From positions 1,178,001 to 1,242,000 of the forward strand of contig NZ_JADDXR010000002.1 of NCBI RefSeq assembly GCF_015330125.1: a stretch of DNA of 64,000 nt, in the 5' to 3' direction. Shown here piece by piece: positions 1 through 64,000 of this stretch (position 1 is its first letter; each line of letters starts with the position of its first letter). The DNA is from Zobellia nedashkovskayae. Lineage in GTDB: Bacteria; Bacteroidota; Bacteroidia; Flavobacteriales; Flavobacteriaceae. The position numbers and the translations under genes are program-made. Below the pieces are notes generated by a model. The model was not told the origin of the DNA. It did not search any database and saw nothing but the letters and a program-made list of their open reading frames with translations.

Positions 1-287
1 CCTTCCGACCAAAGTCGCTCTATTTCAGTTTTCAAAGTCCCATAAAAATTATCACGATATACCTCTTCCCATTCCAGAAAATCATCTTGTTTAATGTGAT
101 TTTTGAATGCGGAAATAGACATGAAATAATAATGCTCTCCTTGTTTTTCTTTAGCCCTTCTAGGTCTTGAAGTAGCAGATACGGAGAATGCTAGGTTTAA
201 TTCCTTTTGCTTGAGAAGGTGACGTACTATAGTTGTCTTACCACTTCCAGAGGGTGCCGAAAATATTATTAGTTTGCCGCCTTTCAT
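1..287 (-). CDS. gmk: Guanylate kinase, 3' end cut by the window
   Basis: Phosphorylates GMP to GDP in the cytoplasm. The gene starts at the ATG at 285-287 and runs off the left edge, so only the first 95 residues are visible. They begin MKGGKLIIFSAPSGSGKTT, a P-loop (GSGKT), followed by the GMP-binding region SATSRPRR and EHYYF, both typical of the family. It lies 26 bp downstream of yicC on the same strand. The gmk-yicC pairing is common in bacteria and supports the call. Confidence 0.93.
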   Translation of the reverse strand, partial: MKGGKLIIFSAPSGSGKTTIVRHLLKQKELNLAFSVSATSRPRRAKEKQGEHYYFMSISAFKNHIKQDDFLEWEEVYRDNFYGTLKTEIERLWSE

Positions 288-313
288 GAGTTCGTTTAGT
301 TTGGTTGAATACG

Positions 314-1171
314 TTAGAGCACGTTAAGCATTTGCTCTTTTATTTTTTCGAGTTCATCTTTCATCTGCACTACCAATTGTTGCATTGGCGCATAATTAGC
401 TTTAGACCCAATTGTATTGATCTCACGGCCAATTTCCTGAGCGATAAAAGCCAGTTTTTTACCATTAGAATCATCCGATTCTAACGTACTAGTAAAATAA
501 TCAAGGTGGTTAGCCAAACGAACTTTTTCTTCAGTAATATCATACTTCTCTAGGTAGTAGATAAGTTCTTGTTCAAAACGATTGGCATCAATATCTGCCT
601 GAAGGTCGCTAACGGCTTTATTCAATCGTTCGCGAACGTCTGACTGACGATCGGGATCCATTATTTTTACCTGTTCCAACAAACTTTGTAAATTCTGAAT
701 GCGTTCAATAAAGTCTCTTTCAAGTACTTCACCTTCTTCTGAACGAAACGTATTGATCTCTTTCAAAGCTTCTGTAAGCGCCAGCTTTATAGACTCATAT
801 TCCGTCTCATCAATATCTTCACGTGCCGTTTTTAAGGAATCGGGCATTCTAAGAGCCATATCTAGCAGCTTTATATCATCGCCATCAGCAATATTCTTTA
901 ATTGCTTCATGTAGTTCTTTACCGCCAACTCGTTTACCTCTGTAGAAGTTTCACCACTAGTCAGTTCTAAATATAGACCAAAATCTACCTTACCACGCAT
1001 TAAAGAACTAGCGATAGTCTTACGGAGTTCCAATTCTTTTTCACGATATGCAGAAGGCATACGTGCGTTTAAATCTAGACTTTTACTGTTTAGGGATTTG
1101 AGCTCTACGGTAATCTTTTTTGTCGGAAGCTGTATAACGTACTTGCCGAAACCGGTCATGGACTGAATCAT
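314..1171 (-). CDS. YicC/YloC family endoribonuclease
   Basis: The 285-residue protein begins MIQSMTGFG, the hallmark N-terminus of the YicC/YloC family, and ends with the conserved DUF1732-type segment (GREINTIGSKAN...MKDELEKIKEQMLNVL). YicC members are known as endoribonucleases acting on RNA. The length is normal. It is directly upstream of guanylate kinase and probably cotranscribed with it. There is no sign of transfer; it marks the housekeeping left border of the peptide island. Confidence 0.9.
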   Translation of the reverse strand: MIQSMTGFGKYVIQLPTKKITVELKSLNSKSLDLNARMPSAYREKELELRKTIASSLMRGKVDFGLYLELTSGETSTEVNELAVKNYMKQLKNIADGDDIKLLDMALRMPDSLKTAREDIDETEYESIKLALTEALKEINTFRSEEGEVLERDFIERIQNLQSLLEQVKIMDPDRQSDVRERLNKAVSDLQADIDANRFEQELIYYLEKYDITEEKVRLANHLDYFTSTLESDDSNGKKLAFIAQEIGREINTIGSKANYAPMQQLVVQMKDELEKIKEQMLNVL

Positions 1172-1358
1172 AAATTGCTATGAATTTTGGCAAAGGTAGT
1201 TAAATTTGAAACTTCTTAATACTTCATCGACTTCATGTTGTATTCCAATTTCTCTTTTACCCTTTCAAACTCTTTCCAATAATGCAAAAGTGTTAAAAAT
1301 TCTGTTGCGTTTTAAACACATATAAATTACTTTAACAGCCCTCATATTGAATACACAT

Positions 1359-4300
1359 ATGCAAAATATTTCATTTCTTAAAAAAGTTTTACTCCGAACA
1401 CCATTAGAACCTACTGAAAATCAAATCACTGAAGTTAAAATCCGAAAAAAATTAGTAGACCCAAAAATACAGGAAGCACTTTTCATTGCTTCTCCAAGTT
1501 TCCAAAGCTTACTTATTGACGAGCTTACGGAGAAACAATTGCTAACTCTTTATAAATATTACTCAAGATTCAGCAATAGATGCACGCCTTTTGGGTTATT
1601 TGCCTCAGTTGGTCTTGTTGATGTTTCCGATCATACAAATTTGGAGTTGAACAAAACTACCCTTGAGAAAAATATTAGATATGATATGCTTTTTTTGGGA
1701 TTGTTAAATGACCAAATCAATTCTGAAGCAGACATAAGGAACAAGTTACGCTACTACCCTAACAACTCCTTGTACCAAATATTAGATAATTTTAGATATG
1801 TTGAATTCTATTATGCCAATAATAAAAGGTTTCACAGATTAGCAGAAGTAGCTTTTAACGAGTATTTAGCTAAAATATTAATAGCTGCCAAAAATGGAAT
1901 AACGGTTAATGAATTGTGCGAACAATTAACCGATGACTCTATCTCATTTCAAGAAGCCGAAGATTTTGTTTTAAGCATCATAGATGCGCAATTTTTGGTT
2001 AGTGAGCTAGATGTGACTCTTACCGGTAACGATTATCTAGATTCTTTAATTGAAATTTTTGGAGAACCTCGTTTTAATTTTCCAAAAGGTAAATCTGTTA
2101 GAAGTAATCTTACATTTTTAAAACAAGGGTTAAAAAATCTTCAGAAGCCATCAACAACTATCCCAAATTACTTAGAGTTATTCCAAAAAATAAAAAAACT
2201 AGTAGGTGTAGATACTCTTGAGCTGAACAGATTATTTCAAATTGACACTTACAAACCTTTATCAGGCAACACTTTAAACAACAATACATTAAAAACACTT
2301 CAAAATGGCATACATGCTCTAAATAAGCTAAGTAGCCATCATGAAAATGCAAAATTAAAAAACTTTAAATCCGAATATATACGCCGTTACGGCCACGAAA
2401 TGATGCCTCTTTCTGGCACATTAGACCCAGATGCAGGTATAAATTACATGAATATTTCAGGAGCAAAAACTCCGCTATTAAACACAATTCATTTAACAAA
2501 AAATACTGCAAAAAACAAAGTCATAAATCATGGAGAACGTGAAGATTTTCTACTAAAAAAAATTCTTTACACTTATCAAAACAACTTAACCTCCATTGAA
2601 ATAAAACCAAAAGAACTTAATTCTTTTGAAAAGGATAGTCAGGTATATCCTGATAGTTTTTCAGTTCTTTTCAGTCTTTTTAGAGATGCTGAACAAGAAA
2701 AAATTGAGCTAAAATCAGTTTCAGGTCCGTCTGCTAACAATCTAATTGGCCGTTTTGGTTATTTACATGATGACATTTTAGGTATCTCAAAAGAAATTTG
2801 TGAACTTGAACAAAGAAATCATCCCAATAAATTAATTGCAGAAATCATTCACTTACCCGAGGCCAGAACAGGAAACATTCTTCATCGAAAGTTTCAACGC
2901 GAGTATGAAATTCCATATCTGGCAAAATCCTCACTACCTGAAGAAAACCAAATCTATTTAACTGATTTGTATATAACAGTAAAACACGACAAGGTTATAC
3001 TATACTCTAAAAAGCATAGGAAAGAGGTGATTCCAAGATTAGGGAATGCCCACAATTATTCTTTTATGGCGTTACCCATATATAATTTCCTTTGCGACAT
3101 ACAAAATCAATACAGCTCAGGTTTTGCTTTCGATTGGGGAGAAATGGCGGCGACATTTCCTTTTTTGCCAAGGTTAGAGTATAAAAACTGTATTCTATCA
3201 AAAGCACAGTGGAATATAAGCAAGGAAGATATAGATGCTCTACTATCCAACAAACGACCTTCAGAAGATGATGTGAGAAATTTTGTCAGAAATAAAAAAC
3301 TACCCAACCTAGTTGTTTTTGTTGAAGGAGACAACGAGGTCGTTATTAATTTTAAAATAAAACTAAGTTGTTCTGTATTTCTCTCTTTAATTAAAAACAA
3401 AAGGAGGGTAATTCTACAAGAATATTTAATGACCGATACATCTGCTACAAAAGGCTATGCAAATGAATTCATTGCATTTGGCAGTAAAGATGAAATCTCA
3501 AGCTCTCCCGCAGCTACTTCAAACTTTACCCTCACAAAAGAATTTCCTCCAAAACCTGATTGGCTTTACTTTAAATTCTACTGTGGTCCATCTGTGGCAG
3601 AGCAGGTTTTAAAAGATGCTATAATTCCGTTAATAGAAAAATTAAAAAAAGATAAGGTTTGCGAAAAATGGTTCTTTATACGCTATAATGATACAGAAGG
3701 CCACCATTTAAGACTTCGGTTCAAAATCCCAAAAAATAAAGAAATTTATAAAGTTTTAACGTTAGTACAAGAAAAAATGAAGCTTTTCACAGATTCTAAG
3801 ACAGTTTGGAAAGTTCAAACAGAATCTTATCATCCAGAATACGAGCGCTACGGCCTTGAAATAATGTCAGAGACGGAAACTGTATTTCAGAATGACAGCG
3901 ATTGTACATTAGCCTTTTTGAATATGATAGAAGGTGATGAAGGAGAAAAAATACGTTGGATTTTCTCTCTTTTATCAATAGACAATTATCTTGACGATTT
4001 TCAAATTAATGAAGCTCAAAAATTAGCTATTATGAAAAGCCTAAAAGATGGCTTTGGTAGTGAATTCAAGAAAGACAAATTTGTAAACAAAAAAGTCAAC
4101 GCCGTTTATAAGGAAAATGAAAAAGATATTTGCGAAATACTAGAGCTTTCTAACAAAAACCACCCGTTCTACCCATTAGCTGAATTGGTCAAAGAACGGT
4201 CGGCACAAAATGAAAAAGTGCTTCCAAGCATTATTGAATATATTAAAACCAATAAGGTGCTAAATCATCAAATCGTGGGAAGCCACATTCATATGTTGTG

Positions 4301-4397
4301 CAATCGTCTGTTTATAACCAAGCAACGTGAACAAGAAGCTATTGTCTATGATTTTCTTTACCAATACTATAAAAGAAAAAGTTACAGAAAGAAATAA
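1359..4397 (+). CDS. LanB-type lantibiotic dehydratase, full length
   Basis: A protein of about 1012 residues. The N-terminal two thirds match the tRNA-Glu-dependent glutamylation domain of class I lanthipeptide dehydratases (start LLRTPLEP, YYSRFSNRCTPFGLFA, RYGHEMMPL). The last third is a SpaB_C/thiopeptide-type elimination domain (PDWLYFKFYCGPS, WFFIRYNDTEGHHLRLRF). The presence of both domains argues for dehydration of Ser/Thr rather than a PEARL-type enzyme. I chose ATG 1359 because family members start just before the LRTP motif; the frame also opens at TTG 1347. It is monocistronic and convergent with the export operon. No LanC cyclase gene accompanies it. Precursor peptides lie at 9.1-15.8 kb. 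Confidence 0.9.
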   Translation: MQNISFLKKVLLRTPLEPTENQITEVKIRKKLVDPKIQEALFIASPSFQSLLIDELTEKQLLTLYKYYSRFSNRCTPFGLFASVGLVDVSDHTNLELNKTTLEKNIRYDMLFLGLLNDQINSEADIRNKLRYYPNNSLYQILDNFRYVEFYYANNKRFHRLAEVAFNEYLAKILIAAKNGITVNELCEQLTDDSISFQEAEDFVLSIIDAQFLVSELDVTLTGNDYLDSLIEIFGEPRFNFPKGKSVRSNLTFLKQGLKNLQKPSTTIPNYLELFQKIKKLVGVDTLELNRLFQIDTYKPLSGNTLNNNTLKTLQNGIHALNKLSSHHENAKLKNFKSEYIRRYGHEMMPLSGTLDPDAGINYMNISGAKTPLLNTIHLTKNTAKNKVINHGEREDFLLKKILYTYQNNLTSIEIKPKELNSFEKDSQVYPDSFSVLFSLFRDAEQEKIELKSVSGPSANNLIGRFGYLHDDILGISKEICELEQRNHPNKLIAEIIHLPEARTGNILHRKFQREYEIPYLAKSSLPEENQIYLTDLYITVKHDKVILYSKKHRKEVIPRLGNAHNYSFMALPIYNFLCDIQNQYSSGFAFDWGEMAATFPFLPRLEYKNCILSKAQWNISKEDIDALLSNKRPSEDDVRNFVRNKKLPNLVVFVEGDNEVVINFKIKLSCSVFLSLIKNKRRVILQEYLMTDTSATKGYANEFIAFGSKDEISSSPAATSNFTLTKEFPPKPDWLYFKFYCGPSVAEQVLKDAIIPLIEKLKKDKVCEKWFFIRYNDTEGHHLRLRFKIPKNKEIYKVLTLVQEKMKLFTDSKTVWKVQTESYHPEYERYGLEIMSETETVFQNDSDCTLAFLNMIEGDEGEKIRWIFSLLSIDNYLDDFQINEAQKLAIMKSLKDGFGSEFKKDKFVNKKVNAVYKENEKDICEILELSNKNHPFYPLAELVKERSAQNEKVLPSIIEYIKTNKVLNHQIVGSHIHMLCNRLFITKQREQEAIVYDFLYQYYKRKSYRKK

Positions 4398-4430
4398 AAA
4401 CAACGCATAGGTATTCGCGACTATGCGTTG
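4396..4430 (-). terminator. Rho-independent terminator of the export operon
   Basis: A perfect 10-bp stem (CAACGCATAG / CTATGCGTTG) with a 10-nt loop lies just after the stop of the Cys-rich gene. On the minus strand it is followed by TTTTTATTTC. It separates the convergent LanB gene and export operon. Confidence 0.75.
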
Positions 4431-4436
4431 CTTCAG

Positions 4437-4817
4437 CTAACTAGCCTGATCATACTGTACCAAAGTACACACCTTACAAGCTTCTTCTTTTTCTTGTGCA
4501 TACCATCTACAAGTAAGCCTAATACTGCAATCTTGCAATCCTTTTTCTCTTTTCTTCTCCTCAATTTTTTCAAGAATACCACCTATTAACGTACACTTAT
4601 GACCATCCCATTGGCCACATGCCTTTGTTGCACATGTGTTGGTTAACCTAACGGTCTTCATCTTCTTATCTCCAAATCTTTCTAATTCCTTACGTATGTC
4701 TTCGTCTATTGGAACAGGCTCTGGCAAAATTTCCATTCGGTTGGTTTCTTCGTTGAACACCCCTAACAATTTACTATTTGGCATTGGAGGTGAACTAGGA
4801 CAATCAAATTTTTTCAT
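4437..4817 (-). CDS. Cys-rich protein of unknown function in export operon
   Basis: A 126-residue soluble protein with no signal peptide. I do not recognise the family. It has eight cysteines arranged as one near the N-terminus (FDCP), a central C-x4-C-x7-C group (TCATKACGQWDGHKC) and a C-terminal C-x5-C-x10-C-x2-C group, a layout that could hold an iron-sulfur cluster or zinc. It is the last gene of the minus-strand export operon, 38 bp after a 39-aa ORF and just before a terminator. Its position suggests a role in peptide maturation or immunity, but this is inference. Metal binding is not demonstrated. Confidence 0.7.
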   Translation of the reverse strand: MKKFDCPSSPPMPNSKLLGVFNEETNRMEILPEPVPIDEDIRKELERFGDKKMKTVRLTNTCATKACGQWDGHKCTLIGGILEKIEEKKREKGLQDCSIRLTCRWYAQEKEEACKVCTLVQYDQAS

Positions 4818-4855
4818 GATTCTATTTTTAGAATTAACAATTAGAAGGTTTTAAA

Positions 4856-4975
4856 CTACAGCTCTAAGAATTCATCATCGTGGTCTTGAAAAAATTCATG
4901 AAGATCGTCCCATATTGGGTTGCTTTCCTCTCCTGGCAATAAGTACGCGTTGTCAAATTCGGTTTCATTTTTCAT
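4856..4975 (-). CDS. Small acidic peptide (39 aa), unknown
   Basis: ATG at 4973-4975, TAG at 4856-4858. The peptide has many Asp/Glu residues, no Cys, no Gly-Gly motif, and a Trp-Asp-Asp segment followed by HEFFQDHDDEF. It sits 37 bp after the ABC transporter gene and 38 bp before the Cys-rich gene with regular operon spacing, which is the main reason to believe it is translated. It could be a leaderless substrate, a small chaperone-like binder or an immunity peptide. I cannot assign a function. Confidence 0.5.
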   Translation of the reverse strand: MKNETEFDNAYLLPGEESNPIWDDLHEFFQDHDDEFLEL

Positions 4976-5012
4976 GATTCTGGGTTTTTAAGGTTATTTA
5001 ACTCATTTTATA

Positions 5013-7169
5013 TTATTCAATTACTAAAGTTTGCTTGTTCCATAGATCGGCATATTTCCCATCTTTATTTTTAAGCAACTCATTATGTGAGCCTTGCTCT
5101 ATTAATTTTCCTTTTTCGAGAACAAATATCTCATCTGCGAAGGCTACAGTACTCAACCTATGCGCAATAATAATTAGTGTTTTCCCTTGATTTTTAAGTG
5201 CTCTAAGAGTTCCTTGTACCATTTGTTCTGAAATCGTATCAAGAGACGCTGTTGCTTCATCTAATACTAAAACTTCCGGTTCCTTATAAAGTGCTCTGGC
5301 AATTGCAATACGTTGCCGTTGGCCACCTGATAACATTGCCCCGTTTTCACCTAAATGCGTTTCAAAACCATTAGGTAAGGTTTGAATGAATTCTGTTATG
5401 CCCAATTTCTGGCTTATGCTAATTACTTTTTTGATGTCCGGCTCATAATCACCAAGTGCAATATTATCTATTACATTACCGGAGAAAAGATCTACTTTCT
5501 GAGGCACTACTGCTACAAGATCGCGTAAACTTTTAGGCGTAATTTGAGCTATATCATATTCCCCCATAGTTATTTTTCCTCCTTTAATAGGGTATAGATT
5601 TTGAAGCAAAGAAATTAAAGTTGTTTTACCTGAACCACTCTCACCTACAATTGCTGATACCTTTCCTTTTTTAAAAGTCATGCTAAAGTCTTCAAATACA
5701 TCTACACGTGTACCATAACTAAAATCTATATTACGTAATGCAATATCTCCTATATCATCTGCAGTAATATCCATTTTATTCTCCACCGCTTCCCTTTCTA
5801 GGTCCATGATTTCAAAAAGACGATCAGAAGCAATCATAGCATTCTGTATGGTCTTGTTCATATCTACTATAGAAGTGAAAGGCCCCGTAAAATAACCTAT
5901 CAAGGCATAAAAAGAGAGAAGTTCTCCTGGCGTAATTTCTTGTTCTATAACAAAATAAGATCCTGACCATAATAAAACGATAGTGAATAATCGCGATAAA
6001 AACTCAGTAGAATTTCCACTAAAAATAGAATTCAATCCAGATGAATATATAGACTTCAACAGCTTGGTAAACCTAGTCTCCGTCTTAAAGTTTGCAAAAT
6101 CTTCTACTCCAAATTGCTTGATGGTTTTTACGGCATTAAGCGATTCTACCAACTGTGATTCTAAATCTGCAGCGTTTTCCATTAGTTTACGCTCAATCTT
6201 TTTGTTGAGATGATTCATCAAAAAGTATATCCCCAGATAAAGTGGTATAATTAAAGTGATAATCAAAGCCAGTTTCCAGTAATAAGAGTACATCAATGCA
6301 AAAGAGAAAATCACAATAAAGATGTTAACGAACAAGGTTATTGACGCATCGTTTACAAAAGCTCTAATCTTTACGGCATCACCAATCCTAGAGGTTATTT
6401 CACCAACTTTCATCGTATCAAAAAAGCGTTGAGGTAGCTTTAAAAGATGTTTGTAATAGCCCAGAATAAGCTGAGAATCTATTTTCTGACCCGTACGAAG
6501 AACAAAAATCTTCTGTACACTCCCTATGAATATTTGGAAAACCAATAAAAGTATCATAATAATACTCATAAGGTTTAACAAATTGGTATTGCCGTCAACC
6601 AACACATAATCCGTAATCTTTTCAATGTAAATGGATGTAGATAGCCCTAATATGGTATAAATAATAGCTCCGAACAACGCCTCAAAAAGAATAGATTTAT
6701 GAGGGTTAACCAAAGTCCAAAAACGAGATAACATACTGGTTTTCTCATCTCTAGCCTCAAAATTAGTATTAGGCTGCATGAGTACCAAAACGCCTGTCCA
6801 TGTTTTTTCCCAATCATCTAGCGTATATTTTTCCATTTTTCCTACGCCTGGATCCATCACTTGTACATATTTGTCGGTCACCTTATAGATTACCACAAAA
6901 TGATGCAAATTTTGATTTACAATTATATGTGCAATAGCTGGCAGCGGTATATTTGGTAAGGCATCTAGTGCCCCTCGTACACCTTTAGCATCAAAGCCTA
7001 GAGCCTCGGCACCTTTAATAAGACCCAGAACATTTGTTCCTCTTTTATCCGTATGTGCCATTTGGCGCACACGCGCAATAGGAATCTTTAAATTATAGTA
7101 TGAAGATATTGATGCCAGACAAGCTGCACCGCAATCTCTAATATCATGCTGTTTTACTTTTATGCTCAT
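5013..7169 (-). CDS. C39 peptidase-containing ABC transporter (PCAT)
   Basis: A 718-residue inner-membrane exporter that cleaves leaders after Gly-Gly and exports the cores. The N-terminal C39 peptidase has Q7, catalytic C13 (RDCGAAC), H90 (HHFVV) and D106 (MDPG). A six-helix membrane domain spans about residues 160-440. The ATPase domain carries Walker A (GESGSGKTT, near 510), signature LSGGQRQR (near 614) and Walker B (VLVLDEATASLD). The length is typical. It follows an HlyD-type adaptor by 20 bp, and TolC is encoded at 15.9 kb, so a complete type I exporter can be assembled. The GG-leader peptides at 9.1-13.2 kb are its expected substrates. Confidence 0.93.
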   Translation of the reverse strand: MSIKVKQHDIRDCGAACLASISSYYNLKIPIARVRQMAHTDKRGTNVLGLIKGAEALGFDAKGVRGALDALPNIPLPAIAHIIVNQNLHHFVVIYKVTDKYVQVMDPGVGKMEKYTLDDWEKTWTGVLVLMQPNTNFEARDEKTSMLSRFWTLVNPHKSILFEALFGAIIYTILGLSTSIYIEKITDYVLVDGNTNLLNLMSIIMILLLVFQIFIGSVQKIFVLRTGQKIDSQLILGYYKHLLKLPQRFFDTMKVGEITSRIGDAVKIRAFVNDASITLFVNIFIVIFSFALMYSYYWKLALIITLIIPLYLGIYFLMNHLNKKIERKLMENAADLESQLVESLNAVKTIKQFGVEDFANFKTETRFTKLLKSIYSSGLNSIFSGNSTEFLSRLFTIVLLWSGSYFVIEQEITPGELLSFYALIGYFTGPFTSIVDMNKTIQNAMIASDRLFEIMDLEREAVENKMDITADDIGDIALRNIDFSYGTRVDVFEDFSMTFKKGKVSAIVGESGSGKTTLISLLQNLYPIKGGKITMGEYDIAQITPKSLRDLVAVVPQKVDLFSGNVIDNIALGDYEPDIKKVISISQKLGITEFIQTLPNGFETHLGENGAMLSGGQRQRIAIARALYKEPEVLVLDEATASLDTISEQMVQGTLRALKNQGKTLIIIAHRLSTVAFADEIFVLEKGKLIEQGSHNELLKNKDGKYADLWNKQTLVIE

Positions 7170-7189
7170 TCTTTAGTCTTGGTAGGTTA

Positions 7190-8266
7190 TTAATTTCGCT
7201 TAGGGTTCATCCAATCGTCTACACCATCATACAATAATTGAAATATGGTTCTTTCAGTAAGTTTAAATCTGGCAGTAAGGGTCATTCCTTTTTTGATCTC
7301 TCCTTTATAACCGTTCTTTAACTCAAGATAGCTTTGATCTATACTGCTCAAAACCCTGAAATATGACATTTGATCGCTAATGGTAATGTTCCGATCAATC
7401 TGAATAACCTTTCCTGTAGCTAAACCCCATTGGTTATAGTTATAGGCATCCATCTGTAATTTTACATCTTGGCCTTCTTTAATAAAGCCAATATCTTTTG
7501 GCAAAACATAAGACTCTATTACCAAATTATCATCTGGAGATATTTCTGTTATTTGTTGCCCTGCTGACAAGAAACTCTGTTCCCGAAGACCACCGTAATT
7601 CATAACCGTACCATTTATTGGTGCGATAATGGCGTACTTTTCCTTTTCCTCTAAAATTTGTTGTTTTTCAGAAGTTGTGTTTGTTATAAGGTCCTCAAGG
7701 CTTCTGTTTTCGGCTTGCCATGAACTGATTTGTTGATTTCTAAAACTGTTTAGAGAAGCTTTAGCGTTTACCCAACTACTATTATAATTATCGAATTCTA
7801 CTGCTGCGATAACCCCGGTTTCAAAAAGTTCTTTGTAACGGAGATATACGGTTTCAGCTTGGCCCACTTTTAAACGTAGCTCTCGTAATTGTTCTTGAAA
7901 ACTGATGAACTGTTTTTGGTAGATACCAGTTTCCAATTGGCTGAAGTTCTTTACCTGCCCTGTTGCCAGTTTTTGTAAATCAGACAGCTGAGACAAATAA
8001 TTTTCAAGTAGCTCTTCCTTTAAACGATTTTGAAGATTAAGGTTATCGCTTTCTACCAATAGTAAGGTATCACCTCTTTTTACCACTTGATTATTCTCAA
8101 GATCTATAAAAGTTATTCTACCACTTACTACAGATACCAATTGGGTATTTTCGCCAGCGCTTCTCACGACCGACCTACTTTGGGTTGTAACATTTACATG
8201 TATAAAAAAGCTTGCGATAAAAACCGCTACCAAAAACGCTAAGGTGCTTACGTAAGTTATACGCAT
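7190..8266 (-). CDS. HlyD-type periplasmic adaptor of the peptide exporter
   Basis: A 358-residue membrane fusion protein. A single transmembrane helix at about residues 5-25 is followed by a lipoyl-like half motif (SGRITFIDLENNQVVKRGDTLLLV split by a long helical hairpin), the second half (YAIIAPINGTVMNYGGL) and a beta-barrel domain. It lacks a long cytosolic N-terminal tail. It bridges the ABC transporter encoded 20 bp downstream with an outer-membrane channel, most likely the TolC-type protein at 15.9 kb. It is second in the export operon, 30 bp after the 190-aa gene. Confidence 0.9.
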   Translation of the reverse strand: MRITYVSTLAFLVAVFIASFFIHVNVTTQSRSVVRSAGENTQLVSVVSGRITFIDLENNQVVKRGDTLLLVESDNLNLQNRLKEELLENYLSQLSDLQKLATGQVKNFSQLETGIYQKQFISFQEQLRELRLKVGQAETVYLRYKELFETGVIAAVEFDNYNSSWVNAKASLNSFRNQQISSWQAENRSLEDLITNTTSEKQQILEEKEKYAIIAPINGTVMNYGGLREQSFLSAGQQITEISPDDNLVIESYVLPKDIGFIKEGQDVKLQMDAYNYNQWGLATGKVIQIDRNITISDQMSYFRVLSSIDQSYLELKNGYKGEIKKGMTLTARFKLTERTIFQLLYDGVDDWMNPKRN

Positions 8267-8296
8267 AGTTGAGTTGGTTTAAAATTTAGTATTGAA

Positions 8297-8869
8297 TTAT
8301 GCCGCTTCTGAGGTAAACGTATAATTTAGAAATTGATAATACGCCTCTGGCATAATAACCTCTTCAATAGATGTCACCTCCATTTCAGAAATTATCTTTT
8401 GACCGTTAATTTCTATTTCTGTTTTTAAATGTGATAGAATTTCATTTGAGGCAAGTGAAAGATCAAAAAGTTGGTTTTTTAATTCTGAGCTATTTTGAAC
8501 TTCATTTACAGTAGCTAAAAGCCTATCGTCTGAACATATAGAAACCTCACCAGTTAATTTAGCCGCAGATAGTATAAAATTATTAGTAATGTGGTACGAA
8601 CGATTTCTAAACTGGGTTGGCAACGAAAATGCTTCATCTAACCAAACTTCACCCAATACTTCTTTTAATTTGCCTAGATGTTTCTCGGGACTAGGGACTG
8701 GCAACAACTTTTTCTGATTTTCATTTACTATCAGAGATATAGCACTGTCTGTAAGAAAAAGTACTTTTTTTTTATTGTTAACTACAGTTATGGAAAAGTT
8801 TTTTTCCATATAAACATCAAGTTGAACTTTTTGGCTCTGTGTGACGATATTCTTTTTAATAAGGATCAT
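8297..8869 (-). CDS. Unknown 190-aa cytoplasmic protein, first gene of export operon
   Basis: No signal peptide, transmembrane helix or recognisable catalytic motif. The protein reads as mixed alpha/beta (MEKNFSITVVNNKKKVLFLTDS, later HLKTEIEINGQK) and ends EAYYQFLNYTFTSEAA. I do not recognise the family. Its place directly ahead of the HlyD and PCAT genes, with 30 bp spacing, suggests a peptide-export partner such as a leader-binding or substrate-delivery protein. This is inference from position only. The operon promoter should lie in the 80 bp upstream of 8869. Confidence 0.75.
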   Translation of the reverse strand: MILIKKNIVTQSQKVQLDVYMEKNFSITVVNNKKKVLFLTDSAISLIVNENQKKLLPVPSPEKHLGKLKEVLGEVWLDEAFSLPTQFRNRSYHITNNFILSAAKLTGEVSICSDDRLLATVNEVQNSSELKNQLFDLSLASNEILSHLKTEIEINGQKIISEMEVTSIEEVIMPEAYYQFLNYTFTSEAA

Positions 8870-8953
8870 ATAGTATGGTTATATAAATGAATAATTATAG
8901 CTCTTTAACTTTTGTAAAGTAACATTATCAAACCACTATAAACCAAACTGAAG

Positions 8954-8979
8954 AACCCCGTTTTTATAAAAACGGGGTT
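8954..8979. terminator. Strong symmetric hairpin, bidirectional terminator candidate
   Basis: A 12-bp perfect stem (AACCCCGTTTTT / AAAAACGGGGTT) with a 2-nt loop lies between the end of the precursor array and the export operon. Confidence 0.6.
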
Positions 8980-9001
8980 TATGCACCTATCCACACTATA
9001 T

Positions 9002-9032
9002 AAAAAAAGCCGTTCACAATTTATGAACGGCT
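9002..9032 (-). terminator. Terminator at the end of the precursor array
   Basis: The stem AGCCGTTCA / TGAACGGCT has a 7-nt loop and is followed on the minus strand by seven T. It sits 85 bp after the last precursor gene and separates the array from the export operon. Confidence 0.7.
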
Positions 9033-9120
9033 ATGATTTTAAGAACAGTAATAATTAAATCTTAGTACTCCTACCATTAATTTGATTCAAATATAACGGA
9101 GACTACCTTTTGCTAAATTA

Positions 9121-9246
9121 TTACTCGCTAAAATAGTCCCTTACAGCATCTACCCAGCAATATGGACACCACCATTCTCCACCACCGATTTCTAACTGCT
9201 CATCAATTGTCAATTCTTCTATGTTATTAAAATTTGTAACTTTCAT
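9121..9246 (-). CDS. GG-leader precursor peptide, WWCPYCW core, copy 1
   Basis: A 41-residue peptide. The leader begins MKVTNFNNIEELTIDEQLEI and ends in Gly-Gly at residues 21-22, with a third Gly following. The core is about 19 residues: GEWWCPYCWVDAVRDYFSE. It has two Cys in a CPYC motif, three Trp, and only one Ser, so a lanthionine ring is hardly possible; a disulfide, metal site or unmodified peptide is more likely. The leader fits cleavage by the C39 exporter. This is the last gene of the array, followed by a terminator. Confidence 0.85.
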   Translation of the reverse strand: MKVTNFNNIEELTIDEQLEIGGGEWWCPYCWVDAVRDYFSE

Positions 9247-9299
9247 AATTCCTATTTTTTATTGATTATTTGTTCTAATGAAACCTTTATTAATGACTA

Positions 9300-9425
9300 T
9301 TACTCGCTAAAATAGTCCCTTACAGCATCTACCCAGCAATATGGACACCACCATTCTCCACCACCGATTTCTAACTGCTCATCAATTGTCAATTCTTCTA
9401 TGTTATTAAAATTTGTAACTTTCAT
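9300..9425 (-). CDS. GG-leader precursor peptide, WWCPYCW core, copy 2
   Basis: Identical at the nucleotide level to copy 1 as far as I can read, including the preceding spacer. The product is the same 41-residue GG-leader peptide with the CPYC core. Gene dosage is the obvious consequence of this copy; no sequence diversification is visible. Confidence 0.85.
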   Translation of the reverse strand: MKVTNFNNIEELTIDEQLEIGGGEWWCPYCWVDAVRDYFSE

Positions 9426-9478
9426 AATTCCTATTTTTTATTGATTATTTGTTCTAATGAAACCTTTATTAATGACTA

Positions 9479-9604
9479 TTACTCGCTAAAATAGTCCCTT
9501 ACAGCATCTACCCAGCAATATGGACACCACCATTCTCCACCACCGATTTCTAACTGCTCATCAATTGTCAATTCTTCTATGTTATTAAAATTTGTAACTT
9601 TCAT
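9479..9604 (-). CDS. GG-leader precursor peptide, WWCPYCW core, copy 3
   Basis: The same 41-residue product as copies 1 and 2. The upstream spacer carries two base changes relative to the spacers between copies 1-2 and 2-3 (AATTCTT instead of AATTCCT next to the start codon, and TTGTTAA instead of TTATTAA), so this junction is slightly older. Confidence 0.85.
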   Translation of the reverse strand: MKVTNFNNIEELTIDEQLEIGGGEWWCPYCWVDAVRDYFSE

Positions 9605-9657
9605 AATTCTTATTTTTTATTGATTATTTGTTCTAATGAAACCTTTGTTAATGACTA

Positions 9658-9783
9658 TTACTCGCTAAAATAGTCCCTTACAGCATCTACCCAGCAATAT
9701 GGACACCACCACTCTCCACCACCGATTTCTAACTGCTCATCAATTGTCAATTCTTCTATGTTATTAAAATTTGTAACTTTCAT
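9658..9783 (-). CDS. GG-leader precursor peptide, WWCPYCW core, copy 4
   Basis: The same 41-residue product; the codon for Glu24 is GAG instead of GAA. It is the promoter-proximal copy and probably the ancestral one. Its upstream spacer leaves the repeat at about 9820, where the 28-aa membrane-peptide gene ends. Confidence 0.85.
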   Translation of the reverse strand: MKVTNFNNIEELTIDEQLEIGGGEWWCPYCWVDAVRDYFSE

Positions 9784-9811
9784 AATTCTTATTTTTTATT
9801 GATTATTTGTT

Positions 9812-9898
9812 CTAATGAAATTCATGTGTATAGCCAGTTATTGCTAAATACAAAAAAACTACTACTGTGATTAATTCTATCATCCACTTTTTATTCAT
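9812..9898 (-). CDS. 28-aa single-span membrane peptide overlapping a precursor gene
   Basis: ATG at 9896-9898, TAG at 9812-9814. It overlaps the last 8 bp of the precursor gene 9891-10025 in another frame, so translational coupling is possible. The peptide starts MNKKW and has a hydrophobic stretch MIELITVVVFLYLAITGY, then THEFH: a positively charged N-terminus and one transmembrane helix, with no GG motif. This is the size and shape of small bacteriocin-immunity or regulatory membrane peptides. Function is inferred from position only; chance ORF remains possible. Confidence 0.5.
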   Translation of the reverse strand: MNKKWMIELITVVVFLYLAITGYTHEFH

Positions 9899-10025
9899 GA
9901 CCATTATCATGATCATATTTCGATAAAGCCAACCATAGCGCAATTGGTATCATAATCCAACCTCCATCTAGTTCTTTCTCTTCCTGTTTGGATAGTTCTT
10001 TTACTTTCAAATTTTGTAATTTCAT
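9891..10025 (-). CDS. GG-leader precursor with hydrophobic core, copy A
   Basis: A 44-residue peptide. The leader (MKLQNLKVKELSKQEEKELD, then Gly-Gly at 21-22) is highly charged. The core starts WIMIPIALWLALSKYDHDNG and ends HE. It has no Cys and one Ser, so it cannot be a lanthipeptide; a hydrophobic helix with an Asp/His tail suggests an unmodified membrane-active or metal-binding peptide. It is a near-duplicate of the gene at 10073-10204, and the start codons are 179 bp apart. Confidence 0.8.
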   Translation of the reverse strand: MKLQNLKVKELSKQEEKELDGGWIMIPIALWLALSKYDHDNGHE

Positions 10026-10072
10026 AATTTTAGTTTTTAAAATAGGTGATAATGATTCAAATTAATATTCTA

Positions 10073-10204
10073 CTAATGTCCATTGTCATGATCATATCTA
10101 GATAATGCCAACCATAGCGCAATTGGTATCATAATCCAACCTCCATCTAGTTCTTTCTCTTCCTGTTTTGATAGTTCTTTTACTTTCAAATTTTGTAATT
10201 TCAT
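10073..10204 (-). CDS. GG-leader precursor with hydrophobic core, copy B
   Basis: A 43-residue paralogue of 9891-10025. The leader is identical in sequence and ends in Gly-Gly at residues 21-22. The core WIMIPIALWLALSRYDHDNG + H differs by Lys to Arg and lacks the final Glu. No membrane-peptide ORF follows this copy, unlike copy A. Confidence 0.8.
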   Translation of the reverse strand: MKLQNLKVKELSKQEEKELDGGWIMIPIALWLALSRYDHDNGH

Positions 10205-10380
10205 AATTTTAGTTTTTTAAGGTCTATAATTGATTATTCTGAAATTTTAGGCTTCAGCAGTCCTTTATACGTACTAGATTTATCTAGAATCACCCCCTTT
10301 ATTTAGGAAGTATTTACTTCTCGTTATGTTTTGGCTTTCTATTTTATATCTAAATACAATCTTGAATATTTATCTTTTTT

Positions 10381-10524
10381 CTATGATAAGAAAGCTTTAA
10401 AATCTCTGTAACTACTTGAATTTGCCATAAAATAATTATCTAAGAATGACCCTTCAGGAAAAAAACCGCCTTCTGTTTGTTTCTTTTCTTGATAGTTTAG
10501 CTCTTGTACCTTTAAATTTTTCAT
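10381..10524 (-). CDS. GG-leader precursor, Ser- and aromatic-rich core
   Basis: A 47-residue peptide. The leader MKNLKVQELNYQEKKQTE is followed by Gly-Gly at 19-20. The 27-residue core starts FFPEGSFLDNYFMANSSSY and ends FKAFLS. It has five Ser, no Cys and many Phe/Tyr. Ser residues could be dehydrated by LanB, but no Cys is available for rings. The leader clearly belongs to the array family (MKNLKVxEL). Confidence 0.75.
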   Translation of the reverse strand: MKNLKVQELNYQEKKQTEGGFFPEGSFLDNYFMANSSSYRDFKAFLS

Positions 10525-10536
10525 AACTTTTATTTT

Positions 10537-10671
10537 TTAAATTTGAGGAAGTCCAGTAAGGAATTCTCTTATAAAACTATAAACAGCAATGCCATTTCTT
10601 ATGATAATTAGAATACTACCGTCTTAATTTTGACTAGCTTCTTCTTTACTTAATTCTACCAAATGTTCCAT
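10537..10671 (-). pseudogene. Degenerate precursor gene with in-frame TAA
   Basis: From ATG 10669-10671 the frame reads MEHLVELSKEEASQN, then TAA (10624-10626), and then continues open as DGSILIIIRNGIAVYSFIRE to TAA at 10537-10539. The first part matches array leaders (xELSKxE), the break falls where the Gly-Gly would be, and the remaining frame looks like a hydrophobic core. I read it as a precursor inactivated by a nonsense mutation, with only one Gly left of the cleavage motif. Confidence 0.5.
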
Positions 10672-10685
10672 ATCATCTTTAATAT

Positions 10686-10814
10686 TTAATTCCTGCCCCC
10701 CATGCTATTGACATAATCTTTAAATCGACTCCAGGCATTTTCAACAGCTTCGATAAAACCCCCTCCTTCAATTTTTACTGCTTCTTCATTGTTTAATTCT
10801 TTTAAGTCTATCAT
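10686..10814 (-). CDS. GG-leader precursor, amphipathic core
   Basis: A 42-residue peptide. The short leader MIDLKELNNEEAVKIE is followed by Gly-Gly at 17-18 and a third Gly. The core (FIEAVENAWSRFKDYVNSM, then GGRN) has the periodicity of an amphipathic helix, with no Cys and two Ser. A run of six G lies near the 3' end (10696-10701). Confidence 0.75.
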   Translation of the reverse strand: MIDLKELNNEEAVKIEGGGFIEAVENAWSRFKDYVNSMGGRN

Positions 10815-10861
10815 ATTCTTAGTTTTTAATTAATACCTCAGATAATCAAAATCACAATTTT

Positions 10862-11023
10862 CTATTTGTCCAGAAAATCATTAAATGCTTTATAACTTTC
10901 CTTTGCCACTACAGTGCAAATAGTATCCATTAATGAGCCATAGGCAAATAATCTTCCGCCATTACAGTCTTGTGTCTCAAAAGTTGAAATTTCTTCAACT
11001 CTAAATTTCTCTATGTTTTTCAT
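10862..11023 (-). CDS. GG-leader precursor with two Cys
   Basis: A 53-residue peptide. The leader starts MKNIEKFRVEEIST and ends QDCNGG (Gly-Gly at 22-23). One Cys lies in the leader close to the cleavage site and one in the core. The 30-residue core begins RLFAYGSLMDTICTVVAKES and ends in KAFNDFLDK, with Ser, Thr and one Cys, so a single thioether ring is formally possible. Confidence 0.75.
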   Translation of the reverse strand: MKNIEKFRVEEISTFETQDCNGGRLFAYGSLMDTICTVVAKESYKAFNDFLDK

Positions 11024-11034
11024 TTTTATTATTT

Positions 11035-11154
11035 TTATTTACTTAAAGAACCCAATACAATTCTAACATAAGCCTCATCTAAATACCTTTTAGGACATGC
11101 TAAGCCTGCAGTAATTTGCATAAGTTCTTCGTTTTTTAAATTATCTAATTTCAT
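11035..11154 (-). CDS. Precursor-like peptide with Ala-Gly instead of Gly-Gly
   Basis: A 39-residue peptide. MKLDNLKNEELMQIT is followed by Ala-Gly at 16-17, a permitted variant of the C39 cleavage site. The core LACPKRYLDEAYVRIVLGSL + SK has one Cys and two Ser. It is 16 bp from the next precursor upstream and 11 bp from the one downstream, in the same orientation. The leader resembles the array family but is shorter. Confidence 0.65.
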   Translation of the reverse strand: MKLDNLKNEELMQITAGLACPKRYLDEAYVRIVLGSLSK

Positions 11155-11170
11155 GTTATTAGTTTTTAGA

Positions 11171-11338
11171 TTAGGACCACAAAATCAATTTGTTAAACCT
11201 AAGAGGGTTCCTCCTTATAATTACGGGCTCTCTTGGTATGTAAATATGTATTGGGTCAAAATTTATGGAACCTCCTTCTATGCTTTTCATCTCATCTAGA
11301 GACAATTCGCTTATTTCAAATTCTCTTAAATTTTTCAT
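11171..11338 (-). CDS. GG-leader precursor, cationic Pro-containing core
   Basis: A 55-residue peptide. The leader begins MKNLREFEISELSLDEMKS and ends IEGG (Gly-Gly at 22-23). The 32-residue core has SINFDPIHIYIPREPVIIRR followed by NPLRFNKLILWS: net positive, four Pro, no Cys. Composition is like antimicrobial peptides that are not thioether-bridged. The leader SLDEMKSIEGG is one of the clearest matches to the tail of the HTH protein at 12231-12563. Confidence 0.78.
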   Translation of the reverse strand: MKNLREFEISELSLDEMKSIEGGSINFDPIHIYIPREPVIIRRNPLRFNKLILWS

Positions 11339-11406
11339 ACAACTTTGTTTTAATGATTATTTAAATACGCTTATTATCGCAAGACTACTAGAGCGAAGGT
11401 GGGTTC

Positions 11407-11544
11407 CTAAAAAAATCCTCCTAAAAAAATAATTTCCTTTATTTCATCAATAATATTCCTTCCTCCCTCAGTACTTCTCAACTTCTCCAGTGCCAATTCT
11501 TTTACATTAGCCTTGGTTATGTTCTTTTTTTCTTGATTTTTCAT
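11407..11544 (-). CDS. GG-leader precursor with short hydrophobic core
   Basis: A 45-residue peptide. The long lysine-rich leader starts MKNQEKKNITKANVKELALE and ends LRSTEGG (Gly-Gly at 27-28). The 17-residue core RNIIDEIKEIIFLGGFF has no Ser, Thr or Cys, so it cannot be a LanB substrate. A second Gly-Gly lies near its end. Confidence 0.75.
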   Translation of the reverse strand: MKNQEKKNITKANVKELALEKLRSTEGGRNIIDEIKEIIFLGGFF

Positions 11545-11548
11545 ATCT

Positions 11549-11701
11549 CTAGAATTTAATTGGGTCCTGCCCTGTTCCAATCATACCTAAGGTTTGCCCA
11601 ATACCGATATCAATTCTAGTTATACCACCTTCAGTTTTTCTTAACATCTCAAGAGCCAATACTTTAACTTTTAAATTTTCCGTCTTTTTTGAATTTTTCA
11701 T
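11549..11701 (-). CDS. GG-leader precursor, Gly/Thr-rich core
   Basis: A 50-residue peptide only 4 bp upstream of the next precursor gene. The leader starts MKNSKKTENLKVKVLALE and ends RKTEGG (Gly-Gly at 25-26); the LALExLRxTEGG part is shared with the peptide at 11407-11544, so the two are related. The 24-residue core ITRIDIGIGQTLGMIGTGQD + PIKF has three Thr and no Cys. Confidence 0.77.
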   Translation of the reverse strand: MKNSKKTENLKVKVLALEMLRKTEGGITRIDIGIGQTLGMIGTGQDPIKF

Positions 11702-11748
11702 CTTTCTAATTTTTTATTATTTGTTAAACAGTAGTACTATTAATGTTA

Positions 11749-11892
11749 CTAGTTGAAGCCAAAACCCGCCTCTTCTGGATACCTGTGTTCTATATATTCC
11801 CGTAATGCGTCAGGGTCTACGCTTCCGCCTTCAATTGAGATTAGTTCTGTTTTCTGTAAAGCAATTACCTTGAATAAGTTTGATGTTTTCAT
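11749..11892 (-). CDS. GG-leader precursor, first gene after the triple promoter
   Basis: A 47-residue peptide. The leader starts MKTSNLFKVIALQKTELIS and ends IEGG (Gly-Gly at 22-23). The 24-residue core SVDPDALREYIEHRYPEEAG + FGFN is acidic, with no Cys and one Ser. It is the promoter-proximal gene of the main array; the nearest -7 element lies 25 bp upstream of its ATG. Confidence 0.77.
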   Translation of the reverse strand: MKTSNLFKVIALQKTELISIEGGSVDPDALREYIEHRYPEEAGFGFN

Positions 11893-11916
11893 AATCTTTT
11901 ATTTTTAATTCTGTTG

Positions 11917-11951
11917 TAAACCTAATTTCAGCTTGTCTCATTTTTTGAGAC
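11917..11951 (-). promoter_or_regulatory. Promoter module 1: inverted repeat plus -7 element
   Basis: The 17-bp inverted repeat GTCTCATTTTTTGAGAC (11935-11951) replaces the usual -33 box. Exactly 10 bp downstream on the minus strand is TAGGTTTA (11924-11917), one base off the Bacteroidetes -7 consensus TANNTTTG. The geometry is identical to modules 2 and 3. Confidence 0.75.
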
Positions 11952-12016
11952 TCTATATTTATTTTTAAAAAGAATTAATTAAGATGTTTATATCTGCCCT
12001 ATCTCCTTTCTTGATT

Positions 12017-12051
12017 CAAACTTAGAACCCGTTTGTCTCATTTTTTGAGAC
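12017..12051 (-). promoter_or_regulatory. Promoter module 2: inverted repeat plus -7 element
   Basis: The inverted repeat GTCTCATTTTTTGAGAC (12035-12051), 10 bp spacer, then TAAGTTTG (12024-12017), a perfect TANNTTTG match on the minus strand. The spacer sequence is unrelated to the other modules, so this is not simply a recent duplication. Confidence 0.75.
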
Positions 12052-12123
12052 TCTCTTAATTTTTTTCTAAACCATAAGAACTTTATAATCACACGCTATA
12101 AGCAGCTTATCGCTTTCATGTTT

Positions 12124-12158
12124 CAAACCTATTGCCGTAGTGTCTCATTTTCTGAGAC
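12124..12158 (-). promoter_or_regulatory. Promoter module 3: inverted repeat plus -7 element
   Basis: The inverted repeat GTCTCATTTTCTGAGAC (12142-12158; arms conserved, one loop base changed), 10 bp spacer, then TAGGTTTG (12131-12124), a perfect TANNTTTG match. It lies 15 bp downstream of the terminator that ends the HTH gene. Confidence 0.75.
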
Positions 12159-12172
12159 CAGTAAAATTTTAC

Positions 12173-12204
12173 ATAAAAAAAAGCCCAAGATTTCTCTTGG
12201 GCTT
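12173..12204 (-). terminator. Terminator after the HTH gene
   Basis: The stem AAGCCCAAGA / TCTTGGGCTT with a 4-nt loop is followed by a T run on the minus strand. It isolates the HTH gene from the main precursor array, which therefore needs its own promoters. Confidence 0.85.
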
Positions 12205-12230
12205 TTCAGACTTAAAAAGTTGCTATGCGC

Positions 12231-12563
12231 TCAACAACTAATTCTGTGGTGGTAAAATAAAAAGGCAATGGTAGAAGACATAACAATTGTACCACCATTA
12301 ATACTAATGGCTTCATTTTCACGCAGCGATTTTACATAAAAACCACATTTAAAACGTACTTCATCTTCATACATAAAGCTTTGCCTGCTTATATCATACA
12401 CTATAGGAGCTTCTAATGCTTTCATTACATCTATGACCCTATATAACTTGGCTCTAGATATATTTAATCTAGCCGCCAATTCTTCCGGTGTACCGGTAGC
12501 ATGTAATCTTACCAATTGATCTATACGCTCGATCAAAGAAATCTGTTTGGTTAATTGCTGCAT
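12231..12563 (-). CDS. HTH DNA-binding protein with a C-terminal GG-leader-like tail
   Basis: A 110-residue protein. Residues about 8-50 form a winged-HTH-like domain (ERIDQLVRLHATGTPEELA, ARLNISRAKLYRVIDVM). The tail VKSLRENEAISINGG (Gly-Gly at 90-91) closely resembles leaders in the same array (ALQKTELISIEGG; SLDEMKSIEGG) and is followed by a 19-residue hydrophobic segment TIVMSSTIAFLFYHHRISC ending in Cys. It is thus a possible fusion of regulator and precursor. It lies between precursor genes and ends at a strong terminator, ahead of three inverted-repeat promoters that it may recognise. DNA binding and cleavage are inferred. Confidence 0.8.
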   Translation of the reverse strand: MQQLTKQISLIERIDQLVRLHATGTPEELAARLNISRAKLYRVIDVMKALEAPIVYDISRQSFMYEDEVRFKCGFYVKSLRENEAISINGGTIVMSSTIAFLFYHHRISC

Positions 12564-12617
12564 AATTATGATTTTAAGGTTATCTGTTATTACTTATTAC
12601 CATCTTTTCAGATACAC

Positions 12618-12767
12618 TTATCTTACACCAAGTTCTTGAACCTGAAGTATTACTGGCATTTTTGGCACTTTAGGAATGGGAACACAACCATGCCCGTGAA
12701 GACCAATCCAAACTCCCCCGTTAAGTGCTACTGACTCTTGCAATGTTAATTCTGAAACATTTTTCAT
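12618..12767 (-). CDS. GG-leader precursor, Pro/His-containing core
   Basis: A 49-residue peptide. The leader MKNVSELTLQESVALN is followed by Gly-Gly at 17-18. The 31-residue core begins VWIGLHGHGCVPIPKVPKMP and ends VILQVQELGVR: two His, one Cys, four Pro, no Ser/Thr, so no LanB substrate. It lies 54 bp upstream of the HTH gene in the same direction and may be cotranscribed with it. Confidence 0.77.
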   Translation of the reverse strand: MKNVSELTLQESVALNGGVWIGLHGHGCVPIPKVPKMPVILQVQELGVR

Positions 12768-12814
12768 GTTTTTATATTTAGGATTTATATTAAAACTTTT
12801 TGTGATTTCTATTT

Positions 12815-12976
12815 TTACTTAGGTAATTTTATTTTCAAAAACTTGTCATAATCATGATACTGGGTATCTTGACGGGCCTGCCCTCCGTTTAGCAAGAGAT
12901 CCTCTTGTTTTTGAAGTTCTGTCAACTACTTTTTCTTAAAAATCAGGTTGTTCTTTTTTACATTTTTGTCTTTCAT
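12815..12976 (-). pseudogene. Precursor gene with in-frame TAG in the leader
   Basis: From ATG 12974-12976 the frame reads MKDKNVKKNNLIFKKK, then TAG (12926-12928), then LTELQKQEDLLLNGG and a core QARQDTQYHDYDKFLKIKLP + K ending at 12815. Alignment with the intact neighbour at 13021-13191 (MKNKNVNPKELQFEKKSLVEL) puts the stop at a Ser codon. Everything else, including Gly-Gly, is intact, so the mutation is recent, or the stop is bypassed. Restart at TTG after the stop is also possible. Confidence 0.6.
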
Positions 12977-13020
12977 TATATTTATTTTAATTATCAACCT
13001 GGTTATTTACTTCTCTGAGC

Positions 13021-13191
13021 CTACTTCTGAGTATATCTATATTTCTCAATTTCTTTTAATCTATCAGAGATAGCTCCCAAAGCATTAGAAATATCTCCTC
13101 CCTCAACATTCACCTTCTCAAGAGAATCCAGCTCTACCAGAGATTTTTTTTCAAATTGAAGTTCTTTTGGGTTTACATTTTTGTTTTTCAT
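13021..13191 (-). CDS. GG-leader precursor with class-I-type leader
   Basis: A 56-residue peptide. The leader contains LQFEKKSLVELDSLEKVNVE then Gly-Gly (31-32), the same layout as the lanthipeptide-like precursor at 15658 (LKFDKNTLLEL...VNGG). The 24-residue core DISNALGAISDRLKEIEKYR + YTQK has two Ser and one Thr but no Cys. It is the first gene of the minus-strand array. Confidence 0.77.
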   Translation of the reverse strand: MKNKNVNPKELQFEKKSLVELDSLEKVNVEGGDISNALGAISDRLKEIEKYRYTQK

Positions 13192-13565
13192 TATATAGGG
13201 TTTAATTGATTACATCTTGATTAAAAACAAAAGGAATAGGCCGGTTTATTGGTCGGTTCTGAAAGTTTCATGCAGACACCTACTCCTTTTGTTGATGGCC
13301 CTTTGTTAGAATACTTTATAATTAAGCTTCAGTAGGCAAAATTTTTATCACTACTACTAATGATATCTTTCAATTAAAAGAAAGGGGAGGTATTTCTCCT
13401 TTGTTCCCCTTTCTTTTCTCTCAAGCAAGCTCTTGTGTGAGCGCACAACTAAAAATAGCAACTTGAGTTAAATGCAATTTGTTAGCTGCATTCTTTCACA
13501 AAGAAAAGAAGGAAAAAGGGTGAAAACCAAACGGTTCCACCTTGTTTTTATAAATGAAGTAAATT
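13192..13565. other. Structured non-coding stretch upstream of the array
   Basis: I see no convincing gene. Two hairpins stand out: an imperfect inverted repeat ACAAAAGGAATAGG (13227-13240) with CCTACTCCTTTTGT (13281-13294), one mismatch, around a long loop, and a perfect 12-bp stem AAAAGAAAGGGG (13376-13387) / CCCCTTTCTTTT (13406-13417) with an inner AGG/CCT pair. These may belong to the 5' leader or promoter region of the array, or to a small RNA. Confidence 0.4.
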
Positions 13566-13612
13566 AAAAAAACCTTTTAAAAAATTGAATTTCAATTGTT
13601 TAAAAGGTTTTT
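13566..13612 (-). terminator. Terminator of the TPR/AraC regulator gene
   Basis: A long stem, AAAAACCTTTTAA paired with TTAAAAGGTTTTT, with an inner AATTGA/TCAATT pairing, lies 52 bp after the regulator stop codon. U-rich ends are present on both strands. Confidence 0.75.
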
Positions 13613-13663
13613 ATTTGTAAATAAAACTGAAATGAAGTAGAAGTACCTTTTTAAGTATTTATG

Positions 13664-15484
13664 CTATACTTTGAACTCTTTATTAAGGTTTCTAACATAT
13701 GCAGATGGAGTTAAACCCGTACTTTCTTTAAAATATTTGCTAAAAGAATCTGCACTTTTATACCCAATTTCTTCTGCAATACCTTTTACGGAATATGAAC
13801 GCATACGTTTACTATTCTTTAATTCTAAGATGATATAGTCCATTCGGATATCATTAACGAATCTATTAAAATTCGTATCCATAGTATTATTTATTACACT
13901 AGAAAGATATGAGGTATTGGTTTTAAGTTTTTTAGCTGTATTGTAGAGAGAACTATCTTGACGCAAGAAATAGCCACTATCTTTGAGCTTATCTAACTTA
14001 TCTAATAGCTCTTGGATTTTTTCATCTTTTATAGGAGATGTACTGTCATCCACAATTGTACTGGTAGTAGAACTAGATTGTTGCTCTATTTTTTCGGCTT
14101 CCTTTTCTTCTACAATTTCAACCGGCTGTTTTTTAGCCTCTTCTTTTTTGACGAGCTCTTTTTCTATATTTCGTGGCAGTTCTTCTACAATAGAAACTGT
14201 TTTATTTACCGGTTCAATACTCTTTCTTTCTTCGTACTTCTGAACCGTAGCCATTAATTGAGCAAATTTCTTTTTGTTTTTTGTATAATTAAAAACATAC
14301 AGCATGAGACCTGCAGCTAATAGAAACCCTAAAATTGAAGATATAAAAGCTATATAACTTTTATATTTTTTCTCGGTCTGTTTCCCTTCAGCAATAATTT
14401 CCTTAGTTTTAATTTCATTTAGCCCTTCTTGAGTTTTAAATTTAAGCTTATTAAAATCTTCCTTAGCTGATAAATACTTTTTATAATAGAAATCTCCTTC
14501 TTCCGTCTTATTTTGACTTTTAAAAATTTCCGAATTTAGTTCATAAAAATCCATTAAATCTTTCGCAGAAAGTCGGTTAGAAAAATTTTCTTCGTTTATA
14601 AGATGGTTTCTATAATATATAGTACTATCCAGATTATTTAAATAGAAGAAAGATTGACTCTTTTTCAGTATTACCTCTAAATCATTATAATCGTAAGACT
14701 CTTTTAAGATAGCCAAGCACTCACTATAATAATCTATTGCAGCATTATACTCTTGATTATCAAAAGCTATATCGCCTTTAACCTTAAGAGAATAGTAGTT
14801 TGCCGTTTCTGGGTTTTCTAGATGCAATTTTTCGAATTTTTCTAAATATACTTGAGATGAGTCAGAATTTTCCAATTTATTATATAAATCAGCCAAATTC
14901 AGTAATAGTATCTCGTGATGCTCTACATCACCGTTAAAAATTTCATTACTATCTCGTAAAAGTGCGTCAAAAATAGAAAGTGCTTTTTTATTATTTCCAA
15001 ATTTTTTATTCAACAAACCAAAATCTATTTGCATCAAGTTATAGATATAGGACAAATCTGTTTTATCCATCTCTGTAGATAAGTTATTATATATGGCTAA
15101 TGCATTTTCAATTTGATTTAAATTGTCATACGCTATAGACATGTAATAATAAATATTAAGACTGTAGCGGTCAAAATTGTTTTTTTCAGATATTTCAAGA
15201 GCTTTCTCACAGTACTTAATAGCTTTATTATATTCTGAGTTCATTATCTGTAAATCAATTATTAGAAGATAAATACTAACTTGATTGAATGAATCATAAT
15301 GTTCAAATTTACCTTCAAGCTTATAGGATTCAACCAAAGCTTGATTTAAATTAATACTAGAAAGCTCATAAATAAAATCAATTTTCTTTTTTAAGTCTTC
15401 CGAGATTTCTTGGCTAAAAGAAAAATTCATTAGAAAAAAACCGAAAAACACTGTTATCACCTTCTTAAATGCCTGTCCTTGCAA
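13664..15484 (-). CDS. Membrane-anchored TPR regulator with AraC-type DNA-binding domain
   Basis: A 606-residue protein with a signal peptide at 1-25 (ends FSFSQ), TPR-like helical repeats over about 30-340, one transmembrane helix near 373-396 (SILGFLLAAGLMLYVFNY), a charged linker rich in Glu/Lys, and a C-terminal AraC-type HTH (SYLSSVINNTMDTNFNRFVN; GIAEEIGYKSADSFSKYFKE, STGLTPSAYVRN). This architecture is known in Flavobacteria as a sensor-regulator that could detect periplasmic signals and act on DNA from the membrane. It lies between the precursor array and the divergently transcribed lanthipeptide-like precursor, so it is a strong candidate regulator of one or both. Confidence 0.88.
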   Translation of the reverse strand: MQGQAFKKVITVFFGFFLMNFSFSQEISEDLKKKIDFIYELSSINLNQALVESYKLEGKFEHYDSFNQVSIYLLIIDLQIMNSEYNKAIKYCEKALEISEKNNFDRYSLNIYYYMSIAYDNLNQIENALAIYNNLSTEMDKTDLSYIYNLMQIDFGLLNKKFGNNKKALSIFDALLRDSNEIFNGDVEHHEILLLNLADLYNKLENSDSSQVYLEKFEKLHLENPETANYYSLKVKGDIAFDNQEYNAAIDYYSECLAILKESYDYNDLEVILKKSQSFFYLNNLDSTIYYRNHLINEENFSNRLSAKDLMDFYELNSEIFKSQNKTEEGDFYYKKYLSAKEDFNKLKFKTQEGLNEIKTKEIIAEGKQTEKKYKSYIAFISSILGFLLAAGLMLYVFNYTKNKKKFAQLMATVQKYEERKSIEPVNKTVSIVEELPRNIEKELVKKEEAKKQPVEIVEEKEAEKIEQQSSSTTSTIVDDSTSPIKDEKIQELLDKLDKLKDSGYFLRQDSSLYNTAKKLKTNTSYLSSVINNTMDTNFNRFVNDIRMDYIILELKNSKRMRSYSVKGIAEEIGYKSADSFSKYFKESTGLTPSAYVRNLNKEFKV

Positions 15485-15586
15485 AATTTAAATTTTTATA
15501 ATGTGAATTACCATAGCCGCCTTTGATTTGGGAGGTTTAAGATAGTAAAACATAACCTATTTTTATAAATATCCGTAATTCTTATT

Positions 15587-15616
15587 TTGAAATAACTATC
15601 ACTCACTATACTTTCA
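15587..15616 (+). promoter_or_regulatory. Possible promoter of the lanthipeptide-like precursor
   Basis: TTG at 15587-15589 and TACTTTCA at 15609-15616, spaced 19 bp, approximate the Bacteroidetes -33/-7 pattern (TTG, TANNTTTG). Two bases depart from consensus. No GTCTCA inverted repeat is present here. Confidence 0.35.
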
Positions 15617-15657
15617 TCACATCAAATAATTAATAACCACATAATATCTCAAGCATT

Positions 15658-15822
15658 ATGAAATTTAAGAAAAACACTTTTGAAAAAGGAAAATTGAAAT
15701 TCGACAAGAACACACTTTTAGAATTAAATCAAAATTCCTTAAGAGAAGTAAATGGAGGAGGCAAAAATCTCCCTACGACTCTAAAAAACATTAGTTCATG
15801 TATATGTGGGCATATTAATTAA
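15658..15822 (+). CDS. Lanthipeptide-like precursor, TT/SS/CxC core
   Basis: A 54-residue peptide. The leader contains GKLKFDKNTLLELNQNSLRE then VNGG (Gly-Gly at 33-34), a layout known from Bacteroidetes class I lanthipeptide precursors. The core GKNLPTTLKNISSCICGHIN has two Thr, two Ser and two Cys, enough for thioether rings, and is the only core in the island with that composition. It is therefore the best candidate substrate of the LanB at 1359-4397. A strong terminator follows 20 bp after the stop. It is divergent from the TPR/AraC regulator. A LanC cyclase is missing nearby. Confidence 0.82.
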   Translation: MKFKKNTFEKGKLKFDKNTLLELNQNSLREVNGGGKNLPTTLKNISSCICGHIN

Positions 15823-15842
15823 ATATAACCTACAAATAACTT

Positions 15843-15881
15843 AAAAGTGAAGGTCGATACCTCGACCTTCACTTTTTTTTT
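15843..15881 (+). terminator. Strong terminator after the lanthipeptide-like precursor
   Basis: An 11-bp perfect stem GTGAAGGTCGA / TCGACCTTCAC with loop TACC, followed by nine T. It should give a short abundant precursor transcript and limit read-through into the TolC gene. Confidence 0.9.
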
Positions 15882-15901
15882 ACAATTTCCAACTAAACCT
15901 A

Positions 15902-17209
15902 ATGAAAAAAATTCTATTCATACTATTCATTCTTTTTACTGGCATAACAAGCGCCCAAAAAAAATGGAGTTTAGAAGAGTGTATTTCTTACGCACTAGAA
16001 AATAATATTTCCATTAATCAGTTGCGGGTTAATGCTGATATCCAAATACAATCTATTAAAGCAAATAAAGGTTCTCTAATGCCAACTCTATCTTCCGGTG
16101 CCAGCCAGCAGAACAACTATTTTGGAAGCGTTAGTACCAGAGGAGATAATTTCTCTACTACCTTAAATTTCCTTGATGCAAATTGGACGGTTTTTAACGG
16201 GTTTAAAAACTTGAACAATTATAAAAAGTCTCTTATAGATGGCGAAATTGCCTCTAAAAATATTGAAATCTTGTCTAATGACGTCGCTCTTAATATTGCA
16301 AATACCTACTTACAGGTACTACTCAATAAAGAGTTACTGAATGTTGCGAAAAATCAATTAGAACTGTCAAAAAGACAATTGGACATTAGCAAGCAGCAGT
16401 TAAAATCTGGTGTTACCTCTGAAGCCAATGTGTACGATGTAGAGGCTACAGTAGCAAGAGATGAACAAACCTTAGTGCAACAGGAAAATACACTCCTATC
16501 ATCATTATTATTGTTAAAGCAACAATTACAGCTTCCTGTTGAAGAGCCTTTTGACGTAGCAGAGCTTTTAGCAGATAAATTACTTAATAAACTAGAGGTG
16601 AGAACACCAGCTACTGTTTATCAAGAAGCGGAAAAAAGTAGACCTGAAATTGAAGCGGCAGAGTTAGGCATAGAAAGTATTTCCAAGAATTTAAAGATTG
16701 TTTTAGCTAACTATTTACCAAGTCTAACCCTAGGTTACGGCTATGGAGCTACTTATTCTTACATAAAAGGAGCGCAACATGACAACTTTAGCAAACAGTT
16801 AGAAGATAACTTAGGCCATGCAATAACTGCATCATTAAGTATTCCCATTTTCACCGGATTTAGTAATAAAACCAATGTAGAAATAGCAAAACTAAATATA
16901 GAAAATGCAGAACTGGATTTAGCCAACGAGAAATTTAATCTCAGACAAAACATTGAGACGGCATATCTTGATGTCCTCAATGCTAGAAAAGCATATGAAG
17001 CTTCATTAAAAACATTAAAGTCTAGAGAAATTTCCCTAGACTTTACTGAAAAACGATTTAAAACAGGGACAGTTAATAACTTTGATTTTGAAACCTCAAA
17101 AAATAATTTTATCAGTTCTCAATCTAGCGTGGCCCAATCTAAATACGATTACATCTTTAAAGTTAAAGTGCTTCAGTTTTATGCAGGAAACGATTTTAGC
17201 TTAAACTAA
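15902..17209 (+). CDS. TolC-family outer-membrane efflux channel
   Basis: A 435-residue protein with a signal peptide (MKKILFILFILFTGITSAQ) and two OEP domains with the typical helical pattern (WSLEECISYALENN; LNIANTYLQVLLNKELLNVA; GVTSEANVYDVEATVARDEQ). Length fits the family. It lies 20 bp after the precursor terminator, and the nearest exporter parts are the HlyD and PCAT genes at 5-8.3 kb, so it probably completes a tripartite peptide export system across the outer membrane. Its promoter is not evident; partial read-through is possible. Confidence 0.9.
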   Translation: MKKILFILFILFTGITSAQKKWSLEECISYALENNISINQLRVNADIQIQSIKANKGSLMPTLSSGASQQNNYFGSVSTRGDNFSTTLNFLDANWTVFNGFKNLNNYKKSLIDGEIASKNIEILSNDVALNIANTYLQVLLNKELLNVAKNQLELSKRQLDISKQQLKSGVTSEANVYDVEATVARDEQTLVQQENTLLSSLLLLKQQLQLPVEEPFDVAELLADKLLNKLEVRTPATVYQEAEKSRPEIEAAELGIESISKNLKIVLANYLPSLTLGYGYGATYSYIKGAQHDNFSKQLEDNLGHAITASLSIPIFTGFSNKTNVEIAKLNIENAELDLANEKFNLRQNIETAYLDVLNARKAYEASLKTLKSREISLDFTEKRFKTGTVNNFDFETSKNNFISSQSSVAQSKYDYIFKVKVLQFYAGNDFSLN

Positions 17210-17219
17210 ACTCTACCCA

Positions 17220-17975
17220 CTAAAGCTCCTTAATTTTTATATCTTTAAAAGAAACCATATTACCATGGTCTTGTAAACCTATTTTTCCGGTAGTGAATTT
17301 TCCGAAATGGTCCCAATCTGCAAATTTTGATTTGGACACCATAACATTCCACATTTCATTACCAACCGGGAAGTCAACAACATCAGTTCCGTTTAAAGAG
17401 ATACTTCCTTTTTGCTCTTTATGATTTATGGTAATTACCATATTATTCCATTCGCCTACAGGTTTGGTAACATCTGCAGAAGGTGCTATCATATCATACA
17501 ACGAGCCTGCTTGGTGAGTTGTACCATTTTTGGCGTCAGGATGTTTCTCATTATCTAACACCTGTACTTCCGGACCAGTCTGGTAGGCCTCAGATAGTTC
17601 AGGAGTTTCATTTACACCCCAGAACACACCACTATTACCACCTTCTGAAATTTTCCATTCCAAAGACAAAATAAAATCTGTGTAATTTTTTTTGGTTACT
17701 AGATTAAATGCCTCACCTTCTTCTTTTTCCGTTGGAGGATAAAAAACCATGGCACCGTCTTCTAATTTCCAATTCTCGGAAACACCTTCTTTATTATATT
17801 CTTTCCATCCGTCAAATGAAGAGCCATCAAAAAGAACCGTCCACTCTGTAGGTGGTTTTTCGGCTTCCGCTTCCGCTACGCGTTCAGATTCCATTTCTTT
17901 TTGAGTTTTTTCTGCTTTTTCTTTACAACCAAAGGCTACTACTGCCATAAAAACAATAAGTACTATATTCTTCAT
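17220..17975 (-). CDS. DUF1080 (3-keto-disaccharide hydrolase-like) lipoprotein
   Basis: A 251-residue protein with a lipoprotein signal (MKNIVLIVFMAVVAFGCKEK, lipobox AFGC). The mature part is a concanavalin-like jelly roll with DUF1080 features (WTVLFDGSSFDGWKEYN; GGNSGVFWGVNE; GPEVQVLDN; GKIGLQDHGNMVSFKDIKI). Characterised relatives hydrolyse the glycosidic bond of 3-keto sugars. It ends next to a TIM-barrel gene on the same strand, and two GMC oxidoreductases that could produce keto-sugars are nearby, which supports this role. Substrate is unknown. Confidence 0.88.
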   Translation of the reverse strand: MKNIVLIVFMAVVAFGCKEKAEKTQKEMESERVAEAEAEKPPTEWTVLFDGSSFDGWKEYNKEGVSENWKLEDGAMVFYPPTEKEEGEAFNLVTKKNYTDFILSLEWKISEGGNSGVFWGVNETPELSEAYQTGPEVQVLDNEKHPDAKNGTTHQAGSLYDMIAPSADVTKPVGEWNNMVITINHKEQKGSISLNGTDVVDFPVGNEMWNVMVSKSKFADWDHFGKFTTGKIGLQDHGNMVSFKDIKIKEL

Positions 17976-18071
17976 AATTCTTGAGATTTAGATATTTAAA
18001 AAAAAACGATTCTCTAGCCTGTAAAACAAGAGAATCGTTCTGTATTATTTACTTCTATTGTTCTCTCCTTT

Positions 18072-19127
18072 TTAAGAGATACCCAATATCTTTTTAAGCA
18101 TTTCTTTGTCAACTGCTGAACCAGCAAAATCATCAAAAGTTTTCTCCGTTGCTTCAATAATATGGTCTTGAATAAAAATCGCTCCTTCTCGAGCACCTTG
18201 CTCAGGGCTTTTAATACAGCATTCCCACTCCATAACAGCCCAAACATCACAACCGTACTGCGTAAGTTTAGAAAAAATGGTTTTAAAATCTATTTGACCA
18301 TCGCCTAAAGAACGGTATCTACCAGCTCTGTCTCCCCAATCGTTATAACCACCAAAGGCCCCTTTTTTACCTGTAGGGTTGAATTCTGAATCCTTTACGT
18401 GAAAGGATTTTATAAACTCATGATAGTGATCTATGTACTCTATATAATCTAACTGTTGTAAAACAAAGTGACTTGGGTCATATAGGATATTTACTCGTTT
18501 ATGGTTTCCTGTAGCGGCAAGAAAACGCTCAAAAGTATCTCCATCGTGCAAATCTTCTCCTGGGTGAATTTCGTAACAAACATCAACCCCTTGTTCATCA
18601 AAATGATTCAAGATTGGCATCCATCTTTTTGCTAGCTCCTCAAAACCCATTTCTACTAAACCAGCAGGTCTTTGCGGCCATGGGTGCCAAGTATGCCAAA
18701 GCAGTGCACCAGAGAAAGTAGCATGAGCATTAAGTCCTAATCTTCTACTTGCAGTAGCCGCTTTTTTTACCGTTTCTACGGCCCACTCGGTACGTGCTTT
18801 TGGGTTGTTTTTTACTGCATCGGGAGCAAAACTGTCAAACATAAGGTCGTAAGCCGGGTTAACAGCAACCAACTGTCCTTGAAGGTGCGTTGAAAGTTCA
18901 GTAATTTCAAGACCATAGGAATTTATTTTCCCTTTAAGCTCGTCACAATAATCCTGGCTCTCGGCTGCTTTATCCAAATCTATTAAAAAACTTTCCCAAG
19001 TAGGGATTTGAATACCTTTATAACCTAAATCTGCAGCCCATTTACACATGCCATCCAATGTATTGAACGGTGCCTTACCGTCTACAAATTGCGCTAAAAA
19101 TACACCGGGACCTTTAATTGTCTTCAT
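18072..19127 (-). CDS. Sugar phosphate isomerase/epimerase-like TIM barrel
   Basis: A 351-residue cytoplasmic protein of the xylose-isomerase-like TIM-barrel family. Features include metal-site regions CYEIHPGEDLHDGD, NILYDPSHFVLQ, SFHVKDSEF and WAVMEWECC. No signal peptide. Family members in such clusters act as isomerases, epimerases or lyases on keto-sugars. It is the first gene of a two-gene minus-strand block with the DUF1080 lipoprotein, divergent from a GMC oxidoreductase. Confidence 0.85.
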   Translation of the reverse strand: MKTIKGPGVFLAQFVDGKAPFNTLDGMCKWAADLGYKGIQIPTWESFLIDLDKAAESQDYCDELKGKINSYGLEITELSTHLQGQLVAVNPAYDLMFDSFAPDAVKNNPKARTEWAVETVKKAATASRRLGLNAHATFSGALLWHTWHPWPQRPAGLVEMGFEELAKRWMPILNHFDEQGVDVCYEIHPGEDLHDGDTFERFLAATGNHKRVNILYDPSHFVLQQLDYIEYIDHYHEFIKSFHVKDSEFNPTGKKGAFGGYNDWGDRAGRYRSLGDGQIDFKTIFSKLTQYGCDVWAVMEWECCIKSPEQGAREGAIFIQDHIIEATEKTFDDFAGSAVDKEMLKKILGIS

Positions 19128-19162
19128 ACTTCCATTTTTTGTGTTTAGTAAAGGGGAGATTC

Positions 19163-19251
19163 TTTTTGATAACCTTTTATAGAAAAACCCTATATTTATT
19201 TCTCTTAAGTGTTTTTGATACCCTTTTCTTTAGGGAAAATATAAATATAGG
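19163..19251. promoter_or_regulatory. Putative operator region between divergent sugar genes
   Basis: Direct repeat TTTTTGATAACCTTTT (19163-19178) and TTTTTGATACCCTTTT (19212-19227), 15 of 16 identical and 49 bp apart. Overlapping it is an 11-bp inverted repeat CCTATATTTAT (19189-19199) / ATAAATATAGG (19241-19251). The site lies between the TIM-barrel and GMC genes and could control both. Confidence 0.4.
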
Positions 19252-19284
19252 CATTACAACAGGTTTAAAACAAAAAATACTACC

Positions 19285-20988
19285 GTGAATAAAGAAGAAA
19301 CATTCGACGCTATAGTCATCGGAACTGGAATTAGTGGTGGCTGGGCGGCTAAAGAATTATGTGAGAAGGGATTAAAAACGTTAGTACTGGAAAGAGGTCC
19401 TATGGTTAAGCATATTGAAGATTACACCACTATGCACGATGACCCTTGGGACTATCCTTTAAAAGGAGAACTCTCTAAGGAAGATAAAGCTAAATACCAT
19501 GTGCAAGCCAGGGTAGGCTGGGCACCAACCGAAGACTCTAAGCATTTTTTCGTTAATGATTTAGATCACCCGTATGTTGAAACCAAACGTTTTGACTGGA
19601 TTAGAGGTTACCAAGTAGGTGGTAGATCTTTAACCTGGGGAAGACAGAGCTATCGATGGAGCGATCTTGATTTTGATGCCAACAGGAAAGAGGGTATTGG
19701 TGTAGACTGGCCCGTACGTTACAAAGATATTGCACCTTGGTACGACAAAGTAGAAAAATATATTGGGGTAAGCGGAGAAGCTCTAGGATTGTCGCAATTA
19801 CCAGACGGAATATTTCAACCTAAAATGGACTTAAATTGTGTTGAAGAAGATTTTAAAGCTTCAGTTGCCGAGAAATTTGAAGATGGTCGTTTGATTACTA
19901 TAGGTCGTACAGCACACATAACTGACCCTGAAGCCGATTTTGAAGGTAGAGGTACGTGTCAAAACAGAAATCGTTGTTGGAGAGGTTGCCCTTTCGGGGG
20001 ATATTTTAGTAGTAACTCCTCTACTTTACCTGCTGCGGAACGTACCGGAAATATGACGCTACGTCCACATTCTATTGTTTACGAAGTGATGTATGACGAT
20101 ACTACAAAACAAGCTACCGGTGTTAAAATTATTGATGCCGAGACAAATGAAAAAATAGAATTTAAAGCAAAGGTTATTTTCCTATGTGCCTCTGCAATGG
20201 CATCCGTGGGCATTCTTTTACAATCAAAAAGCGAGCGCTTTCCAAACGGACTGGGCAATGATTCTGATGCGCTTGGGCGTGGCATTATGGACCACCACTA
20301 CAAACTTGGTGCATTTGGCAAAGTAGATGGACATTTAGATAAATATTATAAAGGAAGAAGAGCCAACGGATTTTATATTCCGAGATTCGTAAACCTTGAT
20401 CAAAAAACCAAACGCGAAGGCTATTTAAGAGGCTTTGGCTATCAGGGGAGTGCAAGTCGCGAAGATTGGTCTGCAGACATTGCCGAAATGAGTTATGGTA
20501 AAGACCTTAAAGAGTCTATTCTTAAACCCGGCCACTGGCAAATTGGAGTTACAGGTTTTGGTGAATTTTTACCCTATGATGATAACCGCGTAACACTTAG
20601 CCAAACTAAAAAAGATAAATGGGGTTTACCTCAATTGGATTTTGACGTGGAGTTTAAAGAAAACGAATATAATATGCGCAAAGACATCAAACAGGAAATC
20701 GTAGACATGTTCAAAGCTGCTGGTTTCAAAGATGTAGAACCTTATGAAGAATCTAGCGGACCAGGCTTAGGTATTCACGAAATGGGTGGTGCACGTATGG
20801 GCCATAGCGCTAAAACCTCTATCATCAACAAAAATAACCAGATTCATACCGTACCGAACGTGTATGTGACTGATGGCGCTTTTATGTCATCTTCAAGTTG
20901 CGTTAACCCCTCGCTTACTTATATGGCATTTACAGCTAGGGCAGCAAACCATGCCGCAGAACAAATAAAAGCGGGCAAATTTTCATAA
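19285..20988 (+). CDS. GMC-family FAD oxidoreductase, paralogue 1
   Basis: A 567-residue protein with GTG start. The N-terminal Rossmann motif DAIVIGTGISGGWAAKELCE binds FAD; VGGRSLTWGRQSYRWS and the C-terminal GARMG..., VTDGAFMSSSSCVNPSLTYM segments are typical of the GMC/gluconate-dehydrogenase large subunit. It probably oxidises a sugar, possibly at C3. No signal peptide of its own. It is highly similar to the GMC protein at 29126 but lacks an adjacent small subunit, so it may share the one at 30838 or act alone. Confidence 0.9.
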   Translation: MNKEETFDAIVIGTGISGGWAAKELCEKGLKTLVLERGPMVKHIEDYTTMHDDPWDYPLKGELSKEDKAKYHVQARVGWAPTEDSKHFFVNDLDHPYVETKRFDWIRGYQVGGRSLTWGRQSYRWSDLDFDANRKEGIGVDWPVRYKDIAPWYDKVEKYIGVSGEALGLSQLPDGIFQPKMDLNCVEEDFKASVAEKFEDGRLITIGRTAHITDPEADFEGRGTCQNRNRCWRGCPFGGYFSSNSSTLPAAERTGNMTLRPHSIVYEVMYDDTTKQATGVKIIDAETNEKIEFKAKVIFLCASAMASVGILLQSKSERFPNGLGNDSDALGRGIMDHHYKLGAFGKVDGHLDKYYKGRRANGFYIPRFVNLDQKTKREGYLRGFGYQGSASREDWSADIAEMSYGKDLKESILKPGHWQIGVTGFGEFLPYDDNRVTLSQTKKDKWGLPQLDFDVEFKENEYNMRKDIKQEIVDMFKAAGFKDVEPYEESSGPGLGIHEMGGARMGHSAKTSIINKNNQIHTVPNVYVTDGAFMSSSSCVNPSLTYMAFTARAANHAAEQIKAGKFS

Positions 20989-21116
20989 ATGATGTATAAC
21001 GACCGATAAATCAACCTGATATTCTAAAATTTCACTAAAATTGTTCGGTCGTTTGTATCTTGCTGAAATATATTTCTCACGTTAACCGTGAAAAATACGC
21101 TAACCGCAATAACTAT

Positions 21117-21581
21117 ATGGAAAACGCTTCAGCCCGAAATTTATGGGGAGACTACCTAGATAAGCACTTAGAACATGCTTTTGTAGATACACCCAAAGTA
21201 GTTCATTTTTGCAATAATGAATTGGATGCCAACGAATGTGCGGCATTAGTCAAAAAAGGCATCAAACGAGCAACATCTCCTTGTTTGCTAGGCCTTCAGA
21301 ACCTTAACCAACCATTACCTAAAATTGGCGACTTCATGATTGTAACCAATTGGGAAGGTGAAGCACAGTGCATTGTTAGAACCACGGCCGTAAAACTGAA
21401 ACCTTATTTTAGTATTGATGCAGCTTATGCCGAATTAGAAGGTGAAGGCGATAAAAGCTTAGCTTATTGGAAAAAGGTACATTGGGACTACTACACCAAA
21501 GAATTAGCCGCTTTTAATCGCAAGCCTAACGAAAGCATGATTATTGTCTGCCAAGAATTTGAAAAAGTTTTTGCTCGGTAA
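21117..21581 (+). CDS. ASCH-domain protein
   Basis: A 154-residue cytoplasmic protein from ATG 21117 (MENASARNLWGDYL). The ASCH fold is seen as KKGIKRATSPCLLGL, PLPKIGDFMIVTNWEGEAQC and a C-terminal helix. ASCH proteins bind or hydrolyse RNA or modified nucleosides. An upstream TTG at 21060 keeps the frame open, but the extra 19 residues do not look like the family. It does not obviously belong to the sugar pathway. Confidence 0.82.
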   Translation: MENASARNLWGDYLDKHLEHAFVDTPKVVHFCNNELDANECAALVKKGIKRATSPCLLGLQNLNQPLPKIGDFMIVTNWEGEAQCIVRTTAVKLKPYFSIDAAYAELEGEGDKSLAYWKKVHWDYYTKELAAFNRKPNESMIIVCQEFEKVFAR

Positions 21582-21748
21582 TCTATTCCAAAAGAAATCA
21601 CTCAAAATATCATCAGAAAAGCTCCATTACATCTGTAACGAGCCTAATTCTTCATTGGGAATACGCCGTAAATAGCACTTATGCTATATTGTGATACTAA
21701 GAGCTACTTTATTATAAAGTTTTTTTACCTTGTACAGCATCAATGTAA

Positions 21749-24973
<3,225 letters not shown>

Positions 24974-25003
24974 GGGTATATATCAGCTAATGTGATCAGA
25001 AAC

Positions 25004-25040
25004 AAAACACCCCGAAAGCTAAATACTTTCGGGGTGTTTT
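25004..25040. terminator. Bidirectional terminator between convergent genes
   Basis: A 15-bp stem AAAACACCCCGAAAG / CTTTCGGGGTGTTTT with a 7-nt loop. It serves the GH2 gene on the plus strand and the oxidoreductase on the minus strand. Confidence 0.9.
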
Positions 25041-25065
25041 TATGTGATGTAGAAATTTAGACGAT

Positions 25066-26205
25066 TTAATCTTCCAATTCTACCCAAGTATTTCCGTTTT
25101 TATTGGACTCTACTGTAGCCTCAATGAAATTCATACCACGAACACCATCGGTCATGGTTGGATACTCACCACTGTCATATTGCTCTCCTCTTATGGCTTT
25201 CGCCACACCAAGGTAGATATTAGCCATAGAATCAAAAATACCTTCAGGGTGCCCTGGAGGAAGTTTTGTTCCTCCTAAAGATAGTTCACTGTTATACGCA
25301 TGACCTGGTTTGTATATCTGAGTTGGTTTTGTATCACTCATTACATACAGATAGTTAGGATTCTCCTGCTCCCATTTGAAAGCCCCTTTTTCGCCGTAAA
25401 TAGCTATGGCAAGTCCGTTTTCTTCACCTGTAGCAACTTGACTACTTCGGATGATACCTTTTACATGATCACTCATTCTAATAAGAACCGTTCCATCAAC
25501 ATCCATCTGGTTATCTTCATACAAATAGTTGAAGTCGCTCAAAATAGACTTAATTTTTAAACCTGTGGTGTATTCTACCATATTAAAGGCATGCACCCCG
25601 ATATCTCCAATACAAGAACTGATACCAGCCTTTTTAGGATCCAAACGCCAAACTGAAGAACGCTTTTCTTGATCATGAATAATTTCATTGATCCAACCTT
25701 GGTAATACACAGCATCTACTTTATGAATCCTTCCTAGCTCTCCGTTCTTAATCATTTCGCGCATTTGGCGAACCATAGGGTAGCCGGTATACGTATGCGT
25801 TAAGGCAAAAACAGTACCTGCCTTTTCATGAGCCGCTTGTAGTTTTTTAGCTTCTTCCAAGGTGGTAGTCATTGGTTTTTCGCAAATAACGTTAAAACCG
25901 TTTTCCAACAATTTTAAAGCCATTGGAAAGTGAAGAAAGTTAGGTGTAAGAATAGAACATACTTGAATACGTTCATCTTCCGGCAATTTCATTTCTTCTT
26001 CAATCAACGTATCAAAATCCTTGTAGATACGATTTGTAGGCACATCTATTTCTTTGGCAAAAGCCATATTCTGCTCAAAATCTGGGTTGAAAACCGCCCC
26101 AACAATTTGATAGTTATCATTTATATGAGATGCTACACGATGTAGTACACCTATTAGAGAGTCACCACCTCCACCTAAAATTCCGAGTCTGATTTTCTTT
26201 GGCAT
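25066..26205 (-). CDS. Gfo/Idh/MocA-family oxidoreductase
   Basis: A 379-residue NAD(P)-dependent dehydrogenase. The Rossmann region starts RLGILGGGGDSLIGVLHRVA and has NVICEKPMTTTLEEAK (the conserved EKP Lys). The C-terminal GFO domain includes SSCIGDIGVHAFNMVEYTTG. No signal peptide. In keto-sugar pathways such enzymes reduce or oxidise the ring C3. It lies 84 bp downstream of an MFS permease gene on the same strand, probably one transcript with the DinB-like and TIM-barrel genes. Confidence 0.9.
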   Translation of the reverse strand: MPKKIRLGILGGGGDSLIGVLHRVASHINDNYQIVGAVFNPDFEQNMAFAKEIDVPTNRIYKDFDTLIEEEMKLPEDERIQVCSILTPNFLHFPMALKLLENGFNVICEKPMTTTLEEAKKLQAAHEKAGTVFALTHTYTGYPMVRQMREMIKNGELGRIHKVDAVYYQGWINEIIHDQEKRSSVWRLDPKKAGISSCIGDIGVHAFNMVEYTTGLKIKSILSDFNYLYEDNQMDVDGTVLIRMSDHVKGIIRSSQVATGEENGLAIAIYGEKGAFKWEQENPNYLYVMSDTKPTQIYKPGHAYNSELSLGGTKLPPGHPEGIFDSMANIYLGVAKAIRGEQYDSGEYPTMTDGVRGMNFIEATVESNKNGNTWVELED

Positions 26206-26289
26206 TTTGTAAACTTTTTAATTTGTAAAAAACCCATATTGGGACTTTTGTGTTCCTTATTTTTTAAGAGTTTGAATTTAATAAAATAA

Positions 26290-27516
26290 CTATGATTTAT
26301 AGGCTATTTTTTCATTTTTGAACAAAATAACGAACAGTACTAGCACTAAAAATGCAAAAGCGGAAGGATACAACCAAATTATGCTCCAGTCATGTTGTCC
26401 GCCATCAATTAAATAAGCATCGGTAATAGCACCAGCTACCCAAAAACCAATGAGCATACCTATCCCGTAAGTAGCCAAAGTAATCAGACCTTGAGCCGCA
26501 CTTTTATATTTTGCACCTGCTTTACTATCCGTATAAATCTGGCCGGAAACAAAGAAAAAGTCATAACACACACCATGCAAAGCAATTCCCGTCAACAACA
26601 TAAAGACCAGTTCTCCTGTATTTCCATAAGCGAACATTAAGTATCTCAACCCCCAAGCCAACATTGCCGCTACAATAGTCATTTTAAAACCGAAACGTTT
26701 AAAAAAGAACGGTAAGAGTAAAAGAAAAAGGATTTCTGAAATCTGACCAATAGTCATCTTACCTGCCGGGTTTTCAACTCCAATTTCCCCTAAAAACTGA
26801 CCAGCATGTTGGTAATAGAAAGCCAAGGGAATACAAATAAGAACCGAAGCCAAAAAGAAAATAAAGAAATTACGGTCTTTTAAAAGTGCCAATGCATCTA
26901 GTCCTAGAATATCTGCCAACTTTATTTTCTGCGACCTGTCTGCTGTAGGCGGGGTTTTAGGTAAGGTGAAACTAAACACACCCAATATGGCAGATGATAT
27001 TGAGGCCATTAAAAAGGTGTTTCGTAAAAAACCTTCCATAATACCATCTTGAGAATCCCAATTAAAATAGCTAATAAGCAATCCTGCGGTTATCCATCCA
27101 ATAGTACCAAAAACACGCACAAGAGAGAATTCTTTGGCCGGGTCTTTCATTTGATTGAAAGAAACCGAATTAACCAAAGCCAAAGTAGACATATACATAA
27201 TCATATAAGCCAACAGAAATGGGAAAAATCCCGAGAAATCTGTTGCTTGGTACATGGCATACATTAACGCAGCGCCTATTAAGTGTAGCACACCTAAAAT
27301 ACGTTCTGCGTTAAAATACCTGTCGGCAATAAGACCAATAATAAAGGGCGCTAAAATAGCGCCCCATGATTGTGTTGAATACGCTAAAGCTATTTCACTT
27401 CCCGTAGAACCTAGCGTATTAGGGAGATATATACCCAAGGTAACGAACCAACCGCCCCAGATAAAGAATTCCAAAAACATCATTATTGAAAGCTGTGCTT
27501 TGATCTTTATGGTCAT
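26290..27516 (-). CDS. MFS permease, nucleoside:H+ symporter-like
   Basis: A 408-residue inner-membrane protein with about 12 transmembrane helices. The N-terminus QLSIMMFLEFFIWGGWFVTL and the segments SWGAILAPFIIGLIADRYF and GVCYDFFFVSGQIYTD match the nucleoside permease-like MFS branch, which in Bacteroidetes sugar clusters often carries sugar derivatives rather than nucleosides. It ends 84 bp before the Gfo/Idh gene and likely imports the cluster's substrate. Confidence 0.88.
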   Translation of the reverse strand: MTIKIKAQLSIMMFLEFFIWGGWFVTLGIYLPNTLGSTGSEIALAYSTQSWGAILAPFIIGLIADRYFNAERILGVLHLIGAALMYAMYQATDFSGFFPFLLAYMIMYMSTLALVNSVSFNQMKDPAKEFSLVRVFGTIGWITAGLLISYFNWDSQDGIMEGFLRNTFLMASISSAILGVFSFTLPKTPPTADRSQKIKLADILGLDALALLKDRNFFIFFLASVLICIPLAFYYQHAGQFLGEIGVENPAGKMTIGQISEILFLLLLPFFFKRFGFKMTIVAAMLAWGLRYLMFAYGNTGELVFMLLTGIALHGVCYDFFFVSGQIYTDSKAGAKYKSAAQGLITLATYGIGMLIGFWVAGAITDAYLIDGGQHDWSIIWLYPSAFAFLVLVLFVILFKNEKIAYKS

Positions 27517-27527
27517 TGATAAGCGTG

Positions 27528-27968
27528 CTAATGTTTGTACGTAATGTAATTTGTTCGAAGTGATTCCAAACCATTTGCCGCAAAATCGACATCAATTAGG
27601 GCTCTATAGTGAGTGGACTCGTTTATAATATGAAAAAGCATGTCCTGCATGGTATGAATTAACAATTTGTCCTCATTGTTTTCATAATCTATTCGCTTAT
27701 CAAAATCTTCGGCTTCAGAGGTAATATCAAATGAATTACGTTGATTTTCATAGTGAATATCACCCCAAGTGCTTACCTCATGTAATTGGCCTAGTTTATA
27801 TTGAGGTTTTCGTTTGGAAATATGCTCATTATAAATATGGTGAATATTCAACATTTCAGAAAATAGCGCAACACTTTTCTCCGGCATAACATTGAGTGCA
27901 CTAGCCTCAATAATTTTTTTGTTGCAATAGAAATTATAGTCGAACAGCTGATTGAATAATACTTTCAC
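27528..27968 (-). CDS. DinB-like four-helix protein
   Basis: A 146-residue protein with a four-helix-bundle pattern. Candidate metal ligands are in MLNIHHIYNEHIS and the C-terminal HIINESTHYRALID; this HxxxH layout is that of the DinB/YfiT metal-dependent family, whose members include thiol transferases. It is 11 bp from the MFS gene and 21 bp from the TIM-barrel gene, so it sits inside the sugar operon. Its substrate is unknown. Confidence 0.75.
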   Translation of the reverse strand: MKVLFNQLFDYNFYCNKKIIEASALNVMPEKSVALFSEMLNIHHIYNEHISKRKPQYKLGQLHEVSTWGDIHYENQRNSFDITSEAEDFDKRIDYENNEDKLLIHTMQDMLFHIINESTHYRALIDVDFAANGLESLRTNYITYKH

Positions 27969-27989
27969 GGCAACAGATATTAATAAGGT

Positions 27990-28985
27990 TTAGCTAATTT
28001 CTTTTGATGCTTTTAGCAACAATTCTCTGGTGGCAATGATTCCATCTTCCTCTCCAATTTTATTGCCTTCATATTCCACTCCAACAAAACCTGTATATCC
28101 ATGGTCTTTTACCATCTGAAGCATTTTTACATAATCAATTTCAGTTTCGTTACCCTCAGCATCAAAATCGTGTGTTTTAGCACTTACTGCTTTAGCATAA
28201 GGCATCAATTCTTTTACACCTTTATATTTGTCGTACATAACCTCACACTCACGACTATCCTTTTTACGGGTAATACAGAAATTTCCAAAATCGGGTAGCG
28301 TTCCACAATTGTCCAGTGCTACTGCTTTCATGACTTCGGCATGAAGAGCTCCGTTAGAAGATAGTCCACCGTGGTTTTCTACAAGAATATTAATGTTTTT
28401 TCCTTTTGCATAAGCGCACAGTTTTGTAAGACCATCTATGGAATTCTTTTTCCATTCTTCGGGATCATTGCTCCCACTCAAGTTGACACGAATGGAGTGA
28501 CATCCCATTGCTGCTGCTGCATCAACCCATTTCTTGTGTTTTTCTACAGTCTCATTTCTCTCTTTTTCATCACTCACAGCAAGATTTCCCTGACCATCGA
28601 TCATGATCAAAACATTTTCCATACCGTGCTTTTTAGCCTCGGCATTAGATTTCTCTACAAAAGCTGCCATTGCTTCTTCAGAATATCCAGCATCTTCTAA
28701 TTCAGGATTGTACAATTGACTTACATATTCTAAACCTGAAAAGCCCCAATTCTTTGCTTTCTCTGCAAATGTGAAAGGATCAACACCATCTTCTCTAATC
28801 ATTCTATGGATAGACCATTGAGCTAGAGACAATTTAAAGAAAGGTTCTATGACCGTTTCTGCTCCTTCTGAAGTAGCATCAATTACTTTTTCTCCCTTTT
28901 TTGTCTCCTTACATGCAGCGAATCCTAAGATTGAAAATGCTAAACCGGCTTGAGAACTGTTTCTTATAAAGTTTCTTCTTTTCAT
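27990..28985 (-). CDS. Exported TIM-barrel sugar isomerase/lyase-like protein
   Basis: A 331-residue protein with a twin-arginine start MKRRNFIRNSSQAGLAFSIL and a lipobox-like FAAC, so probably a Tat-exported lipoprotein. The mature part is a xylose-isomerase-like TIM barrel (SIHRMI; NILVENHGGLSSNG; GTLPDFGNFCIT; YTGFVGVEYEGNKIG). It is first in a minus-strand operon with DinB-like, MFS and Gfo/Idh genes, and divergent from the second GMC oxidoreductase. A role in keto-sugar elimination or isomerisation in the periplasm is inferred. Confidence 0.87.
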   Translation of the reverse strand: MKRRNFIRNSSQAGLAFSILGFAACKETKKGEKVIDATSEGAETVIEPFFKLSLAQWSIHRMIREDGVDPFTFAEKAKNWGFSGLEYVSQLYNPELEDAGYSEEAMAAFVEKSNAEAKKHGMENVLIMIDGQGNLAVSDEKERNETVEKHKKWVDAAAAMGCHSIRVNLSGSNDPEEWKKNSIDGLTKLCAYAKGKNINILVENHGGLSSNGALHAEVMKAVALDNCGTLPDFGNFCITRKKDSRECEVMYDKYKGVKELMPYAKAVSAKTHDFDAEGNETEIDYVKMLQMVKDHGYTGFVGVEYEGNKIGEEDGIIATRELLLKASKEIS

Positions 28986-29125
28986 TATTCGTGATTAGTT
29001 TATTGAAATTTAAGGATTTGGAGGTAGATTACTCTTAAATATGCCACCTTAACAAGATGTATAGCGATTAAATGTAGAAAATTAATTTAATATTTAATAA
29101 ATTTAGGGACTAAACAATTTTGTAC

Positions 29126-30838
29126 ATGAGCAAATTTTATTACAACGAAGAGCAGGAGTCTTACGATGCGATTGTGGTAGGAACAGGTATAAGTGGAGGC
29201 TGGGCAGCAAAAGAGCTGTGTGAAGCCGGACTAAAAACCTTGGTACTGGAGCGCGGACGTATGGTGACGCACATCGAAGATTATGAAACTGCGAACATGG
29301 ACCCTTGGGACTTCCCTAATGCAGGAAAGCCAACAAAAGAGGACATCGCAAAACAGGAAAAACAAAACCGAACGGGTTATACGACCAATGCTGCCAGTAA
29401 GATGTGGTTCGTGAACGATCTAAAACACCCCTATAATGAAATTCAACGTTTCGATTGGATGCGAGGCTACCATGTAGGTGGGCGTTCATTACAGTGGGGG
29501 CGTCAGAGTTACCGCTGGAGCGACATTGATTTTGGAGCAAATAAAAAAGACGGTATCGCCGTAGATTGGCCGGTACGTTATAAAGATATTGAACCTTGGT
29601 ATGCAAAAGTTGAGGACTTTATTGGTGTTAGTGGCGAAGCGTTAGACCTTCCACAATTACCGGATAGTAACTTTTTACCACAAATGGATTTAAACTGTGT
29701 TGAAGAACACTTTAAAGCCAAGGTAGGTGAAGAGTTTGATGGCCGTGCTGTAACTGTTGGTAGAGTTGCCCATATTACCGGCACTAAAAACTTTGACGGT
29801 CGTACAAAATGTCAATACAGAAACAGATGTATTAGAGGGTGTCCTTTTGGAGGATATTTCAGTAGCCTTTCTTCTACGTTGCCTGCAGCAGAAGCTACCG
29901 GAAACATGACATTACGCCCAGATTCTATTGTTCATGAAGTTATTTATGACCCAGAAACAAAATTAGCTACCGGTGTTAAGGTTATAGATAGAGTTACTAA
30001 AGAAGCTCATGAGTTTAAAGCAAAGGTTATTTTCCTTTGTGCTTCATCCATAGCTTCTACTTCTATATTAATGCAATCAAAATCCGACGAATTTCCTAAT
30101 GGTATGGGTAATGCTTCTGACCAATTGGGTCGTAACATTATGGATCACCATTTAGGTGTAGGTGCTTCTGGTAAATTTGATGGTTTTGATGATAAATACT
30201 ATAAAGGTAGAAGACCTAATGGTGTTTACATTCCAAGATTTAGGAATATTGGCGGTGATACCGAAAGAAAAGACTACAAGCGTGGCTTTGGTTACCAAGG
30301 TGGTGCAAGTAGAGGAGACTGGGAAGATTTAGTTGCCGAACTATCTTACGGAAAAGAATTAAAAGATGCCGTTTTAAAACCAGGCGGATGGACTATTGGT
30401 ATTGGTGGATTTGGTGAGGTACTTCCTTACGAAGACAACCGAATGACCCTTGACTATGAAAAATTAGATGATTGGGGATTACCTACCATTACATTTGATG
30501 CTGGCTTCAAAGAAAACGAATTAAATATGCGTAAGGACATGATGCAATCTGCCATAGACATGCTTGAAAAAGCTGGTGTGAAAGATGTTAAAGGTCACGA
30601 TCGCGAAACTGGCTTAGGTCTGGGCATACACGAAATGGGTACTGCCCGTATGGGTAGAGACAGAAAAACATCTGTATTAAATGGCAACAACCAAGTACAT
30701 GATGTTCCTAACGTTTACGTAACCGATGGTTCATTTATGACTTCTGCAAGTTGTGTAAACCCATCATTAACCTATATGGCATTTACAGCAAGGGCTGCAG
30801 ATCATGCTGTAAAACAACTTAAAAAAGGAAACATATAA
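29126..30838 (+). CDS. GMC-family FAD oxidoreductase, paralogue 2 (large subunit)
   Basis: About 570 residues from ATG 29126; an upstream TTG at 29120 would add two residues. FAD motif YDAIVVGTGISGGWAAKELC, VGGRSLQWGRQSYRWSDIDF, cysteine-containing CQYRNRCIRGCPFGGYFSS and C-terminal TDGSFMTSASCVNPSLTYM. It overlaps by one base with the subunit-3-like gene, so the two are translationally coupled. The pair resembles glucoside 3-dehydrogenases in which the small subunit carries the Tat signal and brings the folded flavoprotein across the membrane. Confidence 0.92.
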   Translation: MSKFYYNEEQESYDAIVVGTGISGGWAAKELCEAGLKTLVLERGRMVTHIEDYETANMDPWDFPNAGKPTKEDIAKQEKQNRTGYTTNAASKMWFVNDLKHPYNEIQRFDWMRGYHVGGRSLQWGRQSYRWSDIDFGANKKDGIAVDWPVRYKDIEPWYAKVEDFIGVSGEALDLPQLPDSNFLPQMDLNCVEEHFKAKVGEEFDGRAVTVGRVAHITGTKNFDGRTKCQYRNRCIRGCPFGGYFSSLSSTLPAAEATGNMTLRPDSIVHEVIYDPETKLATGVKVIDRVTKEAHEFKAKVIFLCASSIASTSILMQSKSDEFPNGMGNASDQLGRNIMDHHLGVGASGKFDGFDDKYYKGRRPNGVYIPRFRNIGGDTERKDYKRGFGYQGGASRGDWEDLVAELSYGKELKDAVLKPGGWTIGIGGFGEVLPYEDNRMTLDYEKLDDWGLPTITFDAGFKENELNMRKDMMQSAIDMLEKAGVKDVKGHDRETGLGLGIHEMGTARMGRDRKTSVLNGNNQVHDVPNVYVTDGSFMTSASCVNPSLTYMAFTARAADHAVKQLKKGNI

Positions 30839-31485
30839 TGGATAGAAGAAAAGCACTCAAGAATATGGGTATGGCGTTGGGTTACACCGTTGCCACCCCA
30901 ACTTTGCTAAGTATTGTTCAAAGTTGTAAAAATGAGACCGTACTAGAATGGACTCCTGAGTTTTTTACTAAGGACCAAGGAGCGGTATTGACAAAATTGG
31001 TAGATATTATTCTTCCAAAAACAGATACCCCTTCTGCTTCTGAAACGCAAGTAAACATTTTCATTGATCGCTTTGCTGATCAGGTAATGGAAAAGGAACA
31101 ACAAGATTTCTTTAAAATGTCTATGGATCGGTTTATTGAAAAAGCGTTGAAAGATGTTGGCAAAGAGAAAGCTGCTGATTTAACTCCTGAAGAATTGGAA
31201 CCTGTTCTTGCTGCTGCTCTAAAGGTGACGAAAGAAGACCAGGTGACAAATAATTTAGCTGTCAAACAATATAATGAGGCGATAGCCGAAGGAAAAGAAG
31301 CCCTTCTTGATGATGGTATTGCTCGTTTTGCTTTTGCAAACAACTTAAGAGGAATGACAATTTGGGGTTACAAAACCTCTGAATATGTTGGCGAAAAAGT
31401 TTTAGCCTACCTGCCTATTCCTGGTGAATATATTGCTTGTGCAGACACACAAGAATTGACTGGCGGAAAAGCTTGGTCACTCTAA
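30838..31485 (+). CDS. Gluconate 2-dehydrogenase subunit 3-like partner
   Basis: A 215-residue protein with a Tat-like start MDRRKALKNMGMALGYTVA and an early Cys (IVQSCKN) suitable as a lipobox. The body WTPEFFTKDQGAVLTKLVDI, ILPKTDTPSASE matches the gluconate_2-dh3 family. It overlaps the GMC gene (ATG/TAATG) and probably chaperones and anchors it. A terminator follows. Confidence 0.9.
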   Translation: MDRRKALKNMGMALGYTVATPTLLSIVQSCKNETVLEWTPEFFTKDQGAVLTKLVDIILPKTDTPSASETQVNIFIDRFADQVMEKEQQDFFKMSMDRFIEKALKDVGKEKAADLTPEELEPVLAAALKVTKEDQVTNNLAVKQYNEAIAEGKEALLDDGIARFAFANNLRGMTIWGYKTSEYVGEKVLAYLPIPGEYIACADTQELTGGKAWSL

Positions 31486-31506
31486 CATAACAACAATAGT
31501 ATTTAG

Positions 31507-31551
31507 AAAAAGAGCCGTTGGTAAATTACTATTTACTTGCGGCTCTTTTTT
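31507..31551 (+). terminator. Terminator after the GMC/subunit 3 pair
   Basis: The stem AGAGCCG / CGGCTCT with an inner GTAAAT / ATTTAC pairing, flanked by A and T runs. Confidence 0.8.
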
Positions 31552-31585
31552 ATTTTTTTATTACACTCTCAACCCTATACACAAA

Positions 31586-32503
31586 ATGAAAAGAAGAAAT
31601 TTTATTCAAAAAACAGCATTGACAGGTGGTGCTATTTCTTTGGGGGGCAATTTTGCCTATTCCAATTTAACCGGCAACCCATTAAAATCACATAAATTCA
31701 ATCTTAACTATGCTCCGCATTTGGGTATGTTCAAAGAATTGGCCGGCGATGACCCCATTGACCAAATTAACTTTATGGCAGACCAAGGTTTTACTGCATT
31801 TGAAGATAATGGCATGATGAAGCGCGATGTTGCCCTGCAGACCAAAATGGGAGAAACTCTTGCAAAAAGAGGTATGACCATGGGTGTTTTTGTTGTAGAC
31901 AAAGGCGGTAATATGAAAAATACACTGGCTGCTGGAAAACAAGAGTACATTGATATTTTTTTAGATGGATGTAGAAGAGCTGTGGAAACAGCAAAACGTG
32001 TGAATGCTAAATGGATGACCGTTGTACCTGGTGGCTTTGAAAGAAAACTACCCATAGGCGTACAAGACGGTAATGTCATTGAAGCCTTAAAAAGAGGTGC
32101 CGAAATATTGGAGCCACATGGCCTGACCATGGTATTGGAACCCCTTTCAGATTCTCCTGACCTTTATCTACAGAATTCAGACCAAACCTATATGATCTGC
32201 AAAGGTGTTGACAGTCCTTCATGCAAGATATTGTTTGACATCTACCATATGCAAAAAACAGAAGGACATTTAATTCATAACATGGAGCTTACTTGGGATG
32301 AAATAGCCTATATCCAAATTGGAGATAACCCTGGAAGAAAAGAGCCTACTACGGGAGAAATAAATTACAAAAACGTATTTAAATGGATACATGAAAAAGG
32401 ATATAATGGCGTACTTGGTATGGAACACGGCAATTCTAAAGATGGCAAAGCTGGTGAGCAAGCCGTAATAGATGCGTACATACAAGAAGATTCTTTTCTA
32501 TAA
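31586..32503 (+). CDS. Exported hydroxypyruvate isomerase-like TIM barrel
   Basis: A 305-residue protein with a Tat-type signal (MKRRNFIQKTALTGGAISLG). The barrel shows LTMVLEPLSDSPD, CKILFDIYHMQKTEGHLIHN and IAYIQIGDNPGRKEPTTGEI, typical of the hydroxypyruvate isomerase branch (Glu/Asp/His metal site). It is the third TIM-barrel protein of the cluster and the second with a Tat signal. It lies 100 bp after the GMC pair, behind a terminator, so it may have its own promoter. Confidence 0.88.
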   Translation: MKRRNFIQKTALTGGAISLGGNFAYSNLTGNPLKSHKFNLNYAPHLGMFKELAGDDPIDQINFMADQGFTAFEDNGMMKRDVALQTKMGETLAKRGMTMGVFVVDKGGNMKNTLAAGKQEYIDIFLDGCRRAVETAKRVNAKWMTVVPGGFERKLPIGVQDGNVIEALKRGAEILEPHGLTMVLEPLSDSPDLYLQNSDQTYMICKGVDSPSCKILFDIYHMQKTEGHLIHNMELTWDEIAYIQIGDNPGRKEPTTGEINYKNVFKWIHEKGYNGVLGMEHGNSKDGKAGEQAVIDAYIQEDSFL

Positions 32504-32520
32504 TAGTGAACATTTATGCT

Positions 32521-32564
32521 TAATCAGCCTCTACATTCAATTGAAAGTAGAGGCTGATTTTTTT
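32521..32564 (+). terminator. Terminator at the end of the sugar cluster
   Basis: The stem AATCAGCCTCTAC / GTAGAGGCTGATT with a 12-nt loop followed by seven T. Confidence 0.9.
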
Positions 32565-33031
32565 ACATACATGTGTATTTCAAGGGCAAAGTGATGCGTT
32601 TCATCGAAGCCGTGATGCGAATAATGCATTATAACGAGTTTTTTGACCTTTTTCGACGTTCTACATACTACAGGAATAAGATTGCATCTAACAGAGCCGT
32701 TGTTATTATATGAACTCATATATATACCTACTTATCAGTTACACGGCACTAATGCTAATCTCAAAACTAGCGTTTAACTATTTCAAGCGAAAAGGTTTAA
32801 AAAGCCAATTGGAATAGTTGAAATTCAACCGTGACTACGAATAAAGAATAATACATTGCATATCTTTTGCTAAGCCAAAACTATTGCAGTTTCGTCAGAA
32901 AAGGGATGAAACCCTTTAATAGAGAACATTTTTCTTAAAGTTCTCTCAAAATTTATCTTTTTCTACATTTTCACGTAATCTATACAGCCCTATTACTACG
33001 TATATTATATACAATCATTTATTGGGGCACA
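32565..33031. other. Intergenic stretch without a clear gene
   Basis: Only short frames that look random. Two small hairpins occur, AAAGGG/CCCTTT and AGAGAAC/GTTCTCT (32921-32947). I see no RNA gene or transposon end here. Confidence 0.4.
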
Positions 33032-33115
33032 ATGGATAAGTACATCATCATATTAATCGTATATATTGCTGCGTATATTTTCTCAGCAGTAGCAAGACCA
33101 TATTTAGAGAAATAA
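33032..33115 (+). CDS. 27-aa single-span membrane peptide
   Basis: ATG GAT AAG at 33032, stop TAA at 33113-33115. The peptide begins MDKY, then IIILIVYIAAYIFSAVA as one transmembrane helix, ending RPYLEK. GGGGC sits just upstream of the start. Isolated in an intergenic region, it fits the pattern of small membrane proteins, but a chance ORF cannot be excluded. Confidence 0.4.
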   Translation: MDKYIIILIVYIAAYIFSAVARPYLEK

Positions 33116-33281
33116 CAATTTCTCTTTAGAATTTAGTACTATCCTCTTGGGTAATGTTTGACTATACGCCATTGTGTAAACGTTTTTCACTTCTACCGGT
33201 TCTTCCTTAAATCTATTTAGTTTTATTTTTACACGAAATTCCAATACTACATCCAATTGAAATTCATTGAATTAAAGGCAT

Positions 33282-33315
33282 AAAAAAAATCCTGACTCTA
33301 GAGTCAGGATTTTTA
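33282..33315 (-). terminator. Terminator of nrdA
   Basis: A perfectly palindromic 24-bp core, AATCCTGACTC and its complement around TA, with flanking A and T runs, lies 23 bp after the nrdA stop. Confidence 0.85.
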
Positions 33316-33337
33316 CTTTATATTCAAATCTTTCTAA

Positions 33338-35824
33338 TTAAGAGCCACACATCAAGCAATCATCGTCTGCTTCGCCTTCTTTGGCCCTAGCAATCATTTC
33401 TTTCATTTCTTCCGGGGTCATGGGTTGAATGTCCGATTCAACCTGTGGCGTTGTTGAAGTTGTATTTACTTCCATTGCTACTGCTGCTTCTAGCGGTGGT
33501 GTAGTTGCTGCTGCTTCGGCTTCCGCAGCTACACTAACTGGTGCGGCATTTTTCTTGCTATTGTCTAATGTAAATTTAATAGCATCTACAGCCGCTTTGG
33601 TACGTAGATAATACATGCCCGTCTTTAGGCCGCTTTTCCATGCGTAAAAGTGCATTGATGTTAGCTTGGAGTAGTTTGCATTTTCCATGAACAAATTCAA
33701 AGACTGACTTTGGTCAATGAAATACCCTCTTTGACGGCTCATGTCAATAATATCTTTCATGCTGAGCTCCCAAACCGTTTTGTACAAATCACGAATGTCT
33801 TGAGGAATAGTTTCTATATGCTGAATAGAACCATTGGCTCTCATTAGATCTTGCTTCATATTCTCATTCCAAAGACCTAAATCTACTAAGTCTTCCAAAA
33901 GGTGCTTGTTCACTACAATAAACTCGCCAGAAAGCACTCTTCTGGTGTATATGTTGGAGGTATACGGCTCAAAACATTCATTGTTGCCCAAAATTTGGGA
34001 AGTAGAAGCCGTTGGCATTGGCGCTACTAAAAGTGAGTTGCGAACACCATTTTTCTTAACTTCCTTACGAAGTTTGGCCCAATCCCATCTTCCTGATAAT
34101 TCTTCATCTTTAATACCCCAAAGATTAAACTGAAAATCTCCTTCAGATATGGGTGACCCGTCAAAAGTAGAATACGCCCCTTCTTCTTTGGCCATTTCCA
34201 TAGAAGCGGTTACAGCTGCAAAATAAAGTGTTTCAAAAATCTCTTGATTTAATTTTTTAGCTCCTTCACTAGTAAAAGGCAATCTTAATAAGATAAACAC
34301 ATCTGCAAGCCCTTGTACCCCAAGACCAATTGGTCTGTGGCGCATGTTAGAATTTTTAGCTTCTATTACAGGATAATAATTTCTATCTATTACACGGTTT
34401 AAATTTCTAGTTACCCTTTTTGTTACTTTAAACAATTCTTTGTGATCAAAGCTTTTGTTCTTAATGAACATTGGCAATGCAATAGATGCCAAGTTACATA
34501 CCGCTACCTCATCTGGAGAGGTATATTCCATAATTTCGGTACATAAGTTGGATGAACGAATGGTGCCTAAATTTTTCTGGTTACTCTTACGGTTAGCGGC
34601 ATCTTTGTACAACATGTAAGGCGTACCGGTCTCTATTTGAGACTCTAATATTTTTTCCCAAAGCTCACGGGCCTTTACGGTTTTTCTTCCTTTTCCTTCG
34701 GTTTCGTATTTGATGTAAAGTTCTTCAAATTCTTCACTATGTCGTGTAAACAACCCTGGGCATTCGTTAGGACACATCAACGTCCAATCTTCATTAGCCT
34801 CTACTCTTCTCATGAACAAATCAGAAATCCACATGGCATAGAAAAGATCACGTGCACGCATTTCTTCTTTACCGTGGTTCTTTTTTAAATCTAAGAACGC
34901 ATAGATATCTGCATGCCATGGTTCCATATAAATAGCAAAGCTACCTTTACGTTTCCCGCCACCTTGATCTACATAACGTGCGGTATCATTAAACACCTGA
35001 AGCATTGGCACAATACCATTAGATGTTCCGTTTGTACCGGCTATATAAGACCCTGTAGCACGTATGTTGTGAATGGACAAGCCAATACCGCCCGCAGACT
35101 GTGAAATTTTTGCAGTTTGCTTTAACGTATCATAAATACCGTCTATACTATCATCTTTCATTGCTAATAAGAAGCAAGAAGACATTTGTGGTTTTGGCGT
35201 ACCAGAGTTAAAAAGTGTAGGTGTAGCATGTGTAAAATATTTTTTGGACATCAGCTCATATGTCTCAATAGCCGAGTCTAAATCATTTAGATGAATCCCT
35301 ACAGAAACTCGCATAAGCATGTGTTGCGGACGCTCAGCAATCTTACCGTTAAGTTTTAGTAAATAAGACCGTTCTAAAGTTTTAAAGCCAAAATAGTCAT
35401 ATCCAAAATCTCTATTATAGATAATGGTTGAATCTAGTCTTTCCGCATTTTCAGAAATTACTTTAAAAACCTCATCAGATAATAAAGGTGCCTTTTTATT
35501 TGTACGTGGGTTTACATACAGATAAAGGTCTTTCATAGTCTCAGAAAACGACTTCTTTGTATTTTTATGTAGGTTTGAAACCGAGATACGGGCTGCTAAC
35601 TTAGCATAATCTGGATGTGTTGTAGTCATTGTGGCCGCAATTTCTGCAGCCAAATTATCTAGTTCAGATGTTGTTACACCATCATAAAGCCCCTCTATAA
35701 CACGCATAGCAACCTTTAAGGGATCTACTAAACCGTTAAGACCATAACACAATTTTCTTACTCGGGCTGTGATCTTATCGAACATGACCACTTCTTTTCT
35801 GCCGTCTCTTTTAACTACAAACAT
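33338..35824 (-). CDS. nrdA: Class Ia ribonucleoside-diphosphate reductase alpha subunit
   Basis: An 828-residue protein that reduces ribonucleoside diphosphates. An N-terminal ATP-cone ([20 protein letters not shown]) is followed by the catalytic barrel with [26 protein letters not shown] and the [20 protein letters not shown] loop, then the radical-transfer tyrosines and the C-terminal redox pair CLMC. A low-complexity Ala/Glu-rich linker precedes the tail. It overlaps no gene and lies 118 bp downstream of nrdB on the same strand. Confidence 0.95.
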
Positions 35825-35942
35825 GTGAATACTTTTTTAGTGGGGTTAAACGTTTGGTTTGTTTAAGGTAAATTGTTAAAATTTTAACAATTTTAAAATA
35901 GGGGACAAGAACCCTTTCAAGAAAGGATTCTCTATAGTATAC

Positions 35943-36929
35943 TTAAAAATCTGCGTCGAAACTTATTTTTTGCGCGTTTTCATCGTTATCCTTATTCAGA
36001 ATCCCGGCTTTTTGGTATTCAGAAACGCGTTTTTCAAAGAAATTGGTTTTTCCTTGAAGAGAAATCATATCCATAAAATCGAACGGATTGGTAGCGTTGT
36101 ATACTCTATCGCACTCAAGCTCCACAAGAAGCCTGTCCGTTACAAATTCTAAATACTGTGTCATTAATTTAGCATTCATCCCAATAAGACTTGCGGGAAG
36201 AGACTCAGTAATAAATTCTCTTTCTATATTTAAAGCATCCACTAGAATTGCAGTAATACGCTCTTTTGGAACTTTATTTATTAAGTGTTTGTTATGTAAG
36301 TGAACTGCATAATCGCAATGCATACCTTCATCTCTTGAGATTAACTCATTAGAAAAAGTTAACCCAGGCAAAAGCCCTCTTTTCTTTAACCAGAAGATAG
36401 AACAGAATGCACCAGAAAAGAAAATACCTTCAACAGCCGCAAAAGCAATTAATCGCTCGGCAAAGCTTGGAGAGTCAATCCAGTTCAAGGCCCAATCCGC
36501 TTTTTTCTTAATAGCAGGAAAATTTTCAATGGCTTTAAAAAGTGTATTCTTCTCTTTCTCATCTTTCACATAAGTGTCGATTAAAAGCGAATACGTTTCA
36601 GAGTGAATGTTTTCCATCATAATCTGAAACCCGTAGAAAAACTTAGCCTCGGCATACTGTACCTCGCTAACAAAATTCTCGGCTAAATTCTCGTTTACGA
36701 TACCATCCGAAGCTGCAAAAAAAGCTAATATATGTTTAACAAAATAACGCTCGTCATCACTTAACTTATTGTTCCAGTCGTTTAAATCCTCACTAAGGTC
36801 TATTTCCTCCGCTGTCCAAAAACACGCTTCACATTTTTTGTACCATTCCCATAAATCGTCATGCTTAATAGGAAAGATTACAAAGCGATCGTTGTTTTCT
36901 TCTAGAATAGGCTCTAAGGCTACGGACAT
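35943..36929 (-). CDS. nrdB: Class Ia ribonucleotide reductase beta subunit, eukaryote-like
   Basis: About 328 residues from ATG 36929 ([20 protein letters not shown]). Carries the diiron/tyrosyl-radical core with [39 protein letters not shown] and [11 protein letters not shown], strongly resembling eukaryotic R2. The frame is open further upstream to 37070, but those 47 codons are not family-like, so I prefer the internal start. The C-terminal DADF tail would dock on NrdA. Cotranscribed with nrdA. Confidence 0.94.
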
Positions 36930-37140
36930 ATTAAAGGGTTTGAGTGTTGAGAAGAAAATTCTTCCTTTGCGACGGAAACAAAGGTCGCAAAAAAGCGCTG
37001 GAATTTCATATTGTTCAATCATTTCCAGTACAAAGTTTTTAACAGAGATTGTTGAAATGTGGGCTGGCATTGAATATACATGACCTTAGCACGAATCGAC
37101 AATTAGCCTAAATTTTACCTGAAAGATGAACACAAAAAAT

Positions 37141-37178
37141 AAACCAAAAAGTATATTAAAAACATACTTTTTGGTTTA
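37141..37178. terminator. Terminator of the S74 surface-protein gene
   Basis: The stem AAACCAAAAAGTAT / ATACTTTTTGGTTT with a 10-nt loop lies 26 bp after the stop of the 899-aa gene on the minus strand. Confidence 0.8.
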
Positions 37179-37203
37179 AAAATAAAAACACCATCTAAGC
37201 GGG

Positions 37204-39903
37204 CTATTTTGTAATTACAGCTTCTAACCTTTGTAACCTTTCTTCTAGTTTTGATATCATTCTTGATTGCTCTGAAATAATTTCTTGTTGCTTTTGTATA
37301 GCTCTTATAGCCACTACACTAAAACCCGCATAATTAACTCCTAGTATATCATCATCCCCGCTCTCACTAACCAGTTCAGGAAATAATGGTTGCACCTCCT
37401 GAGCTACAAAGCCAATTGCTCTTGTCCGTGATTTGTCTGCTTTAAAAATATAACTAGATGGCTTAAGCAAGGATACCCGCTCTAAAACATCTGGAAGTTC
37501 TCTTATCTCAGACTTTAAGCGTTTATCTGAAGCAGAAGTATACGCTCCGGTATTAGCGTTAATAAAGCCTCGTAATTCATCGCCATAATGAAACATTAGG
37601 GCAAAACCATGGGTAATATGCCAATCTTTGTTAGCTGTACCATCCCTAAAACTAAGACCGGTACCTACCTCTTGACCAGCCTGGTTTATTGTTAAACGAG
37701 CAGAAGGATTACTGGTATTGATACCTACCTGTCCATTTCCTGTAATTGTCATCCGATCACCACCACCACTAGCATTTCGAAAATAAAAGTTAAGTTTAGC
37801 ACTGGCCGCCGTTGATGACGGTAAACCTGCTACGTGCCAAAAAGCACCCCCAGACGCATTATTGGTTAATTCCAACCGGGCAAAATCATTGCCTTCTTCT
37901 TCTAGTTTAAGTAAGGGTTTGGTTAACGATGAATTATTTAGAATATGTAATGCCCCTTCTGGGTTTGTATTTCCGATGCCGACATTCCCGTTTGCAATTA
38001 CCGTGAGTTTAGGCGTTGACCCCGTCACCAAGTGCACCTTACCTGTAGTATTCAATGCACCGGTACCAAAATCCATATCCATATCCCCTGAATACACACC
38101 CGAATACCCCACATAGCCTTCAGAGGTGTAATAAGACATCCAGTTGTCATTATTTTCGGTCTCTAGCTTTAAGCTATGTCCCTGAAATTTAGTTTTTAGA
38201 TGTAAAGGGGTGTCAGGCAGGGCCACTCCTATTCCGACTTTTCCATCTTCCCGAATAGCTATTCTATTTTCCCTGTTCGTCCCTAAAAACAAAGGACCAT
38301 TTTCATTCATTGAAATTGAGCCTACGGCAGTGCCTAAACCTTCAGATATACCAACCCTCAAACCATCTACGGCACTATCACCATAGCCATCAAGGGTATA
38401 CAAGGTTCCTGAAGCCCCTGCAGAATGCACGTGAAACACATTATTTGGGGTACTTATACCTATACCCACTTCTCCTGACTCATAATATACTCTGTTACCA
38501 CTTACGCTCCACACCGAGCCTCCCCCTCCTCCACCGGTTTCGTCAACACCGGCAACCCATTCTCCGGTTCCGGCATCCCACTTGACGACCTGTCCATCTA
38601 CACTACCCACCAAGCCGCCAATAACAGAGCCATCACCTAAAAGTAATCCGCTTTCACCTGTAACATCAACATAATCATTTAAATCTACCGATCCTGTGCC
38701 ATCTTCAATACTCAATACATCACCAGTCATAATCAGACCTTGATCATCCGTATCCACCAATCCGCCCGAGGCCAATTCTTCAATTGCTGCCTGAGTATCA
38801 GCTGCGGCAAGACCTGTACCTGTATTGTCAAAAGGAACCTCGGAAGCATTCTGATCATCCGTGCCTCCCGGTGGAATAATTGCGGATAAATCAACTCCAG
38901 TACCATCAGTAATTTCAAGTAATGTTCCCGAAAGGGATAAATTCTGATCATCAGTATCTACTAACCCACCAGAAGCTAATTCTTCAATAGCAGCCTGAGT
39001 GTCTCCTGCGGCAAGACCTGTACCCGTATTATCAAAAGGAACCTCCGATGCATTCTGGTCATCCGTGCCTCCTGGCGGGATAATTGCGGATAAATCTATT
39101 GTGGATCCATCTGTAATACTCAAATCTGTTCCCAAAAGACTTATATCTTGTAATTCATTCGTTGGGTCGGCGTCCGCATCACTTCCACCACCACTTGTAC
39201 TAACAAACTCATCCAAAGCATCTTGAACATTATCGGCTGTAAGTCCGGAATCTGTATTGTCATAAGGTACTTCAGATGCTATTTGAGCATCTCCGCCACC
39301 ACTAAACAAACGGTTGTCTACATACGTTTTAACAGCTCTTTGCGTAGGTAAAATACCGTTACTGTTCTCTACCAACGCACCATCATCAGATATTTCATTA
39401 ACTTGATTACCAGAGTTAAGATTGAACCCACCTAAAATTCTCAAATCGCTTTTTATTTTTACTTCCCCAACATTTTTATTTTCGATGTCATTGCCATTTG
39501 CTTTCCAAACATTATCACCTGATGCTATTGCAAAAGGCACCGCCATAAGTTCTGTAGTGCCTACCTCAGCGCCATTAAATGAAACCGTAACAAAGACAGC
39601 ATCTCCCCACGGTAGATTAGCGTAACTGCCTCCATTACTAACTCCACTTCCTATCTGTAAGTTAAAAACACCATTGGCATCTGTAGTTACCGAATGGCTT
39701 TCCTTGTATTGATCAGTTGCATCTGCACTGCCAAATTTTAGTGCTATACCAATATTCAGGGTTTCTTGCTCCATTAATTCATTTTCAGAATTACGGGCAA
39801 CACCTTGGTAATTGATGAAATTTTTCTGTTGCGCCTGAACCATAAATGTTCCTAAAAACATAATGGTTATTACGGTAAATATTAAAACGTAGTTTTTCTT
39901 CAT
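37204..39903 (-). CDS. Repeat-rich secreted protein with S74 intramolecular chaperone
   Basis: An 899-residue protein with a signal peptide (MKKNYVLIFTVITIMFLGTF...AQ). The middle region holds repeats of the type DDQNASEVPFDNTGTGLA, DTQAAIEELASGGLVDTDDQ, then beta-strand segments of the kind EVGIGISTPNNVFHV, GKVGIGVALPDTPLHL. The C-terminus is a peptidase-S74 self-cleaving chaperone (SASDKRLKSEIREL; RAIGFVAQEVQPLFPEL) and a coiled coil. These domains trimerise fibres in phage tails and cell-surface proteins. There is no phage context; the next gene encodes a T9SS-sorted protein. Confidence 0.87.
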   Translation of the reverse strand: MKKNYVLIFTVITIMFLGTFMVQAQQKNFINYQGVARNSENELMEQETLNIGIALKFGSADATDQYKESHSVTTDANGVFNLQIGSGVSNGGSYANLPWGDAVFVTVSFNGAEVGTTELMAVPFAIASGDNVWKANGNDIENKNVGEVKIKSDLRILGGFNLNSGNQVNEISDDGALVENSNGILPTQRAVKTYVDNRLFSGGGDAQIASEVPYDNTDSGLTADNVQDALDEFVSTSGGGSDADADPTNELQDISLLGTDLSITDGSTIDLSAIIPPGGTDDQNASEVPFDNTGTGLAAGDTQAAIEELASGGLVDTDDQNLSLSGTLLEITDGTGVDLSAIIPPGGTDDQNASEVPFDNTGTGLAAADTQAAIEELASGGLVDTDDQGLIMTGDVLSIEDGTGSVDLNDYVDVTGESGLLLGDGSVIGGLVGSVDGQVVKWDAGTGEWVAGVDETGGGGGGSVWSVSGNRVYYESGEVGIGISTPNNVFHVHSAGASGTLYTLDGYGDSAVDGLRVGISEGLGTAVGSISMNENGPLFLGTNRENRIAIREDGKVGIGVALPDTPLHLKTKFQGHSLKLETENNDNWMSYYTSEGYVGYSGVYSGDMDMDFGTGALNTTGKVHLVTGSTPKLTVIANGNVGIGNTNPEGALHILNNSSLTKPLLKLEEEGNDFARLELTNNASGGAFWHVAGLPSSTAASAKLNFYFRNASGGGDRMTITGNGQVGINTSNPSARLTINQAGQEVGTGLSFRDGTANKDWHITHGFALMFHYGDELRGFINANTGAYTSASDKRLKSEIRELPDVLERVSLLKPSSYIFKADKSRTRAIGFVAQEVQPLFPELVSESGDDDILGVNYAGFSVVAIRAIQKQQEIISEQSRMISKLEERLQRLEAVITK
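38741..39112 (-). repeat. Two in-frame DNA repeats of 204-bp period
   Basis: Two units, beginning near 38741 and 38944, encode nearly the same 40-residue block with the AAIEELASGG core. A degenerate third copy with EVPYDNTDSGLTADNVQDAL lies at about 39190-39280. They lengthen the stalk of the S74 protein. Confidence 0.75.
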
Positions 39904-39907
39904 GGTT

Positions 39908-40390
39908 CTATTCTTTAATAAGTTTATACACGTTAGTTTCGGATTTGCCTTCCAAAAAGACCTTTAAAACATATACACCTTTGGCCATATAGGCCATATC
40001 TATTTTGTATTCCAGTTTATTCTCTTCTATTTTCTGACTGAACACCCGTTGCCCATTTACAGCAAATAGCTCTATTCCCACCACCTTATTTTCACTTGTA
40101 AAAACGGTAACTTCTTCCACAACCGGGTTTGGGTAAACTAAAATATCCGAAGGTTCTTCACCCGGGCTCAATGGTATTATTAATATGCCCTTTCCTGCCC
40201 AAAAACCTTGGTCTACAGAATTAGCATCCGCTATCAGGCCTACTACAGGTTCGCCAACAGTAAAACTCACGGATATATCCGTATTGCTCATTACACCACC
40301 CACATTGCTAATAACACTGCGCTCTATTGACTGAGCGAAAGAAAATGTGGTGTTTAGGATTAGAAAAAAGAGGAGTAGTTTTTCTTTCAT
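39908..40390 (-). CDS. T9SS C-terminal sorting-signal protein
   Basis: A 160-residue protein with a signal peptide (ends TFSFAQS). The last 75 residues are a type A T9SS sorting domain: DILVYPNPVVEEVTVFT, IELFAVNGQRVFSQ, YMAKGVYVLKVFLEGKSET, LIKE. The short N-terminal part contains SFTVGEPVVGLIADANSVDQ. It stops 5 bp upstream of the start of the S74 gene and is probably cotranscribed with it. It is likely exported to the surface through the type IX system. Confidence 0.9.
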   Translation of the reverse strand: MKEKLLLFFLILNTTFSFAQSIERSVISNVGGVMSNTDISVSFTVGEPVVGLIADANSVDQGFWAGKGILIIPLSPGEEPSDILVYPNPVVEEVTVFTSENKVVGIELFAVNGQRVFSQKIEENKLEYKIDMAYMAKGVYVLKVFLEGKSETNVYKLIKE

Positions 40391-40450
40391 TTTCGTTTGT
40401 TTTACTATTAATGTTATTCTGAGCCTGAGGTTAACTCGGGTGCAGAATAA

Positions 40451-40639
40451 TTATCTCCCTTTTTTAGTTTTCGAGAAGTCCGACGAGAATTTATGGTTTG
40501 CAAAAAGAAAAAGTAACACCACCTCAATACCCAGTAAGAATAGCGGATGAATAAAATTTACGAGTGAAAAAAGCGATTCAGAAAATATGCGTGAAGTATT
40601 GACCAGTAAGGCTGCAAGTAAAAGAAATGTAATTTTCAT
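40451..40639 (-). CDS. Small hydrophobic protein, 62 aa, unknown
   Basis: Two hydrophobic segments, MKITFLLLAALLVNT and PLFLLGIEVVLLFLFA, and a charged tail KFSSDFSKTKKGR. It is upstream of the T9SS gene on the same strand with a 60-bp gap. It looks like a small membrane protein; family not recognised. Coding potential is moderate. Confidence 0.5.
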   Translation of the reverse strand: MKITFLLLAALLVNTSRIFSESLFSLVNFIHPLFLLGIEVVLLFLFANHKFSSDFSKTKKGR

Positions 40640-41014
40640 AGCTGTGGGTTTTGGGTTTTAGTATTGTTATCCACAAATGGGATACTAAAAGTTTATCGGA
40701 TTCAATAAAGCCTTTTATAGTAATTGTTCTTAATCAGAAATACAGCATACTTATCTGTATATGATATTAGAAAGCTAAAACGAAGTATGTGTGAATTAAT
40801 CAGTTCCATCTGTTTATTCTTTATATTAAAGACAAGACCTTGCGGCGAATAGGGGGAAACTGATTTGGGAAGATATACACCAGTTGATACATTGCTTCAT
40901 TAAAATCAATGACAATATACCAGTAAGCGTTATTTTAATAAATTAAAATTGTACAACTGGAAGCTACTTATGTATAATCTGTTTAAAAAGGAAAATATAA
41001 TGTATGCCTTACAG
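40640..41014. other. Intergenic stretch, no gene seen
   Basis: AT-rich sequence without a convincing ORF, hairpin or repeat. It may hold the promoters for the T9SS/S74 block. Confidence 0.4.
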
Positions 41015-41515
41015 CTATTTTATATTGGGCTCTTTCACTCCCTTTTTACCACTCGTAATTGCGAATGTCCAGTTATCCGAAACCTTATACCCCTTCTTGA
41101 TATTGGGGGATTTTATCCCACCATATATATCGCTTGCAAGAATACCCACTCCCACCAAAACAAATGAAACATTTTCCGAAAAGCCAGATAACAGGGCTGA
41201 GAAAAATAGACCAACTGTACCCATGTGGAAAAAATTAGCTTTAATCAAAATAGTAAGCGCTAAAGGGTTTTTTCTTATGATACTAATTTCGTTTAAGCCA
41301 ATAATAACACCATTTACCTTGATGGTATTGTAATTTAGAATCCTGAATTTACCTTCGTATTTTTCACCCAGCTTAGTAACTAACTTTATTCTTCGGTGTT
41401 CTTTTAAAAGCACTTCTTTACTGAGGGTTTGATTTACAATACTCAATACTTTTTCTTGACAAAAACTATTTTGGCAGATTGAAACAAAGAGTAGCATTAG
41501 AACAAGTGTTTTCAT
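41015..41515 (-). CDS. Secreted or membrane protein of unknown function, 166 aa
   Basis: Signal peptide MKTLVLMLLFVSICQNSFCQ, a short beta-rich part (RRIKLVTKLGEKYEGKFRIL, NYNTIKVNGVIIGLNEISII) and two likely membrane helices (HMGTVGLFFSALLSGFSENV; SFVLVGVGILASDIYGG). A family is not recognised. It is the last gene of a row of five small genes of the same direction (41.0-43.0 kb). Confidence 0.7.
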   Translation of the reverse strand: MKTLVLMLLFVSICQNSFCQEKVLSIVNQTLSKEVLLKEHRRIKLVTKLGEKYEGKFRILNYNTIKVNGVIIGLNEISIIRKNPLALTILIKANFFHMGTVGLFFSALLSGFSENVSFVLVGVGILASDIYGGIKSPNIKKGYKVSDNWTFAITSGKKGVKEPNIK

Positions 41516-41582
41516 TTCGTTTGTTAATTATTAAACTGGCATCCATCTTCTTATCCAACGGAAAGCCTATAGCTAAAGCTTG

Positions 41583-41954
41583 TTATTCTTGGATTCCGGC
41601 AAACCAAATTTCATACTTCTTTCCTAAAATAGGTGCCGGCCTTTCTTTGCCATTTAGTGCATTCATAAGTGACATTACCCACATATATAGCAATACAAAA
41701 ATGCCGAGTATATTTATTATCCATCCTAAAATTGGTACCATACCAATAATTCCCAATGACAATCCTGTAAGACAAAGCCCTACTGACTGCCGAATATGGT
41801 AACTGGCAAATTCTTGTTTTTTATCGTTATTCATTACAAAAGCTACCACCAAACCAATAATGGTTATATAAGATAGTATTGCCATTGTCTTGTCATTTTC
41901 ACTTGTTGCAGCAGTGGTTTGAGCTGCATCTAAGTTTGTATCTGTATTTTCCAT
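41583..41954 (-). CDS. DUF4870-like small membrane protein
   Basis: A 123-residue protein with a polar N-terminus rich in Thr/Asp and three hydrophobic helices: MAILSYITIIGLVVAFVMNN, SVGLCLTGLSLGIIGMVPIL and IINILGIFVLLYMWVMSLMN. The phrase HIRQSVGL is typical of DUF4870/import-component proteins. Function unknown. Same-strand spacing to neighbours (34 bp) suggests cotranscription. Confidence 0.8.
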   Translation of the reverse strand: MENTDTNLDAAQTTAATSENDKTMAILSYITIIGLVVAFVMNNDKKQEFASYHIRQSVGLCLTGLSLGIIGMVPILGWIINILGIFVLLYMWVMSLMNALNGKERPAPILGKKYEIWFAGIQE

Positions 41955-41988
41955 TAGTATTTTGTTTTAACTGGTTAAAATTCGATTT

Positions 41989-42609
41989 TTATTCGGCCAT
42001 ATCGGTCAATTGCTCTAACTCAAGGTTATCCACCATATCCCAGGTTTCATCGGGAAGCATATCATTTGCATTTACGGTCACTAGAAAACGCTCTGCAAAA
42101 GCAAAAATTAACTGCGTATCATTGCTTTTCTTCTTATAAGTCTGTTGAGCCCTTATATCATTTACCTCAACGGTTTGCTGATGTTGGTATTCATCTTCAG
42201 TCTCCATTTCAAAATTACCCAACAGTCCATAACCACTGGCCATCATACTGCCAGTTGGCCCAGCGCCATCAATTATCATTATGGTCAGCTTCTTTTTACT
42301 ATCGAGCATTTTAAACGTTCCTTCTACAGAATTTACTTGATACATGCCCGCTTGTCCTACTTTGAATCCGGTTCTTTCTAAATCTCCTAAATTAGGAGGT
42401 AACCAGTCTTTTAGTTGCTCATTGGTTAGCGGAGTAGCATCTTTAAGTTTTTCTATCCTACCCTCTACCTTTCTAGCTTCTTTTACAAAAGCGCTGACGT
42501 TTGATACCCCTTCCGTAGCTTTTGATAATTTTTCTTTGACCTCGCCCACGCAAGACTCAAAAACCATCAACACTGCTACAAGAACAATATACTTGCCTAT
42601 ATTTTTCAT
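41989..42609 (-). CDS. Lipoprotein of unknown function, 206 aa
   Basis: Lipobox in MKNIGKYIVLVAVLMVFESC, then a helical segment (EKLSKATEGVSNVSAFVKEA) and a mixed domain with MYQVNSVEGTFKMLDSKKKL and IMIIDGAGPTGSMMASGYGL. The protein is probably anchored in the inner or outer membrane. No family recognised. It lies 20 bp after another small lipoprotein gene. Confidence 0.75.
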   Translation of the reverse strand: MKNIGKYIVLVAVLMVFESCVGEVKEKLSKATEGVSNVSAFVKEARKVEGRIEKLKDATPLTNEQLKDWLPPNLGDLERTGFKVGQAGMYQVNSVEGTFKMLDSKKKLTIMIIDGAGPTGSMMASGYGLLGNFEMETEDEYQHQQTVEVNDIRAQQTYKKKSNDTQLIFAFAERFLVTVNANDMLPDETWDMVDNLELEQLTDMAE

Positions 42610-42629
42610 CTTTGAAAATTTTACGGTTT

Positions 42630-42977
42630 CTATAAATTGTTACAATCTTCTTGATCAATATCTGCTTTGGCTTCTTTTATCTCTTGGTCAATTTCTGCTC
42701 TACTAGCAGTAGGTATACAATCATAAATATCATCTAGGGCATCTAAGTAATTCTTGGCTGCACTCTTATAGTTCGTACAGCTTTCTACTGTTGGATTATC
42801 ACTATATTCCTGTATGGCCGCTGTCCATGCAGTTAATTCATCTGTATACCCTTCTGCCCAATTTCCTCCAAAGCAGTTACCTGCAGGATTTAATGGATTG
42901 TCTTTACTACAGCTGTAGGTTAACATAACAGCCACACCGCAAACAGCTAAAAGAATTTGTCTCTTGAAATTTTTCAT
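42630..42977 (-). CDS. Small lipoprotein of unknown function, 115 aa
   Basis: Lipobox in MLTYSCSKDN after a short hydrophobic stretch. The mature part has four cysteines (GNCFGG; VESCTNY; IYDCIPT; QEDCNNL) and many acidic and helical residues, suggesting a compact disulfide-stabilised domain. It is first in a same-direction row of small genes. Confidence 0.75.
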   Translation of the reverse strand: MKNFKRQILLAVCGVAVMLTYSCSKDNPLNPAGNCFGGNWAEGYTDELTAWTAAIQEYSDNPTVESCTNYKSAAKNYLDALDDIYDCIPTASRAEIDQEIKEAKADIDQEDCNNL

Positions 42978-43152
42978 GATTCTAATTTTAATTTGTTAAT
43001 CAATTATATTTTGTAGTGTTCTCTACGGGAAAATCCCTGATTCAACACTTTCTACAATAATTAATGTCCCAAACTAAAAAAGGTTAACATGCTGGTTGAT
43101 TTTTCTAAAGATTAAAATTTTAGGAGTGGTAAAATTTCCTAAACCATAGCGC

Positions 43153-43183
43153 ATAAAAAAAGCCAGAAAAATAATTTTCTGGC
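43153..43183 (-). terminator. Hairpin terminator in an otherwise empty stretch
   Basis: The stem AGCCAGAAAA / TTTTCTGGCT with a 4-nt loop followed by a T run on the minus strand. It lies 480 bp downstream of the nearest minus-strand gene (43662). Confidence 0.65.
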
Positions 43184-43189
43184 TTAGAC

Positions 43190-43660
43190 AAACTTTAATA
43201 CTGTATGATACCACCAAACCGTACGGTCCTTCTAATGTATCAAAATCGATTGGTACCAGAAAGGGTGCTGATTCAGGTAGTTCCCCCGAAACCTATAATC
43301 GGCAATCATCTCTTCAACAAGTTGAATAGATGACCCAAAATGGTGTCATTAGGCGGACTAAACACGTTCTATTTCATAACATGTTACCTAGAACCGTACC
43401 TTTTTGGATTGGCAGTTTCATAAAATTGTAAGATAGTTCCCCATATGTAGTTTTTTCTTATTGTTGGTTTGGTATTTTTATATGTATCTAAACTTGTACT
43501 ATATTCAATATTGGTGATTACCAATTTGGGGGGTTGTAAAAATAAGCATTTTCTTAACACGGACTACCATAGACCACTATAAATATTGATTCTAACGTGA
43601 TCATTCGTAGATCGTTATAAACATCACAAGTCTACACTAAAGTAACGATTAAACAGTTCC
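43190..43660. other. Gap without a clear gene; possible decayed ORF
   Basis: On the minus strand a short coding-like frame (ELPESAPFLVPIDFDTLEGP, near 43215-43285) is interrupted upstream by stop codons. It may be a remnant of a gene that used the terminator at 43153-43183. No start or family is identifiable. Confidence 0.3.
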
Positions 43661-43661
43661 T

Positions 43662-44249
43662 CTATTGTAAGGTTAAACTTTCTTTTCTTTGAGCTTCAAA
43701 CTTTCTACTAACGTATGCCATTCTGCCTTCTGTATTTTTAAAAGACAAATCTATACGCCCCCTTATCCATTGTTGATTGATTTCTTTAATATTTACAGAG
43801 CCTTTATATGTAAAATAGGGTTTCTCATCAAGATTGGTGATATTAATAAAACCGAATACGCCATTAAACTCGCTCAATAGACTATTTGAACTCTCCGCAA
43901 CTTCATGTCTACCTATTACCGTATTTAAATCTTTTGTAGGTTTAGAAATTACCATGCCAAAAAGTTGCTTATTTTCCGTAACGTCAAAATCTGGTTTTAA
44001 CTCAATACTTGTAAATGAGATACCGCTACTAGATACCATCGTACGTGATTCAAAAACTAAAGAGCGTTCTAAAATATTAGTTATACTATCTGCTATTCCC
44101 AAATTGTTTGATACATAAGTGTCCTCCAAAAGAAAAGAAGGTGACAACTTATGGTCTACTCCAGAATTCGAAAAAGAGAAAACCGAGAACACCAACCAAA
44201 ACCCAGCTTTGGTTGCGTTACTGAAAAATTGAAATAGTAAACTATACAT
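43662..44249 (-). CDS. Secreted protein of unknown function, 195 aa
   Basis: N-terminal hydrophobic region (FWLVFSVFSFSNSGV) followed by a beta-rich part (SSGISFTSIELKPDFDVTEN; GVFGFINITNLDEKPYFTYK; GRIDLSFKNTEGRMAYVSRK). It looks like an exported beta-sandwich-type protein. Family not recognised. A 43-residue secreted peptide gene lies 44 bp upstream on the same strand. Confidence 0.65.
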   Translation of the reverse strand: MYSLLFQFFSNATKAGFWLVFSVFSFSNSGVDHKLSPSFLLEDTYVSNNLGIADSITNILERSLVFESRTMVSSSGISFTSIELKPDFDVTENKQLFGMVISKPTKDLNTVIGRHEVAESSNSLLSEFNGVFGFINITNLDEKPYFTYKGSVNIKEINQQWIRGRIDLSFKNTEGRMAYVSRKFEAQRKESLTLQ

Positions 44250-44293
44250 AGCTACTAGTTTTTATATTTCTTAATTGACTCTTGTTAGCTTAA

Positions 44294-44425
44294 TTACCTA
44301 TTTTCTGCAACCTGCTCCCCAACAACTAAATCATTATTCAATTCTTTAATCTCACTTGTATCGGTCAAAGCTGCCGCTACTAGAGTAACTACAAGTAATG
44401 CGAACATGAACAGACATTTTTTCAT
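44294..44425 (-). CDS. Small secreted peptide, 43 aa
   Basis: ATG at 44423-44425, TAA at 44294-44296. A hydrophobic signal-like start MKKCLFMFALLVVTLVAAAL is followed by a short acidic tail TDTSEIKELNNDLVVGEQ + VAENR. The LVVTLVAAAL-TD junction suits signal peptidase I. Likely translated with the downstream 195-aa gene. Confidence 0.55.
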   Translation of the reverse strand: MKKCLFMFALLVVTLVAAALTDTSEIKELNNDLVVGEQVAENR

Positions 44426-44789
44426 TGCTATTGTTATTTAGTTTTACCTTATTAGAATCCGTTATAAAAATCCTGGGGAAACATTAATAACCATCATACA
44501 TTCATGAGGCTAATGTAATATTGAACATCCCGTGATTATCGTGGTTATGTATAAATGGTCTACTTTTCTGTATAAATGGCAACTACCTTGTTTTACAAGG
44601 CTTCACATGGGTTAAAAATGCTTATTTCAACGCAAATATCTTTTTAGAAAGTCTGATGTAAAGCCTTCAGAACCGTTTTTACCAATTTTTATACCAAACA
44701 CACTTTAATTATATCCATCGATACATCTTTATAATCATAAAACATGCCATACCATTAATTTTGTTTACTTTACCTTAAAGTATTGTTCT
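44426..44789 (+). promoter_or_regulatory. Intergenic region with promoter of the LytTR regulator
   Basis: TAATTTTG at 44756-44763 matches the TANNTTTG -7 consensus 26 bp before the ATG. A clear -33 box is not seen. The rest of the 364-bp gap holds nothing I can identify. Confidence 0.4.
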
Positions 44790-45524
44790 ATGATAGAAGC
44801 CGTAATCGTTGATGATGAAATCAAAGCCTTGCAAAGCCTTTCTTGGGAATTGACCAATTTTAGCGATGAAATAAAAGTGGAGGCTTCCTTTACCGACCCC
44901 TTTGAGGCATTGACCTATCTAGAAAAAAATACGCCAGATTGCCTTTTTCTGGATATTGAAATGCCAACGATGGATGGTTTTCAGTTTATTCAAAAATTGA
45001 CAAATAAAAATTTTCCTGTAGTAATCACAACCGCTTATAATCAATATGCTATAAAAGCCTTAAAGAACGAGGCTATAGATTATCTTCTAAAACCTATTGA
45101 TACGGATGACCTTAGAGAAACTATCGTAAAAATCAGGAAACATAATGCCAAAAATTTTACGGCAGAGCGATTGGAAAGGTTATTATTAAATTTCAACTCC
45201 AACGCAAAGCACAAAAAAATAACTTTTAATACAGATGGGAAGTTAGTTTTTCTAGATAGCGATGAAATTTTATATGCCGAGTCTGATGGAAATTATAGTA
45301 CCATTTTTTTAGCCGATGGCCACAAGATTGTACTTACCAAAAAACTCAAAGAGGTAAATGAGCTCTTACCAGCAGATTCTTTTTTTAGAATTCACAATTC
45401 ATATATTATCAACCTTACTAAAATAAAAGAGTTTTTGAAAACCGATGGATATGTTATCTTGGAATCCAATCATAAGATTCCCGTTTCCAGACAGAAAAAA
45501 TCAGATTTTTTGGATATGCTCTAA
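44790..45524 (+). CDS. LytTR-family response regulator
   Basis: A 244-residue cytoplasmic transcription regulator. The receiver domain has the phosphoacceptor Asp in CLFLDIEMPTMDGF (near residue 55) and a Lys in YLLKPID. The C-terminal LytTR DNA-binding domain includes ILYAESDGNYSTIFLADGHK and FFRIHNSYIINLTKI. It precedes the histidine kinase gene by 8 bp, forming a two-component system of the LytS/LytR type. Confidence 0.93.
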   Translation: MIEAVIVDDEIKALQSLSWELTNFSDEIKVEASFTDPFEALTYLEKNTPDCLFLDIEMPTMDGFQFIQKLTNKNFPVVITTAYNQYAIKALKNEAIDYLLKPIDTDDLRETIVKIRKHNAKNFTAERLERLLLNFNSNAKHKKITFNTDGKLVFLDSDEILYAESDGNYSTIFLADGHKIVLTKKLKEVNELLPADSFFRIHNSYIINLTKIKEFLKTDGYVILESNHKIPVSRQKKSDFLDML

Positions 45525-45532
45525 CCTAATTA

Positions 45533-47515
45533 ATGAGTCCGAATCTCAAAAATAAAAAGTCCTACATCTTCAGACACCTAATCCTTTTGGGCAAATTGTT
45601 TATACTTTTATTTAGCTTTTTTTATCCAGCTAAAGTTAATGCCCAAACCATACCCGCATCTTTTAAAAAAACGGTTGACAGCCTTATAACTTTAGCTCCA
45701 ACCAACTATTTAGATATCCACTCAGTGATGCGAAAATATAAGACGGACACCCTTCTTATGCGTTATTTCTCTGCGGCTTCGCTAAACAAAGAATACACTT
45801 CAGGTCAAATTTATTCTTATAACGAACTAGGCAGGGCTTACCGAAATAAATCTCAGTACGTACAAGCGGTTGAATTGCATAAAAAAGCCTTGCAAATTGC
45901 CAGTAAAACCAACCATATTGAGTTTAAAGTGGCTAGCTTAAATGATCTAGGCGTCGTTTACCGTAGAATATCTTCCATACGAAAAGCAATGGATTATAAC
46001 CAACAGGCAATAGAGCTTGCTGAGACCGTTAAAAAGGAGAATCGGTCCAAGAATCTACAAAAAAGTATTAACGTATCTCTAAATTCCATTGGTAACCTAT
46101 ATAGTAGGCTTAACCAATATAATCAGGCTATAGATTATTTTAAACGGTCCTTGGTTTTGGAAACCGAACTTGGCAATACCTTGGGCATGGCAATTAATTA
46201 TGGAAATATAGGAAAATGCCAAGAATCCTTAGGTGAATTAGACGAGGCATTAGAAAATTACCGAACGTCGTTAGCCTATAATGAGCAAATTAATGACGAT
46301 ACAGGCCTGGTTATTTGCAAAACAAACATAGCAAGCGTGTACCTAAAGAAAGGCCGTATAAACGAGGCCGAGAAACTTTTGTTACCAACACTGCCTACTG
46401 CTAAAAGAATAGGTGACGGCTTTCTTGTATCTCCTATATATATCAATCTCGGCTGGGGAAAGATGGTAAATGGAGACTATGCAGATGCCAAAAAGAATAT
46501 TTTAGAAGGACTCCGTGTGGCTGAAAAATTTAATATTAGAAACGAAGCCGCTCGGGCAAGTAACTTATTGACAGACCTATACCAGGAAACTGGTGATTAT
46601 AAAAAAGCACTTGAATACAATATAAAAGCAACAGAACTTGAAAAAGAAATCGTAAATGAAAATACCGTTCGCTACGTAAACGATATTACCTATAGGTATG
46701 ATTCTGAGAAGAAAAATAGCGAAATTCAGATTTTGGCCAAAGAGAAGGAGGCGGTTCAAACGAAACTCCGTAATAGTTACACAACGCTTCTCATTGGCAG
46801 TATTGCCCTAGCATTGTTAGCGGGTATTTTTTACATCCTCTATAGACAATATCAGCTTAAAAATGAAAAAAAGGTATTGACTTTGGAACAAAGCATGCTA
46901 CGTAGCCAAATGAATCCTCATTTTTTATTCAACTCACTCAATTCCATAAAGTTATATATCATAAATAACGAACAGAAGAATGCTGTTCACTATCTAAACA
47001 AATTCTCAAAATTGGTGCGGAAGATTCTAGAATCCTCATCGATGCGAGAAATTCCCTTGGCCGAAGAGTTAGAGACTGTAGATCTCTATATGAATATAGA
47101 AAACATCCGTTTTTCGAACGAGATAGATTTTAAAATTCGTGTGGATAAAAATATAGATACTCACACCGTAAAAATTCCTTCATTAATTTTACAACCATTC
47201 CTTGAGAATGCTATCTGGCATGGACTCTCTCCAAAAAAAGGTGAGAAAATCATTGACCTTCATATTTCAAAAGACAAACAAGATTTTATCCACATTGCCA
47301 TATCAGATAATGGTGTCGGAAGGGTTATGGCCGATAAAATAAAAAGAAACAAAGTCTTAAAACGGAAGTCTGTAGGTATTGATATTACAAAAGAAAGACT
47401 TGCCAACTTTTCCAAAGACCTTCAAAATACTTTTGATGTGGAAATTGTGGATTTATATGATGAAAATCAAGAACCTTTGGGAACCAAGGTAATACTTCAC
47501 ATCCCTACTGTTTAG
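45533..47515 (+). CDS. TPR-containing LytS-type histidine kinase
   Basis: A 660-residue protein. A signal/TM segment lies at about residues 10-37, TPR repeats cover 90-400, a transmembrane helix is near 415-437, and the kinase core has phosphoacceptor His in MLRSQMNPHFLFNSLNSIKL (near 462). The ATPase part contains LQPFLENAIWHGLSPKKGEK and ISDNGVG. It senses a periplasmic signal and phosphorylates the adjacent LytTR regulator. It overlaps the 3' end of the convergent DUF3109 gene by 11 bp. Confidence 0.92.
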   Translation: MSPNLKNKKSYIFRHLILLGKLFILLFSFFYPAKVNAQTIPASFKKTVDSLITLAPTNYLDIHSVMRKYKTDTLLMRYFSAASLNKEYTSGQIYSYNELGRAYRNKSQYVQAVELHKKALQIASKTNHIEFKVASLNDLGVVYRRISSIRKAMDYNQQAIELAETVKKENRSKNLQKSINVSLNSIGNLYSRLNQYNQAIDYFKRSLVLETELGNTLGMAINYGNIGKCQESLGELDEALENYRTSLAYNEQINDDTGLVICKTNIASVYLKKGRINEAEKLLLPTLPTAKRIGDGFLVSPIYINLGWGKMVNGDYADAKKNILEGLRVAEKFNIRNEAARASNLLTDLYQETGDYKKALEYNIKATELEKEIVNENTVRYVNDITYRYDSEKKNSEIQILAKEKEAVQTKLRNSYTTLLIGSIALALLAGIFYILYRQYQLKNEKKVLTLEQSMLRSQMNPHFLFNSLNSIKLYIINNEQKNAVHYLNKFSKLVRKILESSSMREIPLAEELETVDLYMNIENIRFSNEIDFKIRVDKNIDTHTVKIPSLILQPFLENAIWHGLSPKKGEKIIDLHISKDKQDFIHIAISDNGVGRVMADKIKRNKVLKRKSVGIDITKERLANFSKDLQNTFDVEIVDLYDENQEPLGTKVILHIPTV

Positions 47516-48077
47516 TATGCTCTATGGCTACTTGTTCTAATTCTTTGTACCAAGCTTCACCAAACTTCCGTATCAGTGCTTCCTTTACAAACTTATATAT
47601 TGGCACTTTAAGTTCATCCCCCAAAGCACAGGCAGGATCACAAATGCTCCATTTATGGTAGTTAACAGCAGTAAGTTCTGTATACTCTCGTATACGAACA
47701 GGGTAGAGGTGGCATGAAACAGGTTTCTTCCACTTTACGGCACCTTGGTTATAGGCCTCTTCAATACCGCATTTTGCAGTTCCATTGTCAGAAAAAATAA
47801 CATAAGCACACTCACTATTGTTTACTAATGGGGTTTCCCATTCCCCATCATCTCCCTTAACGAAAGCTCCTTGCTCCTCAATAGCATCAATACCTTCTTT
47901 TCTCAAGAAAGGTTTTACTTTACTATAGATATCTACAATAATCTCAGTTTCCTCTTCTTCTAATGGTGCTCCAGCATTTCCATCTATACAGCATTGGCCT
48001 TTGCAAGCCGTAATATTGCAGACAAAATCCTTTTCGATAATTTCTTCTGATACTATGGTATTACCTAATTGAAACAT
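47505..48077 (-). CDS. DUF3109 family Cys-rich protein
   Basis: A 190-residue cytoplasmic protein with the DUF3109 pattern: CNITACKGQCCIDGNAGAPL near the N-terminus, YVIFSDNGTAKCGIEEAYNQ and VSCHLYPVRI, then WSICDPACALG. The cysteines resemble those of Fe-S cluster proteins. Conserved and single-copy in Bacteroidetes, function unknown. It is tail-to-tail with the kinase gene, with a short overlap. Confidence 0.88.
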   Translation of the reverse strand: MFQLGNTIVSEEIIEKDFVCNITACKGQCCIDGNAGAPLEEEETEIIVDIYSKVKPFLRKEGIDAIEEQGAFVKGDDGEWETPLVNNSECAYVIFSDNGTAKCGIEEAYNQGAVKWKKPVSCHLYPVRIREYTELTAVNYHKWSICDPACALGDELKVPIYKFVKEALIRKFGEAWYKELEQVAIEHTKQ

Positions 48078-48171
48078 ACTGCGGGTTTAGAACCGCAAAG
48101 ATACTTTTTAAAGAGGATTTTTACCCGTAAATTAATTACATATCTATGCTTTCTATCGGTTTAATTAAATG

Positions 48172-48179
48172 TAATTTTG
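48172..48179 (+). promoter_or_regulatory. -7 element of the MarC gene
   Basis: TAATTTTG is a perfect TANNTTTG match ending 16 bp before the ATG. No clear -33 TTG is visible at 19-20 bp upstream. Confidence 0.4.
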
Positions 48180-48195
48180 CGAAAAATTTTAAGGT

Positions 48196-48774
48196 ATGGA
48201 CATACAATTCGATTTACGGGAGATTGCGACCGCTACTATGGTACTCTTTGCGGTTATTGATATTTTAGGAAGTATTCCAATAATTATAGGCTTACGGAAA
48301 AAAGTAGGGCATATAGAGTCCGAAAAGGCTTCTTTTGTTTCATTGGTTATTATGATTGCCTTTCTTTTTGTTGGTCAAAAAATACTAAAGCTAATTGGTA
48401 TAGATGTATATTCCTTTGCTGTTGCAGGGTCTTTCATTCTCTTTTTTCTTGCTTTAGAGATGATATTGGGGATTACTCTTTATAAAGAGGATGAGCCAGA
48501 AAGTGCCTCTATAGTTCCTATTGCCTTCCCATTAATTGCGGGTGCAGGTACACTAACAGCGTTACTTTCATTAAGAGCTGAATTTCGCGTAGAAAATATT
48601 ATTGTTGCCATCACCTTAAACACTATTTTTGTATATCTAGTTCTAAAATCCTCAAGAAGGATAGAGAAAGTACTAGGTAAAAATGGACTTAACGTTATAA
48701 GAAAGGTTTTTGGGGTTATTCTATTGGCCATTGCAGTAAAACTATTCGCAGCGAACGCTAACGAGTTATTCTAG
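48196..48774 (+). CDS. MarC-family integral membrane protein
   Basis: A 192-residue protein with six likely transmembrane helices. MarC features: VLFAVIDILGSIPIIIGLRK, AFAVAGSFILFFLALEMILG-like helix, and PIAFPLIAGAGTLTALLSL. Location is the inner membrane. Transport substrate is not established for this family. Confidence 0.93.
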   Translation: MDIQFDLREIATATMVLFAVIDILGSIPIIIGLRKKVGHIESEKASFVSLVIMIAFLFVGQKILKLIGIDVYSFAVAGSFILFFLALEMILGITLYKEDEPESASIVPIAFPLIAGAGTLTALLSLRAEFRVENIIVAITLNTIFVYLVLKSSRRIEKVLGKNGLNVIRKVFGVILLAIAVKLFAANANELF

Positions 48775-48826
48775 TAGAATCAACAGGCTATATACTCCAT
48801 TTTTCAAACCTGTAAAAAACATTAAA

Positions 48827-49033
48827 ATGAATAAGACACTAACTATTATCATAGTCATAGCAGCCATTGCACTTATAGCTTATAATGTAACGATGATTGA
48901 TTTTGAGAACCCTTTTAATGGAGATAGCACTATTGCCTTAATTGGTATTGTAGCTTCACTTTGTGCTATAATGCTCATTTTAATTTTTAGAACAAGTAAA
49001 AAAATACAGAAAAAAGTAGAGCAACGTAGTTAG
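48827..49033 (+). CDS. Small two-helix membrane protein, 68 aa
   Basis: Two transmembrane segments (TLTIIIVIAAIALIAYNVTM; IALIGIVASLCAIMLILIF) with a polar loop DFENPFNGDSTI and a basic tail TSKKIQKKVEQRS. It is 52 bp after marC and overlaps the 3' end of the convergent protease gene by 4 bp. Conserved-type small protein; function unknown. Confidence 0.78.
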   Translation: MNKTLTIIIVIAAIALIAYNVTMIDFENPFNGDSTIALIGIVASLCAIMLILIFRTSKKIQKKVEQRS

Positions 49034-50655
49034 TTGTTGCTTTCTATAGCTTCAGCTTCTTCTTGCTCCAAAACTGGGTTGTCTAACTTTAGCACCTCCT
49101 GTAACATTTTATCTTCGGCGCTTTTTATTTGGGCATGTACATTGGCTCCAAACAACTGTTCTGACAGTGCAGCTTTTAGATAAAGCTTAATACTATTCTC
49201 ATATTCATAGAAATTCATTCTTAGATTTCTTTGAACCGAATATTCCACAAATTTTTCAAAAAGAATATCGTCTACTTTAAAATCTGTAATGAACTCTTTC
49301 TTTGTGTACGAATTGTAACGTTTTCTATCATCATCTAAATGTTCAAAAATAAAGTAGGAAAGCCATCCAAAACTATCCATGCTTTCCACAGCTTCTTCCT
49401 CGTTTGAACCTATTGGAACAAACACATCTGGGATAATTCCGCCTCCACCGTAAACTACTTTACCTTTAGGTGTTGTGAATTTCAAGGAATCGGCCACTTT
49501 TATACTATCTACAGTAACTAATTCCCCACTATGATATCTATCCGTGAACGTTTTGTAGTAATCTTCATTTCCGTTTTCATATGACTTCTGAATACTTCTA
49601 CCTGTAGGTGTATAATACCTAGAAACTGTAAGCCGTATTGCAGAACCATCTCCTAATTCCATCTCGCGTTGCACTAAACCCTTACCAAATGAACGACGAC
49701 CAACTATAGTACCAATGTCATTATCTTGTAAAGCACCTGCTATTATTTCACTTGCAGATGCAGACCTTTCATTGATTAATACATAAATAGGTTTATCCTC
49801 AAACTTCCCTTTTGAGGTAGCATATATTTTATTGATGTTTCCTTTTTTGTTTTTGGTAAACAAAATAAGTTTACCATCTTTAAGGAACTCATCTGCCATT
49901 TGCTCGGCAACACCTAAATAACCTCCGGGATTATCTCTTAAGTCTAAAGTTAACTTCGTGGCACCTTGCTTGGTCAATTCTGATAATGCCGATTTGAATT
50001 CCTTGTATGTAGATTCTGCAAAACGATTCACCTTAATATAGGCCATATCATCCGTTAACATATAGTATGCCTCTACGCTTTTAATAGGTACAATATCTCT
50101 TTTTACACTGACCGTGAATGTTTTATTTTCTGATTTTCTAAAGACTTTCAATTTTACAGCACTACCTTTTTCTCCTTTCAGCTTGCCAACAATATCTTGA
50201 CTAGCTAGGTCTTTGCCATATAAAGTGTCTTTATTGGCCATCAGAATACGGTCTCCTGCTTTTATTCCTTTTAAATAGCTAGGGCCATTAGGAACTGTTC
50301 TAATTACTGAAATAGTGTCTTTATACGGGTAAAAGTTAATACCAATCCCTACAAAATCACCCTTCATGTTTTCCGAAACCCGGTCCATTTCGTTTTTAGG
50401 AATATAAACGGAATGTGGGTCTAATTTCTCAAGAATCTGATTAACGGTTACATCTACAATGCTATCCGTATCAATATCATCTACATACTCATAATCTATA
50501 TAATCTATGAGTCTATTGAGTTTGTCTTTTTTAGAGTTGGTAGTAAAGAGTTTTTCAGGGGAGTCTGCAAAATGCAGTTTCCCTCCAACAAAAATACCTA
50601 GCGCAAGTGCTGCAGCTATTACAGTAGGCCATATGTAGTTTTGTTGTTTTTTCAT
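49030..50655 (-). CDS. S41 C-terminal processing peptidase
   Basis: A 541-residue periplasmic protease. An N-terminal membrane anchor or signal (YIWPTVIAAALALGIFVGG) is followed by a PDZ domain (about 90-170, NGPSYLKGIKAGDRILMANK) and the S41 catalytic core with Ser in NERSASASEIIAGALQDND and Lys in GRRSFGKGLVQREM. Cleaves substrates from the C-terminus. Closely spaced with dCMP deaminase (8 bp). Confidence 0.94.
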   Translation of the reverse strand: MKKQQNYIWPTVIAAALALGIFVGGKLHFADSPEKLFTTNSKKDKLNRLIDYIDYEYVDDIDTDSIVDVTVNQILEKLDPHSVYIPKNEMDRVSENMKGDFVGIGINFYPYKDTISVIRTVPNGPSYLKGIKAGDRILMANKDTLYGKDLASQDIVGKLKGEKGSAVKLKVFRKSENKTFTVSVKRDIVPIKSVEAYYMLTDDMAYIKVNRFAESTYKEFKSALSELTKQGATKLTLDLRDNPGGYLGVAEQMADEFLKDGKLILFTKNKKGNINKIYATSKGKFEDKPIYVLINERSASASEIIAGALQDNDIGTIVGRRSFGKGLVQREMELGDGSAIRLTVSRYYTPTGRSIQKSYENGNEDYYKTFTDRYHSGELVTVDSIKVADSLKFTTPKGKVVYGGGGIIPDVFVPIGSNEEEAVESMDSFGWLSYFIFEHLDDDRKRYNSYTKKEFITDFKVDDILFEKFVEYSVQRNLRMNFYEYENSIKLYLKAALSEQLFGANVHAQIKSAEDKMLQEVLKLDNPVLEQEEAEAIESNN

Positions 50656-50663
50656 AATTATTT

Positions 50664-51107
50664 TTACTCGTCTACCGTAGATTCAATTTCCGGTAAATGC
50701 ACTAATTCTATATCGGCACGTTCTAGAAACTGTAATCCAGAATCGTCCTTGTAAGCTCTTTTATATACTACTCGTTTTATACCTGACTGATGTATTAATT
50801 TACTGCATTCCCTACATGGAGAAAGCGTAATATAAAGTGTTGCTCCCTCACATGACTGGGTTGAAGAGGCTACTTTACTTATTGCATTTGCTTCTGCATG
50901 CAAAACATACCATTTGGTATACCCCTCATCGTCTTCGCAAATATTTTCAAAACCTGTTGGTGTACCATTGTACCCATCAGATATAATCATTCTATCTTTT
51001 ACAATGATGGCACCAACCTGTTTACGTTGGCAATAGGATAGCTTACCCCACTCATCTGCCATGCGCAGATAGGCCTTATCGTATTTTTCTTGTTTTGACT
51101 TTTTCAT
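50664..51107 (-). CDS. dCMP deaminase
   Basis: About 147 residues from the ATG at 51107 (MKKSKQEKYDKAYLRMADEW); an in-frame ATG at 51134 adds nine residues. Zinc deaminase motifs: HAEANAISKVASS and PCRECSKLIHQSGI. Converts dCMP to dUMP for thymidylate synthesis. The ATG at 51107 fits the family N-terminus better. Confidence 0.92.
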   Translation of the reverse strand: MKKSKQEKYDKAYLRMADEWGKLSYCQRKQVGAIIVKDRMIISDGYNGTPTGFENICEDDEGYTKWYVLHAEANAISKVASSTQSCEGATLYITLSPCRECSKLIHQSGIKRVVYKRAYKDDSGLQFLERADIELVHLPEIESTVDE

Positions 51108-51232
51108 GTAATGCGAAGATACAACAATAGACATATGTGCTAATTATCTTACCTGCAATACAACTAAGATACCTGCTTTAAAAAAGCCCAACAATAATTA
51201 GGGGTTAATTTTAAGTGAAAATAAATTAGTTA

Positions 51233-51823
51233 CTAAAGCGGAAACGTATGAATAAGCATTGGTATTGTTAGAAGTATAATTAAAATTGACGTAATTACGA
51301 CGAACAGCGCTTTCTTTACTTTCGTAGCTGCAATTAGAGCCCAACTCACCGATAAAACGGACAAAACTATGGCGACTTGCGAAATTTCAATACCTGTAGC
51401 AAAACCAAGAAGAGGAACTAATTTATTATCCTCTTCGGCCATTAGCATTCTAAAGTAATTGCTAAAACCGAAACCGTGAATGAGACCAAAAACTAGTGTG
51501 GCCAGCACATGACCCTGCATATTTTGAGTAGTTGCCGTTTTACGCATGTATACAAAATTAAAGATAGCCGTCATCATTATAGTTACGGGAATCAAAAATT
51601 CAATAAGGCTAACATCTACCGTTACTGCACCATAGGCACTCAAGGCAAGTGATAAGCAGTGTGCAATTGTAAACACAGTAGCTAATACAACTACTTTTTT
51701 CCAAGTCTTAAAAGAAAAGGGAATGGCCAATGCCGCTAAAAAAAGAATATGGTCATATGCACTGAAATCCAGCACATGCTCCAAACCCATCTGTATATAG
51801 AAAAAGAATTCTTGCATTTTCAA
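51233..51823 (-). CDS. HupE/UreJ-like membrane protein
   Basis: A 196-residue protein with about six transmembrane helices. The motif GLEHVLDFSAYDHILFLAAL with FTIAHCLSLALSAYG and VFGLIHGFGFSNYF matches the HupE/UreJ_2 family, which in other bacteria includes metal-uptake proteins (Ni/Co). No hydrogenase or urease gene is nearby, so the role here is open. Confidence 0.88.
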   Translation of the reverse strand: MKMQEFFFYIQMGLEHVLDFSAYDHILFLAALAIPFSFKTWKKVVVLATVFTIAHCLSLALSAYGAVTVDVSLIEFLIPVTIMMTAIFNFVYMRKTATTQNMQGHVLATLVFGLIHGFGFSNYFRMLMAEEDNKLVPLLGFATGIEISQVAIVLSVLSVSWALIAATKVKKALFVVITSILIILLTIPMLIHTFPL

Positions 51824-51857
51824 ACTTCATTAAGGCGATGAAAGAACCAAAATACTT

Positions 51858-52634
51858 TCACAAACCTCTTTCAGACTGAATTTCTTCGTACGCCTTTTGC
51901 ACTTCCTTAAATTTTTCCTCGGCACCCTTCTTAATAGCCTCGTTTTCTGTGTTCACACGGTCTGGGTGATATTTCTTGGCCATAGTACGGTAGGCTTTTT
52001 TTACCTCGTCATTACTCGCCGATTTTTCTATCTCCAAAATTTTGTACGCATTGTTCACAGATTTGATGAACATGGCCATAATACTTTCAAAGTCTCTAAG
52101 ACTCACCCGCAAATAACCTGCAATCTCACGGATTTTTTGAATCTCCGGAGTACTTACAGAACCATCTGCCTGAGCTATACCAAATAAAAAGTGAAGCAAC
52201 TGTAAACGAACTTCATACCTAGTACGCTGATTTAAAAACGTACAGATACGCTGGGCAGAAATCTCATGCTTTTTATTGATTTCATTAAATGTCCTGAATA
52301 TGGCATTAGCCTTGTCCTTACCATAAGTGCTAACAAAATATTGCCGCACATAATCCATTTCACGTTGGCTTACCGTACCATCTGCCTTAATTACTATAGA
52401 ACATAAAGACAGTAAATTCAGCTCAAAATCTGCCGGCGTTACTTTCTGACGCGTCATATCACCAAAAACAGACTGTGCTCCACCCCCACCACTAATCTTA
52501 AGACCATCAATAAAGCTACCGATAAGGTATCCCAAAATTGCTCCTGGAAACCTAAAAAAATAATACCCTGCGATGGCCGCGAACCATTTAATCATGCCTT
52601 TTCTAAATTTGGGCAAAGATATTAAAAGCGACAA
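51858..52634 (-). CDS. TerB/DnaJ-domain membrane-anchored protein
   Basis: A 258-residue DjlA-like protein. An N-terminal hydrophobic stretch ([20 protein letters not shown]), a TerB-like helical domain ([39 protein letters not shown]) and a C-terminal J-domain with [29 protein letters not shown] carrying the HPD motif. It likely recruits DnaK at the membrane. The N-terminus is short, and location is inferred. Confidence 0.9.
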
Positions 52635-52765
52635 GAACTAAGCTTCTAAAAAAACAGAGAGACAACTAAAAAACAATTGTTGGTAAATACAGCCATCTAC
52701 AGCAGCAATTTTAGACTTTTCGCTAACGAAAAGTTAAGTCTATCAACTAAACGCGACAAATTAAG

Positions 52766-52773
52766 TATCTTTG
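52766..52773 (+). promoter_or_regulatory. -7 element of the bacilliredoxin gene
   Basis: TATCTTTG, a perfect TANNTTTG match, lies 24 bp before the ATG. Confidence 0.45.
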
Positions 52774-52797
52774 ATAACTATCATAAAATATAAAAAT

Positions 52798-53208
52798 ATG
52801 TATCCCGCAGAATTGGTAAAACCTATGAGACAAGACTTGGCATCAGCTGGGTTTGAAGAATTACATACATCAGAAGCAGTCGAAAATGCAATCAAAAAAG
52901 AAGGTACTACCTTAGTTGTAGTAAACTCTGTTTGTGGTTGTGCAGCGGCAAACGCTAGACCTGCGGCAAAATTAAGTTTACACAACGCTAAAAAACCTGA
53001 CCATATCGTTACGGTTTTTGCCGGTGTTGACATTGAGGCCGTAAATACAGCAAGAAACCTAATGATTCCTTTTCCTCCATCATCGCCAAGTATGGCTCTT
53101 TTTAAAGATGGCGAATTGGTTCATATGATTGAGCGTCACCACATTGAAGGTAGACCGGCAGAATTGATTGCTGAAAACCTTGTTGGTGCTTACGAGGAGT
53201 TCTGCTAG
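52798..53208 (+). CDS. BrxA/BrxB family bacilliredoxin
   Basis: A 136-residue thioredoxin-fold protein starting MYPAELVKPMRQDLASAGF at ATG 52798, the family start; the frame is open upstream without need. The CGC motif in VVVNSVCGCAAANARP is the redox site, and the PSSPSMALFKDGELVHMIER segment completes the fold. Flavobacteria lack bacillithiol in many cases, so the disulfide partner is not certain. A palindrome AGAAGTGTTTAAACACTTCT follows the stop codon, then a terminator. Confidence 0.92.
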   Translation: MYPAELVKPMRQDLASAGFEELHTSEAVENAIKKEGTTLVVVNSVCGCAAANARPAAKLSLHNAKKPDHIVTVFAGVDIEAVNTARNLMIPFPPSSPSMALFKDGELVHMIERHHIEGRPAELIAENLVGAYEEFC

Positions 53209-53252
53209 AAGTGTTTAAACACTTCTCTTTATAAGAGAGTATAAAAGAATAC

Positions 53253-53284
53253 AAAAAACCGCTTCCCTCTGAAGCGGTTTTTTA
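53253..53284 (+). terminator. Terminator after the bacilliredoxin gene
   Basis: The stem AAAACCGCTTC / GAAGCGGTTTT with a 5-nt loop and T run. The next gene starts 11 bp after it. Confidence 0.85.
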
Positions 53285-53294
53285 TTTTTGTACC

Positions 53295-54038
53295 ATGCAA
53301 AAACTATTGGCATACCCACTTACTTTCATTTACATAATTTTCTTTGGATTATGTCTATTGATATATCACCCTATTCAATGGGTTTGTTTTAATATTTTTG
53401 GGTATGATGCCCATAGGATGAGCGTAGCCCTCCTTAATCTTTCCCTTATGCGGTGCACGCATATATTGGGAACTACCTATGAGTTTAATAACCCGTATGA
53501 CATTCCAACAGATAGGCCATTAATCATCGTACCCAATCACCAGAGCATGCATGACATACCCCCTATTGTTTGGTTCATGCGTAAACACCAGCCAAAATTT
53601 GTTAGTAAAAAAGAACTTGGTAAAGGCATACCCAGCGTTTCGTATAACCTACGTCACGGAGGTTCTGTTCTTATTGACAGAAACGATAGCAGACAGGCCC
53701 TATCCGAAATTGCAAAACTTGGGCGGTATATAGAAAAGCATAAAAGAAGTGCAGTAATATTCCCTGAAGGAACCCGAAGCCGCACCGGCCATCCAAAACC
53801 GTTCAAGGCCACAGGACTTAAGCTTCTTATGAAAAATGCACCTTCCGCCTTGGTAGTTCCCATAAGTATCAATAACTCATGGAAAATGCTCAAATACGGG
53901 AAATTCCCAAATGGCATTGGTAACCATATTACCTTTCAAGTACACGAGCCTATTGAAGTTAACTCCAATTTTGATTCTGTTTTAGCTGAGACCGAACAAA
54001 AGGTTAACTCAGGTATCACCTCTTTCAAATCAACATAA
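53295..54038 (+). CDS. 1-acyl-sn-glycerol-3-phosphate acyltransferase
   Basis: A 247-residue PlsC-family enzyme of phospholipid synthesis. Membrane helix near the N-terminus (LTFIYIIFFGLCLLIYHP), catalytic NHQSMHD (NHx4D) and FPEGTRSR. TATTTTTG just upstream of the ATG could be its -7 element, giving a very short leader. It overlaps by one base with the HD-domain gene. Confidence 0.93.
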   Translation: MQKLLAYPLTFIYIIFFGLCLLIYHPIQWVCFNIFGYDAHRMSVALLNLSLMRCTHILGTTYEFNNPYDIPTDRPLIIVPNHQSMHDIPPIVWFMRKHQPKFVSKKELGKGIPSVSYNLRHGGSVLIDRNDSRQALSEIAKLGRYIEKHKRSAVIFPEGTRSRTGHPKPFKATGLKLLMKNAPSALVVPISINNSWKMLKYGKFPNGIGNHITFQVHEPIEVNSNFDSVLAETEQKVNSGITSFKST

Positions 54039-54718
54039 TGACAGACACCGAAATAGTAGAGCAGACCATTGCTTTTGTAAAAGAAACTTTAAAAGGAGCC
54101 GAAGGAGGACACGATTGGTTTCATATAGAACGCGTTTTTAAAAATACACTGCTTATCGCCAAAGAAGAAAAAGTAGATATATTAGTAGTTAGTCTTGGTG
54201 CGCTATTACATGATATAGCAGATGCAAAATTCAATAATGGCGATGAGACCGTTGGACCCAAACTCGCACAAAATTTTTTGGACGATTTAAAGGTGAACGA
54301 AGAGACAATTAACCACGTCATTAAGATTATTGAAAATATCTCCTTTAAAAATTCCCTTGAAAAAACTGAGGAGAAGTTTTCTTCTTTAGAATTAGAAGTC
54401 GTTCAAGATGCAGACCGGCTAGATGCTTTAGGCGCCATAGGTATTGCCAGAGCCTTTAATTACGGAGGGTTTAAAAATAGAGAGCTCTATAACCCTGAGA
54501 TTGCGCCAAATTTAAAAATGAGCAAAGCGGAATATAAAAAATCCAGCGCTCCTACGCTTAATCACTTTTATGAAAAACTGCTTTTACTAAAGGATAAATT
54601 GAATACCAAAACTGGCACAAAGTTGGCCGAAGAACGCCACCAATATATGGAAGATTTCCTCAAACAGTTTTACAAAGAATGGGACCCACTAGTGTCAAAC
54701 ACAGGGTTCACACCTTAA
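54038..54718 (+). CDS. HD-domain phosphohydrolase
   Basis: A 226-residue cytoplasmic protein. HD superfamily ligands: GGHDWFHIERVFKN, LGALLHDIADAKF and QDADRLDALGAIGIARAF. Family members hydrolyse nucleotides or phosphorylated metabolites; the substrate is not predictable. Start codon overlaps the plsC-like stop codon. Confidence 0.92.
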   Translation: MTDTEIVEQTIAFVKETLKGAEGGHDWFHIERVFKNTLLIAKEEKVDILVVSLGALLHDIADAKFNNGDETVGPKLAQNFLDDLKVNEETINHVIKIIENISFKNSLEKTEEKFSSLELEVVQDADRLDALGAIGIARAFNYGGFKNRELYNPEIAPNLKMSKAEYKKSSAPTLNHFYEKLLLLKDKLNTKTGTKLAEERHQYMEDFLKQFYKEWDPLVSNTGFTP

Positions 54719-54793
54719 CCTATTAAAAATCACCTCCGCGACCTCACTTTTTTTTGTACCTTCAAGTTCAGAACCTAAATCCAATTTTTGAAG

Positions 54794-56218
54794 ATGCAAA
54801 GAAGAAAATTTATCAAGAATACTGCAGCGGCCTCCGCCGTATTTTCCATCGTACCAAGTTTTGTTATGGGTAAGAACCATGTTGCACCTAGCGATACCCT
54901 TTATGTAGGCGCTTTTGGTATTGGCGGTCGTGGATCGGGAGTTATGCAGGGGCTAGACGGAACCGGCAAAGTAAAATTTGTAACACTCTGTGATGTTGAT
55001 GACAGAAGAGCGGCCGACACTTATAAAAAATATCCGAAGGCAAAAAGATACAAGGATTATAGAAAGGTCTATGATAAGCACCTCAGCGAAATAGATGCGA
55101 TTATGGTGGCAACACCAGATCATATGCATGCTTCTATTGCACTGCCTTTTATGCGTGAAAAAAAACATGCCTATGTTGAAAAGCCGTTGACGCATAATAT
55201 CAACGAAGCACGTATGATGACCCAAGTTGCCAAAGAGCATGGCATTGTAACTCAAATGGGGAACCAAGGCGCTTCTAGTGATGGTAGCCGTGAGGCAAAA
55301 GAATGGATAGATTCCGGTATTATCGGAAAAGTATATAAAGTAGATTGCTGGACGAACCGTCCGGTCTGGCCACAAGGTGTTCCAGCGCCTACGGAGAAAC
55401 AACCTATTCCCAAAGGTCTTGATTGGGACCTATGGTTAGGTGTTGCTGCACAACGGGATTACAATGAGGCCTATCTTCCTTTTAAATGGAGAGGTTTCTG
55501 GGATTTTGGAACTGGAGCCCTTGGTGACATGGGATGCCATATTATGGAAACTCCTTTTAGCGTACTTAATTTAGGATATCCTACAGAAGCTGAAGCTAGT
55601 TGTACTACCAATTGGGTGGGCGATTTTGTGGAAGCTGATTACAGTGAATCATGCCCTGCATCTTCTATCGTACGTTTAAAATTCAATACAGAGCAACATG
55701 GTGATATTGCACTAAACTGGTATGACGGTGGACTTATGCCTGATTTACCGGATGAATTGGCAGATGGCGAAACTATTGGTGATGGTGGAGGCGGTTCTGT
55801 ATTTTATGGAACCAAAGGTATTTTAGTTACAGATACCTACTCACGAAATGCAAGATTGCTACCAAGCCAAAACATGGATATGTTTAAAGCGCCTGCGCCT
55901 TATTTAGGTAGAATTGATGGTGATGTAGATGGACACCAGAGAAATTTTGTAGAAGGTTGCTTAAACGGTACTGAGACCTCATCAGACTTTAAAAAATCAG
56001 GGCCATTAACAGAAGCTGTATTAATGGGCAACTTGGCCATTAAAGCGTTTCAGTACAAAAAACTGAAAGACGGTAAAAAAATAGGGGACTGGGATCCTTT
56101 TGAATACCCTGGAAGAAGAAAAATTCTTTGGGATGGCGCCAATATGAATGTTACCAACTGGGACCTTGCCAACGAATGGGTTAAAGGGAAGTACCGTAAA
56201 GGGTGGGAATTGAAATAA
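54794..56218 (+). CDS. Tat-exported Gfo/Idh/MocA-family oxidoreductase
   Basis: About 474 residues from ATG 54794 (MQRRKFIKNTAAASAVFSIV), a clear twin-arginine signal; TTG 54788 adds two residues. Rossmann motif GAFGIGGRGSGVMQGL, VEKPLTHNINEARMM and a C-terminal substrate domain (WRGFWDFGTGALGDMGCHIM). NAD(P) is probably bound in the cytoplasm before export. Likely a sugar dehydrogenase or glycosidase-like member of the family. Confidence 0.9.
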   Translation: MQRRKFIKNTAAASAVFSIVPSFVMGKNHVAPSDTLYVGAFGIGGRGSGVMQGLDGTGKVKFVTLCDVDDRRAADTYKKYPKAKRYKDYRKVYDKHLSEIDAIMVATPDHMHASIALPFMREKKHAYVEKPLTHNINEARMMTQVAKEHGIVTQMGNQGASSDGSREAKEWIDSGIIGKVYKVDCWTNRPVWPQGVPAPTEKQPIPKGLDWDLWLGVAAQRDYNEAYLPFKWRGFWDFGTGALGDMGCHIMETPFSVLNLGYPTEAEASCTTNWVGDFVEADYSESCPASSIVRLKFNTEQHGDIALNWYDGGLMPDLPDELADGETIGDGGGGSVFYGTKGILVTDTYSRNARLLPSQNMDMFKAPAPYLGRIDGDVDGHQRNFVEGCLNGTETSSDFKKSGPLTEAVLMGNLAIKAFQYKKLKDGKKIGDWDPFEYPGRRKILWDGANMNVTNWDLANEWVKGKYRKGWELK

Positions 56219-56440
56219 AGAAAGGCTGTAAGAAATTGTAGTAATGCCTTCTTCTTAAATTTAACATTAAATGGGCGAAACCAAACTATTAGATTCGATT
56301 ATACAAAAATTAAATTTACTTTTTTGCAAGAAAATTATTGATGATAACGCTGAAAATGAAGTTATTAACTTAAGATTCTGCTAATAAATAAGCAGTAGAT
56401 AAACGCTAAAAAATAGAAAGTCAAAATAGAAAACATAAAA

Positions 56441-56487
56441 TGAGCGCAATAGAGAACCTATTAAAAGATAACTCTCTATTGCGCTCA
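56441..56487 (-). terminator. Terminator of the beta-barrel gene
   Basis: A perfect 14-bp stem GAGCGCAATAGAGA / TCTCTATTGCGCTC with a 19-nt loop lies 21 bp after the stop on the minus strand. U tract is modest. Confidence 0.65.
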
Positions 56488-56507
56488 AAATTCCAGTCAA
56501 AATTTAT

Positions 56508-57068
56508 TTAAAATGCGTATCCGGCAGAAAGCTGAAACACATTGTTCTGACTCTTTCCTCCTGTATAAGAATCATCATTAATATTGGCAATACCTTTATT
56601 GTACCTAAGGCTGAAAAATATGTTTTCGTTCAATTTGTATGACGCACCAATGGCAAAGGCAATGTCTAGAGAATTAAATCGGTCATCATCATCTTCATTG
56701 GTTGATAATAAAAAACCTACTAACGGTCCTGCTTCTGCACTTAGACCTTCTAAAATATAATACTTCCCTAAAATCGGTAAATTTATATAGTCCAGTTTTA
56801 AATTGTCATCGTTAGTGCCGTAATTCCATCTTGTTCCCTGAGAAGAATACAGCAGTTCTGGTTGTACCGATATTTTTTCGGAAATAGGAAATTCTGCAAC
56901 TCCTCCTAAATGAAAGCTGACTTTTGTACCTAAACTTCCTAAACTGGAATATGCACTACCTCCAACTGAAGCAATATTAATCCCTCCTTTTACCCCAAAG
57001 TTAAAATCTTGAGCATTGATAGCGGTAATAGTTAAAAGTGCGGTTAAAAAGAATACTAGTTTTTTCAT
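56508..57068 (-). CDS. Outer-membrane beta-barrel (PorT-like) protein
   Basis: A 186-residue protein with a signal peptide (MKKLVFFLTALLTITAINAQ) and alternating hydrophobic strands (FNFGVKGGINIASVGG; VSFHLGGVAEFPISEKISVQ; ENIFFSLRYNKGIANIND) ending with an aromatic C-terminus (SAGYAF). It fits the eight-strand porin-family/outer-membrane beta-barrel domain of Bacteroidetes. Role unknown. Confidence 0.88.
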   Translation of the reverse strand: MKKLVFFLTALLTITAINAQDFNFGVKGGINIASVGGSAYSSLGSLGTKVSFHLGGVAEFPISEKISVQPELLYSSQGTRWNYGTNDDNLKLDYINLPILGKYYILEGLSAEAGPLVGFLLSTNEDDDDRFNSLDIAFAIGASYKLNENIFFSLRYNKGIANINDDSYTGGKSQNNVFQLSAGYAF

Positions 57069-57134
57069 AATCTACATGTTTTATTTAACAGTTTCCCTGT
57101 TAATGTCATCATATAAAAAAGGTTAACACATCTA

Positions 57135-58208
57135 TCAAAACAATCGTAGTTGCCCATCTTTAAACTGCTCATGCAATTCGTGGTTGAGCGGAGGAAAAGA
57201 CTTGTTCTTAAAATAAGTGTGCCGCGCCAGACGTACCAAATCATGAATTTGTGTAGCAATCTTACCTTCACCTTTACTGCGAACACCAAAACGACTATCA
57301 TTTAAAGAGCCTCCGTGGCATTCTTGAATTTGATGCAATACTTTGTCTGCTTTGTCCGGCAAGGTTTTATGAATCCAATCGGTAAAAACTTGGCCTATGG
57401 CGCCATTGAGTCTGACTACGGTGAATGCGAATGACTTTGCTCCATTTTCAGAAACCGCTTTCGCTAAATTCATAATCTCATGGCTATTGATTCCCGGGAT
57501 AATTGGCGCCAACATAGCATTTACAGGAATGTTATTTTCGGATAATATGCGAATAGTTTCCAGTCGCTTTTTAATAGTCGTAGTTCTGGGCTCCAGAATG
57601 TGTCTGGTTTCTTCAGATAATGAGGTCACCGAAATATTAACCCCTATCAGTTGGTCTTTGGCCAGTTCCTTTAGAATATCCAAATCACGAAGTACCAAAG
57701 CATTTTTTGTTATGATGCCAACGGGGTGTTTGTACTTCAAAAAAATCTTGAGACAATCGCGAGTGATTTCAAACTTTTTCTCGGCTGGTTGATAACAGTC
57801 CGTATTACCCGAAAGCACAATGGTACTCGCTTCCCAGCGTTTACTCTTTAATTTAGATTCCAGTAATTTGGCAGAATCCTTCTTAACTAAAATCTTTCGC
57901 TCAAAATCTAATCCGGCGCTATAACCCCAAAATTCATGGGTATTACGAGCATAGCAATAAATACAACCATGTTCACAACCTTGGTAGGGATTCATGGAAT
58001 ATAGCATACCAACATCTGGGCTGGTCACTTTATTAACTATAGTCTTTGGAAAAATAGGAATGTACTGGGTTTTGTTCCTATCTGCTTCCTCTCCTTCTAT
58101 ATGACAGAATTCAAGAAAATCGTCTCGCGTTTCATAGACGTTTTGAAGAAATTTATTGTGAACGTTCTGTTGGGCACCACGACCCTTTATGTATGATTCA
58201 GGTTTCAA
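57135..58208 (-). CDS. Radical SAM protein, SplB/PA0069-like
   Basis: A 357-residue cytoplasmic enzyme. The radical SAM cluster motif CEHGCIYCYAR (Cx3Cx2C) is preceded by MNPYQG. It has NTDCYQPAEKKFEITRDCL and NVSVTSL-like ISVTSLSEETR segments typical of the PA0069 family. Substrate is unknown. It is adjacent to, but probably not in an operon with, the 516-aa secreted gene 57 bp away. Confidence 0.92.
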   Translation of the reverse strand: MKPESYIKGRGAQQNVHNKFLQNVYETRDDFLEFCHIEGEEADRNKTQYIPIFPKTIVNKVTSPDVGMLYSMNPYQGCEHGCIYCYARNTHEFWGYSAGLDFERKILVKKDSAKLLESKLKSKRWEASTIVLSGNTDCYQPAEKKFEITRDCLKIFLKYKHPVGIITKNALVLRDLDILKELAKDQLIGVNISVTSLSEETRHILEPRTTTIKKRLETIRILSENNIPVNAMLAPIIPGINSHEIMNLAKAVSENGAKSFAFTVVRLNGAIGQVFTDWIHKTLPDKADKVLHQIQECHGGSLNDSRFGVRSKGEGKIATQIHDLVRLARHTYFKNKSFPPLNHELHEQFKDGQLRLF

Positions 58209-58265
58209 TTTAATGGATTTATTCCAAATTTATGGAAATAATCCAATATTAAATAAAGACTTCTG

Positions 58266-59816
58266 CTATTTAACAGTTACTTCTACCAATTGCTTTTTTG
58301 TACCACGTTTGGCATAAAATAAAAGGTGATCAGAAGCCTCATCTATGAACGGTCTAGATACCATTATAGGTAACCTCACATCTTTATCATCAATCAATTT
58401 CTTATAGGAAAGGTCGCCTGAGCCATCCACTTTAATAACGAACATGTTAGGGTTTCTGCTAAAACCTTGTTTGAACAAGATTCGCTCCTTGCTCATTTTC
58501 TGAGGGTTTTCACCAGAATTGATAAAGAAGTACATGTCTTCTCCTTCGCCATACGCCGTATAAGAAGCGTAAGAAGCATCCCCCTGGGTAACCTCAGCCT
58601 TATTGATGTTACGGGCCCACTCCATGGCTCCGGAAGCATTCAGCTTTGCTAACACAATGTCATTGTAATGAAAACGATCTACCTTTTTGGTGGCACCCGT
58701 TCCTATGTCTTGTCCGGCTGTTACAAAATACTCTTCGGCACTAAAGAGAATATCATTGTTAGGCGTAATATGAAAACTCTTAAAAATAAGGTTCTTGATT
58801 TCAGCATCTACCTCGCGGCCAAATTTGTCCAACATAAACTGATCCGAAAATGGATTGTATTTTTTTGCTTTAATAGCCAATGAATTAGCATCCAAATTAA
58901 AATAAACTAAACCATTATATCTGTTATCCTTTCTATCTGCGTAGAAGCCTACTACCTTCATGTCGTTACCAGACAATACCGGTTTTAAGGATTCTGAAAA
59001 CCTTCCAGCATCTGCAAATTCTTGAGTTTTAAAACCATCTTGGGTAATACGAACCAATTCATATTGAAATCTTCTCTCCTTAACATCAAACCTTCTTTTC
59101 TTAAAAAAGGCTTTACCCATTAAGTACAACTCCTTTAAATCTTTTGAAACTTCAATATTTTCAAAAGCATAGTTCTTTTCTTCAATATTGGCGCTAAAAT
59201 CATAGTCCAACTGAAGTTTTAAATCTGTTCCATATAGGTAGATGTGATATTTTTCTTCTTTCCCTTCCCTGTGATGAACCGTTACTGCAAAAGCAGACCT
59301 GTCATCATTAAAATGAGTTGCTGTTGAAAATCCGTTGCCAAATTTTTGATTGTATTTGCTAACTGCAAGCGGATTGATGACTTCTTTAGAAGGAATGGAA
59401 AGCAACTTTCTTTCTGTAAAATTGAATTCATCTAACGGACTTTGGTGCACTACATAGTTGTAGGCTTCATCCTTATGATCATAAACCAGTTCTAACAAAT
59501 AAAGCTGACCATTTTTCACAAAACCGTCTACCATATGTTTCCCGGCATATTTATAATTATAGTCGGCTACCAAATTAAGTTCGGTATCGTATACCTCAAT
59601 AAAATGACCTTTTGGCCTTAGTGGCATACCGCCATAGTACGTACGTACCAATACGGTCTGTTCTTTAGCGGAACGGTCTATTGCTAGTACTGTAGAGTAT
59701 TTATACCTATCGGAATAATTTTCTCCAAGCTTATAGTCTACAGGAATGTCCTGTGCATTTGAAAAAGTTAGGGTAGCCAAAAACAGTAATACTGTTAGGC
59801 TTCTTCGGGTTCGCAT
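58266..59816 (-). CDS. Secreted protein of unknown function, 516 aa
   Basis: A signal peptide (RRSLTVLLFLATLTFSNAQ) and a long beta-strand-rich body (FIEVYDTELNLVADYNYKYA; SAFAVTVHHREGKEEKYHIY; YELVRITQDGFKTQEF) suggestive of a beta-propeller. No family recognised. Likely periplasmic or surface-associated. Confidence 0.75.
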   Translation of the reverse strand: MRTRRSLTVLLFLATLTFSNAQDIPVDYKLGENYSDRYKYSTVLAIDRSAKEQTVLVRTYYGGMPLRPKGHFIEVYDTELNLVADYNYKYAGKHMVDGFVKNGQLYLLELVYDHKDEAYNYVVHQSPLDEFNFTERKLLSIPSKEVINPLAVSKYNQKFGNGFSTATHFNDDRSAFAVTVHHREGKEEKYHIYLYGTDLKLQLDYDFSANIEEKNYAFENIEVSKDLKELYLMGKAFFKKRRFDVKERRFQYELVRITQDGFKTQEFADAGRFSESLKPVLSGNDMKVVGFYADRKDNRYNGLVYFNLDANSLAIKAKKYNPFSDQFMLDKFGREVDAEIKNLIFKSFHITPNNDILFSAEEYFVTAGQDIGTGATKKVDRFHYNDIVLAKLNASGAMEWARNINKAEVTQGDASYASYTAYGEGEDMYFFINSGENPQKMSKERILFKQGFSRNPNMFVIKVDGSGDLSYKKLIDDKDVRLPIMVSRPFIDEASDHLLFYAKRGTKKQLVEVTVK

Positions 59817-59838
59817 AAGTAGGTTTTAAGCGGATATG

Positions 59839-60618
59839 TTACTCGCCAGGAAAATTGGCCTTCCGCTTTTCTAAAAAGGCGGAGGTACCTTCCTTAAAAT
59901 CTTCGGTACCAAAACAAGCACCAAAAGCCTTTATTTCTTCATCATATCCATTACTGTTCTTAAAACCCGCATTTACCGCTTTTATTGCATAACTGAGTGC
60001 AACCGGCGAGTTATTCGATATCTTACTTGCCAACTTCTGACAAAACCCAATGAGTTCTTCTTGCGACACGACGTGGTTTATTAAACCATAATCCAAGGCG
60101 CGCTCTACATCAATCATCCCTGCAGTCATAATAAGTTCAAAAGCCCTGCCTTTACCCACTAATTGTGGTAAACGCTGCGTACCTCCGTATCCCGGAATAA
60201 CACCAAGAGAAACTTCTGGAAGTCCCATTCTAGCAGTATGACTTGCAACTCTAAAATGGCATGCCATAGCTAACTCTAATCCGCCACCCAAAGCAAAACC
60301 ATTGACTGCAGCAATAACAGGCTTAGAAAGATTTTCTACGAAATCAAAAAGAACTTTGTGCCCTTTTGCAGATAATTTACCGCCTTCTTTTACTGAAAAG
60401 TCAGAGAATTCAGAAATATCCGCACCGGCTACAAAAGCCTTCTCGCCGCTACCAGTTAAGATAATTACCTTTATGGATTTATCAGCCTCCAGCGCTTTAA
60501 ACGCATCGTGGAGTTCAAGAATAGTCTCACGATTTAAAGCATTCAGTTTTGTAGGACGGTTAATGGTTACGATGGCAGTAGATTGCTTATCATCTACCAG
60601 AACATTATTGAATTTCAT
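59839..60618 (-). CDS. Enoyl-CoA hydratase/isomerase
   Basis: A 259-residue crotonase-family enzyme. Oxyanion hole and active site regions: KAFVAGADISEFSDFSVKEG, KPVIAAVNGFALGGGLELAM, GVIPGYGGTQRLPQLVGKG with the catalytic Glu residues in ALGGGLE and LPEVSLG. Hydrates enoyl-CoA in fatty-acid or amino-acid degradation. Length is normal. Confidence 0.94.
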   Translation of the reverse strand: MKFNNVLVDDKQSTAIVTINRPTKLNALNRETILELHDAFKALEADKSIKVIILTGSGEKAFVAGADISEFSDFSVKEGGKLSAKGHKVLFDFVENLSKPVIAAVNGFALGGGLELAMACHFRVASHTARMGLPEVSLGVIPGYGGTQRLPQLVGKGRAFELIMTAGMIDVERALDYGLINHVVSQEELIGFCQKLASKISNNSPVALSYAIKAVNAGFKNSNGYDEEIKAFGACFGTEDFKEGTSAFLEKRKANFPGE

Positions 60619-60661
60619 ATCGCGTTATTTTTTAGTAGTATGTTTTGTACTTTATTTAAAT

Positions 60662-62113
60662 CTATTTCACAATTGGAAATTTGACGGAAAACACCGTTCC
60701 TTTTCCTGGTTGTGATGTAAAAGTGATGTGTCCTTTATAAGTCTCTACAATGTTTTTAACCATCCCCAGACCCAAGCCCATTCCGCTTGATTTTGTGGTA
60801 AACTTTGGTTCAAATATTTTTTCTTTGAACTCTTCTTCTATGCCAATTCCGTTATCAGCTACACAAAGTTTAGCAAAATCCCCGTCGGACGAAACTGACA
60901 CTACAATTCGAGGCTCGTCAACTTCCGGAATGGCCTGTATGGCATTCTTGACCAAGTTGGTAACTACACGTATCAATTGGGTACGGTCTAATTTCGTTAT
61001 AATTTCTTTTTCCTCCGAAATAAAATGAATGTAATCTTCATTAAAAATATCCAAAGCCAAACGTACAATCTCAACTATGTTTACCGTTTCATTCTGTTGA
61101 GCTGGCATTTCGGCAAAGTTGGAAAAAGCAGAGGCAATACTACTCATGGTATCTATTTGCTGAATGAGCGTTTTTGAGAACTCGGCAATTTTAGTATCTA
61201 TATTGGGATCCTGTGGGTCAAATTTTCGTTCGAAACTCTGAACGGTAAGGCGCATTGGAGTAAGCGGGTTTTTAATTTCGTGAGCCACCTGTTTTGCCAT
61301 CTCTCTCCAGGCCTGTTCTCTTTCACTACGGGCCAATTTTACGGCACTATGCTCCAACTCATCTATCATGGCATTATAAGAGGTTACCAATTTTTCTATT
61401 TCCTCGCTAGGATTGTCAATCAATATTTTATGGTTGCTTTTCCCTAAATCAGTCCTGTCCAACATATCAGAAATGGTCTGAAGAGACCGAGTAATGTATG
61501 TAGATATGAAATAGGCTAAACCTATAGCAATTAACAACATAAGAAAATAAACCCCTCCTAAACGCAAAAGAAATTCCCTGAGCTCCATGTTGTTGAACGA
61601 ATCGTCTTCGTAGTAGGGCAGGTTCAAAATACCAATTGGTTTAAATCTCTTATCAGTGATATACGTGTAGGACGCTTTATAGTTATCACCAGCCAATGCT
61701 TTCTCGTCTACAAACCTTTTATTTGGACTAGACCCTAACTTGAATAATATGTAAGGGCTCAGACAATTTGATATAGAATCTACCTCGAACTTAGCTCTGG
61801 AAGTTTTAATCAACTGCCCCTCTAAATCGTATATATTCAACCGTTGATTTTGCACATTGGCAATCTCATAAATCTCTTCATTAAAAATTAGACCTAGATT
61901 TTCGGTAGTAACGGGGTATGTGGTTTTCTTAAGAACATACTCCAAACTCTGCCTTACCTGTTCTTCTTTACGCTCTAAACGGTTTGAATGGTAGTCTTCT
62001 GATTGTTCTTTATACTGGTAAACAGTTACGCCTGCAATCAAAATAGAAGCCACGACCACAAGAAGGATCATAGATAGGAAGATGCGTGATCTTAGCGAAA
62101 ATTTTGTAAGCAA
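60662..62113 (-). CDS. HAMP sensor histidine kinase
   Basis: A 483-residue membrane kinase. TM1 near residues 11-30 (IFLSMILLVVVASILIAGVT), an extracytoplasmic sensor domain, TM2 near 188-208 (VYFLMLLIAIGLAYFISTYI), HAMP, HisKA with HEIKNPLTPMRLTVQSF and HATPase (VADNGIGIEEEFKEKIF; SSGMGLGLGMVKNIV). No response regulator gene is adjacent, so it is an orphan in this window. Confidence 0.93.
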   Translation of the reverse strand: MLTKFSLRSRIFLSMILLVVVASILIAGVTVYQYKEQSEDYHSNRLERKEEQVRQSLEYVLKKTTYPVTTENLGLIFNEEIYEIANVQNQRLNIYDLEGQLIKTSRAKFEVDSISNCLSPYILFKLGSSPNKRFVDEKALAGDNYKASYTYITDKRFKPIGILNLPYYEDDSFNNMELREFLLRLGGVYFLMLLIAIGLAYFISTYITRSLQTISDMLDRTDLGKSNHKILIDNPSEEIEKLVTSYNAMIDELEHSAVKLARSEREQAWREMAKQVAHEIKNPLTPMRLTVQSFERKFDPQDPNIDTKIAEFSKTLIQQIDTMSSIASAFSNFAEMPAQQNETVNIVEIVRLALDIFNEDYIHFISEEKEIITKLDRTQLIRVVTNLVKNAIQAIPEVDEPRIVVSVSSDGDFAKLCVADNGIGIEEEFKEKIFEPKFTTKSSGMGLGLGMVKNIVETYKGHITFTSQPGKGTVFSVKFPIVK

Positions 62114-62230
62114 AAGACTGGAGTTTACTCAAAGGTAGCAAATATCACACCATTCTACGCATGCTTATTAACTGCTTAAAATGGTTTCGATTTAATGTGT
62201 TGAGAATGTCTTGCCTAACATATAACTATT

Positions 62231-62773
62231 CTACGCCTCAGGGTTTTTAGACCTGATTCTATTGTACAATTTAATACCTAACATCAATAGAATACCAAGT
62301 ACAATAATACCTATAACACCAAAAATCCAATTAAAAGCACTTTTGAGAATAACTAAAAATACGACAGCAAACAAAATAAGAGTAGCTCCCTCATTGTAAA
62401 TACGCATGAACTTAGAGCTATATTTTATCTCATCTCTTTGCAATTGCTTAAAGATTTGATGCGATTTTAAATGGTAAACAATCAATAATACAACAAATGC
62501 GAGTTTTACATGCATCCATGGTTGTTCTAACCAAACTGGTATTAAAATTAATAACCAAATACCAAAAACAGTTGCTAGTACGGCCGAAGGCCATGTTATA
62601 ATAAACCAAAGTCTTTTAGTCATTAGCTTTAGCTGTTTGGTAAGAATTTCTTTTTCAGGAGAAGATTTAGCCGAAGCTTCAATATGATAAATGAACAACC
62701 TAGGAATATAGAACAACCCGGCGAACCATGTAATCACAAAAATAAGATGCAATGCTTTAATGTATTGGTACAC
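62231..62773 (-). CDS. HemJ-like (CopD-family) membrane protein
   Basis: A 180-residue protein with five likely transmembrane helices. Start MYQYIKALHLIFVITWFAGL with a conserved His, LFYIPRLFIYHIEA, and LEQPWMHVKLAFVVLLIVYH match the HemJ protoporphyrinogen IX oxidase family. It probably oxidises protoporphyrinogen in haem synthesis. Confidence 0.88.
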   Translation of the reverse strand: MYQYIKALHLIFVITWFAGLFYIPRLFIYHIEASAKSSPEKEILTKQLKLMTKRLWFIITWPSAVLATVFGIWLLILIPVWLEQPWMHVKLAFVVLLIVYHLKSHQIFKQLQRDEIKYSSKFMRIYNEGATLILFAVVFLVILKSAFNWIFGVIGIIVLGILLMLGIKLYNRIRSKNPEA

Positions 62774-62849
62774 TGGTTCTAGCTTTAAGTATTATCGCCT
62801 CAAAGTTAGGAAAAACAAGAATTTCCTCCCTAAAAAGACGGTAAGGTTT

Positions 62850-63533
62850 CTATCTTAAAATATCATATATCTTTAAGTGCACTGGATCTATAGGTTGTAT
62901 GATATCTTCTTTTTGTGGAAATTCTTGAAAAATATACTTCAGATTACCAGTTTCGTCCAAGACCAGAAATTTTGGCGATTCAGGTATTGAAATATTATCA
63001 ATATACCATGAAATGCACTCGTTCAAAACAGGGAAATCCGCTCTTTTAGCTATACCCGCCATATTTCCATTTTTTGCTATAAGTGCCACAGCGTTGTACT
63101 CCCCTGTATTAACCAAAGCATTCAATGATTTTATATGTGCTTTTCTTACCTGCGCGGCATCTTTATAGAGACCCACTACTGTATATTTTCCTGAGAATTT
63201 TTGTTTTGAAATAGAACTTCCGGTTATGTCACTAAACTCAAAATCCGGTAAAGGCTTTCCTAAAAAATCAAATACCCTATAAACTTCTTCTTCCTCGTCC
63301 TCCTGCAAAACAACAATAGAAATATTCTCAATAATACTATCTTTTGAAGTTACACGCTCAAAAGTTTTATACGTAACTATTTGCGGATCGTACTCTTGTG
63401 CAATAAGCGCCAATCCTTCTTTAAAAGTAGCCTCATCGACCACGTCATTTGCTATTTTAAAAAATTTTTGGGCTACTATTTGTTGAGTGCAGAATAGAAT
63501 GGCGAATACTAAAAAAGTGGGGATGTTTTTCAT
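62850..63533 (-). CDS. Secreted thioredoxin-fold-like protein lacking CxxC
   Basis: A 227-residue protein with a signal peptide (ends QQIVAQ). The segment DFLGKPLPDFEFSDITGSSI, SKQKFSGKYTVVGLYKDAA is like TlpA/AhpC-TSA proteins, but the CxxC position (LYKDAAQVRKAH) has no cysteine. The SPKFLVLDETGNLKYIFQEF segment completes the fold. It may be a non-catalytic paralogue with a structural or binding role. Confidence 0.7.
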   Translation of the reverse strand: MKNIPTFLVFAILFCTQQIVAQKFFKIANDVVDEATFKEGLALIAQEYDPQIVTYKTFERVTSKDSIIENISIVVLQEDEEEEVYRVFDFLGKPLPDFEFSDITGSSISKQKFSGKYTVVGLYKDAAQVRKAHIKSLNALVNTGEYNAVALIAKNGNMAGIAKRADFPVLNECISWYIDNISIPESPKFLVLDETGNLKYIFQEFPQKEDIIQPIDPVHLKIYDILR

Positions 63534-63678
63534 GGTTGGTATGGCATGCGAATAGACTTATTTTTGCTATTCATTTCCTTAAATGTAATAAAAATGAACG
63601 TATTACAAAAGTAGCCTTAATTAGCCCAATAAATTGCAGTAATGCGTATTTTAGAGCTACCCATATAAAACAGATATT

Positions 63679-64000
63679 TTGAAAATTACAAAAAACACAT
63701 TGACTCCAGAAGATTTGGTTACGCTACGTTCAGCTAAGCTAAAAATGGAGCAAATAGGCTGGGCCATGCAAGGACTGAATAAAATGGGTAACCTTATAGA
63801 CAGTCGTATTCAATTGTTGCCCCAAAAGCAACGCAACTGGTTACAGCAAATTACGTATAAAGTGTTGCATACCGTAGTAAAGACAAATTTAATTTCGATG
63901 AATAAAAAAGTCAAAACTACGCCCATGAACAATTTATACAAGGCGCTGGTAACTTCCTCTGGCGCCATTGGTGGAGCATTGGGGGCAAGTGCTTTTGCAG
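63679..64000 (+). CDS. EcsC-family protein, 3' end cut by the window
   Basis: The frame opens at TTG 63679 (KITKNTLTPEDLVTLRSAKL) and runs off the right edge. Visible features LLPQKQRNWLQQITYKVLHT, MNKKVKTTPMNNLYKALVT and SSGAIGGALGASAFA match the EcsC family N-terminal region. The start is uncertain because the first in-frame ATG lies well inside. Confidence 0.75.
   Translation, partial: MKITKNTLTPEDLVTLRSAKLKMEQIGWAMQGLNKMGNLIDSRIQLLPQKQRNWLQQITYKVLHTVVKTNLISMNKKVKTTPMNNLYKALVTSSGAIGGALGASAFA

Follow-up and report, generated by a model that had tools for sequence, protein, structure and literature searches.

A peptide island of about 16 kb, a gene block in a marine Zobellia bacterium, encodes a winged-HTH (wHTH) protein that itself ends in a double-glycine (GG) leader and a core, i.e., a putative regulator tagged for export (HTH-GG protein; Table 1). 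The window in which the island lies is the whole stretch of DNA that was analysed, 64,000 nucleotides long. The best reading, which we regard as reasonably probable, is that this protein is an export-tagged regulator of the peptide operon whose tail is cleaved by the same exporter. The wider proposal that Bacteroidota possess a widespread class of transcription factors uniting an operon regulator, an exporter-activity sensor and an exported-signal precursor in one polypeptide is put forward tentatively, as an idea that may well fail.

Table 1. Features of the island, with positions in the window.
Feature	Position	Strand	Remarks
Whole island	approx. 1195..17218		between yicC-like gene and gene for 251-aa protein
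LanB-type dehydratase, full-length	1347..4397 (alternative start 1359)	+	Lant_dehydr_N + Lant_dehydr_C
Cys-rich 126-aa protein	4437..4817	-	98% identical in Z. barbeyronii
Acidic 39-aa ORF	4856..4975	-	38/39 aa kept in Z. barbeyronii
C39 peptidase-containing ABC exporter (PCAT)	5013..7169	-	PF03412 + ABC_membrane + ABC_tran
HlyD-type periplasmic adaptor	7190..8266	-	PF13437; 98% identity to Z. barbeyronii copy
190-aa protein	8297..8869	-	54% identity between two Zobellia, versus 98% for exporter and HlyD
Terminator-like hairpin	9008..9032	-	closes precursor array
Four identical GG precursors	9121..9783	-	core with WWCPYCW; 179-bp tandem array; ORFs 9121, 9300, 9479, 9658
Two near-identical GG precursors	9891..10204	-	DGGW...; ORFs 9891, 10073
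Eight more intact GG precursors	10381..11892	-	ORFs 10381, 10686, 10862, 11035 (AG-type), 11171, 11407 (from its ATG), 11549, 11749
Decayed leader-like ORF	approx. 10537..10671	-	stop ahead of processing site; by-eye reading
Palindrome unit 3/3	11935..11951		GTCTCA-N5-TGAGAC; then TAnnTTTG-like element
Palindrome unit 2/3	12035..12051		
Palindrome unit 1/3	12142..12158		
Terminator-like hairpin	12178..12207	-	directly past HTH-GG gene
HTH-GG protein	12231..12563	-	wHTH (about 1-77) + GG leader + 19-aa core
GG precursor	12618..12767	-	ORF 12618
GG precursor with in-frame leader stop	12815..12976	-	Z. barbeyronii copy uninterrupted
GG precursor	13021..13191	-	leader weakly L1a-like; ORF 13021
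TPR-AraC regulator	13664..15484	-	signal-like N-terminus, TPR, TM-like segment (about 376-399), HTH_18
Class I lanthipeptide-like precursor	15658..15822	+	L1a leader; Ser/Thr and two Cys in core
TolC-type outer-membrane protein	15902..17209	+	PF02321, TIGR01844

The product of the ORF at 12231-12563 is no plain precursor but a GG-tailed HTH protein: the leader LRENEAISINGG, which has Ala at position -7, is followed by the core TIVMSSTIAFLFYHHRISC. Residues 1-77 have the predicted fold of a NiaR/BirA-type wHTH and there are matches to HTH_11, so the protein is a candidate for sequence-specific DNA binding. Foldseek retrieved nothing at E up to 0.001, a profile search of PDB sequences with the HTH part yielded no significant wHTH and mostly antibody noise, and the protein had no match in the phage collection. 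We define the proposed family by a wHTH domain, a GG leader, a core of at least 10 aa and a C39 gene in the locus, all of which are found here, the C39 gene lying 5 kb away on the same strand. Translation from an in-frame ATG within the wing, at residue 64, could also give a separate short precursor product; in the alignment, the corresponding place is occupied by Met in pAT7 and in none of the other 15 rows. Our literature search found no prior description of such a fusion. The sequence-only reading of the window had included neither the fusion, nor the redundancy of the tandem copies, nor the recent insertion of the island.

In Flavobacteriaceae, 54 of the 397 genomes searched contained the HTH family, tailed or not, and in a second family 135 of 295 did; three samples of loci were drawn. 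Sample 1 comprised 40 regions, mostly higher-scoring, hand-picked from the 56 matches listed (41 HTH ORFs, all 41 kept). Sample 2 comprised 57 regions representing 60 of the 64 matches listed for Flavobacteriaceae, the others being three seen before and one riddled with stops; 53 of its 57 HTH ORFs were kept, as L202, L206 and L207 were incomplete and L208 was 228 aa long. For sample 3, 28 of 40 planned regions were used, about every fourth among the matches listed for the second family (32 HTH ORFs, all 32 kept). The search for C39 genes covered the sequence retrieved around each locus, at most about 10 kb per side; for the last eight regions this was about 6 kb, and at contig ends less.

A strict C39-type tail with a core was present in 48 of the 126 HTH ORFs of samples 1-3, against a mean of 1.34 for shuffled tails (about 36-fold), a frequency that is biased upward because the profile used for samples 2-3 derives from tailed proteins, most of which have C39. 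The comparison of tailed and untailed matches with regard to C39 is less affected by this bias: where a C39 exporter was in view, 41 of 62 ORFs had a strict tail with a core, and where none was, 7 of 64 did, leaving out the Neolewinella loci L038-L042, which were found via their C39, and the window itself. Exceptions exist: 7 of 52 full tails had no C39 in view, and 3/27, 9/25 and 4/13 of the tail-less relatives had one. Under a looser rule accepting any GG tail, the association in sample 2 was weak (18/29 versus 10/28, p = 0.065). Supported-branch contrasts numbered only four (3.5 same, 0 opposite; p = 0.125), with which significance is unreachable. AG replaced GG in 6 of 35 tails of samples 1-2, and the complete architecture was also found on a named plasmid. 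A locus-specific match of the tail leader to the leaders of its own precursors was considered and dropped, as it gave no signal relative to other loci (p = 0.28).

Some tails are stubs, i.e., cut short with under 10 aa after the GG. This split was decided after sample 2 had been seen, and sample 3 was therefore run with the rule fixed. All 8 stubs of sample 2 (Flavobacteriaceae) occurred where no C39 was seen, although for two of them a C39 gene could be missed because the contigs are about 4 kb long; the sole stub of sample 3 (L232) has a C39 gene 67 nt away. Sample 1 had no stubs, and its core lengths showed no difference between loci with and without C39 (p = 0.78). As stubs keep the GG, that segment may have another role.

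The rival with the best standing, though we consider it unlikely, is that the HTH domain acts purely as an extended leader of the Nif11-/nitrile-hydratase-like kind, a DNA-binding fold co-opted to carry one further exported peptide passively, with no regulatory function. According to PMC6363468, C39 domains take long-leader substrates and the last 13 residues suffice, and the core was less identical than the HTH part in 8 of 8 close pairs, as in ordinary precursors (the gap was under 4 points in two). Nevertheless, of the 126 ORFs of samples 1-3, 65 keep the HTH part with no GG tail and 9 keep it as stubs, and it thus has a function without cargo. Additionally, 26 of 32 HTH genes lie just upstream of precursors, the usual place of a regulator, which also speaks against a mere carrier (the position and identity comparisons cover genes followed by at least 1,000 bases of sequence).

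Somewhat less likely still is that the tail docks the regulator on C39 uncut, so that a free exporter would sequester it and precursor load would release it. Such docking would explain the leader with no need of a product, and PMC6363468 proposes that degenerate C39-like domains recruit substrate without cleavage. However, the catalytic residues of the island C39 are intact, the tails retain their processing site, and full cores, 12-43 residues long, occur with C39, whereas docking alone needs neither GG nor core. That the locus is an ordinary class II multi-bacteriocin PCAT locus in which the HTH tail is a fortuitous C-terminal extension containing GG, for which the Bacteroidales PCAT loci with GG peptides noted in PMC10352776 are a precedent, is very improbable given the excess of the tail pattern over shuffled tails and its tracking of C39 in three samples.

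All features named in the sequence-only reading are present, i.e., LanB, the C39 ABC transporter, HlyD, TolC and 16 small ORFs, and family searches back the identities of the four proteins. The exporter scored 540.9 bits against TIGR01193 (cut-off 523.85), and its C39 domain aligns to PCAT1 (4ry2; 2.3e-39), the nearest of the solved structures, with Cys, His and Asp aligned. The locus thus contains an ABC transporter whose N-terminal C39 domain has these three residues, HlyD and TolC, and GG/AG leaders of the C39 type. No match to the Cys-rich 126-aa protein was found in Pfam, NCBIfam or PHROG. The 190-aa protein was rejected as a widespread component, having been found in its own genome only among 249 drawn family genomes, a draw that did not contain Z. 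barbeyronii with its diverged copy.

The 16 intact ORFs of 39-56 codons, all on the minus strand, have a GG leader (AG in one), as the sequence-only reading had claimed. A scan for a strict leader motif, [EDQN]x3[IVLTM]x[GA]G close to the N-terminus of an ORF that begins with ATG and encodes 25-90 aa, retrieved 14 ORFs in the 4.4 kb of 8870-13300, all on the minus strand, whereas the remainder of the window gave 2; 200 dinucleotide shuffles of 8870-13300 gave a mean of 0.05 and a maximum of 1. The 14 comprise 13 of the 16 precursors plus the HTH-tail ORF, with 10862, 11407 and 11549 missed, and in some leaders of the window position -7 is not hydrophobic. The diversity of cores is smaller than the number of ORFs: since the CPYC set consists of four copies of a single protein and the DGGW pair is near-identical, there are 12 distinct precursors and not 16 different peptides. 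Orthologues of 10686, 11035, 11171, 11407, 11549 and 11749 were found in Z. barbeyronii. A lack of leader conservation in related genomes had been named as telling against the peptide set; because the leaders and the seven precursors compared are conserved in Z. barbeyronii, the sequence evidence gives no such objection, and a single export route (PCAT/HlyD/TolC) with a large, diversifying GG precursor set is supported. Most of the cores are likely to be exported unmodified, as class II bacteriocin-like or signalling peptides.

LanB matches PF04738 (E 3e-118), PF14028 (E 4e-65) and TIGR03891, and the one lanthipeptide-like substrate that had been proposed is borne out by 15658-15822, whose match to NF038153 'class I lanthipeptide' (22.3 bits) just exceeds the cut-off of 22 and whose core differs in Z. 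barbeyronii. The locus therefore has a full-length LanB and a class I leader with a Ser/Thr/Cys core, with no LanC cyclase detected; PF05147, the LanC-like domain, had 0 matches across the whole genome. Lanthionine formation is for this reason unsupported, and doubtful even for 15658-15822; LanB products may be dehydrated or non-enzymatically cyclised. A reading of the island as chiefly a class I lanthipeptide cluster, with LanB acting on many of the precursors, is accordingly very improbable: beyond LanB and the one L1a-type precursor, it could draw only on the weakly L1a-like 13021-13191 (13.9 bits, cut-off 22), whereas 9 of the 10 minus-strand precursors scanned (11407 was left out) and 11171-11338 had no L1a match, Cys is absent from 8 of the 12 distinct cores, and the genome yielded no LanC-like domain. 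The analogy to prochlorosins drawn earlier was rejected. Prochlorosins depend on one LanM, of which the LanC-like domain is a part; no single LanM-type synthetase was found, and the leaders here carry C39 anchors.

The island, which we read as gained horizontally, is a clean and recent insertion: in 7 of 9 Zobellia genomes only 139-199 bp separate its flanks (1-1194 and 17219/17220 onward); the exporter is present at 98-100% identity in 2 of the 9. The DNA match in the seven island-free genomes begins only past the TolC gene. A plasmid origin was rejected, as the plasmid collection gave only 34-bp matches. An Rfam search of 1-20000 gave no match, and a sigma-70 scan found 24 sites versus 23.9 expected.

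The exact palindrome occurs three times in the 4.94 Mb genome, always in the island, and is conserved in Z. barbeyronii. As a general operator of HTH-GG proteins it was rejected: in a survey of 95 loci of samples 1-2 with an HTH row plus L037-L043, it was confined to Zobellia, with only three far-off matches to a looser pattern elsewhere, so binding of the HTH protein to it is unsupported. Between the two Zobellia, the sensor part of the TPR-AraC regulator is identical at 200 of 344 positions and its DNA-binding part at 110 of 111. A receptor for exported peptides that diverge would be expected to combine a strongly diverged sensor with a frozen DNA-binding domain, and TPR-AraC may be such a receptor.

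In the mechanism we propose, PCAT with HlyD and TolC would recognise GG leaders through hydrophobic anchor residues at about -12, -7 and -4, cut past the double glycine and export the cores, and LanB would modify one, perhaps two, substrates. The HTH-GG protein would control the adjoining precursor operon, its putative target, and the same exporter would cut its tail and export its core. Its cut or uncut state would report exporter presence or load, providing feedback, and the core may act as an autoinducer. If true, a self-export-tagged regulator would be a new way of coupling secretion to transcription, a one-gene link by which genes are switched by how busy the pump is. Peptide-based communication is less understood in Bacteroidota than in Gram-positive bacteria. 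The fusion recurs beside C39 exporters in Bacteroidota, and the family can be found by sequence and points to exporter loci that hold large, unexplored sets of peptides.

Among known systems, PCAT/double-glycine export (class II bacteriocin, microcin V-type, bacteroidetocins) resembles the island in C39-ABC, HlyD and TolC and in short GG leaders with several small cores. The island differs in its 12 distinct precursors in one array, in LanB at one end, and in a regulator that itself carries leader and core. Like the class I lanthipeptide clusters of Bacteroidota, which have L1a leaders, it combines a full-length LanB with an L1a precursor; in contrast to them, the genome search gave no LanC-like domain, and precursor and LanB lie at opposite ends. 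Similar to prochlorosins, many cores stand behind one machine; in contrast, no LanM was detected, and what is common is an export signal, not a modification leader. In Nif11 and nitrile-hydratase-like precursors a whole protein domain is the leader, and C39 cuts at the GG; the HTH-GG protein likewise has a domain-sized leader, but in its case this is a DNA-binding-type domain, which tail-less relatives retain as well. Its residues 1-77 resemble NiaR and BirA-type wHTH repressors in predicted fold, whereas it has a GG leader and core instead of a ligand-binding or enzyme domain. Lastly, ComAB/ComDE and Rap-Phr tie an exported peptide to transcription control with peptide and regulator as separate genes, whereas in the HTH-GG protein the two are one protein.

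ORFs with the GG-leader pattern number 14 within 4.4 kb of a single strand of the island (shuffle mean 0.05; two in the remaining window), and they comprise 13 of the 16 intact precursors plus the C-terminal tail of a different kind of protein, the HTH-GG protein, in which a winged-HTH domain is followed by a GG leader and a 19-aa core. The sequence-only reading had described a row of small GG-leader genes on the minus strand, and the ORF listing bears this out, just as family searches recovered the LanB, C39 transporter, HlyD and TolC that it named. Its count of 16 precursors stands for intact ORFs but overstates their diversity, as there are 12 distinct sequences: a 179-bp tandem array holds four copies of one 41-aa precursor, and two further precursors of the row are near-identical to each other. 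Two more precursor copies, besides the 16, are decayed. The lanthipeptide-like substrate it proposed can be matched to an ORF that hits NF038153 with a score barely above the cut-off, and no LanC-like domain was found in the whole genome. Besides that of the transporter, the genome gives one C39-like match, which falls in a broken stretch.

We compared HTH-family ORFs in three samples of regions from other genomes (41, 53, and 32 ORFs kept), scoring a C39 exporter as in view if it lay within the fetched stretch and a tail as a stub if fewer than 10 aa followed the GG. A C39 exporter was in view for 12 of 14 full tails versus 3 of 27 other ORFs in sample 1, for 18/20 versus 9/33 in sample 2, and for 15/18 versus 5/14 in sample 3 (p 0.010), for which the tail rule was set before the sample was examined. 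None of the eight sample 2 stubs had C39 in view, two of these eight being on contigs of ~4 kb; the single stub of sample 3 has a C39 gene close by. Among the GG tails of sample 2, the core was longer with C39 (p 7e-4); sample 1 contains no stubs and showed no such difference in core length (p 0.78). With the samples pooled, a strict tail pattern occurred in 41 of 62 ORFs with C39 versus 7 of 64 without, i.e., 48 strict tails against a shuffled-tail mean of 1.34. In samples 1 and 2, 30 full-tail loci have a C39 gene in view, and for 29 of them the nearest one is on the same strand. A GG precursor followed within 700 nt downstream of 26/32 full-tail genes, 4/51 tail-less genes, and 1/7 stubs. 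A tree built from the HTH part alone has tail presence switching at least 18 times, and contrasts on the tree lean toward the tail–C39 linkage, mostly on weakly supported branches. Some genomes of one genus (G1031, G1040, and G1047 in the HTH-family search) have 11–12 family matches each among the matches listed.

For one C39 domain, passages of Bobeica et al. 2019 (PMC6363468) report that the last 13 leader residues are enough, that a charged residue at −4 or −7 abolishes or strongly lowers cleavage, that most substitutions at −12 are detrimental, and that the domain also cleaves at GA and GS. Among 53 tails, one of L, I, V, M or F stands at −12 in 47, at −7 in 33, and at −4 in 51, and an acidic residue at −8 in 38; the tail search rule did not include −12, −8 or −7. 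Tail leaders matched the precursor leaders of their own locus no better than those of other loci.

We regard the HTH-GG protein as probably an export-tagged regulator, whose tail would be cleaved and exported and whose HTH domain would bind DNA in a feedback arrangement. The two main rivals are that the HTH domain is a passive long leader, which seems unlikely to us, and that the tail docks on the exporter uncut, which seems slightly less likely again.

A terminator-like hairpin lies directly 3′ of the HTH-GG gene, followed by three GTCTCA-N5-TGAGAC units, each then followed by TAGGTTTG, TAAGTTTG or TAGGTTTA. These three resemble TAnnTTTG, the Bacteroidota −7 element. The exact palindrome has three sites in the 4.94-Mb genome, all at this locus, while a reversed palindrome control had no match in the genome; in Zobellia barbeyronii, it likewise occurs three times at the equivalent position. 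There are two candidates for the regulator that would bind the palindrome, the HTH-GG protein and the TPR-AraC protein. Between the two Zobellia, the DNA-binding part of the TPR-AraC protein is identical at 110 of 111 positions (dN 0.007, dS 0.48) and its TPR part at 200 of 344 (dN 0.29, dS 2.8, saturated); so frozen a DNA-binding domain beside so strongly diverged a sensor marks the protein as a possible receptor of the exported peptides. The TPR part may be an exchanged allele, and the protein's topology is suggested by hydropathy.

Features of the island and their positions (in the window unless a Z. barbeyronii region is named)
Feature	Position	Strand	Remark
HTH-GG protein	12231-12563	-	tail core, predicted export product: TIVMSSTIAFLFYHHRISC
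Palindrome + promoter-like units	11935-12158		three, spacing ~100 bp
TPR-AraC protein	13664-15484		
NF038153 match	15658-15822		
126-aa Cys-rich protein	4437-4817		no Pfam, NCBIfam or PHROG match
190-aa protein	8297-8869		no known family
CPYC array	9121-9783		tandem amplification, exporter-proximal end
Z. barbeyronii repeated pairs, region L050	10992-11314		separate tandem amplification, exporter-proximal end
Z. barbeyronii repeated pairs, region L051	1-783		as L050
Flanking DNA	1-1194; 17219/17220 onward		

The exporter is present in two of nine Zobellia genomes. In seven others, DNA matching the two flanks lies 139–199 bp apart, and LanB to TolC is therefore one clean insertion; no integrase was found among the ten island proteins searched against Pfam. 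Identity to Z. barbeyronii is 98% for the exporter, HlyD, and the 126-aa protein, in contrast to 54% for the 190-aa protein, possibly an immunity or specificity factor. Seven precursor pairs compared are 81–96% identical. Many distal precursors are common to both species, and those adjoining the exporter are species-specific and separately duplicated, the CPYC array here versus, in Z. barbeyronii, two other precursors in repeated pairs. Along the precursor array, dS varies from 0.05 to 0.9, which makes recombination between lineages likely. With two species compared, none of these turnover patterns can be taken for a rule.

Among the papers listed by a literature search, with most subscription papers outside its reach, none described by title, abstract or passage an HTH protein whose tail is a GG leader, and passages of PMC10352776, PMC5524665, PMC8939145, PMC12648078, and PMC13289728 do not mention one. 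A relative on a Bacteroides fragilis plasmid, annotated at 83 codons, has conjugation and partition genes as neighbors and no exporter within 4 kb per an incomplete gene table. The 15.4-kb Aureibacter tunicatorum plasmid pAT7 (L260) encodes an HTH-GG protein (WP_309943463.1), replication and partition genes, TolC, HlyD, and a peptidase-domain ABC transporter, with several GG-leader ORFs on the opposite strand; most of the plasmid amounts to a complete HTH-GG peptide export system, and it also encodes a CHAT-domain protein and a sigma factor. More distant exporters, 60–66% identical, are found in Neolewinella, Lewinella, and Chryseobacterium and in two MAGs, one of Prolixibacteraceae and one of Saprospiraceae, several of these loci having GG precursor sets of their own. 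Compared with PCAT1, the C39 domain of the window's exporter aligns over the length of the domain, catalytic residues included.
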